DNA of 64,000 bases from NCBI RefSeq assembly GCF_900115395.1, contig NZ_FOWE01000005.1, positions 62,001 to 126,000 of the forward strand, written 5' to 3'. The DNA is from Geodermatophilus obscurus (lineage in GTDB: Bacteria; Actinomycetota; Actinomycetes; Mycobacteriales; Geodermatophilaceae). How positions within the stretch are numbered: position 1 is the first letter of the stretch; each line of letters begins with the position of its first letter. The notes beneath the pieces are model-generated. The model was given only the letters and a program-made list of their open reading frames with translations. It ran no database searches and was not told the DNA's origin. The position numbers and the translations under genes were made by a program. Below are positions 1 through 64,000 of the stretch, one piece after another.

Positions 1-267
1 CATCGCCTGCTGGTGGTGGATCGAGGCGACGCACGAGCCCGACGGCGCCACGACGGCCTCGGCGCCGGCGAAGGCGCGCACGTGGTTGGCCACGATCGGC
101 ACCGCCTCGCGCCGGTAGCCGGTGTTGACGTGCATCTGCCCGCAGCAGGCCTGCGTCGGCGGCACGACCACCTCGTGGCCCAGCCGCTCCAGCAGCACCG
201 CGGTCGCCCGCGCCACCTGGGGCACCACGGTGTCGACCAGGCAGGTGGCGAACAGCGCGACCCTCAC
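1..267 (-). CDS. lutA: L-lactate utilization (Fe-S) protein LutA/LldE, N-terminal part (cut by window edge)
   Basis: Only the first 89 codons are inside the window. The protein opens VRVALFATCLVDTVVPQV and carries a cysteine-rich CCG-type motif QACCGQMHVNTGY, followed by a PSGSC motif, the pattern of LutA/LldE/GlpC-like cluster-binding subunits. In this family LutA works with LutB and LutC to oxidise L-lactate to pyruvate. The GTG start overlaps the stop of the upstream LacI gene by 4 nt (GTGA), so translation is probably coupled. The context makes sense: the bifunctional rhamnose enzyme nearby makes L-lactate from lactaldehyde. lutB and lutC would lie beyond the left edge. Confidence 0.85.
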   Translation of the reverse strand, partial: MRVALFATCLVDTVVPQVARATAVLLERLGHEVVVPPTQACCGQMHVNTGYRREAVPIVANHVRAFAGAEAVVAPSGSCVASIHHQQAM

Positions 268-1307
268 GGGCCCTCCTCCCGGTCGGCCGTCCTGTCGCGG
301 CGGACCATGCTCGACTCGCGGACGACGAGCGTCGGCTCGAAGACCTCCTGCACGTGCACGTGTCCGTCCCCGCGGGCCTCGTCGAGCAGCAGTTCCGCGG
401 CCCGCGAGCCGAGGGCCTGGCGCGGCTTGCGCACCGAGGTCAGCGGCACCGCGGCGGCCGCGGCGAAGTCGATGTCGTCGTACCCCACGATGGCGAACTC
501 GTCGGGTACCCGCACCCCCTGGCGCACCATCTCCTGCAGCACGCCGAGCGCCATGAGGTCGTTGGCGCACACCGCGGCGGTGGGCCGGTGGGCGGCGGGC
601 ATCCCGACGATGCGGGCGGCGGCCTCGCGGCCGGCCGCCACGGTGAGCGCCTCGGTGGAGAGGACGACGAGCGCGTCGTCGCTGCCGGTGGCCTCCCGGA
701 CGACGGCCTGCACGCCGGCGAGCCGCTCCTGCACCTGCGGCAGGTCCGAGGCGCCGCCGATGAAGGCGATCCGCCGGTGCCCGCGCTCGAGCAGGTGCCC
801 GCCGGCCAGCCGGCCGCCGAGGACGTCGTCGACGGCGACCGCGCACTGGTCGGCCGACGGCGCCCGGCGGTCGACCAGCACCACCGGCACGCCCCGGCGG
901 CGCAGCGTCTGCAGGTGCGGGTTCAGCTCGCCGGTGGGGGTGATGAGCACGCCCTGCACCCGCTGCTCGGCGAGCACGTCGAGGTGGGCGCTCTCCTTCT
1001 CCGGGCGGTCGTCGGAGTTGCAGAGGAACACCGCCAGGCCGGCCCTGTTGGCGACGTCCTCGACGCCGCGGGCGACGTCGGTGAAGAACGGGTTGGCGAT
1101 GTCGAGCACGACCAGGCCGATGGTGCGGCTGTGCCCGGCGCGCAGGTGACGGGCCGACTCGTTGCGCACGAAGCCCAGGACGGCGATCGCCGACAGCACC
1201 CGCTCGCGGGTCGGCGCGCTCACCACGTCGGGCCGGTTGAGGACGTTGCTGACCGTCCCGACCGAGACCCCGGCACGCTCGGCGACGTCGCGGATGCTCG
1301 CGGCCAC
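264..1307 (-). CDS. LacI-family transcriptional regulator of the rhamnose operon
   Basis: A 347-residue LacI-type repressor. The N-terminal helix-turn-helix reads SIRDVAERAGVSVGTVSNVLN, followed by the hinge and a periplasmic-binding-protein-like effector domain (GLVVLDIANPFFTDV, IVGYDDIDFAAAA). I chose the GTG at 1305-1307 because GGGAGGAG lies 5 nt upstream. A longer in-frame ATG at 1346 has no such site and would add a Pro-rich tail. It diverges from rhaMIEWB, and two LacI-type half-symmetric operators lie in the shared intergenic region, so it very likely represses both directions. The inducer, probably L-rhamnose or L-rhamnulose, is inferred from context only. Confidence 0.9.
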   Translation of the reverse strand: MAASIRDVAERAGVSVGTVSNVLNRPDVVSAPTRERVLSAIAVLGFVRNESARHLRAGHSRTIGLVVLDIANPFFTDVARGVEDVANRAGLAVFLCNSDDRPEKESAHLDVLAEQRVQGVLITPTGELNPHLQTLRRRGVPVVLVDRRAPSADQCAVAVDDVLGGRLAGGHLLERGHRRIAFIGGASDLPQVQERLAGVQAVVREATGSDDALVVLSTEALTVAAGREAAARIVGMPAAHRPTAAVCANDLMALGVLQEMVRQGVRVPDEFAIVGYDDIDFAAAAAVPLTSVRKPRQALGSRAAELLLDEARGDGHVHVQEVFEPTLVVRESSMVRRDRTADREEGP

Positions 1308-1376
1308 GGCGTCTCCTCCCGGGGGTCGGGGCTCGGGACGGGACACCGTCCGGTGCCGTGATGGTCGTCGCTGTCC

Positions 1377-1388
1377 TGAAACGTGTCA
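1377..1388. promoter_or_regulatory. Candidate LacI-type operator (distal)
   Basis: TGAAACGTGTCA is a near-palindrome with a central CG, matching the second site at 1486 in the consensus TGAAWCGTKTCA. On the minus strand its right side overlaps a TTGACA (1384-1389) that could be the -35 of the LacI-lutA promoter. Occupancy there would give autoregulation. Confidence 0.55.
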
Positions 1389-1420
1389 AACACCCGTCAC
1401 GAGCCGTAGGGGACCGCCGC

Positions 1421-1436
1421 GGTGTCTCATGACACC
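1421..1436. repeat. Inverted repeat between LacI and rhaM
   Basis: GGTGTCTCATGACACC has perfect 6-bp arms around a 4-nt centre. It sits just upstream of the rhaM -35 hexamer, so it could be a third protein-binding site (for example a CRP-like or second regulator site). Its sequence differs from the two LacI-type sites. Confidence 0.4.
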
Positions 1437-1438
1437 GA

Positions 1439-1468
1439 TTGACACGGTCCCGAGCGGCGTCCTATGGT
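1439..1468 (+). promoter_or_regulatory. Predicted sigma-70-type promoter of rhaM-rhaI-rhaEW-rhaB
   Basis: A perfect -35 TTGACA (1439-1444) and a -10 TATGGT (1463-1468) are separated by 18 nt. The predicted start of transcription is near 1475. The operator at 1486-1497 would then sit just downstream of the start, a classic roadblock or repression position. Confidence 0.6.
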
Positions 1469-1485
1469 CCAGGCCACAGCGTCGC

Positions 1486-1497
1486 TGAATCGTTTCA
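1486..1497. promoter_or_regulatory. Candidate LacI-type operator (proximal to rhaM)
   Basis: TGAATCGTTTCA is close to a perfect LacI-type palindrome (TGAA-CG-TTCA). It lies 18 nt before the rhaM start and just downstream of the predicted promoter. It shares its consensus with the site at 1377, about 109 nt away. Confidence 0.6.
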
Positions 1498-1514
1498 CGG
1501 CAGGAAGGGCCGGC

Positions 1515-1877
1515 ATGTCACGTGCCTGCTTCACCCTCCAGGTCCGCCCCGACCGGCTGGCCGAGTACCGCGCACGGCACGCCGCCGTCTGGCCGGAGAT
1601 GCTGCGCGCGCTGCGCGACGCCGGCTGGGGGGAGTACCTGCTCTACCTGCGCGACGACGGCCTGCTGGTCGGCGTCGTGGAGACCGACGACCTCGCGGCC
1701 GCCCAGGCGGCCGTGGACGCCACCGAGGTGAGCGGCCGCTGGGAGGCCGAGATGGCGCCCTTCTTCACCACCGGCGACGGCCGTGGCAAGGCCACGCTCG
1801 ACCTGGTCTTCGACCTCGACGCCCAGCTCGCCGCCGCCGGCGAGCACCCTCCCCGTCCGAACGGAGACGCCCCGTGA
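1515..1877 (+). CDS. rhaM: L-rhamnose mutarotase RhaM
   Basis: Interconverts the alpha and beta anomers of L-rhamnose in the cytoplasm so that the isomerase receives its preferred form. At 120 residues it is a little longer than the usual ~104-residue family member because of a C-terminal tail. Family hallmarks are visible: ACFTLQVRPDRLAEYRARH with the conserved His, the HAAVWPEM segment, and a Trp-containing region near residue 75. The ATG at 1515 has AGGAAGG about 8 nt upstream. An earlier in-frame ATG at 1464 overlaps the predicted -10 and is rejected. It is the first gene of the rhamnose operon and overlaps rhaI by 4 nt. Confidence 0.9.
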   Translation: MSRACFTLQVRPDRLAEYRARHAAVWPEMLRALRDAGWGEYLLYLRDDGLLVGVVETDDLAAAQAAVDATEVSGRWEAEMAPFFTTGDGRGKATLDLVFDLDAQLAAAGEHPPRPNGDAP

Positions 1878-3043
1878 CCACCGACCTCCGCGCCCGCGCG
1901 CTCGCCGCGCTGGCCGACCAGACGATCGAGCTGCCCTCCTGGGCGTTCGGCAACTCCGGCACCCGCTTCAAGGTGTTCGGCCAGCCCGGCGTGGCCCGCG
2001 ACCCGTTCGAGAAGATCGAGGACGCCGCCCAGGTGCACCGCTACACCGGCGCCGCGCCGCGAGTGTCGCTGCACGTCCCGTGGGACCTCGTCGACGACTT
2101 TGCCAAGCTCGCCGCGCACGCCGCCGACCTCGGCGTCTCGATCGGGGCGATCAACTCCAACCTCTTCCAGGACGACGACTACCGGCTCGGGTCGCTGACC
2201 CATCCGGACGAGGCCGTGCGGGACAAGGCGATCGCCCACCACGCGCAGTGCGTCGACGTCATGCGCGCCACCGGCTCGACCGACCTGAAGTTGTGGCTGC
2301 CCGACGGCACCAACTATGCCGGCCAGGACGACCTGCGCGGCCGCCAGGAGCGCCTCGCCGACTCGCTGCAGCAGGTCTACGCCCTGCTCGACCCGGGCCA
2401 CCGGCTGCTGCTCGAGTACAAGTTCTACGAGCCGTACTTCTACGCGATGGACATCCCCGACTGGGGCACCTCGCTGCTGCACTGCATGGCCCTCGGCGAG
2501 CAGGCGACGGTCGTGCTCGACACCGGCCACCACGCGCCGGGCACCAACATCGAGTTCATCGTCATGCAGCTGCTGCGGGTGGGCCGCCTGGGTGCGTTCG
2601 ACTTCAACTCGCGCTACTACGGCGACGACGACCTGATCGTCGGGTCGGCCGACCCGTTCCAGCTGTTCCGGATCATGAACGAGATCGTCGCCGCGGACGC
2701 GCTGCTCGGCGCGGGCGTCAACTTCATGCTCGACCAGTGCCACAACATCGAGCCGAAGATCCCCGGGCAGATCCGCTCGGTGATGAACGTGCAGGAGGCC
2801 ACGGCGAAGGCGCTGCTGGTCGACCGCGAGGCGCTCGCCGCGGCCCAGCGGTCCGGTGACGTGCTGGCCGCACACGGCGCGCTGACCGACGCCTTCAGCA
2901 CCGACGTCCGCCCCCTGCTCGCCGAGCTGCGAGAGTCGAAGGGCCTCGACGCCGACCCCTACGCCGCCTACGCCCGCTCCGGCCACCAGGAGCGCATCGC
3001 CCGCGAGCGCGTCGGCGGCACCCAGGCCGGCTGGGGCGCCTAG
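1874..3043 (+). CDS. rhaI: L-rhamnose isomerase (TIM-barrel, RhaI type)
   Basis: Converts L-rhamnose to L-rhamnulose. The 389-residue protein belongs to the xylose-isomerase-like TIM-barrel group rather than the E. coli RhaA sequence group. Metal-centre segments are visible at LLEYKFYEP (Glu181), VLDTGHHAPG (Asp216, His219) and FDFNSRYYGDDDL (Asp243 and following). The 35-residue spacing of Glu181 and Asp216 matches the known L-rhamnose isomerase pattern. The GTG start overlaps the rhaM stop (GTGA). The mutarotase and rhamnulose-processing neighbours fix the substrate assignment well. Confidence 0.92.
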   Translation: MTTDLRARALAALADQTIELPSWAFGNSGTRFKVFGQPGVARDPFEKIEDAAQVHRYTGAAPRVSLHVPWDLVDDFAKLAAHAADLGVSIGAINSNLFQDDDYRLGSLTHPDEAVRDKAIAHHAQCVDVMRATGSTDLKLWLPDGTNYAGQDDLRGRQERLADSLQQVYALLDPGHRLLLEYKFYEPYFYAMDIPDWGTSLLHCMALGEQATVVLDTGHHAPGTNIEFIVMQLLRVGRLGAFDFNSRYYGDDDLIVGSADPFQLFRIMNEIVAADALLGAGVNFMLDQCHNIEPKIPGQIRSVMNVQEATAKALLVDREALAAAQRSGDVLAAHGALTDAFSTDVRPLLAELRESKGLDADPYAAYARSGHQERIARERVGGTQAGWGA

Positions 3044-3062
3044 CCCCTCCTGCCTCCTCTCC

Positions 3063-3130
3063 CCGGCGAGATCACGTGATCTCGCACGGATCAGCCCCTC
3101 CCACCGTGCGAGATCCCGTGATCTCGCCGG
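3063..3130. repeat. Paired inverted repeat / large palindromic intergenic element
   Basis: GCGAGATCACGTGATCTCGC (3066-3085) is a perfect 20-bp palindrome. A second copy at 3108-3127 differs by one base. With their flanks the two copies are themselves inverted relative to each other (CCGGCGAG... and ...CTCGCCGG at the outer ends, GCACGG/CCGTGC inside), with a 14-nt centre. It lies inside the rhamnose operon, between rhaI and rhaEW. It could form a cruciform or RNA hairpin that tunes downstream expression, or be a mobile REP-like repeat. Confidence 0.8.
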
Positions 3131-3156
3131 GTCCAGGAACCCGGAAGGAACCACCC

Positions 3157-5193
3157 GTGACCAACCCCGTGGTCAGTGAGCTGCTGGGCCGGAGCAACCG
3201 GCTGGGCGCCGACCCGCGCAACACCAACTACGCCGGGGGCAACACCTCCGCCAAGGGCAGCGAGACCGACCCGGTGACCGGCCGGCCGGTCGAGCTGCTC
3301 TGGGTCAAGGGCTCCGGCGGCGACCTCGGCACGCTGCAGGAGTCCGGCCTGGCCGTGCTCCGGCTGGACCGGCTGCGCTCGCTGGTCGACGTCTACCCCG
3401 GCATCGACCGCGAGGACGAGATGGTCGCCGCCTTCGACTACTGCCTGCACGGCCGCGGCGGCGCCGCCCCGTCAATTGACACCGCCATGCACGGTCTCGT
3501 CGACGCCGCACACGTCGACCACCTGCACCCCGACTCCGGCATCGCATTGGCCACGGCGGCCGACGGCGAGGCGCTCACCCGCGAGTGCTTCGGCGACCGC
3601 GTCGTCTGGGTGCCGTGGCGCCGTCCCGGCTTCCAGCTCGGCCTCGACATCGCCGCCATCAAGGAGAAGAACCCGCAGGCCATCGGCTGCGTCCTCGGCG
3701 GGCACGGCATCACCGTGTGGGGGGCGACCAGCGAGGAGGCCGAGGCCAACTCCCTCGACGTCATCCGCACCGCCGAACGCTTCCTCGCCGAGCGGGGGGA
3801 GGCCGAGCCGTTCGGTGCCGTCGTCCCCGGCTACGAGGCGCTGCCCGAGACCGAGCGCCGCCGCCGCGCCGCCGAGCTCGCGCCGGTCATCCGCGGGCTG
3901 GCCTCCACCGACCGGCCGCAGGTCGGCAACTTCACCGACTCCGACGTCGTCCTGGAGTTCCTGTCGCGGGAGAAGCTGGCGCCCCTCGCGGCGCTGGGCA
4001 CCTCCTGCCCCGACCACTTCCTGCGCACCAAGGTCCGCCCCCTGGTGGTCGACCTGCCGGCGAGCGCCCCGGTCGAGGACGTCGTCGCGCGGCTGCGCGA
4101 GCTGCACGAGGAGTACCGCGCCGAGTACGCGGCCTACTACCAGCGGCACGCCACCCCCGACAGCCCGCCGATGCGCGGCGCCGACCCGGCGATCGTGCTG
4201 GTCCCGGGCGTAGGCATGTTCAGCTTCGGCGCGAACAAGCAGACCGCGCGCGTGGCCGGTGAGTTCTACGTCAACGCGATCAACGTCATGCGCGGCGCCG
4301 AGGCGGTGAGCACCTACGCCCCGATCGACGAGAGCGAGAAGTTCCGCATCGAGTACTGGGCGCTGGAGGAGGCCAAGCTCCACCGGATGCCGAAGTCCAA
4401 GCCGCTGGCCTCGCGCGTCGCGCTGGTGACCGGGGCGGCCAGCGGCATCGGCAAGGCCATCGCCGAGCGGCTGGCGCGCGAGGGCGCGTGCGTCGTCGTC
4501 GCCGACCTCGACCTGCAGAAGGCCACCGACGCCGCCGCCGGCATCGGCGGCGCCGACGTCGCGATCGGGGTGGCCGCCGACGTCAGCGACGCCGAGGCCG
4601 TGGCCACCGCCTTCCGCGAGGCCGTGCTGGCCTTCGGGGGCGTCGACCTGGTGGTGAACAACGCCGGCCTGTCGATCTCCAAGCCGCTGCTGGAGACCAC
4701 CGAGCAGGACTGGGACCTGCAGCACGACGTGATGGCCAAGGGCAGCTTCCTCGTCTCGCGCGAGGCCGCCCGGATCATGATCGAGCAGGGGATGGGCGGC
4801 GACGTCGTCTACATCTCCTCGAAGAACGCGGTGTTCGCCGGCCCGAGCAACATCGCGTACTCCTCCACCAAGGCCGACCAGGCGCACCAGGTCCGGCTGC
4901 TGGCCGCCGAGCTCGGCGAGCACCAGATCCGGGTCAACGGGATCAACCCCGACGGGGTCGTCCGCGGGTCGGGCATCTTCGCCGGCGGCTGGGGCGCCAA
5001 GCGCGCCGCGGTCTACGGGGTGCCGGAGGAGGAGCTGGGGCAGTTCTACGCCCAGCGGACGCTGCTCAAGCGCGAGGTGCTGCCCGAGCACGTCGCCGAC
5101 GCCGTCTTCGCCCTGACCGGCGGCGAGCTCTCCCGCACCACCGGTCTGCACGTCCCGGTCGACTCCGGCGTCGCGGCCGCGTTCCTGCGCTGA
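3157..5193 (+). CDS. rhaEW: Bifunctional rhamnulose-1-phosphate aldolase / L-lactaldehyde dehydrogenase
   Basis: A 678-residue two-domain enzyme. Residues 1 to about 410 are a class II aldolase (adducin-like) domain with the zinc-binding DHLHPD motif (His122, His124). It splits L-rhamnulose-1-phosphate into DHAP and L-lactaldehyde. Residues about 420 to 678 are an SDR dehydrogenase: TGAASGIG nucleotide loop at 425, NNAG near 501, catalytic Tyr568 in YSSTK. The SDR half is expected to oxidise lactaldehyde to L-lactate. The GTG at 3157 follows GGAAGGAA. A longer reading frame from 3076 runs through the palindromic repeat and is not used. The product L-lactate links to lutA at the left end. Confidence 0.93.
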   Translation: MTNPVVSELLGRSNRLGADPRNTNYAGGNTSAKGSETDPVTGRPVELLWVKGSGGDLGTLQESGLAVLRLDRLRSLVDVYPGIDREDEMVAAFDYCLHGRGGAAPSIDTAMHGLVDAAHVDHLHPDSGIALATAADGEALTRECFGDRVVWVPWRRPGFQLGLDIAAIKEKNPQAIGCVLGGHGITVWGATSEEAEANSLDVIRTAERFLAERGEAEPFGAVVPGYEALPETERRRRAAELAPVIRGLASTDRPQVGNFTDSDVVLEFLSREKLAPLAALGTSCPDHFLRTKVRPLVVDLPASAPVEDVVARLRELHEEYRAEYAAYYQRHATPDSPPMRGADPAIVLVPGVGMFSFGANKQTARVAGEFYVNAINVMRGAEAVSTYAPIDESEKFRIEYWALEEAKLHRMPKSKPLASRVALVTGAASGIGKAIAERLAREGACVVVADLDLQKATDAAAGIGGADVAIGVAADVSDAEAVATAFREAVLAFGGVDLVVNNAGLSISKPLLETTEQDWDLQHDVMAKGSFLVSREAARIMIEQGMGGDVVYISSKNAVFAGPSNIAYSSTKADQAHQVRLLAAELGEHQIRVNGINPDGVVRGSGIFAGGWGAKRAAVYGVPEEELGQFYAQRTLLKREVLPEHVADAVFALTGGELSRTTGLHVPVDSGVAAAFLR

Positions 5194-5224
5194 TGTCCGC
5201 CTTCCGCGCGCGAAAGGGGGATGG

Positions 5225-6691
5225 GTGAGCCGGGAGCTGACCCTCGCGGCCGTCGACCTGGGCGCCTCCAGCGGCCGGGTGATGACCGCGCGGGTCGGCC
5301 CGGGGCGGCTCGACCTCGCCGAGGTGCACCGGTTCCCGAACCGGCCGGTGCGCACGGCGGGCACGCTGCAGTGGGACGTGCTGTCCCTCTACGCCGGCGT
5401 CCTCGACGGCCTGCGCGCGGCCGGCCGCGAGAGCAGCGGCGTCGACGCCATCGGCATCGACAGCTGGGCGGTCGACGTCGGCCTGCTCGACGCCGACGGC
5501 GCGCTGCTGGGCAACCCGGTGCACTACCGCGACGCCCGGCACGGGACCGCGGTCCCGGCCGTGCACGCCGCCGTCCCGCCCGCGGAGCTCTACCGGGTCA
5601 ACGGGCTGCAGCACCTGCCGTTCAACACCGTGTTCCAGCTCGCCGCGATGCGCGGGACGGCGCGGTTCGCCGCGGCCCGGCAGGCGCTGCTGGTGCCCGA
5701 CCTGCTGGCGTACTGGCTCACCGGGGCCCGCGCCGCCGAGGTCACCAACGCCTCCACCACCGGGCTGCTCGACGCGACGACGCGGCAGTGGGCTCCCGGC
5801 CTGCTCGAGCGGCTCGAGCTGCCGCGCGACCTCCTGCCCGGCCTCGTGCAGCCGGGGGAGGAGGTCGGACGGCTCACCGCGGAGGTGCGCGCCGAGACCG
5901 GCCTGGGCGAGGTGCCGGTGATCGCCGTCGGGTCGCACGACACGGCCTCGGCGGTCGTGGGCGTGCCGGCGTCGTCGGACCGGTTCGCCTACGTCTCCTG
6001 CGGCACCTGGTCGCTGGTGGGCGTGGAGCTGGACGGGCCGGTGCTCACCGAGGCCGGGCGCGCCGCCGGGTTCACCAACGAGCTCGGCGTCGACGGCACG
6101 GTCCGCTACCTGCACAACGTGATGGGCCTGTGGCTGCTGCAGGAGTCGCTGCGCACGTGGGCCGCCTCCGGGCTGCCGGCGGACCTGCCCGACCTGCTCG
6201 CCGCCGCGGGACGGGTGCCGGCGTTCACCGCGGTGGTCGACGTGGACGACCCGCGGTTCCTGCCGCCCGGCGACGTGCCGGGCCGCCTCGCGCAGGCGTG
6301 CGGGGAGACCGGGCAGGCGCCGCCGCAGGGCCAGGCCGAGACGGTGCGCTGCATCGTCGACAGCCTGGCGCTGGCCTACCGCCGGACGGTGCGGCGGGCG
6401 CAGGAGCTGTCCGGCCGCGCGGTCGACGTCGTGCACCTGGTCGGCGGGGGAGCGCGCAACGCCCTGCTCTGCCAGCTCACCGCCGACGCCTGCGGGCTGC
6501 CGGTCCTCGCCGGTCCCGTCGAGGCCGCCGCGCTCGGCAACGCCCTCGTGCAGGCCCGGGCGCTCGGCGCGGTCACGGGTGGCCTGGGGGAGATGCGCCG
6601 GCTGCTGCGGGACACCCAGCAGCTGGTCGAGTACCGCCCCTCGGGTTCGGCCGCGGCCTGGGACGCCGCCGAGGCGCGCGTCGCCGGCTGA
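5225..6691 (+). CDS. rhaB: Rhamnulokinase
   Basis: A 488-residue FGGY-family sugar kinase, the same length as E. coli RhaB (489). It phosphorylates L-rhamnulose at C1 with ATP. Visible features are the N-terminal phosphate loop VDLGASSGRVM, the GIDSWAVDVG segment, and the putative catalytic base Asp239 in VGSHDTASAVVG, which aligns with Asp237 of E. coli RhaB. LVGGGARNALLCQ is the C-terminal nucleotide-binding region. The GTG start follows AAAGGGGGA, 31 nt after rhaEW, so it is the last gene of the rhamnose operon. A clear paralogue is encoded at 15713-17212. Confidence 0.9.
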   Translation: MSRELTLAAVDLGASSGRVMTARVGPGRLDLAEVHRFPNRPVRTAGTLQWDVLSLYAGVLDGLRAAGRESSGVDAIGIDSWAVDVGLLDADGALLGNPVHYRDARHGTAVPAVHAAVPPAELYRVNGLQHLPFNTVFQLAAMRGTARFAAARQALLVPDLLAYWLTGARAAEVTNASTTGLLDATTRQWAPGLLERLELPRDLLPGLVQPGEEVGRLTAEVRAETGLGEVPVIAVGSHDTASAVVGVPASSDRFAYVSCGTWSLVGVELDGPVLTEAGRAAGFTNELGVDGTVRYLHNVMGLWLLQESLRTWAASGLPADLPDLLAAAGRVPAFTAVVDVDDPRFLPPGDVPGRLAQACGETGQAPPQGQAETVRCIVDSLALAYRRTVRRAQELSGRAVDVVHLVGGGARNALLCQLTADACGLPVLAGPVEAAALGNALVQARALGAVTGGLGEMRRLLRDTQQLVEYRPSGSAAAWDAAEARVAG

Positions 6692-6995
6692 CCGGAACGC
6701 GGGGCCTCGTGCGCGTCCCGGCCGGGCGCGCGGCATCGGCCCACGGGCGGCGCCTCCGCCGGCCGGTGGGGAGGGGCCGTGACCGGTCCGGCGGAGCGTC
6801 GCCGACGGCGACCACGGCGACGACCTCGCCCACGAGGCCACCGCCGGCGGGCGACCGCAGCCGGCACCCCCGGCGCCCGCGGTGCCGCCCGCCAGGGCGG
6901 CCGGCGGCGACCCCGGAGACCCCGACCGTGACCCCCGCGACCCCGGCGGGGACCTCGGCCACGACGTGGTGCACCGCGCCTGACCGGCGTCCGGG
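6692..6995. other. Intergenic region between convergent operons; no gene supported
   Basis: About 300 nt between the ends of rhaB and the minus-strand epimerase gene. It is very GC-rich, with short reading frames of low-complexity Arg/Pro/Gly composition and no convincing ribosome binding sites or family motifs. A 7-bp hairpin (CCTGACC 6979-6985 / GGTCAGG 6994-7000) overlaps the end of the epimerase gene and could help terminate one or both operons. Nothing else stands out. Confidence 0.6.
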
Positions 6996-7868
6996 TCAGG
7001 GCCGCCCGGCGGCCGCCAGGCCGCGCTTGGTGAAGTCCAGCGCCTCGCGGGCCAGGGTGCGGTTGTCGGTCCAGAGGTTGCGCCAGATCGCCAGGTCGTT
7101 GGACAGCGTGCGGTGCACGACCTCGGAGGAGAACGACTCGAAGGTCACGATCCCGTCGTAGCCGACCTCGGTCAGCGCGCCGAAGAACTCCGCCCAGGGG
7201 ATGGTCCCGGTGCCCAGCGCACCGCGGTGGGACTCCCCGACGTGCACGTAGCCCAGCCGCCCGGCCGCGGCGGCCGCCCGCACCGCCTCGGTGAACGAGT
7301 GCTCCTCGATGTTCATGTGGTAGGTGTCGAGGTGGGCCATGACGTTGGGCCGGTCGACCGCGGCGATGAAGTCCAGCGTCTCCTGCGTGGTGTTGATGAC
7401 GTTGGTCTCGTAGCGGTTGCAGAACTCCAGGGCCAGCGTGATGCCCGAGGCGGCGGCCCGGTCGGCCAGCCACGCGATCGCCTCCTGGGAGTTGGCCCGG
7501 CCGCGCTCGGTGGCGGGCCCGGAGTACTTGCCGAGCCGGGAGTAGAGGACGCCGCACAGCACCGAGCCGCCGCTGTCACGCAGCACCGACAGTGCGGTCG
7601 CCAGGCGCTCCCGGCCCCGGGCGACGATGTCGGGGTCCTCGCTGGAGACGTCGGTGTCCTCGCTGAGCCCGAGGGAGGCGCTCACCTGCAGGCCGTGCTC
7701 CTCCAGCAGCCGCGCGGTCATGCCGGCGTCGAAGCCCGTCGGGTCGATCGGGGCGATCTCGATCAGGTCGTAGCCCGCCTCGGCGGTCGAGGCGATGGCG
7801 TGGCGGGCCTCGTCGGGGGACCAGCCCCCGGTCCAGACCAGCGCGTGGACGCCGTGGGTGATCGGCAT
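6996..7868 (-). CDS. Sugar (phosphate) isomerase/epimerase, ketose 3-epimerase-like TIM barrel
   Basis: 290 residues of the AP-endonuclease-2-like TIM-barrel family. The metal and catalytic residues of D-tagatose/D-psicose 3-epimerases are recognisable: Glu148 in LALEFCNRYET, Asp181 in HLDTYHMNIEE, His209 in GYVHVGES and Glu244 in VTFESFSSE. The spacing resembles Glu152/Asp185/His211/Glu246 of characterised epimerases. The ATG has AGGAGAGG just upstream. It is the last gene of a ten-gene minus-strand operon, 32 nt after an FGGY kinase. It probably epimerises a ketose at C3 before phosphorylation; the substrate is unknown. Confidence 0.8.
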   Translation of the reverse strand: MPITHGVHALVWTGGWSPDEARHAIASTAEAGYDLIEIAPIDPTGFDAGMTARLLEEHGLQVSASLGLSEDTDVSSEDPDIVARGRERLATALSVLRDSGGSVLCGVLYSRLGKYSGPATERGRANSQEAIAWLADRAAASGITLALEFCNRYETNVINTTQETLDFIAAVDRPNVMAHLDTYHMNIEEHSFTEAVRAAAAAGRLGYVHVGESHRGALGTGTIPWAEFFGALTEVGYDGIVTFESFSSEVVHRTLSNDLAIWRNLWTDNRTLAREALDFTKRGLAAAGRP

Positions 7869-7900
7869 GGGTCCTCTCCTCTTCCTCGGTGGGACACGGG

Positions 7901-9319
7901 TCAGCTGACGTCGTCGAGCCAGCCGCGGCGGTGCAGCTCGGTGACCAGGCGCCGGTAGCCCTCCTCGAGCGGGCCGGCCTGGCCGGGGTCGGGGTCGACC
8001 ACCTCGGCCGCGCGCACCATCCGGTCGGCGGCGGCCACCGGCGGCGCTCCGGTCACCGCGGCGGCGGCCAGGACGGCGGCGCCGAAGGCGCTCGACGGCT
8101 CGGCCGGCCGCGTCACCGGACGGCCGAGCACGCTCGCGCGGATGACGCTCCACACCGCCGATCCGGAGCCGCCGCCGACGACCCGGTGGTCGGTCGAGGC
8201 GACCCCCAGCGCGGCGAGGCGCTCCAGGCCGAGGCGCTCGACGAACGCGACGCCGTCGAGCACGGCGCGGTGCCGCTGCTGCGGGGTCGGCGCGGAGGGC
8301 CCGACGAGGAAGCCGGTCGCCTCGGGGCGGACGAAGGGGAAGCGCTCGCCGGTCCCCGGCAGGGGGTAGGCGGTCCAGGGGGAGGGACCCTGCCGGGCGG
8401 CCTCGGCGTCGGCGGCGGCGAGGTCGGGCACCCCGGCGTCGGCCAGGACGCCGGCCCCGGTGTTGGACGCGCCGCCGGGCCACCACAGGCCGTCGGGTGC
8501 GAGGTGGGAGTAGACCGCGCCGCCGAACCCGGTCACCTCGGCGGCGGCCACGCCCTTGAGCACGAGCGTGGTCCCCAGCACGCCCGCCGTCCGGCCCGGG
8601 GCCACGGCACCCGCGGCGAGCTGCGCGGTGCAGCCGTCGGTCATCCCGGCGACGACGGCCACGCCGCGGGCGAGACCGAGCGCGGCCGCCACGTCCGGGC
8701 GGACCTCCCCGACGACGGTGCCCGGGTGCACCAGCTCAGGCAGCGCGGTCTCCGGCACGCCCGCGGCGGCCACCAGGTCCGCCGGCCAGCGGGCGGTGAC
8801 CGGGTCGATGCCCGCCTTGAGCGCGTGCGAGGTGTCGGTGACCAGCCGCCCGGTCAGGTCGGCGACCACGACGTCGGGCACGTGCAGGTACCGGGCGGCC
8901 GGGTCGGAGGCGGCCAGCCAGGCCAGCCGCGCGAGGGTCGAGGAGGCGCCGACCGGCCGGCCGGTCGCGGCGCTCACCCGCCCGGCGTGCGCGGCGCCGC
9001 GCTGGTCGGCGTAGAGCAGCACGGGCCCGCGCGGCACCCCGTCCCCGTCGGTGGCGACGACGCTGCCCGACGTCGCGGTGACGGCGAGCGCCGCGACGTC
9101 GGCCGCGCGAGCGCCCAGCCGGGTGGTGAGCTCCCGGAGGACCGACCGGACGGCGGCGGCGTGCACCGGCGGCTGCTCCTGGCAGCCCGGGGCGGGCACC
9201 GCGGGCACGGGCAGGGGGGCGGCGGCGGTGGCGACGACGTCGCCGGTGCCGATCCGGACGGCCGTGGCCCGCACCGCCGCGGTGGCCAGGTCCACGCCGA
9301 CCACGAGCTCGCCGGTCAC
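7901..9319 (-). CDS. FGGY-family carbohydrate kinase
   Basis: 472 residues with the two-domain FGGY actin-like fold. The N-terminal loop is VGVDLATAAVRATAV and the putative catalytic base is Asp228 in AGMTDGCTAQ. LGTTLVLKG and the C-terminal VVGGGSGSAVWSVI segment are also visible. It is closer in look to gluconate/xylulose/ribulose-type kinases than to rhamnulokinase, so the substrate may be the ketose handled by the neighbouring epimerase. GTG start, overlapping the HAD gene stop by 4 nt. A longer upstream reading frame is Arg/Gly-rich and overlaps the HAD gene, so it is rejected. Confidence 0.82.
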   Translation of the reverse strand: MTGELVVGVDLATAAVRATAVRIGTGDVVATAAAPLPVPAVPAPGCQEQPPVHAAAVRSVLRELTTRLGARAADVAALAVTATSGSVVATDGDGVPRGPVLLYADQRGAAHAGRVSAATGRPVGASSTLARLAWLAASDPAARYLHVPDVVVADLTGRLVTDTSHALKAGIDPVTARWPADLVAAAGVPETALPELVHPGTVVGEVRPDVAAALGLARGVAVVAGMTDGCTAQLAAGAVAPGRTAGVLGTTLVLKGVAAAEVTGFGGAVYSHLAPDGLWWPGGASNTGAGVLADAGVPDLAAADAEAARQGPSPWTAYPLPGTGERFPFVRPEATGFLVGPSAPTPQQRHRAVLDGVAFVERLGLERLAALGVASTDHRVVGGGSGSAVWSVIRASVLGRPVTRPAEPSSAFGAAVLAAAAVTGAPPVAAADRMVRAAEVVDPDPGQAGPLEEGYRRLVTELHRRGWLDDVS

Positions 9320-10026
9320 CCGCGCCCGTCCTCCGCCGAGGTCAGGGGCAGCAGGACGTCGGCCAGTCCGGTGAGGTCGGGGACGGCGAGGTCGGGCTCG
9401 GCCAGCTGCTCGGGCGTGGGCTCGTCGGGCGCCTCGCCCCGCAGCACCCACACGGTGCCCAGCCCCAGCGCCGCGGCGGGCCGGACGTCGGTGTCGAGCC
9501 GGTTGCCCACGTGCACCGCCTCCTCCGGCGAGCAGCCGGCCCGGTCGAGGCACCAGCTGAACAGCTCCGGGCTGGGCTTCTCGAACCCGACGACCGCCGA
9601 CACCCCCCAGACGTCGACGAACGGGGCGACGCCGTCGCGGGTGAGCGCGTCGACGACGGTCGCCTCCTGGTTGGCCAGCACCCCGACGACGACCCGCCCG
9701 TGCAGGGCGCGCAGCAGGGGCAGGACGTCGGGGTAGAGGGTGCCCGGCGGGTGCACCCAGTGCCGGCGGGTCCGCTCGTGCAGCGCGCCGCGGAGCCCGG
9801 GGTCGCCGAGCAGCTCCGTGGCCAGCGCGGTCCGCAGGGACCCGCCCTGCCGGGCCCGGGCGGCGTCGTACACCCGGCGGACCGCGGCGCGGTCGACCGG
9901 CTCCCGGCCCTGGTCGGCGCGCAGCTCGTCGAGGGCCCGGACCACGGCGGCGAGGTAGTTCCCGTCGTCGTAGACCGGCCCGCCGACGTCGAGGAACACC
10001 GCGCGCAGCCGCCGGGGCAGGGTCAT
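9316..10026 (-). CDS. HAD-superfamily hydrolase
   Basis: A 236-residue HAD-like phosphatase/dehalogenase-type protein. Motif I reads FLDVGGPVYD: the nucleophile Asp is present, but the usual second Asp (general acid, +2) is Gly, as in several HAD subgroups. Motif II is VLANQEA, motif III the Lys in FEKPSPE, and motif IV HVGNRLDTDV. It may dephosphorylate a dead-end or intermediate sugar phosphate of the pathway. It is flanked by the class II aldolase (ATGA overlap) and the FGGY kinase (GTGA overlap), so it is translated within the operon. Confidence 0.78.
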   Translation of the reverse strand: MTLPRRLRAVFLDVGGPVYDDGNYLAAVVRALDELRADQGREPVDRAAVRRVYDAARARQGGSLRTALATELLGDPGLRGALHERTRRHWVHPPGTLYPDVLPLLRALHGRVVVGVLANQEATVVDALTRDGVAPFVDVWGVSAVVGFEKPSPELFSWCLDRAGCSPEEAVHVGNRLDTDVRPAAALGLGTVWVLRGEAPDEPTPEQLAEPDLAVPDLTGLADVLLPLTSAEDGRG

Positions 10027-10799
10027 GCCCGCGAGCCGCCGAGACGGGCCCGCCGCTCGGTCACGTCCTCCCGGGCGACGAACTCCTCGACCTTCGCCGG
10101 CTCCAGCGGGACGACGCCGCCCACCGAGTAGGCGGCCAGCCGGACCTGCGCGCCCTTGACCGCCATCTCCGAGGCCGCCTCGACCCCGGCCGGCCCGGGC
10201 GCGTTGACGACGATGCCGTGGTTGCCGAGGAGCACCAGCCGGGGCAGCTCCCCGTGGGCGTCGACGTGGCGCCGCAGTGCCGCGAGGTAGACCCGGCCCA
10301 GGTCGATCCCCGGCGTCGCGTAGGGGACGTACAGCGGCCGGCCGATCACCACGGCCTCGTCGGAGTAGACGTGCCGGTCCCACGCGGTGGGCCCCTGCAC
10401 GCTCGCCAGCAGGCCGACCACCGCCGTCGGGTGGGTGTGCCCGACGAACGCCGTGGGGGCGAACACCTGCGCCGCCACGTGCACCAGCGTCTCGATCGAG
10501 GCCCGCCGTCGGCGGCCCTCGTGCTCGCCGGCGTCGAGCGCGGCGGTGAGGTCGGCCTGGGTCGCCGTCGGTGAGGACATGAGCTCCACGAGCGGGTCGA
10601 CGTCGACGACGACGAAGTCCTCGGCGGTCGACGTGCGCATGTTCGACCCCGACGCCTTGACCACCAGCCGCCCGTCGGGCAGCAGCTCGGAGGTGTTGCC
10701 CTCGGCCAGGACGACGAGGTCGCGGGAGCGCTCGCCCAGCGACCGGGTGAGCGCGACCAGCTCGTCGCTGACCAGGTCCGGGTCCCAGACGGCGCTCAC
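10023..10799 (-). CDS. Class II aldolase/adducin-family sugar-phosphate aldolase
   Basis: 258 residues. Family signs are the phosphate-binding GNTS segment, the SGSNMR/T region, the zinc ligands His121 and His123 in VGHTHPTAVV, and a third His in LLGNHGIVV. These enzymes cleave ketose-1-phosphates to DHAP and an aldehyde. The segment RASIETLVHVAAQVF resembles the N-terminal half of the bifunctional rhamnose aldolase encoded at 3157-5193 more than classical fuculose aldolase, but the SDR half is absent. GTG start in a 4-nt overlap with the upstream permease. Confidence 0.82.
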   Translation of the reverse strand: MSAVWDPDLVSDELVALTRSLGERSRDLVVLAEGNTSELLPDGRLVVKASGSNMRTSTAEDFVVVDVDPLVELMSSPTATQADLTAALDAGEHEGRRRRASIETLVHVAAQVFAPTAFVGHTHPTAVVGLLASVQGPTAWDRHVYSDEAVVIGRPLYVPYATPGIDLGRVYLAALRRHVDAHGELPRLVLLGNHGIVVNAPGPAGVEAASEMAVKGAQVRLAAYSVGGVVPLEPAKVEEFVAREDVTERRARLGGSRA

Positions 10800-11911
10800 C
10801 CCGTCCTCCCGTATCGGCGGTTGGCCAGCCCGTTGAGCAGCGCGGCGGCGATGAGGACGACGCCGAGGGCGAGCAGCTGGTACTGCGAGCCGGCGTTGCC
10901 CGGCACCGCCAGCAGGATGCCCGCGTTGAGCCAGACGACCAGCAGGGTCGCCAGGACGACGCCGGCGACCCGGCCGATGCCCCCGGTGATCGCCACCCCG
11001 CCGAGGACGGCGATCGTGATCGCCGGCAGCGCCATGCCGCTGCCCGTGACCCCGGCGTCGGGCCGCGCGGAGGCGAACTGCGCCACGGTCACGACCGCGA
11101 CCAGGCCGGAGATCACCCCGGCGGCGACGTAGGCGGTGAACCGGGTGCGCCGCACGTCGATGCCGGTCCACTCCGCGGCGACGTCGTTGGTGCCGATCGC
11201 GTAGAGCCGCCGTCCGTACGTGGTCCGGTTGAGCAGCAGCCAGACCACCACGGCGGTGGGCAGCAGGAAGGTCAGGATGCCCAGCGGGATCTGCAGCGGG
11301 TCCTCGCCCCCGCCGACCGGCACCGAGCGGGCGGCGGAGAAGAACTCCTGGATCGGCCGGGTGCTGATCGGCTGCTGGTCGTTGATGACGATGGCGAGCG
11401 AGGAGAACGCGTAGTAGGTGGCCAGGGTGGTGATCAGTGCCGGGTAGCCGATGTAGGCGATGAGGAAGCCGTTCACCGCGCCGCACAGGCCGCCGAACGC
11501 GGCGGCCAGCACGATGGCCGACCACAGAGGCCAGCCCCACTCCCCGTAGGCGAATCCGAACACCATGCTGGTCAGGGACACGATCGCGCCGACCGAGAGG
11601 TCGATCCCGCCGCGCCCGGACGTGATGACGAGCAGCTCTGCCAGGCCGAGCATGACCAGCGGGACCGCGCTGATGAGGGTGACCGACAGGTAGCCGGCGT
11701 CGTAGGGCGCGGACAGGTAGTTGCGCGCCGACAGCGTCAGGAACGTGACGACGACGGCGGCGAGCAGCACCAGCAGCAGCACGATCCGCTGGGTCAGCAG
11801 CCCGCGCAGCAGGAGGGCGGGCAGCTGCCGGAGCCGGGACTCCGAGGGCGCGCTCCCGTCGTCGGGCCGGGGTGCCGGGGCGGGCGCCTCCGGGGAGACC
11901 GCCGTGCTCAT
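10796..11911 (-). CDS. CUT2-type sugar ABC transporter permease 1
   Basis: 371 residues with a ~30-residue Pro-rich cytoplasmic N-terminus, then eight to ten hydrophobic segments typical of RbsC/LsrC/RhaP permeases. The conserved loop GLAELLVITSGRGGIDLSVGA, the YAIGTN motif after the central helices and ITIAVLGGVAITGGIG are visible. It forms the membrane channel with the second permease and is energised by the upstream ATPase. ATGA overlap with the second permease gene, GTGA overlap with the aldolase. Confidence 0.9.
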   Translation of the reverse strand: MSTAVSPEAPAPAPRPDDGSAPSESRLRQLPALLLRGLLTQRIVLLLVLLAAVVVTFLTLSARNYLSAPYDAGYLSVTLISAVPLVMLGLAELLVITSGRGGIDLSVGAIVSLTSMVFGFAYGEWGWPLWSAIVLAAAFGGLCGAVNGFLIAYIGYPALITTLATYYAFSSLAIVINDQQPISTRPIQEFFSAARSVPVGGGEDPLQIPLGILTFLLPTAVVVWLLLNRTTYGRRLYAIGTNDVAAEWTGIDVRRTRFTAYVAAGVISGLVAVVTVAQFASARPDAGVTGSGMALPAITIAVLGGVAITGGIGRVAGVVLATLLVVWLNAGILLAVPGNAGSQYQLLALGVVLIAAALLNGLANRRYGRTG

Positions 11912-12948
11912 GTCGTCCTCCTCGTCCGCTGCCGGAGCAGGTCGGCCCCGACGGCGATCAGGATGAAGATGCCGATGAAGAGGGCCGACAGCTGCGAGCG
12001 CCAGCCCAGCTGGGTCACGCCCGAGGTGACGGTCTGCACGAGCAGGGCGCCCAGGACGGTGCCGAGGACCGAGCCGCGGCCGCCCATGATCGAGGTGCCC
12101 CCGATGACCACCGCGGCGATCGCGGCCAGCTCGATGCCGGCGCCCACGTTCGGTGCGAGCGTGGAGGTGCCGCGGGCGATGACGAAGCAGGCGGCCAGCC
12201 CGGTGAGCAGGCCGGTGAGGACGTAGGCCGACACCACCCGCCGCTGGACCTTGACACCGGCCAGCCGGGCGGCGTCGGCGTCACCGCCGATCGCGTACAT
12301 ATGCCGCCCGCCGGGCGTGTGCCGCAGGTAGTACCAGGCGGCCGCCGCGATGAGCAGCATGATCAGGAAGCTGTGCGGGATGCCGAGGGTGCGGCCGGCC
12401 TCGCCGCGGCCGAAGAAGGCCAGCGTGCCGGGGATGTTGTCGACCGTGGTCCCGCCGAACAGCCGCAGCCCGAGGAACTCGAACAGGTTCGCGGTGCCGA
12501 AGGTGATGATGATCGCGTGCACCCGCCCGTAGGCGATGAGCACGCCGTTGACCAGCCCCAGCACGCCGCCGATCGCGACCGAGAGCACGACGGCCACCGG
12601 CAGGGAGATCCCCGACCCGACCATCGCCCTGGCCACCACGACGGCGCAGACCATGACGATGCCGGCCACCGAGACGTCGATGCCGCCGGTGATGATGACG
12701 ACCGTCATCCCGATGCCGATCAGCGCGACCGGTGCCATCGCCACCAGCAGCGGCACGATCGAGCCGCGGGTCAGGAACGCCGGGGTGGCCAGGGCGAGCG
12801 CCACCCACAGCGCGGCGACGACCACGAGCAGCACGATCTCCTGGCCGGTGACCGGGAAGGGCAGGACCCGGCCGCGCTCCCTGGCGGTGTGCGCCTCCTG
12901 CCCGGCCGGCGCGGCTCCGCCCGGGGGCGTGAGGGTGGACGAGCTCAT
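11908..12948 (-). CDS. CUT2-type sugar ABC transporter permease 2
   Basis: 346 residues, the partner of the following permease. It shows the family loop MTVVIITGGIDVSVAGIVM, the YAIGGD motif and AIAAVVIGGTSIMGGRGSV near the end. Two different permeases next to a double-domain ATPase is the RhaPQ or LsrCD arrangement rather than RbsC (one permease). It overlaps both neighbours by 4 nt (ATGA). Confidence 0.9.
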   Translation of the reverse strand: MSSSTLTPPGGAAPAGQEAHTARERGRVLPFPVTGQEIVLLVVVAALWVALALATPAFLTRGSIVPLLVAMAPVALIGIGMTVVIITGGIDVSVAGIVMVCAVVVARAMVGSGISLPVAVVLSVAIGGVLGLVNGVLIAYGRVHAIIITFGTANLFEFLGLRLFGGTTVDNIPGTLAFFGRGEAGRTLGIPHSFLIMLLIAAAAWYYLRHTPGGRHMYAIGGDADAARLAGVKVQRRVVSAYVLTGLLTGLAACFVIARGTSTLAPNVGAGIELAAIAAVVIGGTSIMGGRGSVLGTVLGALLVQTVTSGVTQLGWRSQLSALFIGIFILIAVGADLLRQRTRRTT

Positions 12949-14510
12949 GCCGCCTCCTCCTGGCCGACCGCGCCGGCGGCGGCGGCCAGGACGTCGGCCT
13001 GGCTCGCCCCGGGGCCGAACTCGACCGTCGTGGTTCCGGCGCGGACGACCTGCAGCCGGTCGGAGATGCGGATGGCCTCAGGCAGGTCCGAGGTGACGAT
13101 GAGGACGGCGGTCCCCTCGTCGGCGAGCGCGCGGACGATCCGGTGGATCTCCTCCTTGGCCCCGACGTCGACGCCCTGGGTGGGCTCGGCGAGGACGAGG
13201 ACCTTCGGCCGCTGCACCAGCTGGCGGGCGAGCACGACCTTCTGCGCGTTGCCGCCGGACATCGCCGACACCGGCTGCCGCTCGTGCGGCGTCTTCACCG
13301 ACAGCCTGGTGATGAGGTCGCGGGCGACCTGGCGCTCGCGGCGGCGGTCCATCCAGGTGCCCAGCCGGGACAGCATCGGCAGGTGGCCGGCGGAGATGTT
13401 GAAGGCGATCGACTGGAAGCCGAACAGCCCCTGCTGCTTGCGGTTGGCCGGCAGCAGCGCGATGCCGAGCCGCTTGGCGGCGCGGGGGGAGTGCGGGGCG
13501 ACCGGCCGGCCGTCGAGCAGCACCCGGCCGGCGGTGGCCCGGCGCATGCCGTACACCGTGTCGGCGACCTCCGAGGCCCCGGAGCCGATCAGCCCGTACA
13601 GGGTGACGATCTCCCCGGGGCGGACGGCGACGTCGACGCCGGAGTACGCCCCCTCGGAGGCCAGCCCCTCGAGGACCAGCCGGGGCGGGACGTCGGGGAC
13701 GGTGTGCTCGGGCGGGCGGTCCTCGAGGATCCCGCCGACCATCAGCTCGACGACCCGGCGGACCGACAGCTCCTCGATGGGCCAGGTGCCGAGGGTCTCC
13801 CCGTCCCGCATGACGGTGACCTCGTCGGCGATGACGAACAGCTCGTCCAGGCGGTGGGAGATGTAGATGATCGCGACGCCGGTGGAGGCCAGCCGGCGGA
13901 CGACGCCGAAGAGCACCTCGATCTCGGCGTCGGTGAGGATCGCCGAGGGCTCGTCGAGGATGAGCACCTCCGCGTTGCCGACCAGCGCCTTGGCGATGGA
14001 GACCTGCTGCTGCTCGGCGATGGACAGCTCGCTGACCGGGACGGTGGCGTAGCGCGCGGGCAGCCCGATGAGCTCCAGCAGCTCGACGACGCGGGCGTTC
14101 TGCGCCGCCCAGTCGACCCGGCCCCGGCGGGTGATCTCCCGGCCGGTGAAGACGTTCTCCGCGACCGTGAGGTCGGGGAACAGCTGCGGTTCCTGGTAGA
14201 CGGTCGCGATGCCGAGGGCGATGGCGTCCGCGGTGCTCGAGATGGTCACGGGGCGGCCCTCGAAGGTGATCCGGCCGGTGTCGGCGGTCGCCGCCCCGGA
14301 GAGGATCTTGATGAGGGTGGACTTGCCGGCGCCGTTCTCGCCCACCAGCGCGTGCACGCTGCCGGCCCGCACGGTCATGTCGGCGTTGCGGATGGCCCGC
14401 ACCGCCCCGTAGCGCTTGGACACCCCGGTGACGGACAGCCGCTCGGCGCGTGCTCCGGTCGGCTGGGAGGGGGCCGGCTCGGCCGGCCCGGTCGTTCGGG
14501 TCTCGCTCAT
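12945..14510 (-). CDS. CUT2-type sugar ABC transporter ATP-binding protein (two ABC domains)
   Basis: 521 residues with two tandem nucleotide-binding domains. The first has Walker A GENGAGKST, signature-region LSIAEQQQVSIAKAL and Walker B ILDEPSAIL. The second is a degenerate domain with GLIGSGASEVAD in place of Walker A, a MSGGNAQKVVLARQL signature and VLAEPTQGVDVGA. This asymmetric pattern is normal for RbsA/MglA/LsrA/RhaT proteins. The ATG follows GAGGAG. The gene is separated from the binding-protein gene by 64 nt containing a strong hairpin. Confidence 0.92.
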   Translation of the reverse strand: MSETRTTGPAEPAPSQPTGARAERLSVTGVSKRYGAVRAIRNADMTVRAGSVHALVGENGAGKSTLIKILSGAATADTGRITFEGRPVTISSTADAIALGIATVYQEPQLFPDLTVAENVFTGREITRRGRVDWAAQNARVVELLELIGLPARYATVPVSELSIAEQQQVSIAKALVGNAEVLILDEPSAILTDAEIEVLFGVVRRLASTGVAIIYISHRLDELFVIADEVTVMRDGETLGTWPIEELSVRRVVELMVGGILEDRPPEHTVPDVPPRLVLEGLASEGAYSGVDVAVRPGEIVTLYGLIGSGASEVADTVYGMRRATAGRVLLDGRPVAPHSPRAAKRLGIALLPANRKQQGLFGFQSIAFNISAGHLPMLSRLGTWMDRRRERQVARDLITRLSVKTPHERQPVSAMSGGNAQKVVLARQLVQRPKVLVLAEPTQGVDVGAKEEIHRIVRALADEGTAVLIVTSDLPEAIRISDRLQVVRAGTTTVEFGPGASQADVLAAAAGAVGQEEAA

Positions 14511-14532
14511 GGTCTCCTCGCTCGGCCGGTGG

Positions 14533-14567
14533 CCGGGGAGGACCGGCGGGGTGCCGGTCCTCCCCGG
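14533..14567 (-). terminator. Strong hairpin between binding-protein and ATPase genes (partial terminator/mRNA stabiliser)
   Basis: CCGGGGAGGACCGG and its exact reverse complement form 14-bp arms (14533-14546, 14554-14567) with a 7-nt loop. There is no T-tract. Such hairpins after binding-protein genes usually stabilise that message or partly terminate, giving an excess of binding protein over membrane subunits. Confidence 0.65.
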
Positions 14568-14574
14568 GGCGCGA

Positions 14575-15630
14575 TCAGTAGTCGAACTCGCCGGCGTTGT
14601 CCTTGGTGATGCGCAGCGGCGGGCCGAGCAGCAGCACCTTGCTCTCGGAGTCGAAGGTCACCTCGGGCATGTCCGCGTTGACCTCGTTGGTCTCCTGCAG
14701 CTCCTCGCCGTTGGCCAGCTGGACGCCGGTCCACGCGGTCAGGTAGCCGAGGTTCTCGACGTCCCAGAGGATGCTCGCGCTCGACGAGCCGTCCTCGAGG
14801 TAGGGCAGCATCGACTGCGGCGTCCCGAGCCCGACGGTGAAGACCTGGCCGATCTTCCCGGCGTCGCGGACCGCCTGGGCCACACCCGGCGCCGACGAGG
14901 TGCACTCGCCGACCAGCCCGGTGAGGTCCGGGTTGGCGTTCATCAGGTCGGTCGCCAGCTGGGTGGCCGCCGCCTGGTCCTCGCCGGCGTAGACGATGTC
15001 GACGATCTCGGCCTCGGGGTAGGCCTCGGCGGTGTAGGCCTCCTGGACCTCGATCCAGGCGTTGAGGTTCTCGGCCGTCTGCCCGCAGGAGACGATGGCG
15101 TACTTGCCGCGCCCGCCCATGGCCTCCATCAGCGCGTCGGTGAGGCCCTCGCCGATGCCCTGGGTCGAGGCCTGGCTGACGAACACCTCGCGGACCGAGT
15201 TGGGCGCGTCGGTGTCCGAGGTGGCCACGGCGATGCCCGCGTCGGCGGCCTGCTGCAGCAGCGGCGCCATCGAGTCGGGGTCGTTGGGCGCCACGATGAG
15301 CGCGTCGACGCCCTGCTGGATGTAGGAGCGCACGATGTCGGCCTGCGCGGCCGGGTCGGCCTCGACCGGGCCCTGGTAGAGCCAGGTGCAGCCGATCTCC
15401 TCGCAGGCGGCCTGCCCGCCGGTGTTCATGGCCTCGAAGTACGGGATGCCCTGCAGCTTGGGGACGAAGGCGACCGTGACGTCGCCGCCCTCGGAGCCCC
15501 CGCCGCCGCCACCCCCGCCGCCTCCGCCGCCGGATGCCGACCCGCCGCTGCCCTCCCCGCACGCGGTGAGGACCAGGGTGGTGGCCGCGCCGAGGGCGAC
15601 GGCCAACCTCGTCGTTCGTGTTCTGCTCAT
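14575..15630 (-). CDS. CUT2-type sugar-binding lipoprotein (RhaS/LsrB-like)
   Basis: A 351-residue extracellular solute-binding lipoprotein. The signal peptide ends in the lipobox LVLTAC with Cys24 as the lipidated residue, followed by a 12-glycine linker. The mature part starts VTVAFVPKLQGIPYFEAMNTG and has the family segments GVDALIVAPNDPDSM and ATSDTDAPNS. It looks like the rhamnose (RhaS) and AI-2 (LsrB) binding proteins. With the DeoR regulator, rhamnulokinase-like gene and two permeases, rhamnose or a related 6-deoxy-sugar is the best ligand guess. Confidence 0.85.
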   Translation of the reverse strand: MSRTRTTRLAVALGAATTLVLTACGEGSGGSASGGGGGGGGGGGGSEGGDVTVAFVPKLQGIPYFEAMNTGGQAACEEIGCTWLYQGPVEADPAAQADIVRSYIQQGVDALIVAPNDPDSMAPLLQQAADAGIAVATSDTDAPNSVREVFVSQASTQGIGEGLTDALMEAMGGRGKYAIVSCGQTAENLNAWIEVQEAYTAEAYPEAEIVDIVYAGEDQAAATQLATDLMNANPDLTGLVGECTSSAPGVAQAVRDAGKIGQVFTVGLGTPQSMLPYLEDGSSSASILWDVENLGYLTAWTGVQLANGEELQETNEVNADMPEVTFDSESKVLLLGPPLRITKDNAGEFDY

Positions 15631-15712
15631 CGGTCACCTCTCGGAGTGGGGGACGAGCCCCCGTGGTGCCACCGGACTCGGCGAGCCGGTGGGGGACAGG
15701 ACGCTGCGCTGC

Positions 15713-17212
15713 TCACGTCGGGATGAGCCCCCGCTCGCGGTCGTCGTCCTGGGTCAGCTCCCGCAGCCGGGCTGCGGCCTGCTCCCAGCGCGGATCGGGG
15801 CGCGGGGACCAGGTCAGGAGGTCGGCGGTCCGGGCGACGACCGCGCGGACGTCGGCCACACCGCCCAGGTCGCCGAGGGCCACCAGCTGCGCCGCGGCGT
15901 TGCCCAGCGAGGTGGCCTCGACCGGGCCGCACTGCACGGGCAGCCCCGTGGCGTCGGCGGTGGCCTGGGCCAGCAGCCCGTTGCGGGCGCCGCCGCCGGT
16001 CACGCAGACCGCGGTGGGCGTCGTGCCGGTGACCGCCGCGATGTCCTCGGCGGTCACCCGGTAGGAGACGGCGAGGGAGTCGACCACGCAGCGGGTGACG
16101 GCGGCGGGGGACTCGGGCACCGGCTGCCCCGAGCGCCGGCAGTAGGCCTGCACCCGGGCGGGCATGTCGCCGCGGCCGAGGAAGTCGCGCGCGTTGGGGT
16201 TGACCACGCTGCGCAGGGCCGGCTCGCGGCCGGCGAGCTCGATCAGGTCGGCGTAGGAGAACTCCAGACCCCGGGCGGCCCAGGCCCGCCGGCACTCCTG
16301 CAGCAGCCACAGGCCCATGACGTTGCGCAGCAGCCGCGTGGTGCCGGCGTAGCCGCCCTCGTTGGTCAGGTTGGCCGCCAGGGACGCGTCGGTCACGACC
16401 GGCCGCGGCACCTCCGCGCCCATCAGCGACCAGGTCCCCGAGGACAGGAACAGCGCCCCGGGCCCGGGGAACGGGGTGGCGACGACGGCGCTGGCGGTGT
16501 CGTGCCCGGCCGGGGTCACCACCCGCGTCCCGGCCAGTGGGCCATCCGCCAGCGGACCGACGACCGGGCCGAGGTCGGTGCCCGGCGGCACGACCTCGGG
16601 GAACAGCCGGGTCGGGATCCCCAGCTCCTCGGCCAGGCCGGTGGCCCACCGGCCGCCGGCGGCGTCGTAGAGACCGGTGGTCGAGGCGGCGGTGGCCTCG
16701 GTGACCCCGGCGCCGGACAGCAGGTGGTGGAAGACGTCGGGCATCATCAGCAGCGACGCGGCGTCGTCCAGGCGGGTCGTCGTCCGCGCGTCGGAGACCA
16801 GCGCGAACACGGTGTTGATCTCGTTGACCTGGACGCCGGTGGACCGGTACAGCCGGTCGCGGCCGACCGTGGCCAGGGCCTCGTCCATCGCCGCGAGCTG
16901 CCGGGGGTCGCGGTAGCAGGTCGGTGCGTCCACCAGCGTCCCGTCGGCGCGGACCAGCCCGTAGTCGACACCCCAGGCGTCCACCCCGACCGAGGCGACC
17001 GCCGTCTCCGCGCCCAGCGCCGCCAGCCCGTCGTGGACCGACCGGACGAGGAGGTCGACGTCCCAGCGCAGCAGGCCGTCGACGGGCGCCGGCGTGTGCG
17101 GGAACCGGGCGACCTCGCGGACGGTCAGCCGTTCGCCGTCGAAGTCGGCGCGCTCGACCCGGCCGCTCTCGGCGCCGAGGTCGACCGCCGCGACGGTCCG
17201 CACGGCGCTCAC
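15713..17212 (-). CDS. Rhamnulokinase-like FGGY kinase (second copy)
   Basis: 499 residues, an obvious paralogue of the rhaB product: VDLGAESGRV loop, GVDAWGVDYGLV, AGHDTASAVV with Asp238 at the catalytic-base position, SSGTWSLMG, NVMGLWLLQE and VTGGGARNGLLAQ. It probably phosphorylates L-rhamnulose or a related ketose. It is the second gene of the DeoR-kinase-ABC operon and starts with GTG in a 4-nt overlap with deoR. The arrangement resembles the rhizobial rhaRSTPQUK locus (DeoR regulator, CUT2 transporter, kinase). Why the organism keeps two such kinases is not clear from sequence. Confidence 0.85.
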   Translation of the reverse strand: MSAVRTVAAVDLGAESGRVERADFDGERLTVREVARFPHTPAPVDGLLRWDVDLLVRSVHDGLAALGAETAVASVGVDAWGVDYGLVRADGTLVDAPTCYRDPRQLAAMDEALATVGRDRLYRSTGVQVNEINTVFALVSDARTTTRLDDAASLLMMPDVFHHLLSGAGVTEATAASTTGLYDAAGGRWATGLAEELGIPTRLFPEVVPPGTDLGPVVGPLADGPLAGTRVVTPAGHDTASAVVATPFPGPGALFLSSGTWSLMGAEVPRPVVTDASLAANLTNEGGYAGTTRLLRNVMGLWLLQECRRAWAARGLEFSYADLIELAGREPALRSVVNPNARDFLGRGDMPARVQAYCRRSGQPVPESPAAVTRCVVDSLAVSYRVTAEDIAAVTGTTPTAVCVTGGGARNGLLAQATADATGLPVQCGPVEATSLGNAAAQLVALGDLGGVADVRAVVARTADLLTWSPRPDPRWEQAAARLRELTQDDDRERGLIPT

Positions 17213-17997
17213 CGGTGCTCCTCGGGGACGGCGACCCGGTGCACGCGGGTGCCGGCCCGCTCGATCGCCGCCACGACCGTGGGATCGGCGCCGGCGCCGG
17301 TGTAGAGGGCGGTGAGCTGCGACAGCGGGGTGGCCGTGTGCAGCGAGAAGCTGCCGAACTTGCTGGAGTCGACCAGGCCGTACAGCTCGCTGCAGTGCGC
17401 GGCGAAGTGCTGCTTGGCCTGCACCTCCTCCAGCGCCATGTCCATGACGCCGCGCTCGGCGGAGACGGCGTGCGCGCCGATGAAGCCCTTGTGGATGCGC
17501 CCGCGCCCGGCCAGGACGTCGTTGATGAGGCCGACCACCGACCGCGCCGAGCGGCGCACGATGCCGCCGGTCACCAGGACCGTCGCCTCCGACCGCTCGG
17601 AGAACAGCGTCGCGGTCGGCATGCTGTTGGTGATCACCACCAGCGACCGGCGGTGCAGCAGCTCGCGGGCGAGGAAGTGGCAGCTGGTCGAGGAGTCCAG
17701 CGCGATGACGTCGCCGTCCTGGACCAGCGGTGCCACGGCCCGGGCGATGGCGGTCTTCTCCGCGCGCCGCGTGCGCAGTCGGGTCTCGAAGGACCCCTCG
17801 TCGACGACGGCCGCGGCCACGGCCCCGCCCCGGACGCGGCGCAGGGCGGCGCGCTGCTCCAGCGCGTCGAGGTCCTTGCGGATGGTGACCGGAGAGACCT
17901 CCAGCCGCTGCGCGAGGTCGTTCACCTCGACCCGCCCGGCGGCCCCCAGCGCGGACAGGATCGCCTGCGAGCGGGCGTGCTCGTCGAGAGAGGGCAC
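17209..17997 (-). CDS. DeoR-family transcriptional regulator
   Basis: 262 residues. The N-terminal winged HTH reads RSQAILSALGAAGRVEVNDLAQRLEVSPVTIRKDLDALEQ-type, and the C-terminal DeoRC sugar-phosphate sensor domain has DSSTSCHFLA, VITNSMP and GLVDSSKFG. I chose the GTG at 17997 because GAGGAG lies 6 nt upstream; the in-frame GTG at 18003 would abut the ribosome binding site. It heads the operon that encodes the ABC importer and probably represses it, releasing on a phosphorylated sugar. Repeated CGCGAAA elements in its promoter are the likely binding sites. Confidence 0.9.
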   Translation of the reverse strand: MPSLDEHARSQAILSALGAAGRVEVNDLAQRLEVSPVTIRKDLDALEQRAALRRVRGGAVAAAVVDEGSFETRLRTRRAEKTAIARAVAPLVQDGDVIALDSSTSCHFLARELLHRRSLVVITNSMPTATLFSERSEATVLVTGGIVRRSARSVVGLINDVLAGRGRIHKGFIGAHAVSAERGVMDMALEEVQAKQHFAAHCSELYGLVDSSKFGSFSLHTATPLSQLTALYTGAGADPTVVAAIERAGTRVHRVAVPEEHR

Positions 17998-18050
17998 GGA
18001 CACCTCCTCGCTCTCCGCTGCTGTGACCGGGCCACCCGATGACCTCGGCG

Positions 18051-18143
18051 CGCGAAAAGCTAGGGGCTCGCGAAACCGAGCGTCAAGACTCCGCAGCGAA
18101 ACGAAAGCCGTCCGCTTGCGATGAGCCGTCGGGCGGTTTCGCG
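18051..18143 (-). promoter_or_regulatory. Promoter of the DeoR-ABC operon with repeated CGCGAAA operators
   Basis: On the minus strand, TTGACG (18081-18086) and TAGCTT (18057-18062) are spaced 18 nt, a plausible promoter for the DeoR operon. CGCGAAA occurs at 18051-18057 (overlapping the -10) and 18069-18075 (inside the spacer). A GCGAAACGAAAG variant follows at 18096-18107, and the inverted form TTTCGCG at 18137-18143. Such half-site arrays are typical of DeoR-family operators. Confidence 0.6.
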
Positions 18144-18171
18144 CGTCCCGGACGACGGCCGGACGGACCGG

Positions 18172-19113
18172 TCAGCCGCTGATCCGCTTGTAGGGGTCCG
18201 GCGGCGCGGCACCGCCGGCCACGACCGCCGCCGACCACTCCTCCAGCTGCCGGGTCAGCCCGGGGAGGTCCGGCCCGATCGCGGCGAGCACCGGCTCCAT
18301 GGCGGCCTCCGTGCGCGTCTCGACGTCGTCGCGCAGCCGCCTGCCGGCGGCCGTGAGCGCGCCGTCGGCGACCAGGCCGCGGCGCACGAGGTCGGCGTCG
18401 GCCGCGGCCATCGCCTCCGGCGACCAGCCGCGGGTGCCGGCGTACGCGGTGGGCTCCCAGCCGACCCAGTACTCCGTCAGGAGGTTCATCTCGACGGCGG
18501 TGAGGCCGGCGGCCACGTTGGCGGCCTGGTGGGTGTCACCGCGGTACTCGCGCAGCAGCGTGGCAGCGTGCCAGAGCTGCCCCAGCGGGTCCTCCGGCCA
18601 GGGCAGGGACAGCTGGCCGGCGAACAGGGGCCGGCCGACGACGTGCGGCGCGGCGGCGTCGACCCCGCGGCGCAGCGCGGCGACCGCGCCGGTGACGTCG
18701 GCGCCGGGCAGCAGGGCGCGCAGCGACTCCACGACCCCCTGCTCCCGGGCGGCGAGGACGGCGGCGCGGCCGGCCGTGGCGCGCGCCTGCTCGTAGACGC
18801 CGGTGACCAGGCCGGGCTCGAAGACGCCGAAGGCGGCGACGACGACCGGTGCGGCCGGCTCGCCCATCGGTGCGGCGCGGCCCCAGACGTAGCCGGTCAG
18901 GAAGTCCAGGCCGAGGGCCGCGAGGCGGTCGTTGACCGGCTCGCCCCACCAGCTGACGGTCGCGATCGGCTCGGCGGCGTCGCGCAGCCGCCGGCCCGGG
19001 GTGTCGGGGACGCCGGCGGGCGTGCGCTCGACCGCGGGCGGGGTGAGGAAGACCTGCCGTGCCTGGGCGTAGTCCACGGGCGCATGGTCCTCGCGTGCCA
19101 CCTCCCCGACCAT
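18172..19113 (-). CDS. SCO6745-family protein (unknown function)
   Basis: 313 residues resembling the actinobacterial SCO6745/SalK-like family (helical, with a C-terminal winged-helix-like section LLTEYWVGWEPTAYAGTRGW...LVADGALTAAGRRLRDDVE). No catalytic motif is evident. It diverges from an NmrA-like SDR gene and ends next to the DeoR promoter, so no operon partner gives a clue to its job. The ATG at 19113 is the furthest upstream start. A GTG 12 codons later is also possible, as the ribosome binding site does not decide. Confidence 0.7.
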   Translation of the reverse strand: MVGEVAREDHAPVDYAQARQVFLTPPAVERTPAGVPDTPGRRLRDAAEPIATVSWWGEPVNDRLAALGLDFLTGYVWGRAAPMGEPAAPVVVAAFGVFEPGLVTGVYEQARATAGRAAVLAAREQGVVESLRALLPGADVTGAVAALRRGVDAAAPHVVGRPLFAGQLSLPWPEDPLGQLWHAATLLREYRGDTHQAANVAAGLTAVEMNLLTEYWVGWEPTAYAGTRGWSPEAMAAADADLVRRGLVADGALTAAGRRLRDDVETRTEAAMEPVLAAIGPDLPGLTRQLEEWSAAVVAGGAAPPDPYKRISG

Positions 19114-19189
19114 CCCCTTCGCGCCGGGAAGGCCGGGCCCGTGCGGCGGGTTGTGGACCCGTCCGGCCCCCGCCCGTCAGGAGACGCCC

Positions 19190-20035
19190 GTGCCCGCCGC
19201 CCCCCTCGCCGTCACCGGCTCCACCGGGCGGCTCGGCGGCCGCGTCGCCCGCCGGCTCGCCGCTGCCGGTGTGCCGCAGCGGCTGCTGGCCCGCGACCCC
19301 GCCCGCGCCCCGGAGCTGCCCGGCGCGACCGCCGTCCGCGCGCCCTACGGCGACGCCGCCGCCGTCCGCGCGGCGCTCGAGGGCACCTCGACGGTGCTCA
19401 TGGTGTCGGCGTCGGAGACCGTCGACCGGGTCGACCAGCACCGAACCTTCGTCGATGCCGCCGTCGCCGCCGGGGTGGAGCACCTCGTCTACGTGTCCTT
19501 CGTCGGGGCGGCCCCGGACGCCACCTTCACCCTCGCCCGCGACCACTGGGCCACCGAGGAGCACGTGCGCGCCCGCGGCCTGCCCGCGACGTTCCTGCGC
19601 GACTCCCTGTACGCCGACTTCGCGCCGGTGCTGGTCGGCGACGACGGCGCGATCCGCGGGCCGGCCGGTGACGGGCAGGTGGCGCTGGTGGCGCAGGACG
19701 ACATCGCCGACGTCGCCGTCGCGGTGCTGCGCGACCCGACCGCGCACGCCGGGCGGACCCTCGACCTCACCGGGCCGGAGGCGCTCACCCTGACCGAGGT
19801 GGCCGGCGTGCTGACGGCGGTCACCGGGCGGGCGGTGCGCTACGAGCCCGAGACGGTGGAGGAGGCGTTCGCCTCCCGGGCTGTGTACGGGGCGCCGGAC
19901 TGGCAGGTGGCGGCGTGGGTGTCGACCTACACCGCGATCGCGGCCGGGGAGATGGCCGCCGTCTCCTCCGCGGTCCCCGACCTCCTCGGGCGGCCGGCCC
20001 GCACGCTGGAGCAGGTGCTGCGCGCGCCTTCCTGA
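19190..20035 (+). CDS. NmrA/QorB-like atypical SDR (NAD(P)-binding oxidoreductase)
   Basis: 281 residues. The Rossmann motif AVTGSTGRLGGRVARRL is at the very N-terminus. VLMVSASETVDRVDQHRTFVDAA and VEHLVYVSFVGA follow, the layout of NmrA/azoreductase-type NAD(P)H-dependent or redox-sensing proteins. The classical YxxxK pair is not obvious, as usual for this subgroup. The GTG at 19190 is chosen because CAGGAGA lies 5 nt upstream. Monocistronic, divergent from the SCO6745-like gene; no pathway link is visible. Confidence 0.82.
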   Translation: MPAAPLAVTGSTGRLGGRVARRLAAAGVPQRLLARDPARAPELPGATAVRAPYGDAAAVRAALEGTSTVLMVSASETVDRVDQHRTFVDAAVAAGVEHLVYVSFVGAAPDATFTLARDHWATEEHVRARGLPATFLRDSLYADFAPVLVGDDGAIRGPAGDGQVALVAQDDIADVAVAVLRDPTAHAGRTLDLTGPEALTLTEVAGVLTAVTGRAVRYEPETVEEAFASRAVYGAPDWQVAAWVSTYTAIAAGEMAAVSSAVPDLLGRPARTLEQVLRAPS

Positions 20036-20077
20036 CGGCGGGTGGGTCAGGTGCGGGCGTGCGGGTAGACGCTCCTC

Positions 20078-21493
20078 GTGCGCCTGCCCGGTCCCTCGGA
20101 CCTCCTCGACCTGCCCTGGACGCTCGCCGACTCCGTCCGCAGCCTCAGCGCCGCCCTGCCGCGCGCCGAGACGCTGCTGCCGCTGGCCGACGACGTCCTC
20201 CGCCGCACCCGCGCCCTGCTCGACGGCGCCGGCCCGGCCGTGGCGCGGGCGGCGGCGGTGGGTCCCGAGGCCGTCGAGGTGGCGGCGGGCGTGGTGCAGC
20301 GGTTCGCCGCGATCGCGACGCCCGAGCGGGTCGCGACCCTCGGCGCCGTCGTCGACCGGCTCGGCGCGGCGCTGTCGGCCGACCGGGTCGAGGCGCTCAC
20401 CCGCGCGGTGGACACGCTGCGCTCGCGGGCCGACGTCGTGCCGCGCGTCCTGGACGCCGTCGACGGCCTGCTGTCCTCCGGCCTGTTCTCCCCGGGCCGG
20501 CTGGACGGGATCGCCGACGGGCTCGACCGGCTGCTGTCGACGGACCTGCTGACCCGGGTCGAGCGGGTGCTCGACCACCTGGCCGACGAGCGCGTGGAGC
20601 GCGCCCTCGACCTCGCCGGGGACGACCGGGTCGTGCGGGCCCTCGAGCTCGTCACCGGCGACCGGGTGAACCGCACCCTGGACGTCCTGACCGACGCGCG
20701 GGTCGACCGCAGCCTGGACGTCCTGACCGACCAGCGGGTCGACCGCACCCTGGACCTCCTGACCGGCGAGCGGGTCGAGCAGGCCCTCGACCTGGCCGCC
20801 GACGAGCGGGTGCGCACGCTGCTCGACCTCGCGTCCGACGAGCGGGTGCGCACGCTGCTCGACCTCGCGTCCGACGAGCGGGTGCAGCGGCTGCTCGGCC
20901 GACCCGACGACCTGCTCGACGACGACCGAGTCCCGCGGCTGGTGGAGCGCGCCGTCGGGCTGCTCGACGACGAGCGCCTGGCTCGGCTCGGCGCCCGGCT
21001 CGACGTGCTGCTGTCCGACGAGCGCCTCCACCGCCTCGAGGAGGCGCTGGGCGAGGAGCAGGTGGACGCCGTCCTCGGCCTGCTCACCCGGCTGGGCCGC
21101 GAGCTCGACGACGACGCGACCCGCGCGCTGGGCACGCTGCTCGGCCGCCTGCCCGCGCTGCTCACCGAGCAGCGGGCCGCCGACCTGGCGGCGCTCACCG
21201 ACCAGATCCCGCGGCTGCTGCGCGGGCTGGAGGCGGGGCACCTGCCGAGCACCGCCGACCTGGGGCGGGTGCCGACGGACCTGCACGCCCTGCTCGAGCT
21301 CATCGACGACCTGCACCAGGTCGTGTCGGGCCTGCCCGGGGCCGGCCGCGCGCGGGACCGCGGCGACGACCCGCACCCGCAGGTCGAGGACCCCCGGCCG
21401 CCCGATGACGAGCCCCGGACGGTGCAGAGCGGACCGCTACCGGACCCGCAGGCCGCCGAGGTGCAGGGCGAGGACCGGCCGCCGGGCGCCTGA
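20078..21493 (+). CDS. Uncharacterised protein made of 12-residue repeats
   Basis: 471 residues, function unknown. Residues 168-275 are nine consecutive 12-mers with consensus LxDeRVxRxLDL (for example LTDARVDRSLDV, LTDQRVDRTLDL, ASDERVRTLLDL). Three degenerate copies follow to about residue 330. The rest continues as Leu/Asp/Arg-rich amphipathic helix, with a Pro/Asp-rich tail of ~60 residues. There is no signal peptide and no transmembrane segment. The periodicity suggests a helical-repeat rod or solenoid. GTG start without a strong ribosome binding site. Its long plus-strand open frame with conserved repeats is convincing; opposite-strand frames are shadows. Confidence 0.75.
   Translation: MRLPGPSDLLDLPWTLADSVRSLSAALPRAETLLPLADDVLRRTRALLDGAGPAVARAAAVGPEAVEVAAGVVQRFAAIATPERVATLGAVVDRLGAALSADRVEALTRAVDTLRSRADVVPRVLDAVDGLLSSGLFSPGRLDGIADGLDRLLSTDLLTRVERVLDHLADERVERALDLAGDDRVVRALELVTGDRVNRTLDVLTDARVDRSLDVLTDQRVDRTLDLLTGERVEQALDLAADERVRTLLDLASDERVRTLLDLASDERVQRLLGRPDDLLDDDRVPRLVERAVGLLDDERLARLGARLDVLLSDERLHRLEEALGEEQVDAVLGLLTRLGRELDDDATRALGTLLGRLPALLTEQRAADLAALTDQIPRLLRGLEAGHLPSTADLGRVPTDLHALLELIDDLHQVVSGLPGAGRARDRGDDPHPQVEDPRPPDDEPRTVQSGPLPDPQAAEVQGEDRPPGA
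20801..20885 (+). repeat. Perfect 36-bp tandem duplication inside the repeat-protein gene
   Basis: Positions 20801-20836 and 20837-20872 are identical, encoding DERVRTLLDLAS twice. The next 13 nt repeat the start of the unit. Identical nucleotides indicate recent unit duplication, so copy number may vary between strains. Confidence 0.9.
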
Positions 21494-21510
21494 GCCGGCG
21501 TCCTCCCGCA

Positions 21511-21573
21511 CCGCAGCGCGTCCTCCCTCACCGCAGCGCGTCCTCCCTCACCGCCCACCGTGAGGGAGGACGC
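21511..21573. terminator. Direct 20-bp repeats and bidirectional terminator hairpin
   Basis: A 20-nt unit starting CCGCAGCGCG is repeated exactly at 21511-21530 and 21531-21550, with a degenerate partial copy before it. The end of the last copy pairs with GTGAGGGAGGACGC at 21560-21573 to form a perfect 14-bp stem with an 8-nt loop. It sits between two convergent genes and probably terminates both. Confidence 0.75.
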
Positions 21574-21580
21574 CGCACGA

Positions 21581-22837
21581 TCAGGTCACCTGATCGTGGC
21601 GGGACCTCCACTCCCGCACCCAGGCGCGGCCGTAGTCGTTGCCGTGCGGGGTGCGCAACACGGTGTGCACGTGGAAGGGCTGCGGGGTGTCGTGGTCGAG
21701 GAAGACGCCGCAGTGGTGGTCGAGCTCGGCGACGACGACCGGCGACTGCACGCGGTAGTAGAAGACGTCGCCGGGTGCGGAACCGCCGATCCAGGAGAAC
21801 CAGGTCTCGTCCAGGTGCGCCTCGACCTCGCGCAGCCGCGCCGCCCGCGGTCCCTCGGGCAGCAGCCGCACGAACGTGGCGACGACGTCGAGCACCCGCG
21901 CCCGCGCCTCCGCCGACAGCTCCGCGCACCGCACGCCCTCCACCGGGATGACGCGGTTGTCCTGGAAGGCGCCGGCCAGGTGCCGCTCGTCGCCGGGGTG
22001 CACCCGGCCGGGCGGCATGGCCGGGTCGACCATCTCGCGGTAGACGGTGGCGGCGTCGCGCTGCTCCGGCGTCAGTGCCGCCATCACGGCTAGGCCGGCC
22101 GCGATCCGGTCGGCGAACAGGCCGGAGATCCCGGCGTGCGGGCCCTCGTCGATCTCGTCGGGCTCGGCGCCCACGAACACCGGCGAGACCACCATCCGGC
22201 CCTCGACGACGAGCACGTTGACCGCGCAGTGGTGGCCGTAGAGCTGCCAGCCCCACGGCGCCCGCAGGTCGGGGTTGCCGTAGAGGGCGAGGTTGTAGCT
22301 CCACTCGCCCAGCAGCGTGGGCAGGTCGACGACGTCGCCGAGGAAGCCGTTGACCAGCATCGCGGCGTGCACCAGGTCGGCGCCCTTGGGTGACAGCGAC
22401 GCGCGGACCAGCGCCAGCGCGGCCTCGCGCACCTGCGGCGGCTGGAACTCCAGGCGCAGGCCGGTGTCGAACTGCAGGAACTCCGGGTTGGCCCAGGTCT
22501 GCCACTCGGGGGCGTCGACGGCGAAGGCCACCCGCTCCCGGTCCTCCGGCGTCAGCAGGCCCAGCAGCGCCTCGGCGGCGGCGACCATCGCCGCGACGGG
22601 CGCCTCCTCACCCGGGGCGGCCGGCGTCAGCGGGTACTGCCCCTCCCGGAGCGACCCGTCCTCGGTGACCCCGCGGAACGGCGCGAGGTACAGCGGGGCC
22701 CAGCCCTCGACCAGCCCGCCGGTGAACGTGCCCGGCTTCCGCGCGAACTCCCCGTAGGTGTGGGGGTCCAGCCCGCGGACCTCCGCCAGCCGCGGGTGGT
22801 CGTGGGGGAACAGGTACCGCCGGAACTCACCGGCCAC
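21581..22837 (-). CDS. DUF3500-family protein
   Basis: 418 residues matching the look of DUF3500 proteins: EFLQFDTGLRLEFQPPQVREAALALVRASLSPKG, a WGWQLYGHHCAVNVLVVEG segment, and the C-terminal GSAPGDVFYYRVQSPVVVAELDHHCG with paired histidines. Known biochemistry for the family is lacking as far as I know. The repeated His/Glu-rich motifs (YGHHCAVN, DHHCGVF, HVHTVLR) look like a possible metal or active site. It is the last gene of the minus-strand GH1/FAD-hydroxylase/FAH operon and overlaps the FAH gene by 11 nt, so it is likely to act on the same substrate. Confidence 0.8.
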   Translation of the reverse strand: MAGEFRRYLFPHDHPRLAEVRGLDPHTYGEFARKPGTFTGGLVEGWAPLYLAPFRGVTEDGSLREGQYPLTPAAPGEEAPVAAMVAAAEALLGLLTPEDRERVAFAVDAPEWQTWANPEFLQFDTGLRLEFQPPQVREAALALVRASLSPKGADLVHAAMLVNGFLGDVVDLPTLLGEWSYNLALYGNPDLRAPWGWQLYGHHCAVNVLVVEGRMVVSPVFVGAEPDEIDEGPHAGISGLFADRIAAGLAVMAALTPEQRDAATVYREMVDPAMPPGRVHPGDERHLAGAFQDNRVIPVEGVRCAELSAEARARVLDVVATFVRLLPEGPRAARLREVEAHLDETWFSWIGGSAPGDVFYYRVQSPVVVAELDHHCGVFLDHDTPQPFHVHTVLRTPHGNDYGRAWVREWRSRHDQVT

Positions 22838-23681
22838 GGCGGGCCTCCCCTCCGACGACGCGGTTGGTCAGCACGCCCAGGCGGTCCACCTCGACCTCGA
22901 CGACGTCGCCGGGCTGCATGAGCCACGGGGGTGTGCGGGCGTAGCCGACGCCGGACGGCGTGCCGGTGGCCAGCAGGTCGCCCGGGCGCAGCGTGAAGGT
23001 GCGGCTGATCAGGGAGAGCGTGTCGCCGACGGTGTAGACCATCTCGTCGGTGCGGCCGTCCTGGACGGTCTCGCCGTTGACCCGGGTCCGCACCCGCAGG
23101 CCCTCGCGCAGGTCGCCGACGTCCGCGGCCGGGACCAGCGGCCCGAGCGGCCCGGACCGGTCGCCGTTCTTCCCGAGGATCCACTGCGACGTGAGCTTCT
23201 GCGCCCGCCGCGAGGTGACGTCGTTGAACGTCGAGTACCCCACGACGGCGGTCAGTGCCTCGTCCGGCGTCGCGTCGACCAGCGTGGACCCGACCCAGGC
23301 CACGACCTCGCCCTCCCAGTCGAGGCCGTCCTCGTCGGCGGGGACCGGGATCTCCGCACCGTCGACGGTCAGCGACTGCGTCCAGCGGGCGAACAGCGTC
23401 GGGTACGGCGGTACGCCCTCGCCGGCGAAGGACCCCTCGGCGACGTGCTTGAGGTAGTTCAGCCCGATGCACACGACCCGCGCGCCGGGCATCACCGGCG
23501 GCACGGACTCGACCTCGCGGGTCGGCACCGTCTCGCCGTCCGGCTCGCGGGACAGCCACGCGGCGGCGTCGGCCCAGAACTCCTCCAGCGGCGCCAGCAC
23601 GGTGACCGCGGCGCCGTCGTCGGACAGGGCGGCCACCTTGACGCCGGTCGCGCCCGGCCGGCGGATCCCCACGACCCGCAT
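22827..23681 (-). CDS. Fumarylacetoacetate hydrolase (FAH)-family protein
   Basis: 284 residues. The N-terminal cap region is followed by the FAH core: VVCIGLNYLKHVAE, the metal-binding acidic stretch LDWEGEVVAWVG, GYSTFNDVTSRRAQ and the C-terminal GTPSGVGYARTPPWLMQPGDVVEVEVDRLGVLTN. Family members hydrolyse C-C bonds in beta-diketo acids or isomerise/hydrate ring-cleavage products, including 2,4-diketo-3-deoxy sugar acids. Translation is coupled to the preceding GH1 gene (TGATG overlap) and to DUF3500 downstream. The substrate could be an aromatic ring-cleavage product or a diketo sugar acid. Confidence 0.85.
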   Translation of the reverse strand: MRVVGIRRPGATGVKVAALSDDGAAVTVLAPLEEFWADAAAWLSREPDGETVPTREVESVPPVMPGARVVCIGLNYLKHVAEGSFAGEGVPPYPTLFARWTQSLTVDGAEIPVPADEDGLDWEGEVVAWVGSTLVDATPDEALTAVVGYSTFNDVTSRRAQKLTSQWILGKNGDRSGPLGPLVPAADVGDLREGLRVRTRVNGETVQDGRTDEMVYTVGDTLSLISRTFTLRPGDLLATGTPSGVGYARTPPWLMQPGDVVEVEVDRLGVLTNRVVGGEARRGR

Positions 23682-24850
23682 CAGGCGAGCCCGTTCCGGC
23701 GGGCCACCCCACCGAGCCACGCCAGGCTCGGCTTGGGCGTGCGGGCGAAGGTCTGCCGGTCCACGGCGACCAGGCCGAAGGTGGGCAGGTAGCCGAGCAT
23801 CCACTCGAAGTTGTCCAGCAGCGACCAGTGCACGTAGCCGCGGACGTCGGCGCCGCCGTCGATGGCCGCGGCCAGGGACGTGAGCGCGTCGCGGGTGAAG
23901 GCGATGCGGTCGTCGTCGTCGGCGGTGGCGATGCCGTTCTCGGTGATGACCAGCGGCATCCCGGGCAGCACCTCGGCGGCGCGGGTGACGGCGGCCCCGA
24001 GGGCCTGGGGCCGGCGCTCCATGCCGTGGGCGAGGGTCTGTACCTCCAGCGCCGGCGCGATCAGCCCGTCGGGGCCGAAGCGGGCCGCGGTGTAGATCTG
24101 CAGGCCCACGAAGTCGTCGCCGCGGGCGGCCTCGAGGAACTGGTCCTCGAAGGCGGCGCGCTCGGCCCGCAGGTGCTCCTCGCCGCCCTCCTCGGCGATG
24201 TGCTCGCGGCCGACCAGGGTCAGGCCGGCGTTGCGCACGTTCCCGCGCAGCACCTCCATCGACCGGGCGTGCAGGCCCAGCAGCGCCTCGGCGACCTCCT
24301 GGTCGGGGCGGGGCAGGCCCTTGATCTCCTCGCCGCGGCGGGCCATCGCGCCCATCACCGGCTGCGCGGCCATGAGGTTGGGCTCGTTGAGCGTGGCCAC
24401 GTACTCGGCGTCGGCGAGCACCGGCAGCACGGTCTCGGTGTAGCGGGCGATCCGGTCGCCGGTCTTCGGCCCGGTCCAGCCGCCGTCGTGGAGCAGCCAG
24501 CGTGGCTGGGTGAAGTGCACCAGGGTGACCACCGGCGTCAGCCCGCGGTCGCGGCAGCCGTCGACGATGCGGCGGTAGTGGTCGAGCGCGGCCCGGGAGA
24601 CCTCGCCCTCCTCCGGCTCGATGCGGCTCCACTCGAGGCTGAACCGGTAGGCGGTCAGGCCCGCACCGGCGACGAGGTCGAGGTCCTCGGGCCAGCGGTG
24701 CCAGGAGTCGCAGGCGTCGCCGCTGGGCTCGTGGAACGGAGAGTGCGCCGCGTGCTCCATCTCCCAGTGGTCGTTGTTCACGTTGCCGCCCTCCACCTGG
24801 TGGGCGGCGGTGGCGGCGCCCCAGAGGAAGCCGTCGGGGAAGGTGGTCAT
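23681..24850 (-). CDS. GH1 family beta-glycosidase
   Basis: 389 residues, shorter than the usual ~450 but with the full catalytic set: N-terminal FLWGAATAAHQVEGG, acid/base Glu in TLNEPN, nucleophile Glu in VITENG, and the aglycone-site Trp region GYVHWSLLDNFEWMLGY. No signal peptide, so it hydrolyses imported beta-glucosides (or related glycosides) in the cytoplasm. The ATG follows CGAGGAGACGACCG. It is second in an operon behind an FAD aromatic hydroxylase, which suggests it releases an aromatic aglycone. Confidence 0.9.
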   Translation of the reverse strand: MTTFPDGFLWGAATAAHQVEGGNVNNDHWEMEHAAHSPFHEPSGDACDSWHRWPEDLDLVAGAGLTAYRFSLEWSRIEPEEGEVSRAALDHYRRIVDGCRDRGLTPVVTLVHFTQPRWLLHDGGWTGPKTGDRIARYTETVLPVLADAEYVATLNEPNLMAAQPVMGAMARRGEEIKGLPRPDQEVAEALLGLHARSMEVLRGNVRNAGLTLVGREHIAEEGGEEHLRAERAAFEDQFLEAARGDDFVGLQIYTAARFGPDGLIAPALEVQTLAHGMERRPQALGAAVTRAAEVLPGMPLVITENGIATADDDDRIAFTRDALTSLAAAIDGGADVRGYVHWSLLDNFEWMLGYLPTFGLVAVDRQTFARTPKPSLAWLGGVARRNGLA

Positions 24851-24872
24851 CGGTCGTCTCCTCGGAGTGGGG

Positions 24873-26507
24873 TCAGCGGGCGGCGGAGGCCGGGACGGGG
24901 ACGCCCAGCACGCGGTCGAGCAGCGCGGCGGGGTCGGCGACGGCCGGGCCGCGCCAGGCGACGTGCTGGTCGGGGCGGACGAGCACCAGGTCCCCGCCCA
25001 TGAGCCCGTGCATCCCCGGGACCCCGGCCAGGTCCACCACGGTCAGCGGGACACCCCGGCGCTCCGCCTCACCGGCCAGCGGCGCCGGGTCGGCGGCGGC
25101 GTCCAGCCGCAGCAGGCTGAGCTCGGGGCCGAGCCGGTCGTAGAGGGAGTCGCCGTCGGCCAGCCACGCGTGCGGCAGCCGGGCGCCGGGGTGGGCCGAC
25201 GGGGTGAAGGTGGCCAGCGCGGGCTCGGGGACCGCCTCCCCGTCGGGGACGACGACGGGGGAGTCGGGGTAGTCGTAGCCGAGCACCAGGCCCAGGCTGT
25301 GGAACTCGGGGTCCTTGACCTGCAGCGCCTCGGCCAGCGCCGCCCGCAGCTGCCAGCCGGTGGGGCCGTCGTCGTCGAGGTCGCGGGAGGAGAAGGCGGG
25401 GGCGAGGAAGGCCTCCTGGCCGCCGGCCGCCGCGATCGTCCGCTGCGCCACCGGGCGTCGCTCGGGCTGGTAGCTGTCGAGCAGCGCGGCCGGCGCCCAC
25501 CCGCGCAGCACGGCCGCGAGCTTCCAGCCGACGTTGACCGCGTCGCCGACGCAGGTGTTGAACCCGTGCCCGCCCCACGGCGGGTTGAGGTGCGCGGCGT
25601 CGCCGACGAGGAACACCCGCTCGCCCCGGTAGCGGTCGACGAGCAGCATCCGGGCCTGCCACGGGTCGGTGGCGAGCACCTCGACGTCGATGTCGTCGCC
25701 GACCATCGCCCGCACCAGCGCGACGGGGTCGGCGTCCGCGGCCACGGTGTCCAGCCCCTGGACGATCGCCCACCAGGTGCCGTCGAGGTCGAGGCGGCCC
25801 ATGAGCCCGCCGCGCTCGGTGCCGATGACCCAGTAGTGGACGCCGAGCGCGCACAGCGGCCGCTCCTCCAGCGCCCGGGAGCGGAAGGTGACGCTGAGGT
25901 TGGGCAGCGCGCCGGAGGAGCCCTCGTAGCGGGCGCCGATCGCGCGGCGGGAGATCCCGCCGCTGCCGTCGCAGCCCAGCAGGTAGTCCGCGACGACGTC
26001 GGCGGTCGCGCCGTCCGGGCCCTCGACCGTGGCGCGGACCTCGTCCGGCCCGTCGGTGACCGCGGTGACCCGGGAGCCGACCAGCAGGGTGACCGACGGC
26101 AGGTCTGCGGCGGCCGCCCGCAGCAGCACCTCGACGTCGGGCTGCGGCGCCTGCTGACCCGACTCCGCGGCGATCTGGCGCGGCTGCGTCCACAGCCCGA
26201 AGGCCTCGGGGAAGCGGGTGATCTCGTGGCCGAACAGGCCGGTGCAGAAGACGACGTCCTGGGCGTGCGTCACCGGCAGGGGAGCGGCGGCGCGCAGCCT
26301 GCCGGCCAGGCCCCAGCGGCGCAGGTGCTCCATCGTGCGGACGCTGGTGGTCTTGGCGCGGGGGCGCAGCGGGTCGAGCGTCGTGCGGGGCTCGACCACG
26401 AGCACCTCGACGCCCCGCCGGCCGAGCTCGATCGCGGCGGCCAGGCCGCTGGGGCCGCCGCCGGCGACGAGGACCGGGACCCGGGAGGGGGCGGTGGCGT
26501 GGGACAC
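24873..26507 (-). CDS. FAD-dependent aromatic monooxygenase (PheA/TfdB family)
   Basis: 544 residues of the class A flavoprotein hydroxylase family. It has the GxGxxG dinucleotide motif VLVAGGGPSGLAAAIELGRRG, the DG-type motif LLGCDGSGG and the second FAD motif RVFLVGDAAHLNPPWGGHGFNTCVGDAVNVGWKLA. The C-terminal thioredoxin-like extension seen in phenol hydroxylases is present (from about residue 400). It hydroxylates phenolic rings with NAD(P)H and O2. GTG start with CAGGAG 6 nt upstream. An IclR-type operator candidate lies about 150 nt upstream, so it probably begins its own transcript. Confidence 0.9.
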   Translation of the reverse strand: MSHATAPSRVPVLVAGGGPSGLAAAIELGRRGVEVLVVEPRTTLDPLRPRAKTTSVRTMEHLRRWGLAGRLRAAAPLPVTHAQDVVFCTGLFGHEITRFPEAFGLWTQPRQIAAESGQQAPQPDVEVLLRAAAADLPSVTLLVGSRVTAVTDGPDEVRATVEGPDGATADVVADYLLGCDGSGGISRRAIGARYEGSSGALPNLSVTFRSRALEERPLCALGVHYWVIGTERGGLMGRLDLDGTWWAIVQGLDTVAADADPVALVRAMVGDDIDVEVLATDPWQARMLLVDRYRGERVFLVGDAAHLNPPWGGHGFNTCVGDAVNVGWKLAAVLRGWAPAALLDSYQPERRPVAQRTIAAAGGQEAFLAPAFSSRDLDDDGPTGWQLRAALAEALQVKDPEFHSLGLVLGYDYPDSPVVVPDGEAVPEPALATFTPSAHPGARLPHAWLADGDSLYDRLGPELSLLRLDAAADPAPLAGEAERRGVPLTVVDLAGVPGMHGLMGGDLVLVRPDQHVAWRGPAVADPAALLDRVLGVPVPASAAR

Positions 26508-26653
26508 GGGGACTCCTGTCGGGACTGCGGTGCCGCCGTCCTGTCGCGTGCGAGAGGCGAGAGGGTGCGGGGATCGGGGCCGGCCGGCGGGCTCGGGTGC
26601 CGCTTCCGGACACGTCGAGCATCGGTGGCGCAGGTCACCCCGACCTACGGCGT

Positions 26654-26668
26654 TGCCATTGGGCGGCA
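26654..26668. promoter_or_regulatory. Candidate IclR operator upstream of the FAD-monooxygenase operon
   Basis: TGCCATTGGGCGGCA matches the shared motif TGCCAYYNRRYGGCA. It lies in the 183-nt gap between the esterase gene and the monooxygenase start. The remainder of this gap shows no other clear feature. Confidence 0.6.
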
Positions 26669-26690
26669 GACGGCCCTGAGCCGTCTCGCA

Positions 26691-27611
26691 TCACCCGACC
26701 GGCAGGCGCGCGCGGAGGAAGGCGACGGTGCGGTCGAGGGCATCGGCGGCCGTCTCCGGCGCGCCCAGCCACATGTGGCCGGCGGCGTCGTAGGTGTGCA
26801 GCCCGACGTCGCCGCCCGCCGCCGACAGCGCCGCCGCCAGCCGCTCGCTCTGCACGCAGGGGACCAACCGGTCGGCCCGCCCGTGCAGCAGCAGGAACGG
26901 CGGGGCGCCCGGGCGCACGTGGGTGACCGGGCTCGCCTGGGCGGCCCGCTCCGGCACCGCGGACGGCGCCGCCCCGAGCAGCCGGGCCTCGCGGGTGGTC
27001 GCGTCGGCGGGGTCGGCGCCGGTGTCGACGGCGACCGCGGCGACGTCGCTGGGCGCGTACCAGGCGGCCACCGCGACGACGGCGCTCGACGGTCCGGTCA
27101 CCCCGACGTCGCCCTCCAGCGCCGGGTCGTCGACCAGGCCGAGCAGCTCGGCCAGGTGCCCGCCGGCCGACTCGCCCCACGCGGCGACCCGGTCCGGGTC
27201 GATCCCGAGCTCGCCGGCACGGGCGCGCAGCCACCGGACGGCGGCCTTCGCGTCGGACAGCTGCGCGGGCCAGACCGCCTCGCCGGTGAGCCGGTAGTCG
27301 GCGCTGGCGACGGCGATCCCGGCGGCCGCGGCGCGCTCGAACAGCGTGCGGCCGGGGAAGGCGGGGCCCCCGGAGTGCCGGCTGCCCAGCCGCCAGCCGC
27401 CGCCGTGCAGGAACAGCGCGACCGGGTGCGGGCCCTCGCCGGGCGGCAGGTACAGGTCCAGCTCCAGCGGGCGGACGCCCGGGGTCGCCGCGAACGGGAC
27501 GCCGGCCAGCAGACGCGTGCCGTCCGGGCCGGGCGCGGCCGGGGGCAGCGGGGCGGCGTGGGCCGGCGGCGGGAGCGGCGGGGCGGGCGTGGGCACGGCG
27601 GGGGTGGGCAC
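26691..27611 (-). CDS. Alpha/beta hydrolase, BD-FAE-like esterase
   Basis: 306 residues. A Pro/Ala-rich N-terminus precedes an alpha/beta-hydrolase domain with the oxyanion motif LHGGGW, nucleophile elbow GESAGG and acid/His region LLLHGRADRLVPCVQSE...AAGHMW. These traits fit the acetyl-xylan/feruloyl esterase-like and HSL-like group. It is a close relative of the esterase encoded at 41474-42403. I prefer the GTG at 27611, preceded by AGGAGAGCC. An in-frame GTG at 27623 coincides with the ribosome binding site. It is the second gene behind the cupin and likely deacylates an imported glycoside or a depside-type intermediate. Confidence 0.82.
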   Translation of the reverse strand: MPTPAVPTPAPPLPPPAHAAPLPPAAPGPDGTRLLAGVPFAATPGVRPLELDLYLPPGEGPHPVALFLHGGGWRLGSRHSGGPAFPGRTLFERAAAAGIAVASADYRLTGEAVWPAQLSDAKAAVRWLRARAGELGIDPDRVAAWGESAGGHLAELLGLVDDPALEGDVGVTGPSSAVVAVAAWYAPSDVAAVAVDTGADPADATTREARLLGAAPSAVPERAAQASPVTHVRPGAPPFLLLHGRADRLVPCVQSERLAAALSAAGGDVGLHTYDAAGHMWLGAPETAADALDRTVAFLRARLPVG

Positions 27612-27679
27612 GGCTCTCCTCACGGGACCGGGCGCGGTCCGGAGGGACCGCGCCCGGCGGGGGTGCGACGGCTGCAGGA

Positions 27680-28234
27680 TCAGGCGTCGGGCCAGGTGAA
27701 GTCGCGCATGAACTGCATGTCGTGCTGCTGCGCGGCCGCCTGCATGCGCGGGAAATCGGGGATGAAGGGCGGCTGGTCCTTCGTCGGGTGGTCGGTCGGC
27801 TGGCCCATGTGCTGGAAGAACCGCTCGAAGCCACCGGAGAGGGTGCCCATCATCCGGGCGTCCTCGACGATCTGGTACGCGTGCGCGAACCCGGCCGGCA
27901 CGTAGCCGAAGTCGCCGGGACCGAGCAGCTGCGACTGCTTGACACCCTCGGCGTCCTCGAAGAACAGCCGCACCCGGCCGTCGAGGACGAAGAAGGTCTC
28001 GTGGGTGCCGTTGTGCGAGTGGGTGGGGATGACGTCGCCGGCGGGGGAGTCGCTGACGATGATCCCGAACTGGCCCTGCGTCTCGTCACCGGAGAGCAGC
28101 ACGGTGAACAGGTCGCCGAAGAGCATCGCGTGCTCGCCCTCCCCGCGGCGCAGCACGTAGGGGACCGGCTTGCCCGGCAGCACGCCCTGCCACTGCGGGC
28201 CCCTCTCCGGGTCGATCAGGTACTCGAAGCTCAT
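27680..28234 (-). CDS. Cupin, quercetin 2,3-dioxygenase-like
   Basis: 184 residues with one clear cupin core. Motif 1 is PTHSHNGTHETFFVLDGRVRL, supplying the metal-binding His, His, Glu, and motif 2 is LLGPGDFGYVPAGFAHAYQ. The HETFFVLDG segment is the hallmark shared with bacterial quercetinases (QdoI/YxaG-like). Those are usually bicupins of ~330 residues, so this is a half-length form that may dimerise. Metal-dependent cleavage of a flavonol or another enediol/phenolic compound is a reasonable guess. The ATG at 28234 is preferred over an upstream in-frame start. It is the first gene of a transcript divergent from the DapA-like gene, with an IclR-type site between them. Confidence 0.78.
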   Translation of the reverse strand: MSFEYLIDPERGPQWQGVLPGKPVPYVLRRGEGEHAMLFGDLFTVLLSGDETQGQFGIIVSDSPAGDVIPTHSHNGTHETFFVLDGRVRLFFEDAEGVKQSQLLGPGDFGYVPAGFAHAYQIVEDARMMGTLSGGFERFFQHMGQPTDHPTKDQPPFIPDFPRMQAAAQQHDMQFMRDFTWPDA

Positions 28235-28304
28235 CGGGACTCCCGGTCTGGTCGGCGCTGACCCCCCGAGCATGGGTGACCGCCGTCACGTGCTCCCAGC
28301 ACCG

Positions 28305-28319
28305 TGCCATTGAGCGGCA
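28305..28319. promoter_or_regulatory. Candidate IclR operator in the cupin/DapA divergent promoter
   Basis: TGCCATTGAGCGGCA matches the motif exactly. It lies 71 nt from the cupin start and 61 nt from the DapA-like start, well placed to control both. Confidence 0.62.
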
Positions 28320-28379
28320 ACCAACCTCCGGCGGCGACCAGGCCGGGCCCGCGGGCGTCCGCAGGAGCAGGATGCGGGC

Positions 28380-29141
28380 ATGCCCCTGTTCACCGGCGTC
28401 GGCGTCGCCCTGGTCACCCTGTTCTCCGAGGACGGGACGCTGGACGCACCGGCCACCGCCGACCTGGCGGCGCGGCTGGCCGGCCTCGGCGTGCGCTGCG
28501 TGCTCGTCGCCGGGACGACGGGGGAGGCGGCCGCCCTGACCGCCGGGGAGCGGGACGCGCTCGTCGGCGCGGTGCGGGCGGCGTTGCCGGCGGAGGTGCC
28601 CGTGCTGGCCGGCACCGGCGCAGCCACCGGCCGGCAGGCGGCGGAGCTGACCGGGCGCGCCTTCGCCGCGGGCGCGGACGCCGTCCTGGTGCTCTCACCG
28701 CCCGGGGTCCCCGACCCGCGGCCGTACTACGAGGCGGTGGCGGAGGCGGCGACCGGACCGCTGCTGGCCTACCACTTCCCGGGGGCCTCCGCGCCCGGGA
28801 TCCCCGTCGACCTGCTGCCCGGCCTCCCCGTGTCCGGGCTCAAGGACAGCTCGGGCGACGCCGGCCGGCTGCTGCACGAGCGCGAGGTGTTCCCCGGCGA
28901 CCTCTACACCGGGGCGGCGTCCCTGGTCGGGTTGTGCGGCGCGATCGGGGCCGCCGGCGCGCTCGTGGCCGCCGCCAACGCCGCCCCCGAGTTGTGCGTG
29001 GCTGCGGCCGGCGGCGACGCGGACGCCCAGGTGCGGCTCGCGGCGGTCGACCGCAGCGCCTCGGCCGACTTCCCGGCGGGCTACAAGCGGGCGGCCGCGG
29101 AGCGCTTCGGCACGTCGGTGGTCACCCGGATGGGCACTTGA
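28380..29141 (+). CDS. DapA-family (DHDPS/keto-acid aldolase) lyase
   Basis: 253 residues, shorter than typical DHDPS (~290). The pyruvate-binding loop is GTTGEAAALTAGER, the catalytic Tyr lies in YHFPGA and the Schiff-base Lys in GLKDSSGD. Family members condense or cleave pyruvate/2-keto acids with aldehydes: 2-keto-3-deoxy sugar-acid aldolases and hydratase-aldolases of aromatic pathways. The IlvD-type dehydratase encoded tail-to-tail next door would supply a 2-keto-3-deoxy acid, which supports the sugar-acid option. It shares its divergent promoter with the cupin, which supports an aromatic role. It is not a lysine-biosynthesis gene by context. Confidence 0.82.
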   Translation: MPLFTGVGVALVTLFSEDGTLDAPATADLAARLAGLGVRCVLVAGTTGEAAALTAGERDALVGAVRAALPAEVPVLAGTGAATGRQAAELTGRAFAAGADAVLVLSPPGVPDPRPYYEAVAEAATGPLLAYHFPGASAPGIPVDLLPGLPVSGLKDSSGDAGRLLHEREVFPGDLYTGAASLVGLCGAIGAAGALVAAANAAPELCVAAAGGDADAQVRLAAVDRSASADFPAGYKRAAAERFGTSVVTRMGT

Positions 29142-29297
29142 CGACAGCCTCGGGAGCATCGCAGCGAGGAACGAGCGAGGAGCGGACCGAGGCGCGGAGT
29201 CAGGCCATCGGGATCGCTTGACGACAGCCTCGGGAGCATCGCAGCGAGGAACGAGCGAGGAGCGGACCGGGGCGCGGAGTCAGGCCATCGGGATCGC
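29138..29297. repeat. 80-bp tandem duplication between convergent genes
   Basis: Positions 29138-29217 and 29218-29297 are direct copies with a single difference (A at 29190, G at 29270). The first copy includes the stop codon of the DapA-like gene. The second ends 9 nt before the IlvD-type stop. The unit has no hairpin of terminator strength and no obvious coding potential. It looks like a recent slippage or unequal-recombination duplication. Confidence 0.92.
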
Positions 29298-29305
29298 GAC
29301 CGCGC

Positions 29306-31024
29306 TCAGTGCGACTCGCGGCTCACCGCCGACCCGCTCGAGCCGACGAGGAAGTCCAGGTCCGCGCCGGTGTCGGCCTGCAGCACGTGGTCGATGTAGA
29401 GCCGCTCCCAGCCGCGCCGGGGGGCGGCGAAGCCGGCGACGGTCGCCTCGCTCGGCCGGCGCCGGGCCAGCTCGTCGTCCGGCACCTCGACGTCGATCCG
29501 CCGCGCCGCGACGTCCAGCGTGACGACGTCGCCGGTGCGCACCAGGCCCAGCGGGCCGCCGGCGGCCGCCTCCGGCGCCACGTGCAGGACGACGGTGCCG
29601 TAGGCGGTGCCGCTCATCCGGCCGTCGCACACCCGCACCATGTCGCGCACGCCCTGCTCCAGCAGCTTCCGCGGCAGCGGCATGTTCGAGACCTCGGGCA
29701 TGCCGGGGTAGCCCCGCGGGCCGCAGCCGCGGAGGACGAGCACGGAGTCGGCGTCGACGTCGAGGCCGGGGTCGTCGATACGGGCGGAGAAGTCCTCGAT
29801 GGAGTCGAAGACCACCGCCCGGCCGCGGTGCCGCATGAGGTGCGGTGAGGCCGCGGCCGGCTTGACCACCGCGCCGTCGGGGGCGAGGTTGCCGCGCAGG
29901 ACGGCGATGCCGCCGTGCTCGACCAGCGGCTCCGCGCGCGGCCGGATCACCTGCGGGTCCCAGACCGGGGCGTCGTCGAGGGCGTCGACCAGCGGCTCGC
30001 CGGTGACGGTGAGCGCGGTCGGGTCGAGCAGGTCGCGGACCTGGGCCAGCACGGCGAGCAGGCCGCCGGCGCGGTGGAGGTCCTCCATGAGGAACCGCCC
30101 CGCCGGGAGCAGGTCGACGAGCACCGGCACGCCGGAGCCGATGCGGTCGAAGTCGTCGAGCGTCAGGTCGATCCCCAGCCGGCCGGCGATGGCCAGCAGG
30201 TGGACGACGGCGTTGGTCGATCCGCCGACGGCGGCCAGCGCCACGATGGCGTTGGCGAAGGCCCCCGCGGTGAGGAGGGTCGAGGGCCGGCGGTCGGCGG
30301 CCACCATCTCGACCACCAGCCGGCCGGTCCCGTGCGCGGCCTCCAGCAGGCGGCTGTCCGCGGCGGGGATGCCGGCGACCCCGGGGACGACGGTGCCCAG
30401 CGCCTCGGCGACGACCGCCATGGTCGAGGCGGTGCCCATCGTGTTGCAGTGCCCGCGGCTGCGGATCATCGCCGACTCCGACCGCGCGAACTCCTCCGCC
30501 GACAGCGTGCCCGCCCGGACCTCCTCGGAGAGCCGGAAGACGTCGGTGCCGCAGCCCAGCGGCACCCCGCGGAAGGTGCCGGTGAGCATCGGCCCGCCCG
30601 GGACGACGACGGCGGGCAGGTCGACCGAGGCGGCGGCCATGAGCAGCGAGGGGATCGTCTTGTCGCACCCGCCGAGCAGCACCAGCCCGTCGACCGGGTT
30701 GGCCCGGAACGCCTCCTCCATCTGCATCGCGGCCAGGTTGCGCCAGAGCATCGCGGTGGGCCGGACCTGGGTCTCGCCCAGCCCCATCACGGGCAGGTCC
30801 AGCGGGGTGCCGCCCGCGGCGAGGACGCCGTCGCGCACGGCGGCCGCGACCTCGGTGAGGTGGCGGTTGCAGGGCACGAGGTCGGAGGCGGTGTTCGCGA
30901 TGGCGATCTGCGGGCGGCCGAACGCGTCGTCCGGCGCGCCGCGGCGCATCCAGGCGCGGTGGATGTAGGCGTTGCGGACGTCGCCGGAGTACCACTGCGC
31001 GCTGCGGAGGGTCACGGCCGCCAT
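29306..31024 (-). CDS. IlvD/Edd-family dehydratase (sugar-acid dehydratase)
   Basis: 572 residues. Iron-sulphur cluster cysteines appear in SDLVPCNRH, LLGGCDKTIPSLLMAAAS and SRGHCNTMGTASTM. GGSTNAVVHL and RGCGPRGYPGMPEVSNMP are further family markers, and DGRMSGTAYGTVVLHVAPEA lies at the C-terminus. In this family the length and context separate dihydroxyacid dehydratase (IlvD, amino-acid synthesis) from sugar-acid dehydratases such as arabinonate/xylonate dehydratase. The catabolic neighbours and DapA-type partner favour a sugar acid. The ATG at 31024 is used; the longer frame upstream is Arg-rich. It follows an esterase gene by 73 nt in the same transcript. Confidence 0.85.
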   Translation of the reverse strand: MAAVTLRSAQWYSGDVRNAYIHRAWMRRGAPDDAFGRPQIAIANTASDLVPCNRHLTEVAAAVRDGVLAAGGTPLDLPVMGLGETQVRPTAMLWRNLAAMQMEEAFRANPVDGLVLLGGCDKTIPSLLMAAASVDLPAVVVPGGPMLTGTFRGVPLGCGTDVFRLSEEVRAGTLSAEEFARSESAMIRSRGHCNTMGTASTMAVVAEALGTVVPGVAGIPAADSRLLEAAHGTGRLVVEMVAADRRPSTLLTAGAFANAIVALAAVGGSTNAVVHLLAIAGRLGIDLTLDDFDRIGSGVPVLVDLLPAGRFLMEDLHRAGGLLAVLAQVRDLLDPTALTVTGEPLVDALDDAPVWDPQVIRPRAEPLVEHGGIAVLRGNLAPDGAVVKPAAASPHLMRHRGRAVVFDSIEDFSARIDDPGLDVDADSVLVLRGCGPRGYPGMPEVSNMPLPRKLLEQGVRDMVRVCDGRMSGTAYGTVVLHVAPEAAAGGPLGLVRTGDVVTLDVAARRIDVEVPDDELARRRPSEATVAGFAAPRRGWERLYIDHVLQADTGADLDFLVGSSGSAVSRESH

Positions 31025-31097
31025 CCTCGTGCCCGGCCGAGACGGCGGTCCAGCCCGGCGCACCCACCGTGTGGGCCGCCGTCCGCACCGGGCCGGG

Positions 31098-32075
31098 TCA
31101 GCCGGCCGCCGCTCGTCTCCGCCCGGTGCCGAGGACGACGCCGGCCACCAGGTCCAGCGCCGCGTCGACCGGCTCGACGTCATCCGCCGGCAGGTTGAGG
31201 AAGCCGTGCAGCATCCCGGGCACGAGCACCTGCCGGACGTCGACGCCGGCCAGCGCCAGCGCCGCGGTGAACGCCTCGGCCGAGGCGCGCAGGTCGTCGT
31301 ACTCGGCGTTGAGCAGCAGCACCGGGCACAGCCCGTCGAGGACGGCGTTCGCGGGCATCGCGTACCCGTCGGCCCGGCTCTCCGGCCCGCCCAGGTAGTT
31401 GCGCGAGATCGACGCCCGGTCCTCGGGCAGGAAGCGCAGCAGCCGGGGCACCTCGGTCATCAGCGCCGCGAGCGCCGTCGACGGGGCCGGGACGACGGCG
31501 TGCAGGGTCGTGTAGGCGAGCACGAGCGCCGCGGGGACCCAGGCGTCGTCGTCACGGAGCCGCAGCACGGCGCCGGTGGCCAGGTTGCCGCCCGCGCTGG
31601 CGCCTCCGACGGAGATGCGCCCGGGGTCGACGCCGAGCGCGTCGGCCGAGTCGCGGACCCAGCGCACGGCGGCGACGGCGTCGTCGTGGGGGACCGGGTA
31701 GGTGACGCCGCCGACGCAGAGCCGGTAGTCGACGCTCACGACGACCGCGCCGGCCCGCTGGCACACCTGCCGCGCGGTCCAGTCGGCCTCGGGCATGTCG
31801 AGGTCGCCCATGCGGAAGGCGCCACCGTGCAGCCAGACCAAGCAGGGCCGCCCGGTGCCGCCGCCGTCGGGCTCGTACACGCGGACGGGCACGTCGCCGT
31901 GCGGTCCGGGCGCCGACGCCGGCCGGGTCGCGACGGCCGGTGGCGCCGGCGCGCCCGCGATGGACAGGAACGCGTCCAGGCGGGCGCGCTGCTCCGGGTC
32001 GGCGAGCCCCTTCTCGAAGGACTCGATGCCCTCGAGCAGGGGCAGGTTCGCGGCGATGGCGGGGTGGATCGGCAC
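31098..32075 (-). CDS. Alpha/beta hydrolase (hormone-sensitive-lipase family)
   Basis: 325 residues. An N-terminal helical cap (MPIHPAIAANLPLLEGIESFEKG-type) is followed by the HSL oxyanion motif VWLHGGAF, nucleophile elbow GGASAGGNLA, Asp in NAEYDDLR and His in GMLHGFLNLP. It hydrolyses acyl or aryl esters, or small lactones, in the cytoplasm. GTG start with GGAGGAACC directly upstream. Its own IclR-type site lies 66 nt upstream, so it probably starts a transcript with the IlvD-type gene. Confidence 0.85.
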   Translation of the reverse strand: MPIHPAIAANLPLLEGIESFEKGLADPEQRARLDAFLSIAGAPAPPAVATRPASAPGPHGDVPVRVYEPDGGGTGRPCLVWLHGGAFRMGDLDMPEADWTARQVCQRAGAVVVSVDYRLCVGGVTYPVPHDDAVAAVRWVRDSADALGVDPGRISVGGASAGGNLATGAVLRLRDDDAWVPAALVLAYTTLHAVVPAPSTALAALMTEVPRLLRFLPEDRASISRNYLGGPESRADGYAMPANAVLDGLCPVLLLNAEYDDLRASAEAFTAALALAGVDVRQVLVPGMLHGFLNLPADDVEPVDAALDLVAGVVLGTGRRRAAAG

Positions 32076-32140
32076 GGTTCCTCCAGACAGGGGTGAGCCA
32101 GGCCACCCTCGGCAGGTGGACCGCCGTCAGGCCATGCCCG

Positions 32141-32155
32141 TGCCATCAGGCGGCA
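32141..32155. promoter_or_regulatory. Candidate IclR operator upstream of esterase-IlvD operon
   Basis: TGCCATCAGGCGGCA, extended by one flanking pair to GTGCC...GGCAC, matches the shared motif. It lies between the iclR stop and the esterase start, which would let this transcript be controlled apart from iclR. Confidence 0.6.
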
Positions 32156-32160
32156 CGCCG

Positions 32161-32964
32161 CTAGCGCCCGAGCGGCCGCCGGGCGCCGAGCTCGCGGGAG
32201 ATGGCCCGCGCCGCCGTGCGCACCGCCGGACCGAGCAGCCGCGCGTCCGCCCGCTCCTCGGGCACCACCACCGACAGCGCCGCCGCCGGCCGGTCCTGGG
32301 CGTCGAACACGGGAGCGGCGACGGAGACCAGCGGGTTGGGGACCTTGCGGCGGAAGTGGGCCAGCCCCTCCCGGCGGACGTCGGCGAGCGTGCGGCGCAG
32401 CGCCGCCTCCGACACCGGGACCCGCTCTGGCTCGTGCAGCAGCGGCCGGGCGAGGTACTCCTGCTGCACGTCCGGGTCGGCGTAGGCCAGGAGCACCAGC
32501 CCGACGCCGGTGGAGTGCAGGGGCAGCCGGCCGCCGACCTGGTAGAGGACCGGCGTGGCGGCGTGCGCCGACAGCCGCTCGACGAGCACGGCGTCCCCGC
32601 CCTCGCGGACGGCGAGCAGCACGTGCTGGCGGGTGACCTCCTCCAGGTCGCCCATGTACGGCATGGCGACCTGCCGCAGGCCGCGGGCGCGCGGGGCCAG
32701 CGAGGCGACCTCCCACAGCCGCAGGCCCACGGTGAACCGGCCGTCGGCGCCGCGCTCGAGCGCCCCCCACGCCTGTAGCCGCCCGGCCAGGCGCAGCGCC
32801 GAGCTGGTGGGGATGCCGCTGCGCCGGGCGAGCTCGCCGAGGGTCAGCGCGGGGCGGGCGGCGTCGAAGGCGGCCAGCAGGGCGAGGGCCCGGTCCACCA
32901 CCGGGTCGCCCTGCGGCGGCCGGCGGCCGCGGACCCTCGGCGCGGGGGAGGGGACGTCGGTCAC
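32161..32964 (-). CDS. IclR-family transcriptional regulator
   Basis: 267 residues. The N-terminal winged HTH reads VVDRALALLAAFDAARPALTLGELARRSGIPTSSALRLAGRL, typical IclR. The C-terminal effector domain has LVERLSAHAATPVLYQVGGRLPLHSTGVGLVLLA and PNPLVSVAAPVFDAQDRPAAALSVVVP. IclR proteins often sense aromatic or sugar-acid ligands. It diverges from the long ABC-transporter/GH78 operon. Copies of one near-palindrome lie in its promoter and in front of neighbouring catabolic units, so it is the prime candidate to control the 21-54 kb block. GTG start with GGGAGG upstream. Confidence 0.9.
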   Translation of the reverse strand: MTDVPSPAPRVRGRRPPQGDPVVDRALALLAAFDAARPALTLGELARRSGIPTSSALRLAGRLQAWGALERGADGRFTVGLRLWEVASLAPRARGLRQVAMPYMGDLEEVTRQHVLLAVREGGDAVLVERLSAHAATPVLYQVGGRLPLHSTGVGLVLLAYADPDVQQEYLARPLLHEPERVPVSEAALRRTLADVRREGLAHFRRKVPNPLVSVAAPVFDAQDRPAAALSVVVPEERADARLLGPAVRTAARAISRELGARRPLGR

Positions 32965-33011
32965 CCGCCGGTCACCTCCCGGTCACTGATGAGGCCTGCA
33001 CCACACTCGCG

Positions 33012-33026
33012 TTCCATTCAACGGCA
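33012..33026. promoter_or_regulatory. Candidate IclR operator in the iclR/ABC-operon divergent promoter
   Basis: TTCCATTCAACGGCA matches the shared motif TGCCAYYNRRYGGCA with one mismatch. It lies 48 nt from the iclR start and 125 nt before the binding-protein start. The 186-nt region shows no other strong signal. Confidence 0.55.
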
Positions 33027-33150
33027 TCGTGCCTGACGCCACATCCCGGTCGTCCTCATCGTCTACGTCAGCCGGGCCGAGCAGCCCGCACGGCCGCCGG
33101 TCGGCCGTCCAGACCCCTCGCGTCCGTCGAGGATGAGGAGCCAGGACACG

Positions 33151-34740
33151 ATGAACAGAAGCACCCTCTCGTCGCGCCGGACCACGCGACCGCTGCGCGC
33201 CCGCCTCGGTGCGGTGACCCTCGCGCTGGCGACCGCCACCACGCTGGCCGCCTGCGGCGGCAACGGCGGCGGTGGCGGCGCCGGCTCCGCGAGCGCCGAG
33301 GGCACGCTGACCTTCGCCTACGACGCGGACGCGGCCCCGACCGGCTACGACCCGCTGCTGTACTCGCAGGGCCAGTTCACCTTCTTCTCCGCGCTCTACG
33401 ACGCGCTCTTCGTGACCCAGGCCGACGGCACCGTCGCGCCCAGCCTGGTCACCGAGTTCGCCAACGACGCGGAGAACACCCAGACCACGCTGACCCTGCG
33501 CGAGGGCGTCACCTTCACCGACGGCTCGCCGCTGGACGCCGAGCTGGTCAAGGCCAACCTCGACCGCCGCAGCGACCCCGACCTCGAGGCCTACGGCGCC
33601 CTGGCGCCGGGCGGGGCCAGCGAGATCACCGACGTCACGGTGCAGGACCCGCAGACCGTGGTCATCACCTGGGCCCAGCCGCAGGCGCGGCCCGACAGCA
33701 ACCTGGTCGACACCGCCGGCGTCATCGTCGGCCCGGCCGGCATCGCCGACCCGACGTCGCTGGAGACCACGCCGGACGGCTCGGGCGCCTACACGCTCAA
33801 CACCGACGAGACGACGCGGGCGAGCACCTACACGCTCGACAAGAACGACGAGGCGTGGGCCGCCGACGAGTGGACCTACGACACGATCGTCTTCGACGTC
33901 ATCACCGACCCGCAGGCGCTGGCCAACGCGGTCGTGTCCGGCCAGGCCGACGTCGCGACCGTGCTCGACCCGACGACGATCGACCTGGTCGAGGAGCGGC
34001 AGAGCACGGTGAGCGTCGGCGGCACCATCGTCGGCTTCCCCGTGACCGACAAGACCGGCGCGACCAACCCCGCCTTCGCCAGCGAGCAGGCCCGGCTGGC
34101 GATGATCTACGCCACCGACCGCGAGTCGCTCGTCGCCGACCTGCACGACGGGTCGCGCCCGACCTCGCAGCTGTTCCCCGAGAGCGCCCCCGGCTTCGAC
34201 CCGGCGCTGGACGAGGAGTTCGGGTACGACCCCGACCGCGCCCGCGAGCTGCTCGCGGAGGCCGGGTTCCCGGACGGCTTCGACGTGAACTACACGGTGC
34301 TCGGCCAGCCGGAGGAGGACGCCGTCGCCATCCAGAGCCAGTGGGCCGAGGTGGGCATCCGGCTGAACTTCGTCAACGCGACGTCGACCGACCAGGTGTT
34401 CGCCGCGGTGCGGACCGACCCGGTCATCTTCGGCCCCTTCACCGTCGGTGCGAACCCGGCGGGCTTCGTCGCCGGTGTGCTCTACGGCGGCTTCATGAAC
34501 ATGCAGGGCGCGGAGGAGCCGGAGATTGAGGGGTCGCTCGGCGCTGCCCTCGGTGCCACCGGTGACGCCCAGGAGCAGGCGCTGACCGACCTCAACCGGG
34601 CCATCACGGCCAACGGCTGGTTCGTCCCGGTGTACGAGGACTTCGTCTACGCCGGCTACAACGCCGAGTCGGTCGCCGAGCCGTCCTTCGCCGGGACCAA
34701 CGCCTACCTGGTCCTGTCGCAGATCCAGCCGGCCAGCTGA
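33151..34740 (+). CDS. Family 5 solute-binding lipoprotein (peptide/glycoside ABC transporter)
   Basis: 529 residues. The twin-Arg-containing signal peptide ends in the lipobox TLAAC (Cys35), followed by a Gly-rich linker. The mature part matches SBP_bac_5: GTLTFAYDADAAPTGYDPLLYSQ, the TLREGVTFTDGSPLDAELVKANLDR signature, GSGAYTLN and the RLAMIYATDRESLV region. Such proteins bind peptides, but many actinobacterial members bind oligosaccharides or glycosides. It heads an operon with two GH78 rhamnosidases, so a rhamnosylated ligand is likely. The ATG at 33151 with AGGA 4 nt upstream is preferred over an earlier in-frame ATG. Confidence 0.9.
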   Translation: MNRSTLSSRRTTRPLRARLGAVTLALATATTLAACGGNGGGGGAGSASAEGTLTFAYDADAAPTGYDPLLYSQGQFTFFSALYDALFVTQADGTVAPSLVTEFANDAENTQTTLTLREGVTFTDGSPLDAELVKANLDRRSDPDLEAYGALAPGGASEITDVTVQDPQTVVITWAQPQARPDSNLVDTAGVIVGPAGIADPTSLETTPDGSGAYTLNTDETTRASTYTLDKNDEAWAADEWTYDTIVFDVITDPQALANAVVSGQADVATVLDPTTIDLVEERQSTVSVGGTIVGFPVTDKTGATNPAFASEQARLAMIYATDRESLVADLHDGSRPTSQLFPESAPGFDPALDEEFGYDPDRARELLAEAGFPDGFDVNYTVLGQPEEDAVAIQSQWAEVGIRLNFVNATSTDQVFAAVRTDPVIFGPFTVGANPAGFVAGVLYGGFMNMQGAEEPEIEGSLGAALGATGDAQEQALTDLNRAITANGWFVPVYEDFVYAGYNAESVAEPSFAGTNAYLVLSQIQPAS

Positions 34741-34747
34741 GGCCGCC

Positions 34748-34783
34748 GGCCGGTGGCCGCGGACCCCTCTGCGGCCACCGGCC
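34748..34783 (+). terminator. Hairpin after the binding-protein gene
   Basis: GGCCGGTGGCCGC (34748-34760) and its exact complement (34771-34783) form a 13-bp stem with a 10-nt loop and no T-tract. As with the hairpin at 14533, it directly follows a solute-binding-protein gene, suggesting partial termination or mRNA protection. Confidence 0.65.
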
Positions 34784-34829
34784 ACCTCCTCGCCCTCCTG
34801 ACACGGCACCCACGGACAAGGGACCCGAG

Positions 34830-35771
34830 ATGCTCGCCTACGTCGCCAAGCGACTGGCCCTGGCGGTCGGCACCGTGCTCTCAGCGGTCGTGATCGTCTT
34901 CCTGCTGGTGCACGCCAGCGACACCACCCCCGGCGCCGTGCGCGCCGGCGCGGGCGCCACCGCCGAGCAGGTCGCCGCGGAGAACGAGGCCCTCGGCTGG
35001 AACCGTCCGCTCTGGGTGCAGTTCACCGACTACGTGGGGCAGCTCGTGCAGGGCGACCTCGGGACCTCGCTCGTCGACGGTCGCGACATCGCCGCCGACA
35101 TGGCCGACCGGCTGCCGGTGACCGCCTCGATCGCCCTGTTCGCCACGCTGCTCTCGGGCCTGGTCGGGGTCTTCCTCGGCGTCACCGCTGCCGTCCGCGG
35201 CGGCCGCCTGGGCCGGCTGATCACCACCGGCAGCGGTGTCGCCCTGTCCCTGCCGGCCTTCTGGGTGGGGATCCTCTTCGTCTACCTGCTCTCGCTGCAG
35301 CTGGGGTGGTTCCCCGCCACCGGCTACACGGAGTTCTCCTCCGACCCGCTCGGGTGGGCCACGAGCATCGCGATCCCGGTGCTCACCCTGGCCGTCGGCG
35401 GTGCCGCGATCATCGCCCGCACCGCCGCGGCCGGCATGCGCGAGGCCCTCACCCAGGAGCACATCCGCACCCTCCGGGCCATGGGGACGCCCCGGTGGCG
35501 GATCCGGTACGTGCACGCGCTGCGCTACGCCAGCGTGCCGGTGGTCTCCACGCTCGGCATCCAGTTCATCGCGCTGTTCGGCGGCTCGGTGATCATCGAG
35601 AACCTCTTCGCGCTGCCCGGCCTCGGCCAGGCCAGCCAGGTCGCCGCGTCCTCGAGCGACTTCCCGGCGCTGGTCGGCGTCGTCGTCGTGGCCACGGTGG
35701 TCGTCGTCGTCACCAACCTGCTGCTCGACCTCGTCGTCGCGGCCCTGGACCCCAAGGTGCGGACCCCATGA
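34830..35771 (+). CDS. ABC transporter permease, DppB/OppB type
   Basis: 313 residues, six predicted transmembrane segments starting MLAYVAKRLALAVGTVLSAVVIVFLLVH. It has the peptide-transporter loop (RVAG-like EQVAAENEALGWNRPLWVQFTDYVGQLVQGDLGTSL) and the EAA-type motif TLRAMGTPRWRIRYVHALRYA. The GLGQ motif near the C-terminus (FALPGLGQASQVA) is typical of DppB/OppB. It pairs with the permease half of the next gene, which it overlaps by 4 nt (ATGA). Confidence 0.9.
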   Translation: MLAYVAKRLALAVGTVLSAVVIVFLLVHASDTTPGAVRAGAGATAEQVAAENEALGWNRPLWVQFTDYVGQLVQGDLGTSLVDGRDIAADMADRLPVTASIALFATLLSGLVGVFLGVTAAVRGGRLGRLITTGSGVALSLPAFWVGILFVYLLSLQLGWFPATGYTEFSSDPLGWATSIAIPVLTLAVGGAAIIARTAAAGMREALTQEHIRTLRAMGTPRWRIRYVHALRYASVPVVSTLGIQFIALFGGSVIIENLFALPGLGQASQVAASSSDFPALVGVVVVATVVVVVTNLLLDLVVAALDPKVRTP

Positions 35772-37786
35772 GCGTGCTGCCCCTCGACGCGGCCGACGAG
35801 GTCGCCACCGAGCCCGTCCCGCCGGCCCGGCGCCGTCGCGGCCTGCCCGGCTTCCTCCGCCGTCCCGGCGGGGTCTTCGGCGCCGCCTGGCTGACGTTCG
35901 TCATCGTGGCGTCGCTCACCGCGTCGCTGTGGCGGCCGTTCGAGCCCGGCCAGCAGGACACCGCCAACCGGCTCGCGCTGCCCTCGGCCGAGCACTGGCT
36001 GGGCACCGACCCGCTGGGCCGTGACCTGCTCTCGCGCATCTTCAGCGCCGGGTCGCTGCCGCTGCTGTCCTCGGCCCTCATGCTCGTCGTCGCCTTCGGC
36101 ATCGGCCTGCCGCTCGCGCTGATCGCCGCCGAGCGCGGCCGCCGGGTCGAGCGGGTCATCAGCCGGGTCACCGAGGTCTTCCTCGCGCTGCCGGCGACCA
36201 TCCTGCTGCTGGCGCTCATCGGCGTGATCGGCAACCGGCTCTACCCGGTGATGGCGGTCCTCGGTGTGCTCATCTCCGCCGCGGTCTACCGCGTGCTGCT
36301 CGGGGTGGCGCAGTCGGTGCGGCAGCGGCTCTACGTCGACGCCGCCCGGGTCAACGGCCTGGGCTCGCTGCGGGTGAACCTCGTCCACGTGCTGCCCTCG
36401 ATGGCCACCGTGGTGGCGGTGCAGGCCGCGCAGCTGTTCGGCATCGGCCTGCTGATCGTCGCGGGCCTGGCCTTCCTCGGGTTCGGGCCCGGCGAGCCGG
36501 AGCCCAGCTGGGGCTTCATGATCCAGGACGCGTCGGGCTACATCTACACGTCACCGTGGCTGATGGTCCCCACGGGCCTGGTGCTCGCGCTGACGGTCGT
36601 GGCGGCCAACGAGCTCGCCGACGCCCTGGCGGGCAAGGCCGCCGCCGCTCGCGGGACCGGCCGTCGCCGTCGCCCCCTGCGCCGGGCCGTCGCGGCCGCC
36701 GCCGTGCCGGCCGGCGCCCCGGCCGACCCGGCCGCCGTCCTCGAGGTCCGGGACCTCACCGTCTCCGTCGACGACGGCCCGGACCTGGTCACCGGCGTCT
36801 CGTTCTCGCTGCGGAAGGGCGAGGTCCTCGGCCTGGTCGGCGAGTCCGGCTGCGGCAAGACGATGACCGCCCGCTCGCTGATGGGGCTGCTGCCCGACGG
36901 CGTCTCGGTCACCGGCGGCTCGATCCGCTGGCGGGGCCGCGAGCTGGCCGGCCTGTCCGAGGCCGAGATCGACCGGGTCCGCGGCCGGGAGATCGCGATG
37001 ATCTCCCAGGAGCCGATGGTGGCCCTCGACCCGATGTTCTCGATCGCCACCCAGCTGGTCGGCCCGATCCGCCGCTTCCGCGGGGTGGGGCGCTCGGAGG
37101 CGAAGCGGATCGCCGCCGAGCTGCTGCGCAACGTCGGCATCGTCGACGCGCAGCGGGTCCTGAAGAGCTACCCGCACCAGCTGTCCGGCGGCATGGCGCA
37201 GCGGGTCTGCATCGCCCTGGCGCTGACCGGTGAGCCGGAGCTGCTGGTCGCCGACGAGCCGACCACCGCGCTCGACGTCACGGTGCAGGCGGAGATCCTG
37301 TCACTGCTGCGCGCGCTGGTCCGCGACACCGGCCTGTCCGTCGTCATCGTCAGCCACGACCTCGGCGTGGTCGCCGACATCTGCGACTCGGTGGCGGTCA
37401 TGTACGCCGGCGAGGTCGTCGAGGCCGGCACCGCCGCCGCCGTGCTGGACGAACCCGCGCACCCGTACACGATGGCGCTGCTCGGGGCGAACCCGCACGT
37501 GCCCGAGGGCGAGCCGGTGCCCGAGCGGCTGGCCTCGATCGCGGGCACCGTCCCCCCGCCCGGCTCCTGGCCGACCGGCTGCCGGTTCGCCACCCGCTGC
37601 CGGTTCGTGCAGGAGAAGTGCACGGTGCCGTTCCCGGTGCTGCCCGCCCACGGGGAGGGGTCGGTCCTCTGCACCCGGGTCGACGAGCTCTCCCGCGAGC
37701 ACGCCGTGTGGGAGCCCGAGCACGCCGGCGACGAGATCGCGTCGCCGCTCGCACCGCCCGCCCCCGTCGCTGGAGTGTCCTCATGA
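35768..37786 (+). CDS. Fused ABC permease (DppC-like) and ATP-binding protein (DppD-like)
   Basis: A 672-residue fusion. Residues 1 to about 295 are a DppC-type permease with [14 protein letters not shown], the coupling region and [20 protein letters not shown] ~30-residue Arg/Ala-rich linker joins it to an ABC domain: Walker [11 protein letters not shown]-loop [12 protein letters not shown], signature LSGGMAQRV, Walker [14 protein letters not shown], and a C-terminal oligopeptide-family Cys-containing segment ([14 protein letters not shown]). Separate genes are the norm. The junction reads through with no stop and no internal ribosome binding site that I can see. ATGA overlaps at both ends. 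Confidence 0.9.
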
Positions 37787-38805
37787 CCACCGCCCCCGCC
37801 GGTGCCACGGCCCTCTCCGCCACCGTCCGCGTCCCCGCGCTGGAGATCCGCGACCTCGTCGTCCGCTACGGCTCGGGACGCAAGGCACGGCAGGCGCCGC
37901 CGGCCATCGACCGGGTCAGCTTCGACATCGCCCCCGGCGAGACCGTCGGCCTGGTCGGGGAGTCCGGCTCCGGCAAGTCGACGATCGGCAAGGCGGTGCT
38001 TGGGCTGCAGCCGCCGACGTCCGGGACCGTGAAGCTGCACGGGCAGGACATCACCGCGATGTCGCTCAAGCAGCGCAGCCGTCTGGTCGCCGACCTGCGG
38101 GTGGTGTTCCAGGACCCGTACTCCTCGCTCAACCCGGCGCGCACCATCGGCCAGACGCTGGTCGAGCCGCTGCGGCTGATGGGGGTCAAGGGCCCGGAGG
38201 CGCTGCAGAAGGCGCGCGCCGGCCTGGAGTCGGTCGGGCTCCCCGCCGACGCGGTGGACCGCTACCCGTCGCAGTTCTCCGGCGGTCAGCGCCAGCGCAT
38301 CGCGATCGCCCGGGCGCTGGTGTGCGACCCCAAGGTCGTCGTCCTCGACGAGCCGGTCAGCGCGCTGGACCTGTCCACCCAGGCGCAGGTGCTCAACCTG
38401 CTCGCCGACCTGCGCGACCAGCGTGGGCTGGCGTTCCTGTTCATCGCGCACGACCTCGGCGTCGTCCGCTTCCTCTCGCAGCGCACGGTGGTGCTCTACC
38501 GCGGGCAGGTCATGGAGACCGGGCCGGTGGAGGCGGTCAGCCGGGCGCCCCGGCACCCGTACACCGTGGCGCTCACCGCCGCCGCGCCCGTACCGCGCCC
38601 GGCCGAGCAGGCCGCCCGCCGCGCGGCCCGCGAGGCCGCCGGGTTCGGCACCGCGGGGGCCGCCGCGCCGTCGGCCACCGGCTGCCCGTTCGTGCCGCGC
38701 TGCCCGCTGGCCACCGACGTGTGCGTCACCGAGCGGCCGCCGCTGCGGCTCGTCGAGGGTACCGAGGCCGCCTGCCACCACGCCGAGCGCGTCCCGGCCT
38801 TGTGA
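37783..38805 (+). CDS. ABC transporter ATP-binding protein, DppF/OppF type
   Basis: 340 residues. Walker A is [10 protein letters not shown]-loop [19 protein letters not shown], signature [15 protein letters not shown], Walker [19 protein letters not shown]-terminal [14 protein letters not shown] segment is typical of the oligopeptide subfamily. It forms a heterodimer with the ATPase half of the preceding fusion protein to energise glycoside import. ATGA overlap upstream, GTGA overlap with the first GH78 gene, so importer and rhamnosidase are translationally coupled. Confidence 0.92.
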
Positions 38806-41477
38806 CGGCCGCGGCACACGACGGGTCGGGGGCGCCGCACCCGCTCCGCGTCGAGCACCTCGACGAGCCGCTCGGCATCCGGACGACGGCGCCGCGGCTG
38901 TCCTGGCAGCTGCCCGACGGCGCCCGCGAGCAGGTCGCGTACCGCCTGACCTCCGACGACGGGTGGGACACCGGCTGGGTGGATGACTGCGGGCACCTGT
39001 TCGTGCCCTACGCCGGCCCGGCGCCCGGGTCGTCGCAGCGGGTGCACTGGCGCGTGCAGGTCCGCACCGACCTCGGCGAGAGCCCGGTGTCCGAGCCCGC
39101 CTGGTTCGAGACCGGCCTGCTGTCGGCCGGGGACTGGCAGGCCTCCTGGATCGAGCCCGGCCGGATGCCGGGCGGCCCGGCGGGGGAGCGGCCGGCGGCC
39201 CTGCTGCGGGGGGAGTTCGACGTCGACCGGCCGGTGGTCGCGGCGCGGCTGCACGCCACGGCCCAGGGGCTCTACGAGGCGTTCCTCAACGGGCAGCGGG
39301 CCGGCGACGCCGAGCTCACGCCCGGCTGGACGCAGTACGACGCCCGGCTGCAGGTGCAGACGCTGGACGTCACCGACGCCGTCCGGCCGGGCCGCAACGC
39401 GCTCGCCGTCGTCCTCGCCGACGGGTGGTTCCGCGGGCAGATCGGGATCACCCGCGCCGCCGACCAGTGGGGCGACCGCACCGCCGTCCTCGCGCAGCTG
39501 CACCTGACCCACGACGACGGCACGGTCACCGTCGTTGGCACCGGGCCGGACTGGCGCAGCGCGCCCGGCCACGTGGTCGCCGCCGACCTGATCGCCGGGG
39601 AGCGCTGGGACCTGCGCCGGCTGCCCCGCGGCTGGGACGCGCCCGGCTCCGACGACTCCGGCTGGGACGCCGTCCAGGTGGTCGAGCACGGCCTCGGCGG
39701 GCTGGTCGACTCGCCGGCGCCGCCGGTGCGCCGCGTGGCGGAGCTGGTCCCGGTGTCGGTGACCCGGCTCGACGCCGACCGGCAGGTGGTCGACCTCGGG
39801 CAGGACGTCAACGGGTGGGTGCGGCTGACCGACCTCGGCCCCGCCGGGACGACCGTGACCCTCACCCACGGCGAGTGGCTCGGCCCCGACGGCGACGTCA
39901 CCACCGACCACCTCTGCCCGGCGGTGCCCTTCCTGCCGTACCCGCTGCCGGCCGGCCAGGTCGACACCGTCGTGAGCGCGGGCGTCCCCGGCGACGCCTT
40001 CGAGCCGCGGCGCACCACCCACGGCTTCCGCTACGTGCGGGTGGAGGGCCACCCCGCCGACCTCACCCCCGACGACGTCCGCGGCGTCGTCGTGCACACC
40101 GACATGCGGCGCACCGGCTGGTTCTCCTGCAGCGACGAGCGCGTGACCCGCCTGCACGAGGCGGCGGTGTGGAGCCTGCGCGGCAACGCCTGCGACGTCC
40201 CCACCGACTGCCCGCACCGGGAGCGCGTCGGCTGGACCGGCGACTGGCAGCTGTTCGTGCCGACCGCCGCCTTCCTGTACGACGTCGCCGGCTTCTCCAC
40301 CAAGTGGCTGCGCGACGTCGCCGCCGACCAGTGGCCCGACGGCACGGTCGCCAACGTCAGCCCGATGCCGCGCTCGGAGGGCAGGGACAGCCCGGTGTCC
40401 TTCCTCAACGGCTCGGCCGGCTGGGGCGACGCGGCCGTGATCGTGCCGTGGGAGCTCTACCGCGCCTACGGCGACACGGCGGTCCTCGCCGAGCTGTGGC
40501 CGACGATCGTCCGCTGGCTGGACCGGGCCGAGCGGACGGCCCGCGAGCAGCGCCACCCGGCGCGGGCCGCGCGCCGACCCGGGCCCGCGCCGCACGAGCA
40601 GTGGCTGTGGGACACCGGCTTCCACTGGGGCGAGTGGCTCGTGCCGGGGGAGGAGGTCGGTGACTTCGGTGCCTTCGTGGCGTCCGACGAGGGGCACGTC
40701 GCGACGGCGTACCTCGCGCACAGCGCGGGGCTCGCGAGCCGGGTCGCCGCCGTGCTGGGCCGGGACGACGACGCCGCGCGGTACCTGGAGCTCGCCGACC
40801 GGGCGCGCGCCGCCTGGCGGGCCGAGTACCTCGACGACGACGGCCGCCTGGTGCCCGACACCCAGGCCGACCACGTGCGCGCCCTGGCCTTCGACCTGGT
40901 CCTCGACGGGCAGCGCCCCGCCGTCGCCGAGCGGCTGGTCGAGCTGCTCCGCAAGGCCGGCACCCACCTGGGCACCGGCTTCCTCGCCACGCCGTACCTG
41001 CTGCCGGTGCTCGCCGACGCCGGGCACCTCGACGTGGCGTACGAGCTGCTGCTGCAGGACACCGAGCCGTCCTGGCTGACGATGGTCGACCGCGGCGCCA
41101 CCACGGTGTGGGAGCGCTGGAACGGGGTGGACGCCGACGGGGTGCCGCACGAGTCGCTCAACCACTACTCGAAGGGTGCCGTCGTCTCCTTCCTGCACCG
41201 GTACGTCGCCGGCATCGAGGCGGTCGAGCCCGCGTACCGCCGCTTCCGCGTCCGGCCGCGTCCCGGCGGCGGGCTGTCCTCCGCCGAGGCCGCGCACGAG
41301 TCGCCGTACGGCCGCATCGAGTCGGCCTGGCGGCTCGACGGCGACACGTTCCGCCTGCACGTCGTCGTCCCCGCCGGGACGCAGGCCGAGGTCGTCCTGC
41401 CCGACGGCACCACCACGACCGCCGGCCCCGGCCGGCACGAGTTCACGAGCACCGACCCGACGGAGAGCACCCGATGA
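38802..41477 (+). CDS. GH78 alpha-L-rhamnosidase (first copy)
   Basis: 891 residues with the GH78 layout: N-terminal beta-sandwich starting [24 protein letters not shown], a carbohydrate-binding-like domain ([33 protein letters not shown]), an (alpha/alpha)6 catalytic barrel and a C-terminal beta domain. The catalytic motif [15 protein letters not shown] places Asp469 and Glu474 at the active site. It is one residue shorter than the DCPQRDERLGWTGD form of the second copy. [12 protein letters not shown] is another family marker. No signal peptide: it removes L-rhamnose from imported glycosides. Confidence 0.93.
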
Positions 41478-42403
41478 CCGCCACCGCCCCTCCCGACGAG
41501 TGGGCCGGGCCCGCCCGGTTCCTGCCGCCGCCGCCGGCCACCCGGCGCGACGACGGCGCCCGCCACTTCTCCGGCGTCACCTACGCCGTGGCCTTCGGGT
41601 ACCGGCCGCTGCAGCTGGACGTGTGGGTCCCCGACACCCCGGCACCCCCGCCGCTGGTCGTGTGGGTCCACGGCGGCGCCTGGATGATCGGCGACCGCCG
41701 CGAGCTGCCCGAGACCCTGCGTCCCGGCCAGGTCTTCGACGCGCTGCTGGCCGCCGGGCTCGCCGTCGCCACGATCGACTACCGGTTCGCGCTGGAGGCG
41801 CCCTTCCCGGCGCAGCTGCACGACGCCAAGGCCGCGGTCCGCTACCTGCGCTCCTTCGCCGGCGAGCTCGGCGTGGACACCACCCGCATCGGCGTGATGG
41901 GGGAGTCGGCCGGGGGGCACTTCGCCGCGCTGGTCGGCCTGACCGGGCACCGCGCCGACCTGGAGGGCACGGTCGGCGTCGTCGGCCCGTCGAGCGCGGT
42001 CGACGTCGTCGTCGACTGGTACGGCGTCTCCGACCTCGACACCATGCCGCGCCAGGCGCCGCCGCCGGAGATCGCCGACCGGCTGCCCGAGGAGCTGCGC
42101 GTCCCGCCGGAGGAGCACCTGGTCGCCGGCCTGACCGACGCCACGCGGGCGGACGCCAGCCCGGTCACCCACGTCACCGCCGGCGCCCCGCCGTTCCTCC
42201 TCGTGCACGGCACGGCCGACTGGCTGGTGCCCTTCGCGCAGAGCGAGCAGCTGGCCGCGGCACTGCGGGAGGCCGGTGTGCCCGTCGAGTTCGAGGCCGT
42301 GGACGGCGCCGGGCACATCTGGCAGGGCTCCGACGACGTCGACGGGATCGTCGACCGCTCGGTCCGCCACCTCGCCGACGCGCTGATCGGAGCACGGGCG
42401 TGA
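41474..42403 (+). CDS. Alpha/beta hydrolase, BD-FAE-like esterase
   Basis: 309 residues. Oxyanion motif VWVHGGAW, nucleophile elbow GESAGGHFAALVGL, Asp/His region LLVHGTADWLVPFAQSEQL...GAGHIW. It closely resembles the esterase encoded at 26691-27611 (shared AQLHDAKAAVRYLR-type and SPVTHV segments). Sandwiched between two GH78 genes with 4-nt overlaps on both sides, it probably removes acetyl, feruloyl or similar acyl groups from imported rhamnosides before hydrolysis. No secretion signal. Confidence 0.87.
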   Translation: MTATAPPDEWAGPARFLPPPPATRRDDGARHFSGVTYAVAFGYRPLQLDVWVPDTPAPPPLVVWVHGGAWMIGDRRELPETLRPGQVFDALLAAGLAVATIDYRFALEAPFPAQLHDAKAAVRYLRSFAGELGVDTTRIGVMGESAGGHFAALVGLTGHRADLEGTVGVVGPSSAVDVVVDWYGVSDLDTMPRQAPPPEIADRLPEELRVPPEEHLVAGLTDATRADASPVTHVTAGAPPFLLVHGTADWLVPFAQSEQLAAALREAGVPVEFEAVDGAGHIWQGSDDVDGIVDRSVRHLADALIGARA

Positions 42404-45030
42404 GCGACCTGACCGTCGGCGCCGTCACCGTCGAGCACCACCGCGAGCCGCTCGGCATCGGCGAGACGGCACCGCGCCTGTCGTGGGTGACGTCGACCGA
42501 GCTGCCGGACTGGCGGCAGGCCGCCTACGAGGTGGAGGTCGAGCCGGAGGACGGGCCGGCGTGGTCGTCGGGCCGCGTCGACTCCGACACCTCGGTGCTC
42601 GTGCCGTGGGGCGCGCCGCCGCTGACCAGCCGGGAGCGGCGCACCGTCCGCGTCCGCGTGTGGGGCGCCGGCGACGCGCAGCCCTCCGGGTGGAGCGAGG
42701 ACGTCGTCGTCGAGGCGGGGCTGCTCGAGCCCGAGGACTGGACGGCGGTCCTGGTCCGGCCGGTGCTGCCCGAGGGCGAGGAGCCGGCCGTCCTGCTGCG
42801 GCGGGAGTTCACGCTCGACGCCCCGGTCGTCCGCGCCCGGCTGTACGCCACCGCGCAGGGCGTGTTCGAGGCCGAGCTCAACGGCGCGCCCGTCGGCGAC
42901 GAGGTGCTGGCGCCCGGCTGGACCAGCTACCGGCACCGGCTCCGCTACCGCACCCACGACGTCACCGCGCTGCTCTCCGAGGGCGCCAACGCCCTGGGCG
43001 TGCACCTCGCCGACGGCTGGTTCCGCGGCCACCTCGGCTTCACCGGCAAGCGGCACTGGTACGGCGACCGGACCGGGGCGTTCGCGCAGCTGGAGGTCGA
43101 GCACCCCGACGGCTCGCGCACGGTGGTCACCACCGACGGTTCCTGGCGCTCGGCGCCCAGCTGGCTGACCCGCGCCGGCCTCTACTCCGGCGAGACCGCC
43201 GACCTGCGCCGCGAGGTGCCCGGCTGGTCGGCGCCCGGCCTCGACGACGCGGACTGGACGCCGGTCGAGGCCGGCGACCTCGATCTCGCCACGCTCGTGG
43301 CCCCGACCGGCCCGCCGGTGCGACGCACCGAGGTGCTGCCCGCGGTGTCGGTGTCCACCTCACCGTCGGGGAAGGTGCTCGTCGACCTCGGCCAGAACCT
43401 CGTCGGCCGGCTACGGCTGCGCCTGCCCGACGGCCCGGCCGGCACCGAGGTCACCGTCCGGCACGCCGAGGTGCTCGAGCACGGCGAGCTCGGCACCCGC
43501 CCGCTGCGCGCCGCGCGGGCGACCGACGTCGTCGTCCTCGACGGGAACGGCCCGCGCACCTGGGAGCCGCGGTTCACCTTCCACGGCTTCCGGTACGCCG
43601 AGGTGACCGGCTGGTCCGGCGAGCTGACCGCCGACGACCTCGAGGCCGTCGTCCTGCACACCGATCTGCGGCGCACCGGGACGTTCACCTGCTCCGACCC
43701 CGACGTCGAGCGGCTGCACGAGAACGTCGTGTGGGGGATGCGCGGCAACTTCCTCGACATCCCGACCGACTGCCCGCAGCGCGACGAGCGGCTGGGCTGG
43801 ACCGGCGACCTGCAGGTGTTCGCGCCGACCGCGTCGTTCCTCTACGACACCACCGGCATGCTGCGCTCCTGGCTGGCCGACCTGGCCGCCGAGCAGCGGG
43901 AGTTCGACGGCGTCGTCCCGATGTACGTGCCGTTCCTGCCGCTGCTGCCGTTCCCGCAGCAGGCCGAGACCGGCTGGGGCGACGCCGCGGTCGTCGTCCC
44001 CTGGGTGCTGTACCAGCGCACCGGCGACGCCGGGCTGCTCGCCGACCAGTGGGAGTCGATGACCGGCTGGATCGACGCGTTCGCCGCGCGGGCGGGGGAG
44101 GAGCTCGACTTCCCCGGAGGCGGGTTCTCCTTCGGCGACTGGCTCGACACCGCCGCCCCGCCGGACAACCCGGCGGCCGCCCGGACGCCGTGGCAGTGCG
44201 TGGCCACCGCCTACCTGGCCCGCTCGGCACGCACGGTCGCTCAGGCGGCGGAGGTGCTGGGCCGCGACGGCGCGCGGTTCGCCGAGCTGGGGGAGCGGGC
44301 AGCCGCCCGGTTCCGCGCCGAGTACGTCTCCCCGAACGGCCGGGTCGCCTTCCCGTCGCAGACCGCCTACGCCCTGGCCCTGGAGTTCGACCTGCTCGAG
44401 CCGGCGCAGCGCGGGCACGCCGGGCGGCTGCTGGCCGACCAGGTGCTGAAGGACGGGTTCCACATCGCGAGCGGATTCCTGGGCACGCCGCTGGTCACCG
44501 ACGCGCTGACCGGGGCCGGGGAGCTGGCCACCGCCTACGAGCTGCTGCTGCAGCGGGAGAACCCGTCGTGGCTGTACCCGGTGACGATGGGCGCGACGAC
44601 GATCTGGGAGCGCTGGGACTCCATGCTCCCCGACGGGTCGGTCAACCCCGGCGACATGACGTCGTTCAACCACTACGCGCTCGGCGCGGTGGCCGACTGG
44701 CTGCACCGCACGGTCGCCGGCCTGGCCCCGGCCGCGCCGGGCTACCGGCGGCTGCGGGTGGAGCCCCGTCCCGGGCCGGGGCTCACCTCGGCGGCGGCCA
44801 CCCACGAGACGCCGTACGGCACCGCGTCGGTGTCGTGGGCGCTGACCGGCGGGACGGCGTTCGCGCTCGACGTCGTCGTCCCGCCGAACACGACCGCGGA
44901 GGTCGTGCTGCCCGACGGCAGCGCACCGGGAGAGGTCGGCTCCGGCCGGCACGCGTTCACGTGCGAGATCGAGGAGCCCCGCCCGGTGGAGAAGCCGGCG
45001 CTGTTCTTCGACCCGGACGCGCACGCGTGA
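42400..45030 (+). CDS. GH78 alpha-L-rhamnosidase (second copy)
   Basis: 876 residues with the same domain order as the first GH78 protein but clearly diverged. The N-terminal domain begins LTVGAVTVEHHREPLGIGETAPRLSW. The catalytic motif is DCPQRDERLGWTGDLQ (Asp457, Glu463), followed by MGATTIWERWDSM and SFNHYALGAVADWLHR in the barrel. Two non-identical intracellular rhamnosidases suggest different linkages or aglycones (for example rutinoside versus neohesperidoside, or aryl-linked). GTGA overlaps at both ends. No signal peptide. Confidence 0.93.
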   Translation: MSDLTVGAVTVEHHREPLGIGETAPRLSWVTSTELPDWRQAAYEVEVEPEDGPAWSSGRVDSDTSVLVPWGAPPLTSRERRTVRVRVWGAGDAQPSGWSEDVVVEAGLLEPEDWTAVLVRPVLPEGEEPAVLLRREFTLDAPVVRARLYATAQGVFEAELNGAPVGDEVLAPGWTSYRHRLRYRTHDVTALLSEGANALGVHLADGWFRGHLGFTGKRHWYGDRTGAFAQLEVEHPDGSRTVVTTDGSWRSAPSWLTRAGLYSGETADLRREVPGWSAPGLDDADWTPVEAGDLDLATLVAPTGPPVRRTEVLPAVSVSTSPSGKVLVDLGQNLVGRLRLRLPDGPAGTEVTVRHAEVLEHGELGTRPLRAARATDVVVLDGNGPRTWEPRFTFHGFRYAEVTGWSGELTADDLEAVVLHTDLRRTGTFTCSDPDVERLHENVVWGMRGNFLDIPTDCPQRDERLGWTGDLQVFAPTASFLYDTTGMLRSWLADLAAEQREFDGVVPMYVPFLPLLPFPQQAETGWGDAAVVVPWVLYQRTGDAGLLADQWESMTGWIDAFAARAGEELDFPGGGFSFGDWLDTAAPPDNPAAARTPWQCVATAYLARSARTVAQAAEVLGRDGARFAELGERAAARFRAEYVSPNGRVAFPSQTAYALALEFDLLEPAQRGHAGRLLADQVLKDGFHIASGFLGTPLVTDALTGAGELATAYELLLQRENPSWLYPVTMGATTIWERWDSMLPDGSVNPGDMTSFNHYALGAVADWLHRTVAGLAPAAPGYRRLRVEPRPGPGLTSAAATHETPYGTASVSWALTGGTAFALDVVVPPNTTAEVVLPDGSAPGEVGSGRHAFTCEIEEPRPVEKPALFFDPDAHA

Positions 45031-46499
45031 CCCCGCGCCCCGTCGTCCCCGGCTTCCACCCCGACCCGAGCGTGGTCCGGGTCGGCGACACGTACTGGTT
45101 GGTGCACTCGAGCTTCGAGTACGCCCCCGGCGTCCCGCTGTACCGCTCGACCGACCTGGTGACGTGGGAGCAGGCCGGGCACGTGCTGGCCCGGCCCTCG
45201 CAGCTCGACTTGTCGGCCGCGCCCGGGTCGGGCGGGATCACCGCGCCGACGATCCGCCACCACGACGGCCGGTTCTGGATGGTCACCACCAACCTCGCCG
45301 ACGGCGGCTGGCAGGTGCTCGTCTCGGCCGAGGACCCGCTCGGGGAGTGGTCGGACCCGCTGCGGATGACCGGCGTGCGCGGCATCGACCCCGACCTCGC
45401 CTGGGACGACGACGGCACGCTGCTGGTCAGCTACGCCGGCTTCGGCGCAGGCGGCCCGGCCGGGCTCGTGCAGCAGGCCGTCGACCCGGTCACCGGCGCC
45501 GCGCTCACCGGGCGGCGGCCGCTGTGGCAGGGCACCGGCGGGCGGTTCCCCGAGGGGCCGCACCTCTACCGGGTGGGCGACCTCTGGTACCTGCTCATCG
45601 CCGAGGGCGGCACCGAGCGCGGGCACGCGGTGACCATCGCGCGCGGGCCGTCGCCGGCCGGGCCGTTCGAGCCGTGCCCGTCCAACCCGCTGCTCACCCA
45701 CCGCGGCGTCGAGTCGCCGGTGCAGAACACCGGCCACGCCGACCTGGTGCAGCGGCCCGACGGCAGCTGGGCGGTCGTCTTCCACGGCGTGCGCCCGCGC
45801 GGCGCCAGCCCGCAGTTCCACGTCCTCGGCCGGGAGACCTTCGCCGCCGAGGTCGAGTGGGTCGACGGCTGGCCGCGGCTGGGGGAGTGGCTGACCCCGC
45901 CGGACGGCACCGTCGAGGTCGCCGACGACCTCTCCGGCCCCGCGTGGGTCGCGCCCCGGCGGTTCCCCGGCGAGCTGCTGACCCAGGTGGAGGGCGGCTG
46001 GCGGCTGACCGCGGCCGACCCCGACCCCGCGTCGGAGGACCTCGCGTTCGTGGGCCGCCGCCAGGAGCACGAGGACGCCCGCTTCCGTGCCGTCGTGCGG
46101 GCCTCCGACGGGGTCGGCGGGCTGTCCCTGCGCATCGACGCCCGGCACCACCTCGACCTCGAGGTCGACGGCGACCGCGTCCGCGCCGTCGCCCAGGTCG
46201 GCGCGCTGCGCTCCGTGCTCGGCGAGGCGGAGGTCGCCCCCGGGGACGTGACCCTCGAGATCCGCACGCTCCCCGGCGAGGGGCACTTCTCCTCGACGGC
46301 GCTCGCCCCCGACGTCCTGGTGGCCGGCCTCGTCGGTGTGGGCGGGTTCGCCGAGCTGGGCCGCCTCGACGGGCGCTACGTCTCCACCGAGGTCGCCGGC
46401 GGCATGACCGGACGGCTCGGCGGCGTCTGGTGCGCGCGCGGCGAACTGCACGTCCGCTCGACCACCTACCGCGGCGCCGACGACCCGGCCGCCGCCTGA
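45027..46499 (+). CDS. GH43-family beta-xylosidase / alpha-L-arabinofuranosidase
   Basis: 490 residues. The five-bladed propeller domain has the catalytic base Asp in VVPGFHPDPSVV, the pKa-modulating Asp in IDPDLAWDDDG and the acid Glu in GGRFPEGPHLY. From about residue 310 a C-terminal concanavalin-like domain follows, as in xylosidase-type GH43 proteins. No signal peptide. It would clip xylose or arabinose from imported glycosides. It overlaps the second GH78 gene by 4 nt. Confidence 0.9.
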   Translation: MTPRPVVPGFHPDPSVVRVGDTYWLVHSSFEYAPGVPLYRSTDLVTWEQAGHVLARPSQLDLSAAPGSGGITAPTIRHHDGRFWMVTTNLADGGWQVLVSAEDPLGEWSDPLRMTGVRGIDPDLAWDDDGTLLVSYAGFGAGGPAGLVQQAVDPVTGAALTGRRPLWQGTGGRFPEGPHLYRVGDLWYLLIAEGGTERGHAVTIARGPSPAGPFEPCPSNPLLTHRGVESPVQNTGHADLVQRPDGSWAVVFHGVRPRGASPQFHVLGRETFAAEVEWVDGWPRLGEWLTPPDGTVEVADDLSGPAWVAPRRFPGELLTQVEGGWRLTAADPDPASEDLAFVGRRQEHEDARFRAVVRASDGVGGLSLRIDARHHLDLEVDGDRVRAVAQVGALRSVLGEAEVAPGDVTLEIRTLPGEGHFSSTALAPDVLVAGLVGVGGFAELGRLDGRYVSTEVAGGMTGRLGGVWCARGELHVRSTTYRGADDPAAA

Positions 46500-46513
46500 C
46501 TCCGGAGGAACGC

Positions 46514-47380
46514 GTGTCCCTGCGCATCACACGACGCTGCCGCGTCGTCGTCGACAACGACTGGGCCGGTGACCCGGACGGCCTGGTCGCCCTCGCCCAC
46601 CACCTGCTCAGCCCCGCCAACCGGGTGGACGCGGTGACCAGCTCGCACTTGAACCCGGTGTTCGGGCCACCCGAGGGCACCGCGGAGAGAGGCGCCCGGT
46701 TCGCCCAGGAGCTGGTGGACCTGGTCGGCGGCCCCCGGCCGGCGGTCGCCGCCGGCTGCGACGTGGTCCTGGACGCAGGCGACACCCGCTCGGCCGCGGC
46801 GGACCTCATCGTCGCCGAGGCCCGGCGGGACGACCCGTTGCCGCTGCTGCTCGTCTGCGCCGGGCCGCTCACCAACGTCGCCCAGGCACTGCGGCAGGCG
46901 CCGGAGATCGCGCAGCGGCTGACGCTGGTCTGGGTCGGCGGGGCACTGGACCCGGCCGCCTTCGAGTACAACCGGGAGACCGACGCCGAGGCAGCCCGTG
47001 AGGTGCTGGCCCGCACCGACCTCGCCGTCTCCCAGTTCCCGCTGGAGACCTACCGGCGGTGCGAGTACTCCGTCGCCGAACTGGAGCAGGACCTGGGTGG
47101 GGCGGGCCGGGTGGGGGCGTGGCTGTGGCAGCGGTACGTCGAGCTGCCGATCCCCTACTTCGTGGAGCAGGGGGAGACCTGGCCGCTCGGCGACAGCCCG
47201 CCGTTGCTGCTGACCGCCCTCAGCGATGCCACCAGCGCGTGGACCGAGACCGCGTCCGCGCCCGGGGGTGCGTCCCGCCGCGTGTACGTCGACGTCGACG
47301 TCCGGCTGCTGGTCGCCGACCTCTACGCCAAACTGCGCCGGCACGAGCGGCAGGCGGTCGGGGCCTCGGGGCCGGTGTGA
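46514..47380 (+). CDS. Nucleoside-hydrolase-family protein
   Basis: 288 residues of the inosine-uridine nucleoside hydrolase fold. The Ca-binding N-terminal motif, normally DTDPGIDDA, reads DNDWAGDPDG here, keeping the aspartate spacing but losing the Pro-Gly. LVCAGPLTNVAQAL and LVWVGGALDP are conserved family strands, and EYNRETDAEAAREVL matches the NxxxDPEAA-type segment. It presumably hydrolyses N- or O-ribosidic bonds, but its place at the end of the glycosidase operon and its variant motif suggest a specialised glycoside. GTG start with GGAGGAA 4 nt upstream. Confidence 0.83.
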   Translation: MSLRITRRCRVVVDNDWAGDPDGLVALAHHLLSPANRVDAVTSSHLNPVFGPPEGTAERGARFAQELVDLVGGPRPAVAAGCDVVLDAGDTRSAAADLIVAEARRDDPLPLLLVCAGPLTNVAQALRQAPEIAQRLTLVWVGGALDPAAFEYNRETDAEAAREVLARTDLAVSQFPLETYRRCEYSVAELEQDLGGAGRVGAWLWQRYVELPIPYFVEQGETWPLGDSPPLLLTALSDATSAWTETASAPGGASRRVYVDVDVRLLVADLYAKLRRHERQAVGASGPV

Positions 47381-47389
47381 CCGGTGACC

Positions 47390-47411
47390 GGGTGGGGCAC
47401 CCGCCCCACCC
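47390..47411. terminator. Terminator hairpin between convergent operons
   Basis: GGGTGGGGC and GCCCCACCC form perfect 9-bp arms around a 4-nt ACCC loop. It lies in the 37-nt gap between the convergent nucleoside-hydrolase and SDR genes and can terminate both. Confidence 0.7.
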
Positions 47412-47417
47412 CACGGG

Positions 47418-48170
47418 TCACAACGTGGTCATGCCGCCGTCCACGGCGAACACCGCACCGGTGGCGAACGCCGACTCGTCGCTGGCCAGGAACACCATGA
47501 CGCCCTCGAGGTCACCGGTCGTGCCGGCCCGGCCCATTGGGATCCGGCCCACGATCGCGGCCCGCGCCCCGGGGTCGGCGGTGAGGGTGCTGACCAGACC
47601 GGTCTCGGTGTAGGGCGGCACGACGGTGTTCACCCGGATGCCCCGCCGGGCGTAGGCGGCGGCGACCGTGCGGCCCAGCCCGTGCATGCCGGCCTTGGAC
47701 GACGCGTAGGCGGTAAACTCCGCGCCCTCGCCGCGGACCGCGGTGGGGCTGCCGGTCAGGACGACCGAGCCGCCGCCGACGGTCAGCATGCCGCGGACCG
47801 CGTGCTTGATGGTCAGGAAGGCGCCGGTCAGGTTGACCTCGTGGGTGCGCCGCCAGACGTCGAGGTCGAGGTCGGCGACCTCGGCGTCCTGTCCGAACAG
47901 CTGCACGCCGGCGTTGACGACGACGACGTCGGGGACCCAGCCGTCCGCGGCCAGCGTGGCGAACCCGCCCGCCACGCTGTCCTCGCCGGTGACGTCCATC
48001 GGCACCGCCCGCCCGCCCGACGCCGCGGCGGCCGCCTCGGCCCCTGCGGCGTCGCGGTCGGCGTAGGCGACCCGCGCTCCCTCGGCGGCGAACCGGTCGG
48101 CCACCGCCCGCCCGATGCCGGCGGCAGCTCCGGTGACCAGTGCCGTCTTGCCCGTCAATCGCCCACTCAC
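47418..48170 (-). CDS. SDR-family dehydrogenase
   Basis: A 250-residue classical SDR. Cofactor loop TGAAAGIG, acidic ADRD after strand 2 (favouring NAD+), NAGV, catalytic Ser in LTGSPTAV, and Tyr/Lys in YASSKAG. The C-terminus ends in the common FAVDGGMTTL. It could oxidise a sugar (for example L-rhamnose or L-fucose 1-dehydrogenase or a keto-deoxy acid dehydrogenase) or a phenolic alcohol. GTG start, weak ribosome binding site. It diverges from a GH2 gene, with a motif related to the IclR sites between them. Confidence 0.85.
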   Translation of the reverse strand: MSGRLTGKTALVTGAAAGIGRAVADRFAAEGARVAYADRDAAGAEAAAAASGGRAVPMDVTGEDSVAGGFATLAADGWVPDVVVVNAGVQLFGQDAEVADLDLDVWRRTHEVNLTGAFLTIKHAVRGMLTVGGGSVVLTGSPTAVRGEGAEFTAYASSKAGMHGLGRTVAAAYARRGIRVNTVVPPYTETGLVSTLTADPGARAAIVGRIPMGRAGTTGDLEGVMVFLASDESAFATGAVFAVDGGMTTL

Positions 48171-48213
48171 GTCCGCAGTCTGTCCCGCGCCCCCCGGGGC
48201 ACCGGCACCCGTC

Positions 48214-48228
48214 TGCCAACCACCGGCA
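48214..48228. promoter_or_regulatory. Weaker IclR-type operator candidate in the SDR/GH2 divergent region
   Basis: TGCCAACCACCGGCA keeps the TGCCA...GGCA ends and spacing of the shared motif but mismatches at two inner positions. It lies 44 nt from the SDR start and 170 nt before the GH2 start. Confidence 0.4.
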
Positions 48229-48248
48229 CGCCGCTGTCCGTCGCATGC

Positions 48249-48272
48249 GCGCCTCGTCGAAGATCGAGGCGC
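48249..48272. repeat. Inverted repeat in the SDR/GH2 intergenic region
   Basis: GCGCCTCG and CGAGGCGC form 8-bp arms around an 8-nt centre. It could be a regulator site or a leader hairpin. The rest of the ~227-nt region shows no gene. Confidence 0.4.
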
Positions 48273-48397
48273 GGGCTCCAGCGGCGACCCAGCGGACGGC
48301 CGGTCGCCCCGACGCCGGACCCGCGTGGGCATGGGGCGCTCCAGCCAGGACGCCATCCGTCGCGTGCTGCCTCTTCGTCCCCGATGACAGGACAGCC

Positions 48398-50809
48398 ATG
48401 CGCCGCATCCCGTTCACGACCGGCTGGCAGACCCGCCGGCACGCCAACTCCTTCGCCGAGATGGTCGGCGCCGCGGCGCCCTGGCGGGACGTGACCCTGC
48501 CGCACGACGCGACCCTGGGTGAGACCCGCGACCCCGTCCACGGCGCCGGCCGCGGCTACTTCCCCGGCGGCGTGTACGAGTACCGGGCGACGCTCCCCGC
48601 GCCCGCGGAGTACGCCGACCGCCGCGTCCTGCTCGAGTTCGAGGGCGTCTACCGGCGAGCGACGGTCTCCGTGAACGGCGCCCTGGCCGGCCACTGGGCG
48701 TCGGGCTACACCGGCTTCGCCGTGCCGCTCGACGACGTCCTCCGGTACGGCGAGGACAACGAGGTGCGGGTCGTGTGCCGGTCCGCCGAGGACTCCCGCT
48801 GGTACGCCGGCGCCGGGATCCACCGGCCGGTGCACCTCGTCGTCGGCGACCTGCTGCACGTGGCGCTCGACGGCGTCCGCGTCACCACCGAGGACGTCGA
48901 CGCCGACCTCGCCGTGATCGAGGTCGTGACGACCGTGGAGAACGACCGGCCGCGGCTGGCCACCGTCGAGGCGGTCACCGAGGTCCGCGACGCCGCCGGC
49001 GCGGTCGTCGCCACCGACCGGGCGCCGGTCACCGTGCGGCCCGGTGAGCCGGCGGTCGTGCGCCAGCGCCTCGTCGTCCGCGAGCCCGTCCTGTGGGGTC
49101 CCGGCTCGTCGGCCCTGTACACCGCCACGGTGCAGCTCCGCGACGGCGACGCGGTCGTCGACGACGGGACGGCGACCTTCGGCATCCGGACGATCTCGGT
49201 CGACCCGGTGCGCGGCCTGCGCGTCAACGGCGAGAAGGTGCACCTGCGCGGGGCCTGCGTGCACTCCGACAACGGCGTCCTCGGCTCGGCCACCATCGAC
49301 CGCTCCGACGAGCGGCGGGTGGAGCTGCTGCAGGCGGCCGGCTTCAACGCCCTGCGCAGCGCCCACAACCCGATGAGCCGGGCGATGCTCGAGGCCTGCG
49401 ACCGGCTCGGCGTCCTGGTGATGGACGAGCTGAGCGACGTGTGGACCGAGAGCAAGTCCGATTTCGACGCCGCACTGGACTTCCCCGAGTGGTGGCAGCG
49501 CGACGTCGCCGCGATGGTGCGCAAGGACGCCAACCACCCCAGCGTGGTCATGTACTCGATCGGCAACGAGATCCCCGAGCTCGCCACCCCGCAGGGCGCG
49601 CTGTGGTCCCGGCGGCTGGCCGAGGAGGTGCGCCGCCTCGACCCGACCCGGCTCGTGACCAACGGCGTCAACGGGATGCTCGCCGTCATCGGGGAGGCCA
49701 GGGCCGGCGCCGAGGCCGGGGGCGGCATCAACACGATGCTGTCGGACATGGGCGGCTTCATGCGGGAGCTGTCCGGGTCGGAGCTGGTCGGCCGGCGGAC
49801 GGCGGAGTCCTTCGCGGTGCTCGACGTGGCCGGCCTGAACTACATGGACGCCCGCTACGAGGCCGACCGTCAGGTCTTCCCGAACCGCGTCGTCGTGGGC
49901 AGCGAGACCTTCCCGGCCGACATCGACCGGCTGTGGCCGCTGGTCCGCGACAACCCGCACGTGATCGGCGACTTCACCTGGACCGGCTGGGACTACCTCG
50001 GCGAGGTGGGCATCGGCCGGGTCGCCGACGTCGAGGACCCGACCGCCCGCCAGCTCAACGGCCCGTACCCGTGGCTGCTCGCCCACGTCGGCGACATCGA
50101 CGTCACGGGGCACCGGCGGCCGGCGTCCTACCACCGCGAGATCGTCTTCGGCCTCCGGCGCGACCCCTACGTCGCGGTGCTGCGGCCGGAGCGCTCCGGC
50201 CGGGAGACCGTGTCGACGCCGTGGGCCTGGAGCGACACCGTCGGCAGCTGGGCCTTCCCCTCCGGGACCGAGGGGACGCCGCTGACGGTCGAGGTCTCCA
50301 GCGACGCCGAGGAGGTCGAGCTGCTGCTCGACGGCGAGTCACTGGGCACCGCGAAGGCGGGGGAGGCCAACCGGTTCCGGTCGGAGTTCACGGTGACCTG
50401 GGCGCCCGGCGAGCTCACCGCCGTCGCCCGCACCGGCGGGGAGGAGACGGGCCGGTTCTCGCTGCGGGCGGCGGAGGGACCGGTCGCGCTGGCCGCCGTC
50501 GCCGACCGCGGGGTCATCCGGGCCGACGGCACCGACCTCGCGTACGTGGACCTGGCGCTGCAGGACGCCGCCGGCACCGTGGCGCTCGGCGTCGACCGCG
50601 AGGTCACCGTCACCGTCGAGGGACCCGGCGTGCTCGCCGGGTTCGGTAGCGCGGCACCGGCGACCGAGGAGTCCTACCTCGACGAGGTGCACACCACGTT
50701 CGACGGCCGCGCGCTCGCCGTCGTCCGCCCCACCGGCCCGGGGACCATCACCCTCACCGCCTCGGCGCCGGGCTGCGGGCGCGTGACCGCGACCGTCGAG
50801 GCGCGCTGA
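48398..50809 (+). CDS. GH2 beta-galactosidase-type glycoside hydrolase with C-terminal Ig-like domains
   Basis: 803 residues: sugar-binding jelly roll, immunoglobulin-like domain, TIM barrel with acid/base Glu391 in SIGNEIPE and nucleophile Glu503 in VVGSETFPA, then DUF4982-like and invasin/Ig-like C-terminal domains (EVELLLDGESLG, DLAYVDLALQDAAG). This is the larger beta-galactosidase/mannosidase-like GH2 subgroup, distinct from the compact beta-glucuronidase encoded at 59076. The ATG has CAGGACAG just upstream. No signal peptide. It likely trims galactose or a related residue from imported glycans or glycosides. Confidence 0.9.
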   Translation: MRRIPFTTGWQTRRHANSFAEMVGAAAPWRDVTLPHDATLGETRDPVHGAGRGYFPGGVYEYRATLPAPAEYADRRVLLEFEGVYRRATVSVNGALAGHWASGYTGFAVPLDDVLRYGEDNEVRVVCRSAEDSRWYAGAGIHRPVHLVVGDLLHVALDGVRVTTEDVDADLAVIEVVTTVENDRPRLATVEAVTEVRDAAGAVVATDRAPVTVRPGEPAVVRQRLVVREPVLWGPGSSALYTATVQLRDGDAVVDDGTATFGIRTISVDPVRGLRVNGEKVHLRGACVHSDNGVLGSATIDRSDERRVELLQAAGFNALRSAHNPMSRAMLEACDRLGVLVMDELSDVWTESKSDFDAALDFPEWWQRDVAAMVRKDANHPSVVMYSIGNEIPELATPQGALWSRRLAEEVRRLDPTRLVTNGVNGMLAVIGEARAGAEAGGGINTMLSDMGGFMRELSGSELVGRRTAESFAVLDVAGLNYMDARYEADRQVFPNRVVVGSETFPADIDRLWPLVRDNPHVIGDFTWTGWDYLGEVGIGRVADVEDPTARQLNGPYPWLLAHVGDIDVTGHRRPASYHREIVFGLRRDPYVAVLRPERSGRETVSTPWAWSDTVGSWAFPSGTEGTPLTVEVSSDAEEVELLLDGESLGTAKAGEANRFRSEFTVTWAPGELTAVARTGGEETGRFSLRAAEGPVALAAVADRGVIRADGTDLAYVDLALQDAAGTVALGVDREVTVTVEGPGVLAGFGSAAPATEESYLDEVHTTFDGRALAVVRPTGPGTITLTASAPGCGRVTATVEAR

Positions 50810-50832
50810 CCGGGCTCCTCTACGGTGCCGGC

Positions 50833-51425
50833 ATGACGGACGGGGAGCTGCGCGTGCAGCCGTGGCACGCCGGCGCGTGGACGACCGCCCCCGCCGCCGT
50901 CGCCGAGGACGGGCCGGACGTGGTGGTGACCGCCGTCGAGGGCAGCGACGCGTGGCGGCACACCGCCTACGGGTTCGTGCACGACGACGCGCACGCGCTC
51001 CTCGCCCCGTTGGCGTCCCCGGGCGCGGTCGAGGTGACGTTCGACGTTGGGTGGGACGGGCAGTTCGACCAGGCCGGGTGGTGCTGCGGGCCGACGAGCA
51101 GACCTGGCTCAAGGCCGGTGTGGAGATGACCGACGGCGCCGCCCACGTCGGCGCCGTCGTCACGCTGGGCCGCTCGGACTGGTCGCTGGCACCGGTGCCG
51201 GAGTGGGCCGGCCGCCGGGTCACCGTCCGGGCCAGCCGTGCCGGGGACGCGGTCACCGTCCGCGCGCGGGTCGACGACGAGGCGTTCCGGCTGGTCCGGG
51301 TCGCGTCCTTCCCGCCGCACCCCGCGGTGCGGGCCGGGCCCTATTGCTGCGCACCCACCCGCAGTGGCCTCGTCGTGCGTTTCCGGCGGTGGGCGGTCGG
51401 CCCGGCGGACGCCGCGCTGCACTGA
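50833..51425 (+). pseudogene. DUF1349-family protein, split by a 1-nt frameshift
   Basis: Read in one frame from the ATG the protein starts MTDGELRVQPWHAGAWTTAP and continues through DVGWDGQFDQAG. The family continuation VVLRADEQTWLKAGVEMTDG appears in the next frame. Adding one base to the GGG at 51076-51078 would restore a single ~197-codon gene ending at 51425. DUF1349 proteins are ~200-residue concanavalin-like beta-sandwiches, often linked to GH2/GH43 enzymes. Either the gene is recently inactivated or this is a homopolymer sequencing error. It lies 23 nt behind the GH2 gene. Confidence 0.8.
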
Positions 51426-51430
51426 GCGGC

Positions 51431-51449
51431 GCTGCCACTGGATGGCAGC
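51431..51449. promoter_or_regulatory. Candidate IclR operator upstream of the GH3 gene
   Basis: The core TGCCACTGGATGGCA (51433-51447) matches the shared motif. With flanks it gives GCTGCCA...TGGCAGC, perfect 7-bp arms and the most symmetric copy in the window. It lies about 40 nt before the GH3 start, so GH3 may have its own promoter. Confidence 0.62.
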
Positions 51450-51489
51450 CGCGAGGACGGTGCGGTCCGCGGCACAGCAGGATCGGGTG

Positions 51490-53736
51490 GTGACCTCCGC
51501 CACGCCCCCCGACCGGTCCTCCCTCGACGCGCTGCCCCTCGAGACGAGGGCGGCGTTGCTGTCCGGGCAGGACTTCTGGTCCACGCCGGCGGTCGAGGAG
51601 GCCGGGCTGCCCTCGGTGGTGCTCACCGACGGCCCGCACGGGGTGCGCCGCCAGGAGGGGGACTTCGACCGGATCGGCCTCCTGCGGAGCGTCCCGGCCA
51701 CCTGCTTCCCCCCGGCGGTCGGCGTCGGGTCGAGCTGGGACCCGGACGTCGCCGAGCGGATCGGCGCCGCGGTCGGCCGGGAGGCCCGCGCGCTCGGCGT
51801 GCCCGTCGTCCTCGGCCCGGGCGTCAACATCAAGCGGTCCCCGCTGGGCGGGCGGAACTTCGAGTACTACTCCGAGGACCCGCTGCTCACCGGCGTGCTC
51901 GGCGCGGCCCACGTCCGCGGCCAGCAGGCGGAGGGGGTCGGCGCCTCGGTCAAGCACTTCGCGGCCAACAACCAGGAGACGCAGCGCATGCAGGTCAGCG
52001 CCGACGTCGACGAGCGCACGCTGCGCGAGATCTACCTGCCCGCCTTCGAGCGGATCGTCACCGAGGCGCGGCCGGCCACGGTCATGTGCGCCTACAACAG
52101 GCTCAACGGCGTCTACGCGTCGCAGAACCACTGGCTGCTCACCGAGGTGCTGCGCGAGGAGTGGGGCTTCGAGGGCGTCGTCGTCTCGGACTGGGGCGCC
52201 GTCGACGACCGGGTCGCGGCGCTGGCCGCCGGCCTGGACCTGCAGATGCCCGGCGACCACGGCGCGGGCAACCGGCTCGTCGTCGAGGCGGTCCGCGCCG
52301 GGGAGCTCGACGAGGCGCTCGTCGACCGCAGCGTGCGGCGGGTGGCCGCGCTCGCCGACCTGGTGACCGAGCCGACCGAGGCCTTCGACGCCGACGCCCA
52401 CCACGCGCTGGCCCGGGAACTGGCGGCGCAGTGCGCGGTGCTGCTGAAGAACGACGGCGGCGTGCTGCCGCTGGCGCCGGACGCCCGGGTCGCCGTCGTC
52501 GGGGAGTTCGCCCGCACGCCCCGCTGCCAGGGCGGCGGGAGCTCGAACGTCAACGCCACCCGCGTCGACGACGCGCTGACCGTCCTGGGGGAGGCGCTAC
52601 CCACCGTGTCCTCCGCCCCCGGTTTCTCCCTCGACGGCTCGGGCGACGCCGCCGCGCTGCGCGAGGAGGCCGTGGCGCTCGCCCGCGACGCCGACGTCGC
52701 CGTCGTCTTCGCCGGGCTGGCCGAGTCCGACGAGTCCGAGGGCTTCGACCGCACGACGATCGACCTGCCCGCCGTCCAGGTGGAGCTGATCCGCGCGGTG
52801 GCCGCGGCCGCCCCACGCACGGTCGTCGTCCTGTCCTCCGGCGGCATCGTGTCCCTGGAGGGCTGGCACGACGACGTCGACGCGATCCTGGCCGGGTTCC
52901 TGCTCGGCCAGGCCGGCGGCAGCGCGCTGGCCGACCTGCTCACCGGCGCGGTGAGCCCGTCCGGGCGGCTGGCCGAGTCGATCCCGCTCCGCCTGGAGGA
53001 CACCCCCAGCCACCTGAACTTCCCCGGCGAGCAGGGGCACGTCCGCTACGGCGAGGGCGTGATGGTCGGCTACCGCCACTACACGACCGTCGACCGGACG
53101 GTGCGGTACCCGTTCGGCCACGGGCTCGGCTACACGACCGTCGAGACCTCCGGCCTGCGGGTGACGGCGACCGGCGACGACACCGCCACCGTCGCGGTGA
53201 CCGTGACCAACACCGGCGAGCGGGCCGGTCGGCACGTGGTGCAGGTCTACGTCGCGACGACGGCCGGCCCGGTGCGCCGCCCGGCGCGGGAGCTGCGCGC
53301 GTTCACGAAGGTGCCGCTGGAGCCCGGGGAGTCGCGGACGGTGGAGCTGGCGCTGGACCGCCGCGCGTTCGCCTACTGGGACGTCCGCGAGGGCGGCTGG
53401 GTGGTGGCGCCGGGGGAGTACGCGGTGCAGGTCGGCGCGAGCGCCGCCGAGGTCCTGGCCGAGGAGACGCTGACCCTGGCGGGCGACACGGTCGTCCCCG
53501 AGCTCACGCTGGGGTCGTCGGTGGCCGAGTGGTTCGAGCACCCGGTCGTGGGGCCCCAGCTGCTCGAGGGCTTCCTCGCGTCCATGCCGGACGGCGCCGC
53601 CGAGATGCACGCCGGGATGCTGCAGATGATCGGGTCGATGCCGATGCGCCGGTTCGCCGCCGACTTCGGCGCCGCCATCCCGCCCGCCGAGCTCGACCGC
53701 CTGGTCGCCGTCGCCCGGGAGGCCCGAGCCGGCTGA
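51490..53736 (+). CDS. GH3 family beta-glucosidase
   Basis: 748 residues: N-terminal (alpha/beta)8 domain with nucleophile Asp234 in GVVVSDWGAV and the substrate-binding KHFAANNQETQR segment; alpha/beta sandwich with AQCAVLLKNDGGVLPL; C-terminal fibronectin-III-like domain (VTVTNTGERAGRHVVQVYV). No signal peptide. It hydrolyses beta-glucosides (or beta-xylosides) delivered by the importer, for example the glucose exposed after rhamnose removal from rutinosides. The GTG at 51490 is chosen for its 7-nt spacing from CAGGA; GTG 51487 is also possible. Confidence 0.9.
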   Translation: MTSATPPDRSSLDALPLETRAALLSGQDFWSTPAVEEAGLPSVVLTDGPHGVRRQEGDFDRIGLLRSVPATCFPPAVGVGSSWDPDVAERIGAAVGREARALGVPVVLGPGVNIKRSPLGGRNFEYYSEDPLLTGVLGAAHVRGQQAEGVGASVKHFAANNQETQRMQVSADVDERTLREIYLPAFERIVTEARPATVMCAYNRLNGVYASQNHWLLTEVLREEWGFEGVVVSDWGAVDDRVAALAAGLDLQMPGDHGAGNRLVVEAVRAGELDEALVDRSVRRVAALADLVTEPTEAFDADAHHALARELAAQCAVLLKNDGGVLPLAPDARVAVVGEFARTPRCQGGGSSNVNATRVDDALTVLGEALPTVSSAPGFSLDGSGDAAALREEAVALARDADVAVVFAGLAESDESEGFDRTTIDLPAVQVELIRAVAAAAPRTVVVLSSGGIVSLEGWHDDVDAILAGFLLGQAGGSALADLLTGAVSPSGRLAESIPLRLEDTPSHLNFPGEQGHVRYGEGVMVGYRHYTTVDRTVRYPFGHGLGYTTVETSGLRVTATGDDTATVAVTVTNTGERAGRHVVQVYVATTAGPVRRPARELRAFTKVPLEPGESRTVELALDRRAFAYWDVREGGWVVAPGEYAVQVGASAAEVLAEETLTLAGDTVVPELTLGSSVAEWFEHPVVGPQLLEGFLASMPDGAAEMHAGMLQMIGSMPMRRFAADFGAAIPPAELDRLVAVAREARAG

Positions 53737-53750
53737 CCACCCGACCGTGC

Positions 53751-53779
53751 CCGCGGATCTGCCCGGTGCAGATCCGCGG
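53751..53779. terminator. Bidirectional terminator hairpin with a recurrent sequence
   Basis: CCGCGGATCTGC and its exact complement form a 12-bp stem with a 5-nt loop between the convergent GH3 and uxuB-like genes. The right arm plus its flank (GCAGATCCGCGGAAGTGCAC) recurs in the hairpin at 63530-63578. Confidence 0.75.
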
Positions 53780-53800
53780 AAGTGCACGGAGGGACGGCGG

Positions 53801-55168
53801 TCAGCGGCGGCCGGACAGCTCTCCGGCGCGGCTCCGCACGGCGGCCACGAGTTCCGCGTCGTCGGCGAGTGCGGGATCCAGGGTGGCCAGGACGGCGGGG
53901 ACGGCCTCGGCCGGCGGCCGACCGCCGAGGGCCCGGAGCTCGTCGGCGCGGAGGTCGCGCACCGGTGCACCGGTACCGCGCAGGTGCAGCAGCCACGCGG
54001 CCAGGACGGTGACCGCGACGTCGGGAAGCCGGCCGGCGGCCCGCTCCGCGCGGAGGACCGGCAGCAGACGGACGGGGAGCTTCTGCGAGCCGTCGCCGGC
54101 GATCTGCGCCAGCGCGTGGCGCATCCGCGGGTTGGCGAAGCGCTCGATCAGCGCCGCGCAGTACTCCTCCGCCCGCTCGCGGCCGAGGAGCAGGTGGGGT
54201 GTGCACAGCGCCCACCACCGCTGCAGCAGGTCGAGGCAGTGCGGGTCGCGCACCGCCTCGTCGACGGTGGCGTGCCCGCGCTGCGACCCCACGTAGGCCA
54301 GCAGGGAGTGCCCGCCGTTGAGCAGCCACAGCTTGCGCTGCTCGTAGGGCGTCACGTCGTCGGTCACCACCGCGCCGGCGGTCTCCCACGCGGGCCGGCC
54401 ACCCGGGAAGGCCCCCGAGACGACCCACTCGCTGAACGGCTCGGTCACCACGGGGGCCGCGTCGTCCACCCCGGTGGCGGCCAGGACGGCGGCGCGGTCG
54501 GCGTCGGTCGGGGCGGGGGTGATCCGGTCGACCATCGTGGTGGCCGTCGAGACGGCGGCGTCGAGCCAGGGGAGCAGCGAGGGGTCGACGGCCCCGGCCA
54601 GGTCGCGCAGGACGCGGTCGAGCACCCGTCCGTTCTCCGGCAGGTTGTCGCAGGGGACGAGCGCGAGGGCGCCGGCGTCCGCGGCGCGGCGGGCGAGCAG
54701 CCCGGCCACGATGCGCGCGGGAGCCGTGACGACGGGCGCGCGCGGGTCCTCCCGCAGTGCGGCGACGTCGCGGACCACGGCCGGGTGTGCGGAGTCCAGC
54801 CCGCCGCCGGGCGCCCGCAGGTACCCGGCCTCGGTGACGGTCGTGGTCAGCACCCGGACGTCGGGCGAGGCGACGGCGCCCAGCCACGCGTCGTGGTCCC
54901 CGCCGGGGACGGCCCGGGCGAGGGAGCCGACGGTGGCGAAGGCGTCGCCGTCGGCCCCGCGGGTGACCAGCGTGTAGAGCCCGTCCTGGGCGGAGAGGGC
55001 CTCGGCGAGGTCCGGACGACGCCCGGTGAAGGCGGCGATGCCCCACCCGTCGCCGTCGGCCGCGCGGTCGGTGTACCAGGCCTGGTGGGCGCGGGAGAAC
55101 GCGCCGAGGCCCAGGTGGACGACGCGGACGGGCGGCGGTGGCGCGCTGCGGCGCAGGCGGGCGGTCAC
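53801..55168 (-). CDS. uxuB: Mannitol dehydrogenase-family uronate reductase (fructuronate/tagaturonate reductase)
   Basis: 455 residues of the long-chain polyol dehydrogenase family. N-terminal Rossmann start VRVVHLGLGAFSRAHQAWYTD, cofactor region VTEAGYL, and the C-terminal catalytic motif RKLWLLNGGHSLLAYVG with the Lys/Asn/His set. Family members reduce D-fructuronate to D-mannonate (UxuB) or D-tagaturonate to D-altronate (UxaB). The clear beta-glucuronidase in the same regulon favours fructuronate reductase, but this is inferred. GTG start overlapping the uxaC stop (GTGA), so it is the second gene of that operon. Confidence 0.85.
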   Translation of the reverse strand: MTARLRRSAPPPPVRVVHLGLGAFSRAHQAWYTDRAADGDGWGIAAFTGRRPDLAEALSAQDGLYTLVTRGADGDAFATVGSLARAVPGGDHDAWLGAVASPDVRVLTTTVTEAGYLRAPGGGLDSAHPAVVRDVAALREDPRAPVVTAPARIVAGLLARRAADAGALALVPCDNLPENGRVLDRVLRDLAGAVDPSLLPWLDAAVSTATTMVDRITPAPTDADRAAVLAATGVDDAAPVVTEPFSEWVVSGAFPGGRPAWETAGAVVTDDVTPYEQRKLWLLNGGHSLLAYVGSQRGHATVDEAVRDPHCLDLLQRWWALCTPHLLLGRERAEEYCAALIERFANPRMRHALAQIAGDGSQKLPVRLLPVLRAERAAGRLPDVAVTVLAAWLLHLRGTGAPVRDLRADELRALGGRPPAEAVPAVLATLDPALADDAELVAAVRSRAGELSGRR

Positions 55169-56577
55169 AGCTTGAACACCTCGCGCGGGCGGCCGGCGAC
55201 CAGGTCGACGGCGGTCTCGAGCGCCTCGTCCTCGTCCAGGACGTGCTCGGCGACGAGCTGGGCCAGGGAGCCGCTGTCCAGCCGGCGGGACATGTCGTGG
55301 CGGGCGGGGATCGAGCAGAAGGCCCGGGTGTCGTCGATGAACCCCGAGGTCCGGCGGAACCCGGCGGACTCCGTGACCGCGCGGCGGAACCGGCGGACCG
55401 CCTCGGGGGCGTCGAGGAACCACCACGGTGCCCCGACGTAGACCGACGGGTAGAAGCCGGCGAGCGGTCCGAGCTCGCGGGAGAACACGGTCTCGTCGAG
55501 CGTGAAGAGCACCAGGTGCAGCGCCGGGTGGGTGCCGAAGCGCTCCAGCAGCGGCCGCAGGGGGTCGGTGAACTCGGTCCGCAGCGGGATGTCGTGCCCG
55601 GTGTCCGGCCCGAAGCGCTCGGCCGTGGGGGAGTGGTGGTTGCGCCGGACGCCGGGGTGCAGCGTCATCACCAGCCCGTCGTCGCACGACATCCGGGCCA
55701 TCTCCAGCAGCATGTGCCGGCGCAGCGCGACGCACTCCGCCCGCGTCGCCGTCCCGGCCAGCGCCGCGCGGTAGCCGCGCTCGGGGTCGTCCAGCGGCTC
55801 GGTGCCGACGTCCTCGTGGCTGTGGTCGGCCGAGGTCGCCCCGTGCGCGCGGAAGTGCTCGCGGCGCCGCTCCATCGCGGCCACCCAGCCGGCGTAGCTG
55901 CCGGTGTCGACGCCGCTCACCTCGCCCAGTCGGGCGACGGCGTCGGCCCAGCCGGGGGCCGCGGCCTCGAGGTACCGGTCGGGGCGGAAGGTCGGGACGA
56001 CGCGGCCGGGGAAGGACGGGTCGGCGGCCAGTCCCGCGTGCGCGGCGAGGTCGTCGCACGGGTCGTCGGTGGTGGCGAGGACCTCGATGCCGAAGCGCTC
56101 GAACAGCGCCCGCGGGCGGTAGGCGTCCTTGGTCAGCCGCTCGGCGACCCGGTCGTAGACGTCGTCCGCCGTCGCGGCCGAGGGGCGGACCGTCACGTCG
56201 AAGACCTCGGCGAGCGCCGACTCGAGCCAGTAGCGGCTGGGCGTGCCGGCGAACACCGGCCAGTGCTCGCACAGCCGTCGCCACACCGCGCGTGCCTCCG
56301 CCTCCGGCAGCGGCCCGTGGCCGACGCCCAGGTCGGACAGGGACACCCCGTTCGCGTGCAGCAGCCGGGTGACGTAGTGGTCGGGGGTCACGAACAGGGC
56401 GGCCGGGTCGGAGAACGGGACGTCGTCGGCCAGCGTTCGAGGGTCCACGTGCCCGTGCGGCGAGAGGATCGGCAGGTCCCGCACGGCGTCGTAGAGGCGG
56501 CGCGCGATCGAGCGGACACCGGGCTCTGCCGGCAGCAGCCGGTCGGGGTGCGGCGCGAGGGCGCCGGGGGCTGGCAT
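55165..56577 (-). CDS. uxaC: Glucuronate (uronate) isomerase
   Basis: 470 residues, the same as E. coli UxaC. It belongs to the amidohydrolase-fold uronate isomerase family: PILSPHGHVDP metal-binding His pair near the N-terminus, TTDDPCDDL, RPDRYLEAAAPGW, LHPGVRRNHH and TRAFCSIPARHDMSRR at the C-terminus. It converts D-glucuronate to D-fructuronate (and galacturonate to tagaturonate). The ATG at 56577 gives the family length; an ATG three codons upstream is equally possible because neither has a strong ribosome binding site. A LacI-type operator lies 31 nt upstream. Confidence 0.92.
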   Translation of the reverse strand: MPAPGALAPHPDRLLPAEPGVRSIARRLYDAVRDLPILSPHGHVDPRTLADDVPFSDPAALFVTPDHYVTRLLHANGVSLSDLGVGHGPLPEAEARAVWRRLCEHWPVFAGTPSRYWLESALAEVFDVTVRPSAATADDVYDRVAERLTKDAYRPRALFERFGIEVLATTDDPCDDLAAHAGLAADPSFPGRVVPTFRPDRYLEAAAPGWADAVARLGEVSGVDTGSYAGWVAAMERRREHFRAHGATSADHSHEDVGTEPLDDPERGYRAALAGTATRAECVALRRHMLLEMARMSCDDGLVMTLHPGVRRNHHSPTAERFGPDTGHDIPLRTEFTDPLRPLLERFGTHPALHLVLFTLDETVFSRELGPLAGFYPSVYVGAPWWFLDAPEAVRRFRRAVTESAGFRRTSGFIDDTRAFCSIPARHDMSRRLDSGSLAQLVAEHVLDEDEALETAVDLVAGRPREVFKL

Positions 56578-56607
56578 GCCCGTCATGCTGGGTGTTGCGC
56601 GGATCAC

Positions 56608-56625
56608 GCGGCAATCGGTTGCCGC
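56608..56625. promoter_or_regulatory. LacI-type operator in the uxaC/larA divergent promoter
   Basis: GCGGCAATCGGTTGCCGC has 7-bp arms and a central CG, matching GGCAANCGNTTGCC shared with the site at 59031. It lies between the divergent uxaC and larA starts and is the likely target of the LacI regulator encoded at 57934-59004. Confidence 0.7.
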
Positions 56626-56710
56626 GAGTTGTCGCCACGCGCCCGTCCCGGTTGCCACATGTTCCCGTGGCACCTTGTCGCCCGGACGTCGTCCGGCGGA
56701 GGGTGGGCGC

Positions 56711-58000
56711 GTGACGACCACCGTCGACCCCGTCGTCGACCTCCCGACCACCGCCGCGCTCGTCGGCGGACCCGATTCGGTCCTGACCGACGCGCAGGTG
56801 ACCGCCTTCGTCCGGGAGCAACTGGCCGCGCACGACCTCGACGGCCGCAGCGTCTGCATCGTGGTGCCGGACGCCACCCGCAGCTGCCCGCTGCCGCTGC
56901 TCCTGTCCGCGGTGCACGGCGCGCTGACCGGCCGGGCGAGCCGGATGACGGTGCTGATCGCGCTGGGCACGCACGCCCCGATGACGGAGGCGCAGCTGGC
57001 GCGTCACCTGGGTTACCCGGCCGGTGACCTGGCCGTGCGCTATCCCGGGACGACCGTGCTCAACCACGAGTGGGACGACCCGGAGACGTTCGTGTCGCTC
57101 GGCCGGATCCCCGCCGAACGGGTGGCGGAGCTCTCCGAGGGCCGGCTGCACGAGGGCGTCGACGTCCGCCTCAACCGTGCCGTGGTCGAGCACGACGTCG
57201 CGCTCGTCGTCGGGCCCGTCTTCCCGCACGAGGTGGTCGGTTTCTCGGGCGGCAACAAGTACTTCTTCCCGGGCGTCGCCGGCCAGGAGATCATCGACCT
57301 GTCGCACTGGCTGGGTGCGCTCATCACCAGCGCCGACATCATCGGCACCCGCGGCACCACTCCCGTCCGCGCGCTGATCGACGAGGCCGCGGCGCTCGTG
57401 CCGGCGCAGAAGCTGGCGCTCTGCGTCGTCGCGCAGTCCGGCAGCGGTGCCCTGCACGCCGCCGCCTTCGGGGACCCGCAGGCCGCGTGGTCAGCGGCGG
57501 CCGACGTCTCGGCCCAGACCCACGTCCGGTACCTGGACGCCCCGGTGCGCCGGGTGCTGTCGGTCGTCCCCGAGAAGTACGACGACATGTGGACCGCGGC
57601 CAAGGGCTTCTACAAGGTCGAGCCGGTGGTCGCCGACGGCGGCGAGGTGGTGCTCTACGCGCCGCACATCACGCAGATCTCGGCCGTGCACCCGGAGATC
57701 GAGCAGATCGGGTACCACTGCCGCGACTGGTTCGTGGGGCAGTGGGAGCAGTACCGGCACCTGCACTGGGGCGTCCTGGCGCACTCCACCCACCTGCGCG
57801 GCGCCGGCACCTGGGACGCCGAGCACGGCGAGCGCTGCCGGGTGCGCGTGGTCCTCGCGACCGGCATCCCGGAGGACGTCGTCCGGGTCGCCGCCCTCGA
57901 GTACCTCGATCCCGCCGACGTCGACCTCGCGGCCTACCGCGCGGACCCGGACACCCTCGTCGTCCCCGAGGCCGGGGAGGTCCTCTTCCGCCTGCGCTGA
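56711..58000 (+). CDS. LarA-family nickel-pincer-nucleotide racemase/epimerase (candidate sugar-acid 2-epimerase)
   Basis: 429 residues, close to lactate racemase LarA (424). Key LarA positions are recognisable: Asp54 and Arg57 in VVPDATR, His88 in GTHAPM, His173 in FPHEVVGFSGG, Lys183 in GGNKYF (the NPN-binding lysine, Lys184 in L. plantarum), His199 in LSHW and Lys298 in AAKGFYK. larE, larB and larC for the Ni-pincer cofactor lie just downstream. The position opposite uxaC-uxuB under a shared LacI operator suggests a uronate-pathway acid such as mannonate/gluconate rather than lactate. The GTG follows GGAGGG with 7-nt spacing. Confidence 0.85.
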   Translation: MTTTVDPVVDLPTTAALVGGPDSVLTDAQVTAFVREQLAAHDLDGRSVCIVVPDATRSCPLPLLLSAVHGALTGRASRMTVLIALGTHAPMTEAQLARHLGYPAGDLAVRYPGTTVLNHEWDDPETFVSLGRIPAERVAELSEGRLHEGVDVRLNRAVVEHDVALVVGPVFPHEVVGFSGGNKYFFPGVAGQEIIDLSHWLGALITSADIIGTRGTTPVRALIDEAAALVPAQKLALCVVAQSGSGALHAAAFGDPQAAWSAAADVSAQTHVRYLDAPVRRVLSVVPEKYDDMWTAAKGFYKVEPVVADGGEVVLYAPHITQISAVHPEIEQIGYHCRDWFVGQWEQYRHLHWGVLAHSTHLRGAGTWDAEHGERCRVRVVLATGIPEDVVRVAALEYLDPADVDLAAYRADPDTLVVPEAGEVLFRLR

Positions 58001-59004
58001 GCGGTGGAGCCCCGCACCACGAGGCGGACCGGCAGGACCAGGGGCGCACCGGTGTGGCCCGCCGCGCCCTGCACCATCGCCAGCAGGTGCCGGACGGCGG
58101 TCGTGCCCTCGGCGCGCAGCGGAGCGGCCACGGTGGTGAGGCCGGGGGTCACCAGGGCGGCGGCGTCGATGTCGTCGAAGCCGGCCACGCTCACGTCCCG
58201 CGGGACGCGCAGCCCCTGGGCGGTGAGTCCGCGCAGGAGCCCGATGGCCTGCTGGTCGTTGTAGGCCACGACCGCGGTGGCCGACCGACCGCGCAGCTCC
58301 CCGGCGGCCCGCAGACCCCCGGGCACGTCGGGCGTGCACGGGCCGTGCCGGCGTACCTGCAGGCCGAGGTCGGCGGCCGCCTCGCGCAGCGCGGTCCACC
58401 GGGCGCCGTCGGCCCACGACGCCTCCGGACCGGCGACGTAGGCGAGCGACTCGTGCCCGAGCCCCGCCAGGTGCTCGGCCACCAGCCGCGCGCCCCGCTC
58501 GTTGTCGGTCACCACGCAGGGCACGTCGACGACGGCCCGGTTGAGCACGACGACGGGCTTCTGCTTGGCGAGCATCCGGATGGCCGAGTCCGACATCCGC
58601 GACCCGGCCAGCACCACCCCGTCGACGACGGACAGGATCCGCTCCAGCGAGGCGCGCTCGCGGACCCCCGACTCCTGGGCGTCGGCGAGCAGCACGGTGT
58701 ACCCGGCGTCCCCCGCCGCGGCCTGCGCACCCCGGATGACCTCCGCGAAGACCGGGTTGGTCACGTCGGGCACGGCCAGCGCCAGCATGTGCGTGCGGGT
58801 GGTCACGAGTGCCCGCGCCAGCGGGTTGGTCCGGTAGCCGAGCCGGCCGGCCGCCTCCCGGATCCGCTCGGCCGTCGCGGCGTTCACCCGGCCCGGCCGC
58901 GAAAAGGCGCGGGAGACGGTCGAGGCGGCGACACCGGCCTCGCGGGCGACGTCGTAGATGGTCACCGGGCGACTCGGGGACGGTCCGCCCTCGGTGCGGG
59001 ACAC
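57934..59004 (-). CDS. LacI-family regulator of the glucuronide/uronate module
   Basis: 356 residues. HTH VTIYDVAREAGVAASTVSRAFSRPGRVNAATAERIREAAGRLGY, then a ligand-binding domain (LALAVPDVTNPVFAEVIRGAQ, VAGFDDIDAAALVTPGLTTV). The GTG at 59004 is chosen because GGAAGGGGGA lies 6 nt upstream. The C-terminal ~25 residues (Arg/Ser-rich) run 67 nt into the 3' end of larA on the opposite strand. Two operators with a shared consensus, 27 nt upstream of this gene and in the uxaC/larA promoter, make it the probable local repressor. The inducer may be a uronate or aldonate. Confidence 0.9.
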   Translation of the reverse strand: MSRTEGGPSPSRPVTIYDVAREAGVAASTVSRAFSRPGRVNAATAERIREAAGRLGYRTNPLARALVTTRTHMLALAVPDVTNPVFAEVIRGAQAAAGDAGYTVLLADAQESGVRERASLERILSVVDGVVLAGSRMSDSAIRMLAKQKPVVVLNRAVVDVPCVVTDNERGARLVAEHLAGLGHESLAYVAGPEASWADGARWTALREAAADLGLQVRRHGPCTPDVPGGLRAAGELRGRSATAVVAYNDQQAIGLLRGLTAQGLRVPRDVSVAGFDDIDAAALVTPGLTTVAAPLRAEGTTAVRHLLAMVQGAAGHTGAPLVLPVRLVVRGSTAQRRRKRTSPASGTTRVSGSAR

Positions 59005-59030
59005 CTGCCGTCCCCCTTCCAACAACACAT

Positions 59031-59044
59031 GGCAACCGATTGCC
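59031..59044. promoter_or_regulatory. LacI-type operator in the lacI/uidA divergent promoter
   Basis: GGCAACCGATTGCC fits GGCAANCGNTTGCC exactly, with 5-bp arms and a central CG. It sits 27 nt before the regulator start and 32 nt before the uidA start, so it can control both. Confidence 0.7.
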
Positions 59045-59063
59045 TCGGCTCCGGCCAGTGTGA

Positions 59064-61668
<2,605 letters not shown>

Positions 61669-61672
<4 letters not shown>

Positions 61673-62349
61673 ACGACCCCGGCTACACCGACCTCGGGTT
61701 CGCGAAGGTCGACACCGACCGGCTGCGCCGGACCGGCGACCCCGAGGTCGTGTTCGGGCAGGGCAAGACCCCCGACGAGGTCGTGGCGATCGTCGCGACG
61801 CTCGCCGCGGCGTCCGGGGACCGGCCGGTGCTCGTGACCCGCGCCGGCCCGCGGACCGTCGCCGCCCTCCTCGACCGGTGGCCGGACGCCACCGTCGACG
61901 GGACCACGGTCGTGGTGGGCGCCTTCGCACCGCCCGCAGGCACCGTCGCGGTCGTCAGCGCCGGCACCTCGGACGCACCCGTGGCCGCGGAGGCCGCGCT
62001 CACCGTCCGCGCCTGCGGGGCCGGCGTCGTCCGGGTGACCGACGTCGGGGTGGCCGGCCTGCACCGGGTGCTCGCCGCCCGGCCGGTGCTCGACGACGCG
62101 GACGTGGTCGTCGTCGTGGCCGGCATGGAGGGGGCGCTGCCGAGCGTCGTCGGCGGGCTGGTCGGGACGCCGGTGGTCGCGGTGCCCACCAGCGTCGGCT
62201 ACGGCGCCAGCTTCGGCGGGCTGTCCGCGCTGCTCGGCATGCTCAACTCCTGCGCGCCCGGCGTGGTGGTCTGCAACATCGACAACGGCTTCGGGGCAGG
62301 GGTCTTCGCCGCCCGGGTCGCGCGCAGCATCGCCGGCGGGCGACCGTGA
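61669..62349 (+). CDS. larB: LarB, nickel-pincer cofactor biosynthesis carboxylase/hydrolase
   Basis: 226 residues with the PurE-like AIR carboxylase domain: FGQGKTPDEVVAIV, VVSAGTSDAPVAAEAALT, VVVVVAGMEGALPSVVGGLV and VPTSVGYGASFGGLSALLGMLNSCAPGV. LarB carboxylates nicotinic acid adenine dinucleotide and releases AMP, the first step of NPN synthesis. It overlaps larE and larC by 4 nt (GTGA) on each side. Confidence 0.93.
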
Positions 62350-63521
62350 CCCGGACCGGCTGGCTGGACCTCGGCGCCGGCGTCGCCGGGGACATGCTGC
62401 TCGGGGCGCTCGTGGGGGCCGGCGTCCCGCTGGACACCGTCCGCTCGGCCCTGGCGCCGCTGGACCTGGCGATCGCGCTGCGCGCCGAGGACGTGCGGCG
62501 CGGGGGACTCGCCGCCGTCCGCGTCGTCGTCGACGTGCCGGAGGAGGGTCAGCCGCACCGCACCTGGGCCGACGTCCGGCTGCTGCTGGACCGGCTGCCC
62601 GAGCCGCTGCGCTCGACGTCGACGGCGGTGTTCGCCGCGCTGGCCCGCGCGGAGGCGGCCGTGCACGGCGTCGCCGAGGACGAGGTGCACTTCCACGAGG
62701 TCGGCGCGCTGGACGCGGTCGCCGACGTCGTCGGGGTGTGCGCCGGGCTGGCCGCGCTGGGGCTCGACGAGCTCGTGGCCTCGCCGGTCACCGTCGGCAG
62801 CGGTTCGGTGCGCACCGCGCACGGCGCCCTCCCGGTGCCGGTGCCGGCCGTGGTGGCGCTGCTGGCCGCGGCCGGCGCACCGGCGCGGGGCGGGTCGTTC
62901 CCGGGCGAGCAGGCCACGCCCACCGGCGTCGCGCTGGTGACCGTGCTCGCCGACCGGTTCGGGCCGATGCCGGCGATGCGCCCGTCCGGCTGGGGTGCCG
63001 GCGCCGGGACCCGCGACCCCGCCGACCGGGCGAACGTCGTCCGGCTGGTGGTGGGGGAGGGTCAGGCGGCGGACCCGCCGGGCGCCCTGCTGCTGGAGAG
63101 CGCCGTCGACGACCTCGACCCGCGGGTGTGGCCCCTGGTCCTCGCCGCACTGCTGGCGGCCGGAGCGCACGACGCGTGGCTGACGCCGGTGCTGATGAAG
63201 AAGGGCCGGCCCGGGCACGTGGTCGCCGCGCTGGCACCGCCGGCCGCCGCCGCGCCGGTGCGCGGCGTGCTGTTCCGGGAGACCACGACGCTCGGTGTGC
63301 GGGAGACGGCGGTCGCCCGGACGGTGCTCGACCGCGAGTTCCGGCAGGTCGACGTCGACGGTCAGATCGTGGCGGTGAAGCTCGGCCTGCTCGACGGCGC
63401 CGTGGTCAACGCGATGCCGGAGTTCGAGGACGTCGTCCGCGCGGCGCAGGGACTCGGGCTGCCGGTCGAGCAGGTGCTGGCCCGCGCCCGCGGGCTGGCG
63501 CAGGACCTGCTCGGCGGCTGA
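62346..63521 (+). CDS. larC: LarC, nickel insertion protein for the pincer cofactor
   Basis: 391 residues in one uninterrupted frame. Markers: LDLGAGVAGDMLLGALVGAGV, the metal-binding HFHEVGALDAVADVVG, GALPVPVPAVVALL, PTGVALV and the C-terminal domain DDLDPRVWPLVLAALLAAGAHDAWLTPVLMKKGRPG. In L. plantarum the protein is encoded as larC1/larC2 joined by a programmed frameshift; here no frameshift is needed. LarC uses CTP to insert nickel into the pincer. Last gene of the uidA-larEBC operon. Confidence 0.93.
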   Translation: MTRTGWLDLGAGVAGDMLLGALVGAGVPLDTVRSALAPLDLAIALRAEDVRRGGLAAVRVVVDVPEEGQPHRTWADVRLLLDRLPEPLRSTSTAVFAALARAEAAVHGVAEDEVHFHEVGALDAVADVVGVCAGLAALGLDELVASPVTVGSGSVRTAHGALPVPVPAVVALLAAAGAPARGGSFPGEQATPTGVALVTVLADRFGPMPAMRPSGWGAGAGTRDPADRANVVRLVVGEGQAADPPGALLLESAVDDLDPRVWPLVLAALLAAGAHDAWLTPVLMKKGRPGHVVAALAPPAAAAPVRGVLFRETTTLGVRETAVARTVLDREFRQVDVDGQIVAVKLGLLDGAVVNAMPEFEDVVRAAQGLGLPVEQVLARARGLAQDLLGG

Positions 63522-63529
63522 GCACTCGT

Positions 63530-63578
63530 CCGTGCACTTCCGCGGAGCTGCCCGGGGCAGATCCGCGGAAGTGCACGG
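63530..63578. terminator. Long terminator-like palindrome (23-bp stem)
   Basis: The arms 63530-63552 and 63556-63578 pair over 23 bp with one mismatch and a 3-nt loop. The core CCGTGCACTTCCGCGGA also appears (as its complement) in the hairpin at 53751-53790. It lies between convergent larC and mazF genes, abutting the mazF stop, and belongs to a recurring intergenic palindrome family. Confidence 0.8.
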
Positions 63579-63926
63579 TCAGAGCTGGAGGTGCAGGCGG
63601 AGTGCGTCGTCGAGGGTGGCCATCGTCGCGGCGGGGACCCGACCGAGCACGGCGCCGACGCGCTCGACCGCGACCGCGCGTACCTGTTCCGCCTGGGCCT
63701 TGCTGTCGACCTGCAGACCGGTGTCCTCGGCCGGGAGCAGGGTCTGGAAGGGGAAGACCCGTGTGGTGTTGCTGGTGACCGGGACGACGGTCACCACGCC
63801 GCGCCGCAGACGATCCGCCACCGCGTTGGCCCGGTCGTTGCTGACGACGACTGCGGGTCGGCGCTTGCCGGCCTCGCTGCCGCGGATGGGCTCGAGGTCG
63901 ACGAGGCGGATCTCACCGCGGAGCAT
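63579..63926 (-). CDS. MazF/PemK-family toxin (endoribonuclease)
   Basis: 115 residues: MLRGEIRLVDLEPIRGSEAGKRRPAVVVSNDRANAV is the classic MazF/PemK opening, followed by VTVVPVTSNT and LPAEDTGLQVDSKAQAEQVRAV with the conserved Ser/Lys/Gln region. It is expected to cleave mRNA and be neutralised by the upstream antitoxin. The ATG at 63926 lies inside the 3' end of the antitoxin gene (14-nt overlap), the usual arrangement. A longer in-frame start would overlap the antitoxin much further and is rejected. Confidence 0.88.
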   Translation of the reverse strand: MLRGEIRLVDLEPIRGSEAGKRRPAVVVSNDRANAVADRLRRGVVTVVPVTSNTTRVFPFQTLLPAEDTGLQVDSKAQAEQVRAVAVERVGAVLGRVPAATMATLDDALRLHLQL

Positions 63927-64000
63927 CGTCCAGCCCGTCCCCTGCGGTCGTCTGCCAGTCGGCCTCCTCACCCGAGGCCCGCCATTCCTCCCACGCGGCC
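63913..64000 (-). CDS. MazE-like antitoxin, C-terminal part (cut by window edge)
   Basis: The last 28 codons are visible: AAWEEWRASGEEADWQTTAG followed by DGLDDAPR and a stop. The acidic, Trp-containing tail and the 14-nt overlap with the toxin start are typical of MazE/RHH antitoxins in actinobacteria. The DNA-binding N-terminus lies outside the window. Confidence 0.7.
   Translation of the reverse strand, partial: AAWEEWRASGEEADWQTTAGDGLDDAPR

Follow-up and report, generated by a model that had tools for sequence, protein, structure and literature searches.

The window, by which I mean the whole stretch of 64,000 nucleotides of Geodermatophilus obscurus DNA analysed here, contains six copies of a 15-bp near-palindrome set among genes for glycoside hydrolases, esterases, oxygenases, an ABC transporter and an IclR-family regulator, and 20 of these genes were grouped into six units by strand and short gaps (Table 1). 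The original prediction had placed TGCCAYYNRRYGGCA without mismatch at 26654, 28305, 32141 and 51433, with one mismatch at 33012 and with two at 48214, always in intergenic DNA, and the positions, the mismatches and, by the gene calls of this analysis, the intergenic placement were all borne out. It had also described each site as lying upstream of a transcription unit, and this is right for the six units and their 20 genes, whereas dapA and iclR, which it named beside them, are off the spacing described below and an SDR gene shows a spacing of 31; the site at 32141 does lie upstream of the esterase/IlvD pair as proposed, and is located past the 3' end of iclR.

Table 1. Operators, predicted -10 hexamers and genes of the candidate regulon, in positions of the window.
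Feature	Position	Strand	Remarks
FMO-unit operator	26654..26668	-	exact match; G002 counterpart at 14581, TGCCATTGACCGGCA
FMO predicted -10 hexamer GATGCT	26618..26623	-	30 bases past operator
Cupin-EstA operator	28305..28319	-	exact match; aligned in 20 cupin upstream regions including the window
Cupin-unit predicted -10 hexamer CATGCT	28269..28274	-	30 bases past operator
Second dyad GTGAC-N4-GTCAC	28276..28289	.	15 bases from cupin operator, between operator and -10
EstB-IlvD operator	32141..32155	-	exact match; counterparts in other loci
EstB predicted -10 hexamer GAGGGT	32105..32110	-	30 bases past operator
Operator between iclR and ABC-GH78-GH43 operon	33012..33026	+	one mismatch; iclR upstream alignment
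ABC-operon predicted -10 hexamer CATCGT	33057..33062	+	30 bases past operator
Weak GH2-DUF1349 operator	48214..48228	+	two mismatches; same place in G002 is TGCCATCCACCGGCA
GH2 predicted -10 hexamer GAAGAT	48259..48264	+	30 bases past operator
GH3 operator	51433..51447	+	exact on both strands; counterparts in G002, G003, G008
GH3 predicted -10 hexamer CAGGAT	51478..51483	+	30 bases past operator; may alternatively be a ribosome-binding site
FMO unit	21581..26507	-	FAD monooxygenase (FMO) 24873-26507, GH1 23681-24850, FAH 22827-23681, DUF3500 21581-22837
Cupin unit	26691..28234	-	cupin 27680-28234 (QueD-like), esterase EstA 26691-27611
EstB unit	29306..32075	-	EstB 31098-32075, IlvD/Edd-type dehydratase 29306-31024
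iclR	32161..32964	-	IclR-family regulator, 267 aa; Pfam HTH_IclR and IclR_C
ABC operon	33133..47380	+	ABC transporter (binding protein, permeases, ATPases), two GH78, EstC, GH43, nucleoside-hydrolase-like protein
GH2 unit	48398..51425	+	GH2 48398-50809, DUF1349 50833-51425 (frame broken here)
GH3	51487..53736	+	domain search

Both domains of the regulator score over cut-off (HTH_IclR 48.3 bits, IclR_C 100.8 bits) and, in a scan that excluded the small open reading frames 1515-1877 and 63579-63926, they occur in this one protein only, in agreement with the claim that it is the sole IclR of the window; against TIGR02431, the PcaR/PcaU/PobR subfamily, it gives 115.8 bits and does not reach the cut-off of 284.75. 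The monooxygenase of the FMO unit is an FAD aromatic hydroxylase, over cut-off for PRK06126, and the closest solved relatives of the cupin are quercetinases, with 2h0v as the top match (E 2.5e-42) and QueD, 5fli, at E 8.2e-39. Cupin residues H72, H74, E79 and H118 align with the QueD metal ligands H69, H71, E76 and H115, as these are given in the accessible part of PMC4416304, and the pattern HxH-x4-E with a later His is present in 20/20 cupin sequences, window included; by sequence alignment the cupin thus has the three-His one-Glu metal site of the QueD type. Compared with two relatives in which it is open, the DUF1349 gene has one base missing and runs out of frame, possibly an error of the draft assembly.

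How far the motif stands above chance depends on how strictly it is written. In the window, exact TGCCAYYNRRYGGCA is matched 5 times at 4 places when both strands are counted, whereas 100 shuffles of the window yielded 0.03 matches on average and never more than 1; in the 4.96 Mb genome it is found at 7 places, of which the window accounts for 4, and its reversed control at 0. Allowing up to 3 mismatches leaves no excess in the window (109 found vs 107.35 expected), so that the signal is confined to the strict form. TKCCRYYNRRYGGMA, the symmetric form, is matched exactly at 11 places in the genome, including 5 in the window, and with one mismatch allowed it is rarer in the genome than its reversed control (156 vs 208). 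The statement that no site lies inside coding sequence is correct for the strict sites of the window and does not extend to the genome, where the symmetric form has 6 other exact matches, 4 of them in called genes. None of these six has a hexamer at the operator spacing, and one of the matches, C22:131731, is intergenic and adjoins efflux and transglycosylase genes. With one mismatch allowed, TGCCATYNRVYGGCA finds all six window sites and 24 further places in the genome (counted from 33 rows of matches); together with 14 more, the 24 from this one scan make up 38 look-alike places, and coding scores are negative at all six window sites vs 13 of these 38.

The original prediction proposed looking for the sites upstream of orthologous clusters, and they do occur at the corresponding promoters of 20 other loci, which span six genera; these loci are related and were retrieved via IclR, so that they are not independent and their link to iclR exists partly by construction. 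Within the genus, the IclR orthologs besides that of the window have 94, 93, 89, 88, 76 and 75% identity to it (the last being a fragment), and G015, with an IclR of 65% identity, was rejected as a holder of the cluster, since the 60 kb read there showed no such cluster or exact site. Sites 14581, 16224, 19918, 20848, 36138 and 39356 of G002 correspond, in order, to the six of the window, and because the G002 copy is the better one at the place matching 48214, this weak site is real. Across 26 genus genomes TGCCATTGASCGGCA is found at 16 places, all on contigs with an iclR ortholog or a piece of one, and it is present in 7/7 genomes with an IclR ortholog of at least 75% identity, window included, vs 0/19 of the others; on this co-occurrence, and on the recurrence of the sites beside iclR orthologs, the proposed IclR regulon of about 20 genes stands as a candidate. 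A scan of one genome per species returned 23 loci, of which 5 repeat genus genomes already in the comparison, L076-L078 (43-50% identity) have iclR as the sole cluster gene found, L079, with a partial iclR, is on a second contig of Pseudonocardia nigra, and the remaining 14 add ortholog loci of Blastococcus, Klenkia, Modestobacter, P. nigra, Nonomuraea dietziae and one Geodermatophilaceae member. Sites with a score of at least 13.5, by a matrix built from the sites of several of the compared genomes, are present in 14/14 of these new loci, and the operator is prominent in an alignment of 20 cupin upstream regions, window included. In several loci there are also matches scoring 14.2 within DUF3500 genes, and these matches are unlikely to be operators.

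The signature of a -10 element is nAnnnT, and in the window it stands exactly 30 bases past the operator in 6/6 promoters and in one direction only, the opposite directions at these sites having it at offset 30 in 0/6; when each promoter was shifted at random in 200,000 trials, there were never more than 4 hexamers at one offset. The SDR direction at 48214 has no hexamer at 29 or 30 and has one at 31, both in the window and in G002, and because of this the one-sidedness at 48214 is not clean. Among the 20 further loci, 70 of 71 site-to-target directions have nAnnnT at 29 or 30 (57 at offset 30, 13 at 29), in a count that left out sites scoring <14.5 and sites in genes found by tblastn, and in which the trials are not independent, the loci being related and the matrix built from the sites of some of them. 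The single miss, in a Blastococcus MAG, is at a second operator located 112 bases from one that has its hexamer, and the other directions of the same loci have a hexamer in 2/89, both without any query gene on that side. Both L079 and L080 have CATCGT at 30, and the P. nigra copy L063 has CACCGC at that position, without the T, and no transporter gene found adjoining; P. nigra has its two iclR copies on different contigs (L063 and L079), with the transporter operon beside the partial one. At site 40846 of G014, where the ABC operon is absent beside iclR, the operator is kept and that side no longer has a spaced hexamer, which is what one would predict for a hexamer that was part of the lost operon.

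The targets by this spacing would be FMO, cupin, EstB, the ABC operon, GH2 and GH3, and the spacing suggests which of two divergent genes is the target, something that a motif scan alone does not do. Two candidates were rejected by the spacing as like targets, dapA and iclR, neither of which has nAnnnT at the spacing in the window or, in 0/6 DapA and 0/19 IclR directions, at 29/30 elsewhere. At GH3 (window 51478-51490) the hexamer ends 4-7 bases ahead of candidate GTG starts, so that the GH3 transcript may be leaderless; alternatively, the hexamer may in truth be a ribosome-binding site. Among the look-alike places elsewhere in the genome, 2/38 have a hexamer at 29 or 30, where about 2 of 38 are expected by chance (hand arithmetic, 12% A and 12% T), and for this reason the regulon looks confined to the cluster at the stringency used; of the two places with a hexamer, L087 has a coding-like score and L088 lies, as read by eye, between TetR-like and ABC-transporter reading frames. 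That the six sites are merely chance matches in GC-rich DNA agrees with the relaxed count, equal to expectation, and with a one-mismatch symmetric form no commoner than its reversed control, yet it is contradicted by the strict count, the conservation and the spacing, and I regard it as scarcely credible.

With nAnnnT taken as the -10, its A at -11 and its T at -7, the centre of the operator falls near -50, and a search for TTGACA at spacers of 15-20 in the six window promoters found no consensus -35, the best match being 4/6 at the ABC operon and at most 3 at the other five. From sequence, then, the promoters combine a fixed operator-to--10 distance with the absence of a consensus -35, as activator-dependent promoters do, and a fixed-distance upstream operator with a poor -35 would be what an activator needs; the regulon is likely activated rather than repressed. 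An IclR dimer at about -57 to -43 would sit beside RNA polymerase and compensate for the poor -35, turned on by an aromatic ligand, either a flavonol or an acid derived from it. The same protein might instead repress from the same sites and be released by its ligand, as many IclR proteins are repressors and, in the available text of PMC9582017, the IclR-type CatR and PcaR repress beta-ketoadipate branches in Rhodococcus opacus, but a repressor would here have an operator that keeps a fixed distance and lies upstream of the -35 region, on promoters that have no good -35, and I consider this unlikely.

The original prediction had described iclR as carrying a site in its own promoter; the 33012 site is indeed upstream of it, although iclR has no operator-spaced -10. 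Just upstream of the 33012 operator, towards iclR, GTCAGGCACAATGCC or a close variant is kept in most of 20 aligned iclR upstream regions, and its CACAAT (CACGAT in the window) is possibly the iclR -10, in which case the operator, following this hexamer in the iclR direction, could let iclR be autorepressed through the very same site.

Could a different protein be responsible? LacI, DeoR and further regulators are present in the window and one of them, for example a LacI-type protein, might bind the sites, yet the sites flank iclR and recur beside iclR orthologs, the LacI encoded at 57934-59028 has only matches of about 35% identity near them, and the dyad resembles IclR group 1 operators as PMC8222616 presents them in the part available, all of which makes another regulator improbable. 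Compared by eye with the group 1 consensus quoted in that source, GKTYCRYW3-4RYGRAMC, the window dyad agrees in the YCRY/RYGR cores and the odd spacing, and in most half-sites the outer position is G instead of the consensus T. A PobR-like group of IclR paralogs (L016-L025, L030, L057), 46-50% identical to the window IclR, is also present in the genus, and its member in the window genome adjoins an FAD monooxygenase gene. Like the window, this group combines a 15-bp dyad with a fixed hexamer spacing, CACACT following in 12/12 of the loci read; unlike the window, its half-sites are TCCC or TTCC, its offset is 32, not 30, and its recognition helix is another one. The recognition-helix residues compared, which contact DNA in TtgV and PobR (PMC8222616, part of the text), are kept among the IclR orthologs and differ in the paralog group, and the differences at contact positions appear in line with the TCCC/TTCC half-sites. 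A fixed operator-to-hexamer spacing may be common to the IclR proteins of this lineage.

Taking operators, spacing and gene content together, I propose that through its six operators the IclR of the cluster likely activates the six units, 20 genes in all, predicted to serve the import and breakdown of rhamnosylated flavonols, and I put the probability of this at roughly two in three. The substrate is predicted from the company of a quercetinase-like cupin with GH78, GH1, the monooxygenase, DUF3500 and FAH, which points to flavonol glycosides, a theme that the original prediction had left unnamed. In such a route the ABC transporter would take up the glycosides, the two GH78 enzymes and the one GH1 would remove rhamnose and glucose from rutin-like molecules, the QueD-like cupin would open the flavonol ring, EstA would cleave the depside (ester) left by the quercetinase step, the protocatechuate would be handled by pca-type dioxygenases encoded in another part of the genome, and FMO, DUF3500 and FAH would act on the A-ring acid. 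Protocatechuate-dioxygenase-type genes are present outside the cluster, at G000:C8:107793-108946, and DUF3500 has been proposed, in the part of PMC12388069 available, as a 1,2,3,5-tetrahydroxybenzene dioxygenase in Aspergillus nidulans. IclR control could also be right and the substrate other, such as an arabinose- and rhamnose-rich cell-wall polysaccharide with aromatic esters, for which GH43, GH2, GH3, three esterases and a sugar-acid dehydratase are all within the regulon; since, however, the units most widely kept across genera are the cupin, EstA, FMO, FAH, DUF3500 and the ABC-GH78 set, and since the solved proteins nearest to the cupin are quercetinases, such a substrate is a distinctly weaker candidate than flavonol glycosides. 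A more ambitious version of the flavonol proposal, which I offer tentatively and with more doubt than belief, is that one IclR activator, through operators near -50 on promoters without a -35, would control a complete aerobic flavonol-glycoside route in which EstA splits the quercetinase product, FMO converts the trihydroxybenzoate half to 1,2,3,5-tetrahydroxybenzene and DUF3500 is the ring-opening dioxygenase, which would supply both the missing queD-type regulator and a bacterial role for DUF3500.

Acinetobacter PobR and PcaU are IclR-family activators of aromatic genes, and in Rhodococcus opacus HbaR1 and VanR1 are IclR-type activators of their own aromatic pathways (PMC9582017). The window resembles these four systems in its IclR domains, in a local regulon for aromatic catabolism and in activation, here predicted, whereas it differs from them in its half-sites, in the six units spread over 25 kb and in targets that include glycosidases and a quercetinase-like cupin; regulators of the family usually act on one or two neighbouring operons (PMC8222616). 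The cupin, like QueD of Streptomyces sp. FLA, is a single-cupin protein of similar length with the metal ligands kept, and unlike QueD, whose regulatory mechanism was called elusive in the accessible text of a 2015 paper (PMC4416304), it comes with a proposed regulator and operator. Bacillus subtilis YxaG, the top sequence match of the cupin, shares the dedicated control of a quercetinase and differs in being a two-cupin protein with regulators of another family. These YxaG regulators are TetR-type. A literature search found no paper on this regulon and, as far as that search shows, the kind of system is known while the regulon, the operator variant, the fixed spacing and the link to a quercetinase are new. 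What the locus would provide is a promoter code open to testing, in which a 15-bp operator is followed after 30 bases by the -10, together with a candidate regulator for actinobacterial quercetinase-type genes, a possible explanation of how genes of the queD type come to be induced, and a tie between the uncharacterised DUF3500 and a predicted aromatic A-ring branch.

The cupin promoter has a further element, the second dyad of Table 1, which agrees with the consensus GTG(N)6GNCAC given for Crp of Streptomyces coelicolor in PMC10033298. GTGAC-N4-GTCAC occurs at 13 places in the genome vs 1 for the reversed control, a looser GTGA-N6-TCAC is present in 18/20 cupin regions, window included, and with its centre near -20 the dyad would suit a repressor.

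Two neighbouring groups of genes may also be mentioned. At 264-6691 of the window a LacI gene is followed by genes for a RhaA/xylose-isomerase-like protein, an aldolase-dehydrogenase fusion and an FGGY kinase; the arrangement resembles an operon for the use of rhamnose, which would suit the rhamnosidases in the vicinity. Near a LacI gene, at 56711-58000 and 61669-63521, lie genes for LarA-like, AIR-carboxylase-domain and nickel-insertion proteins, possibly a nickel-pincer racemase set.
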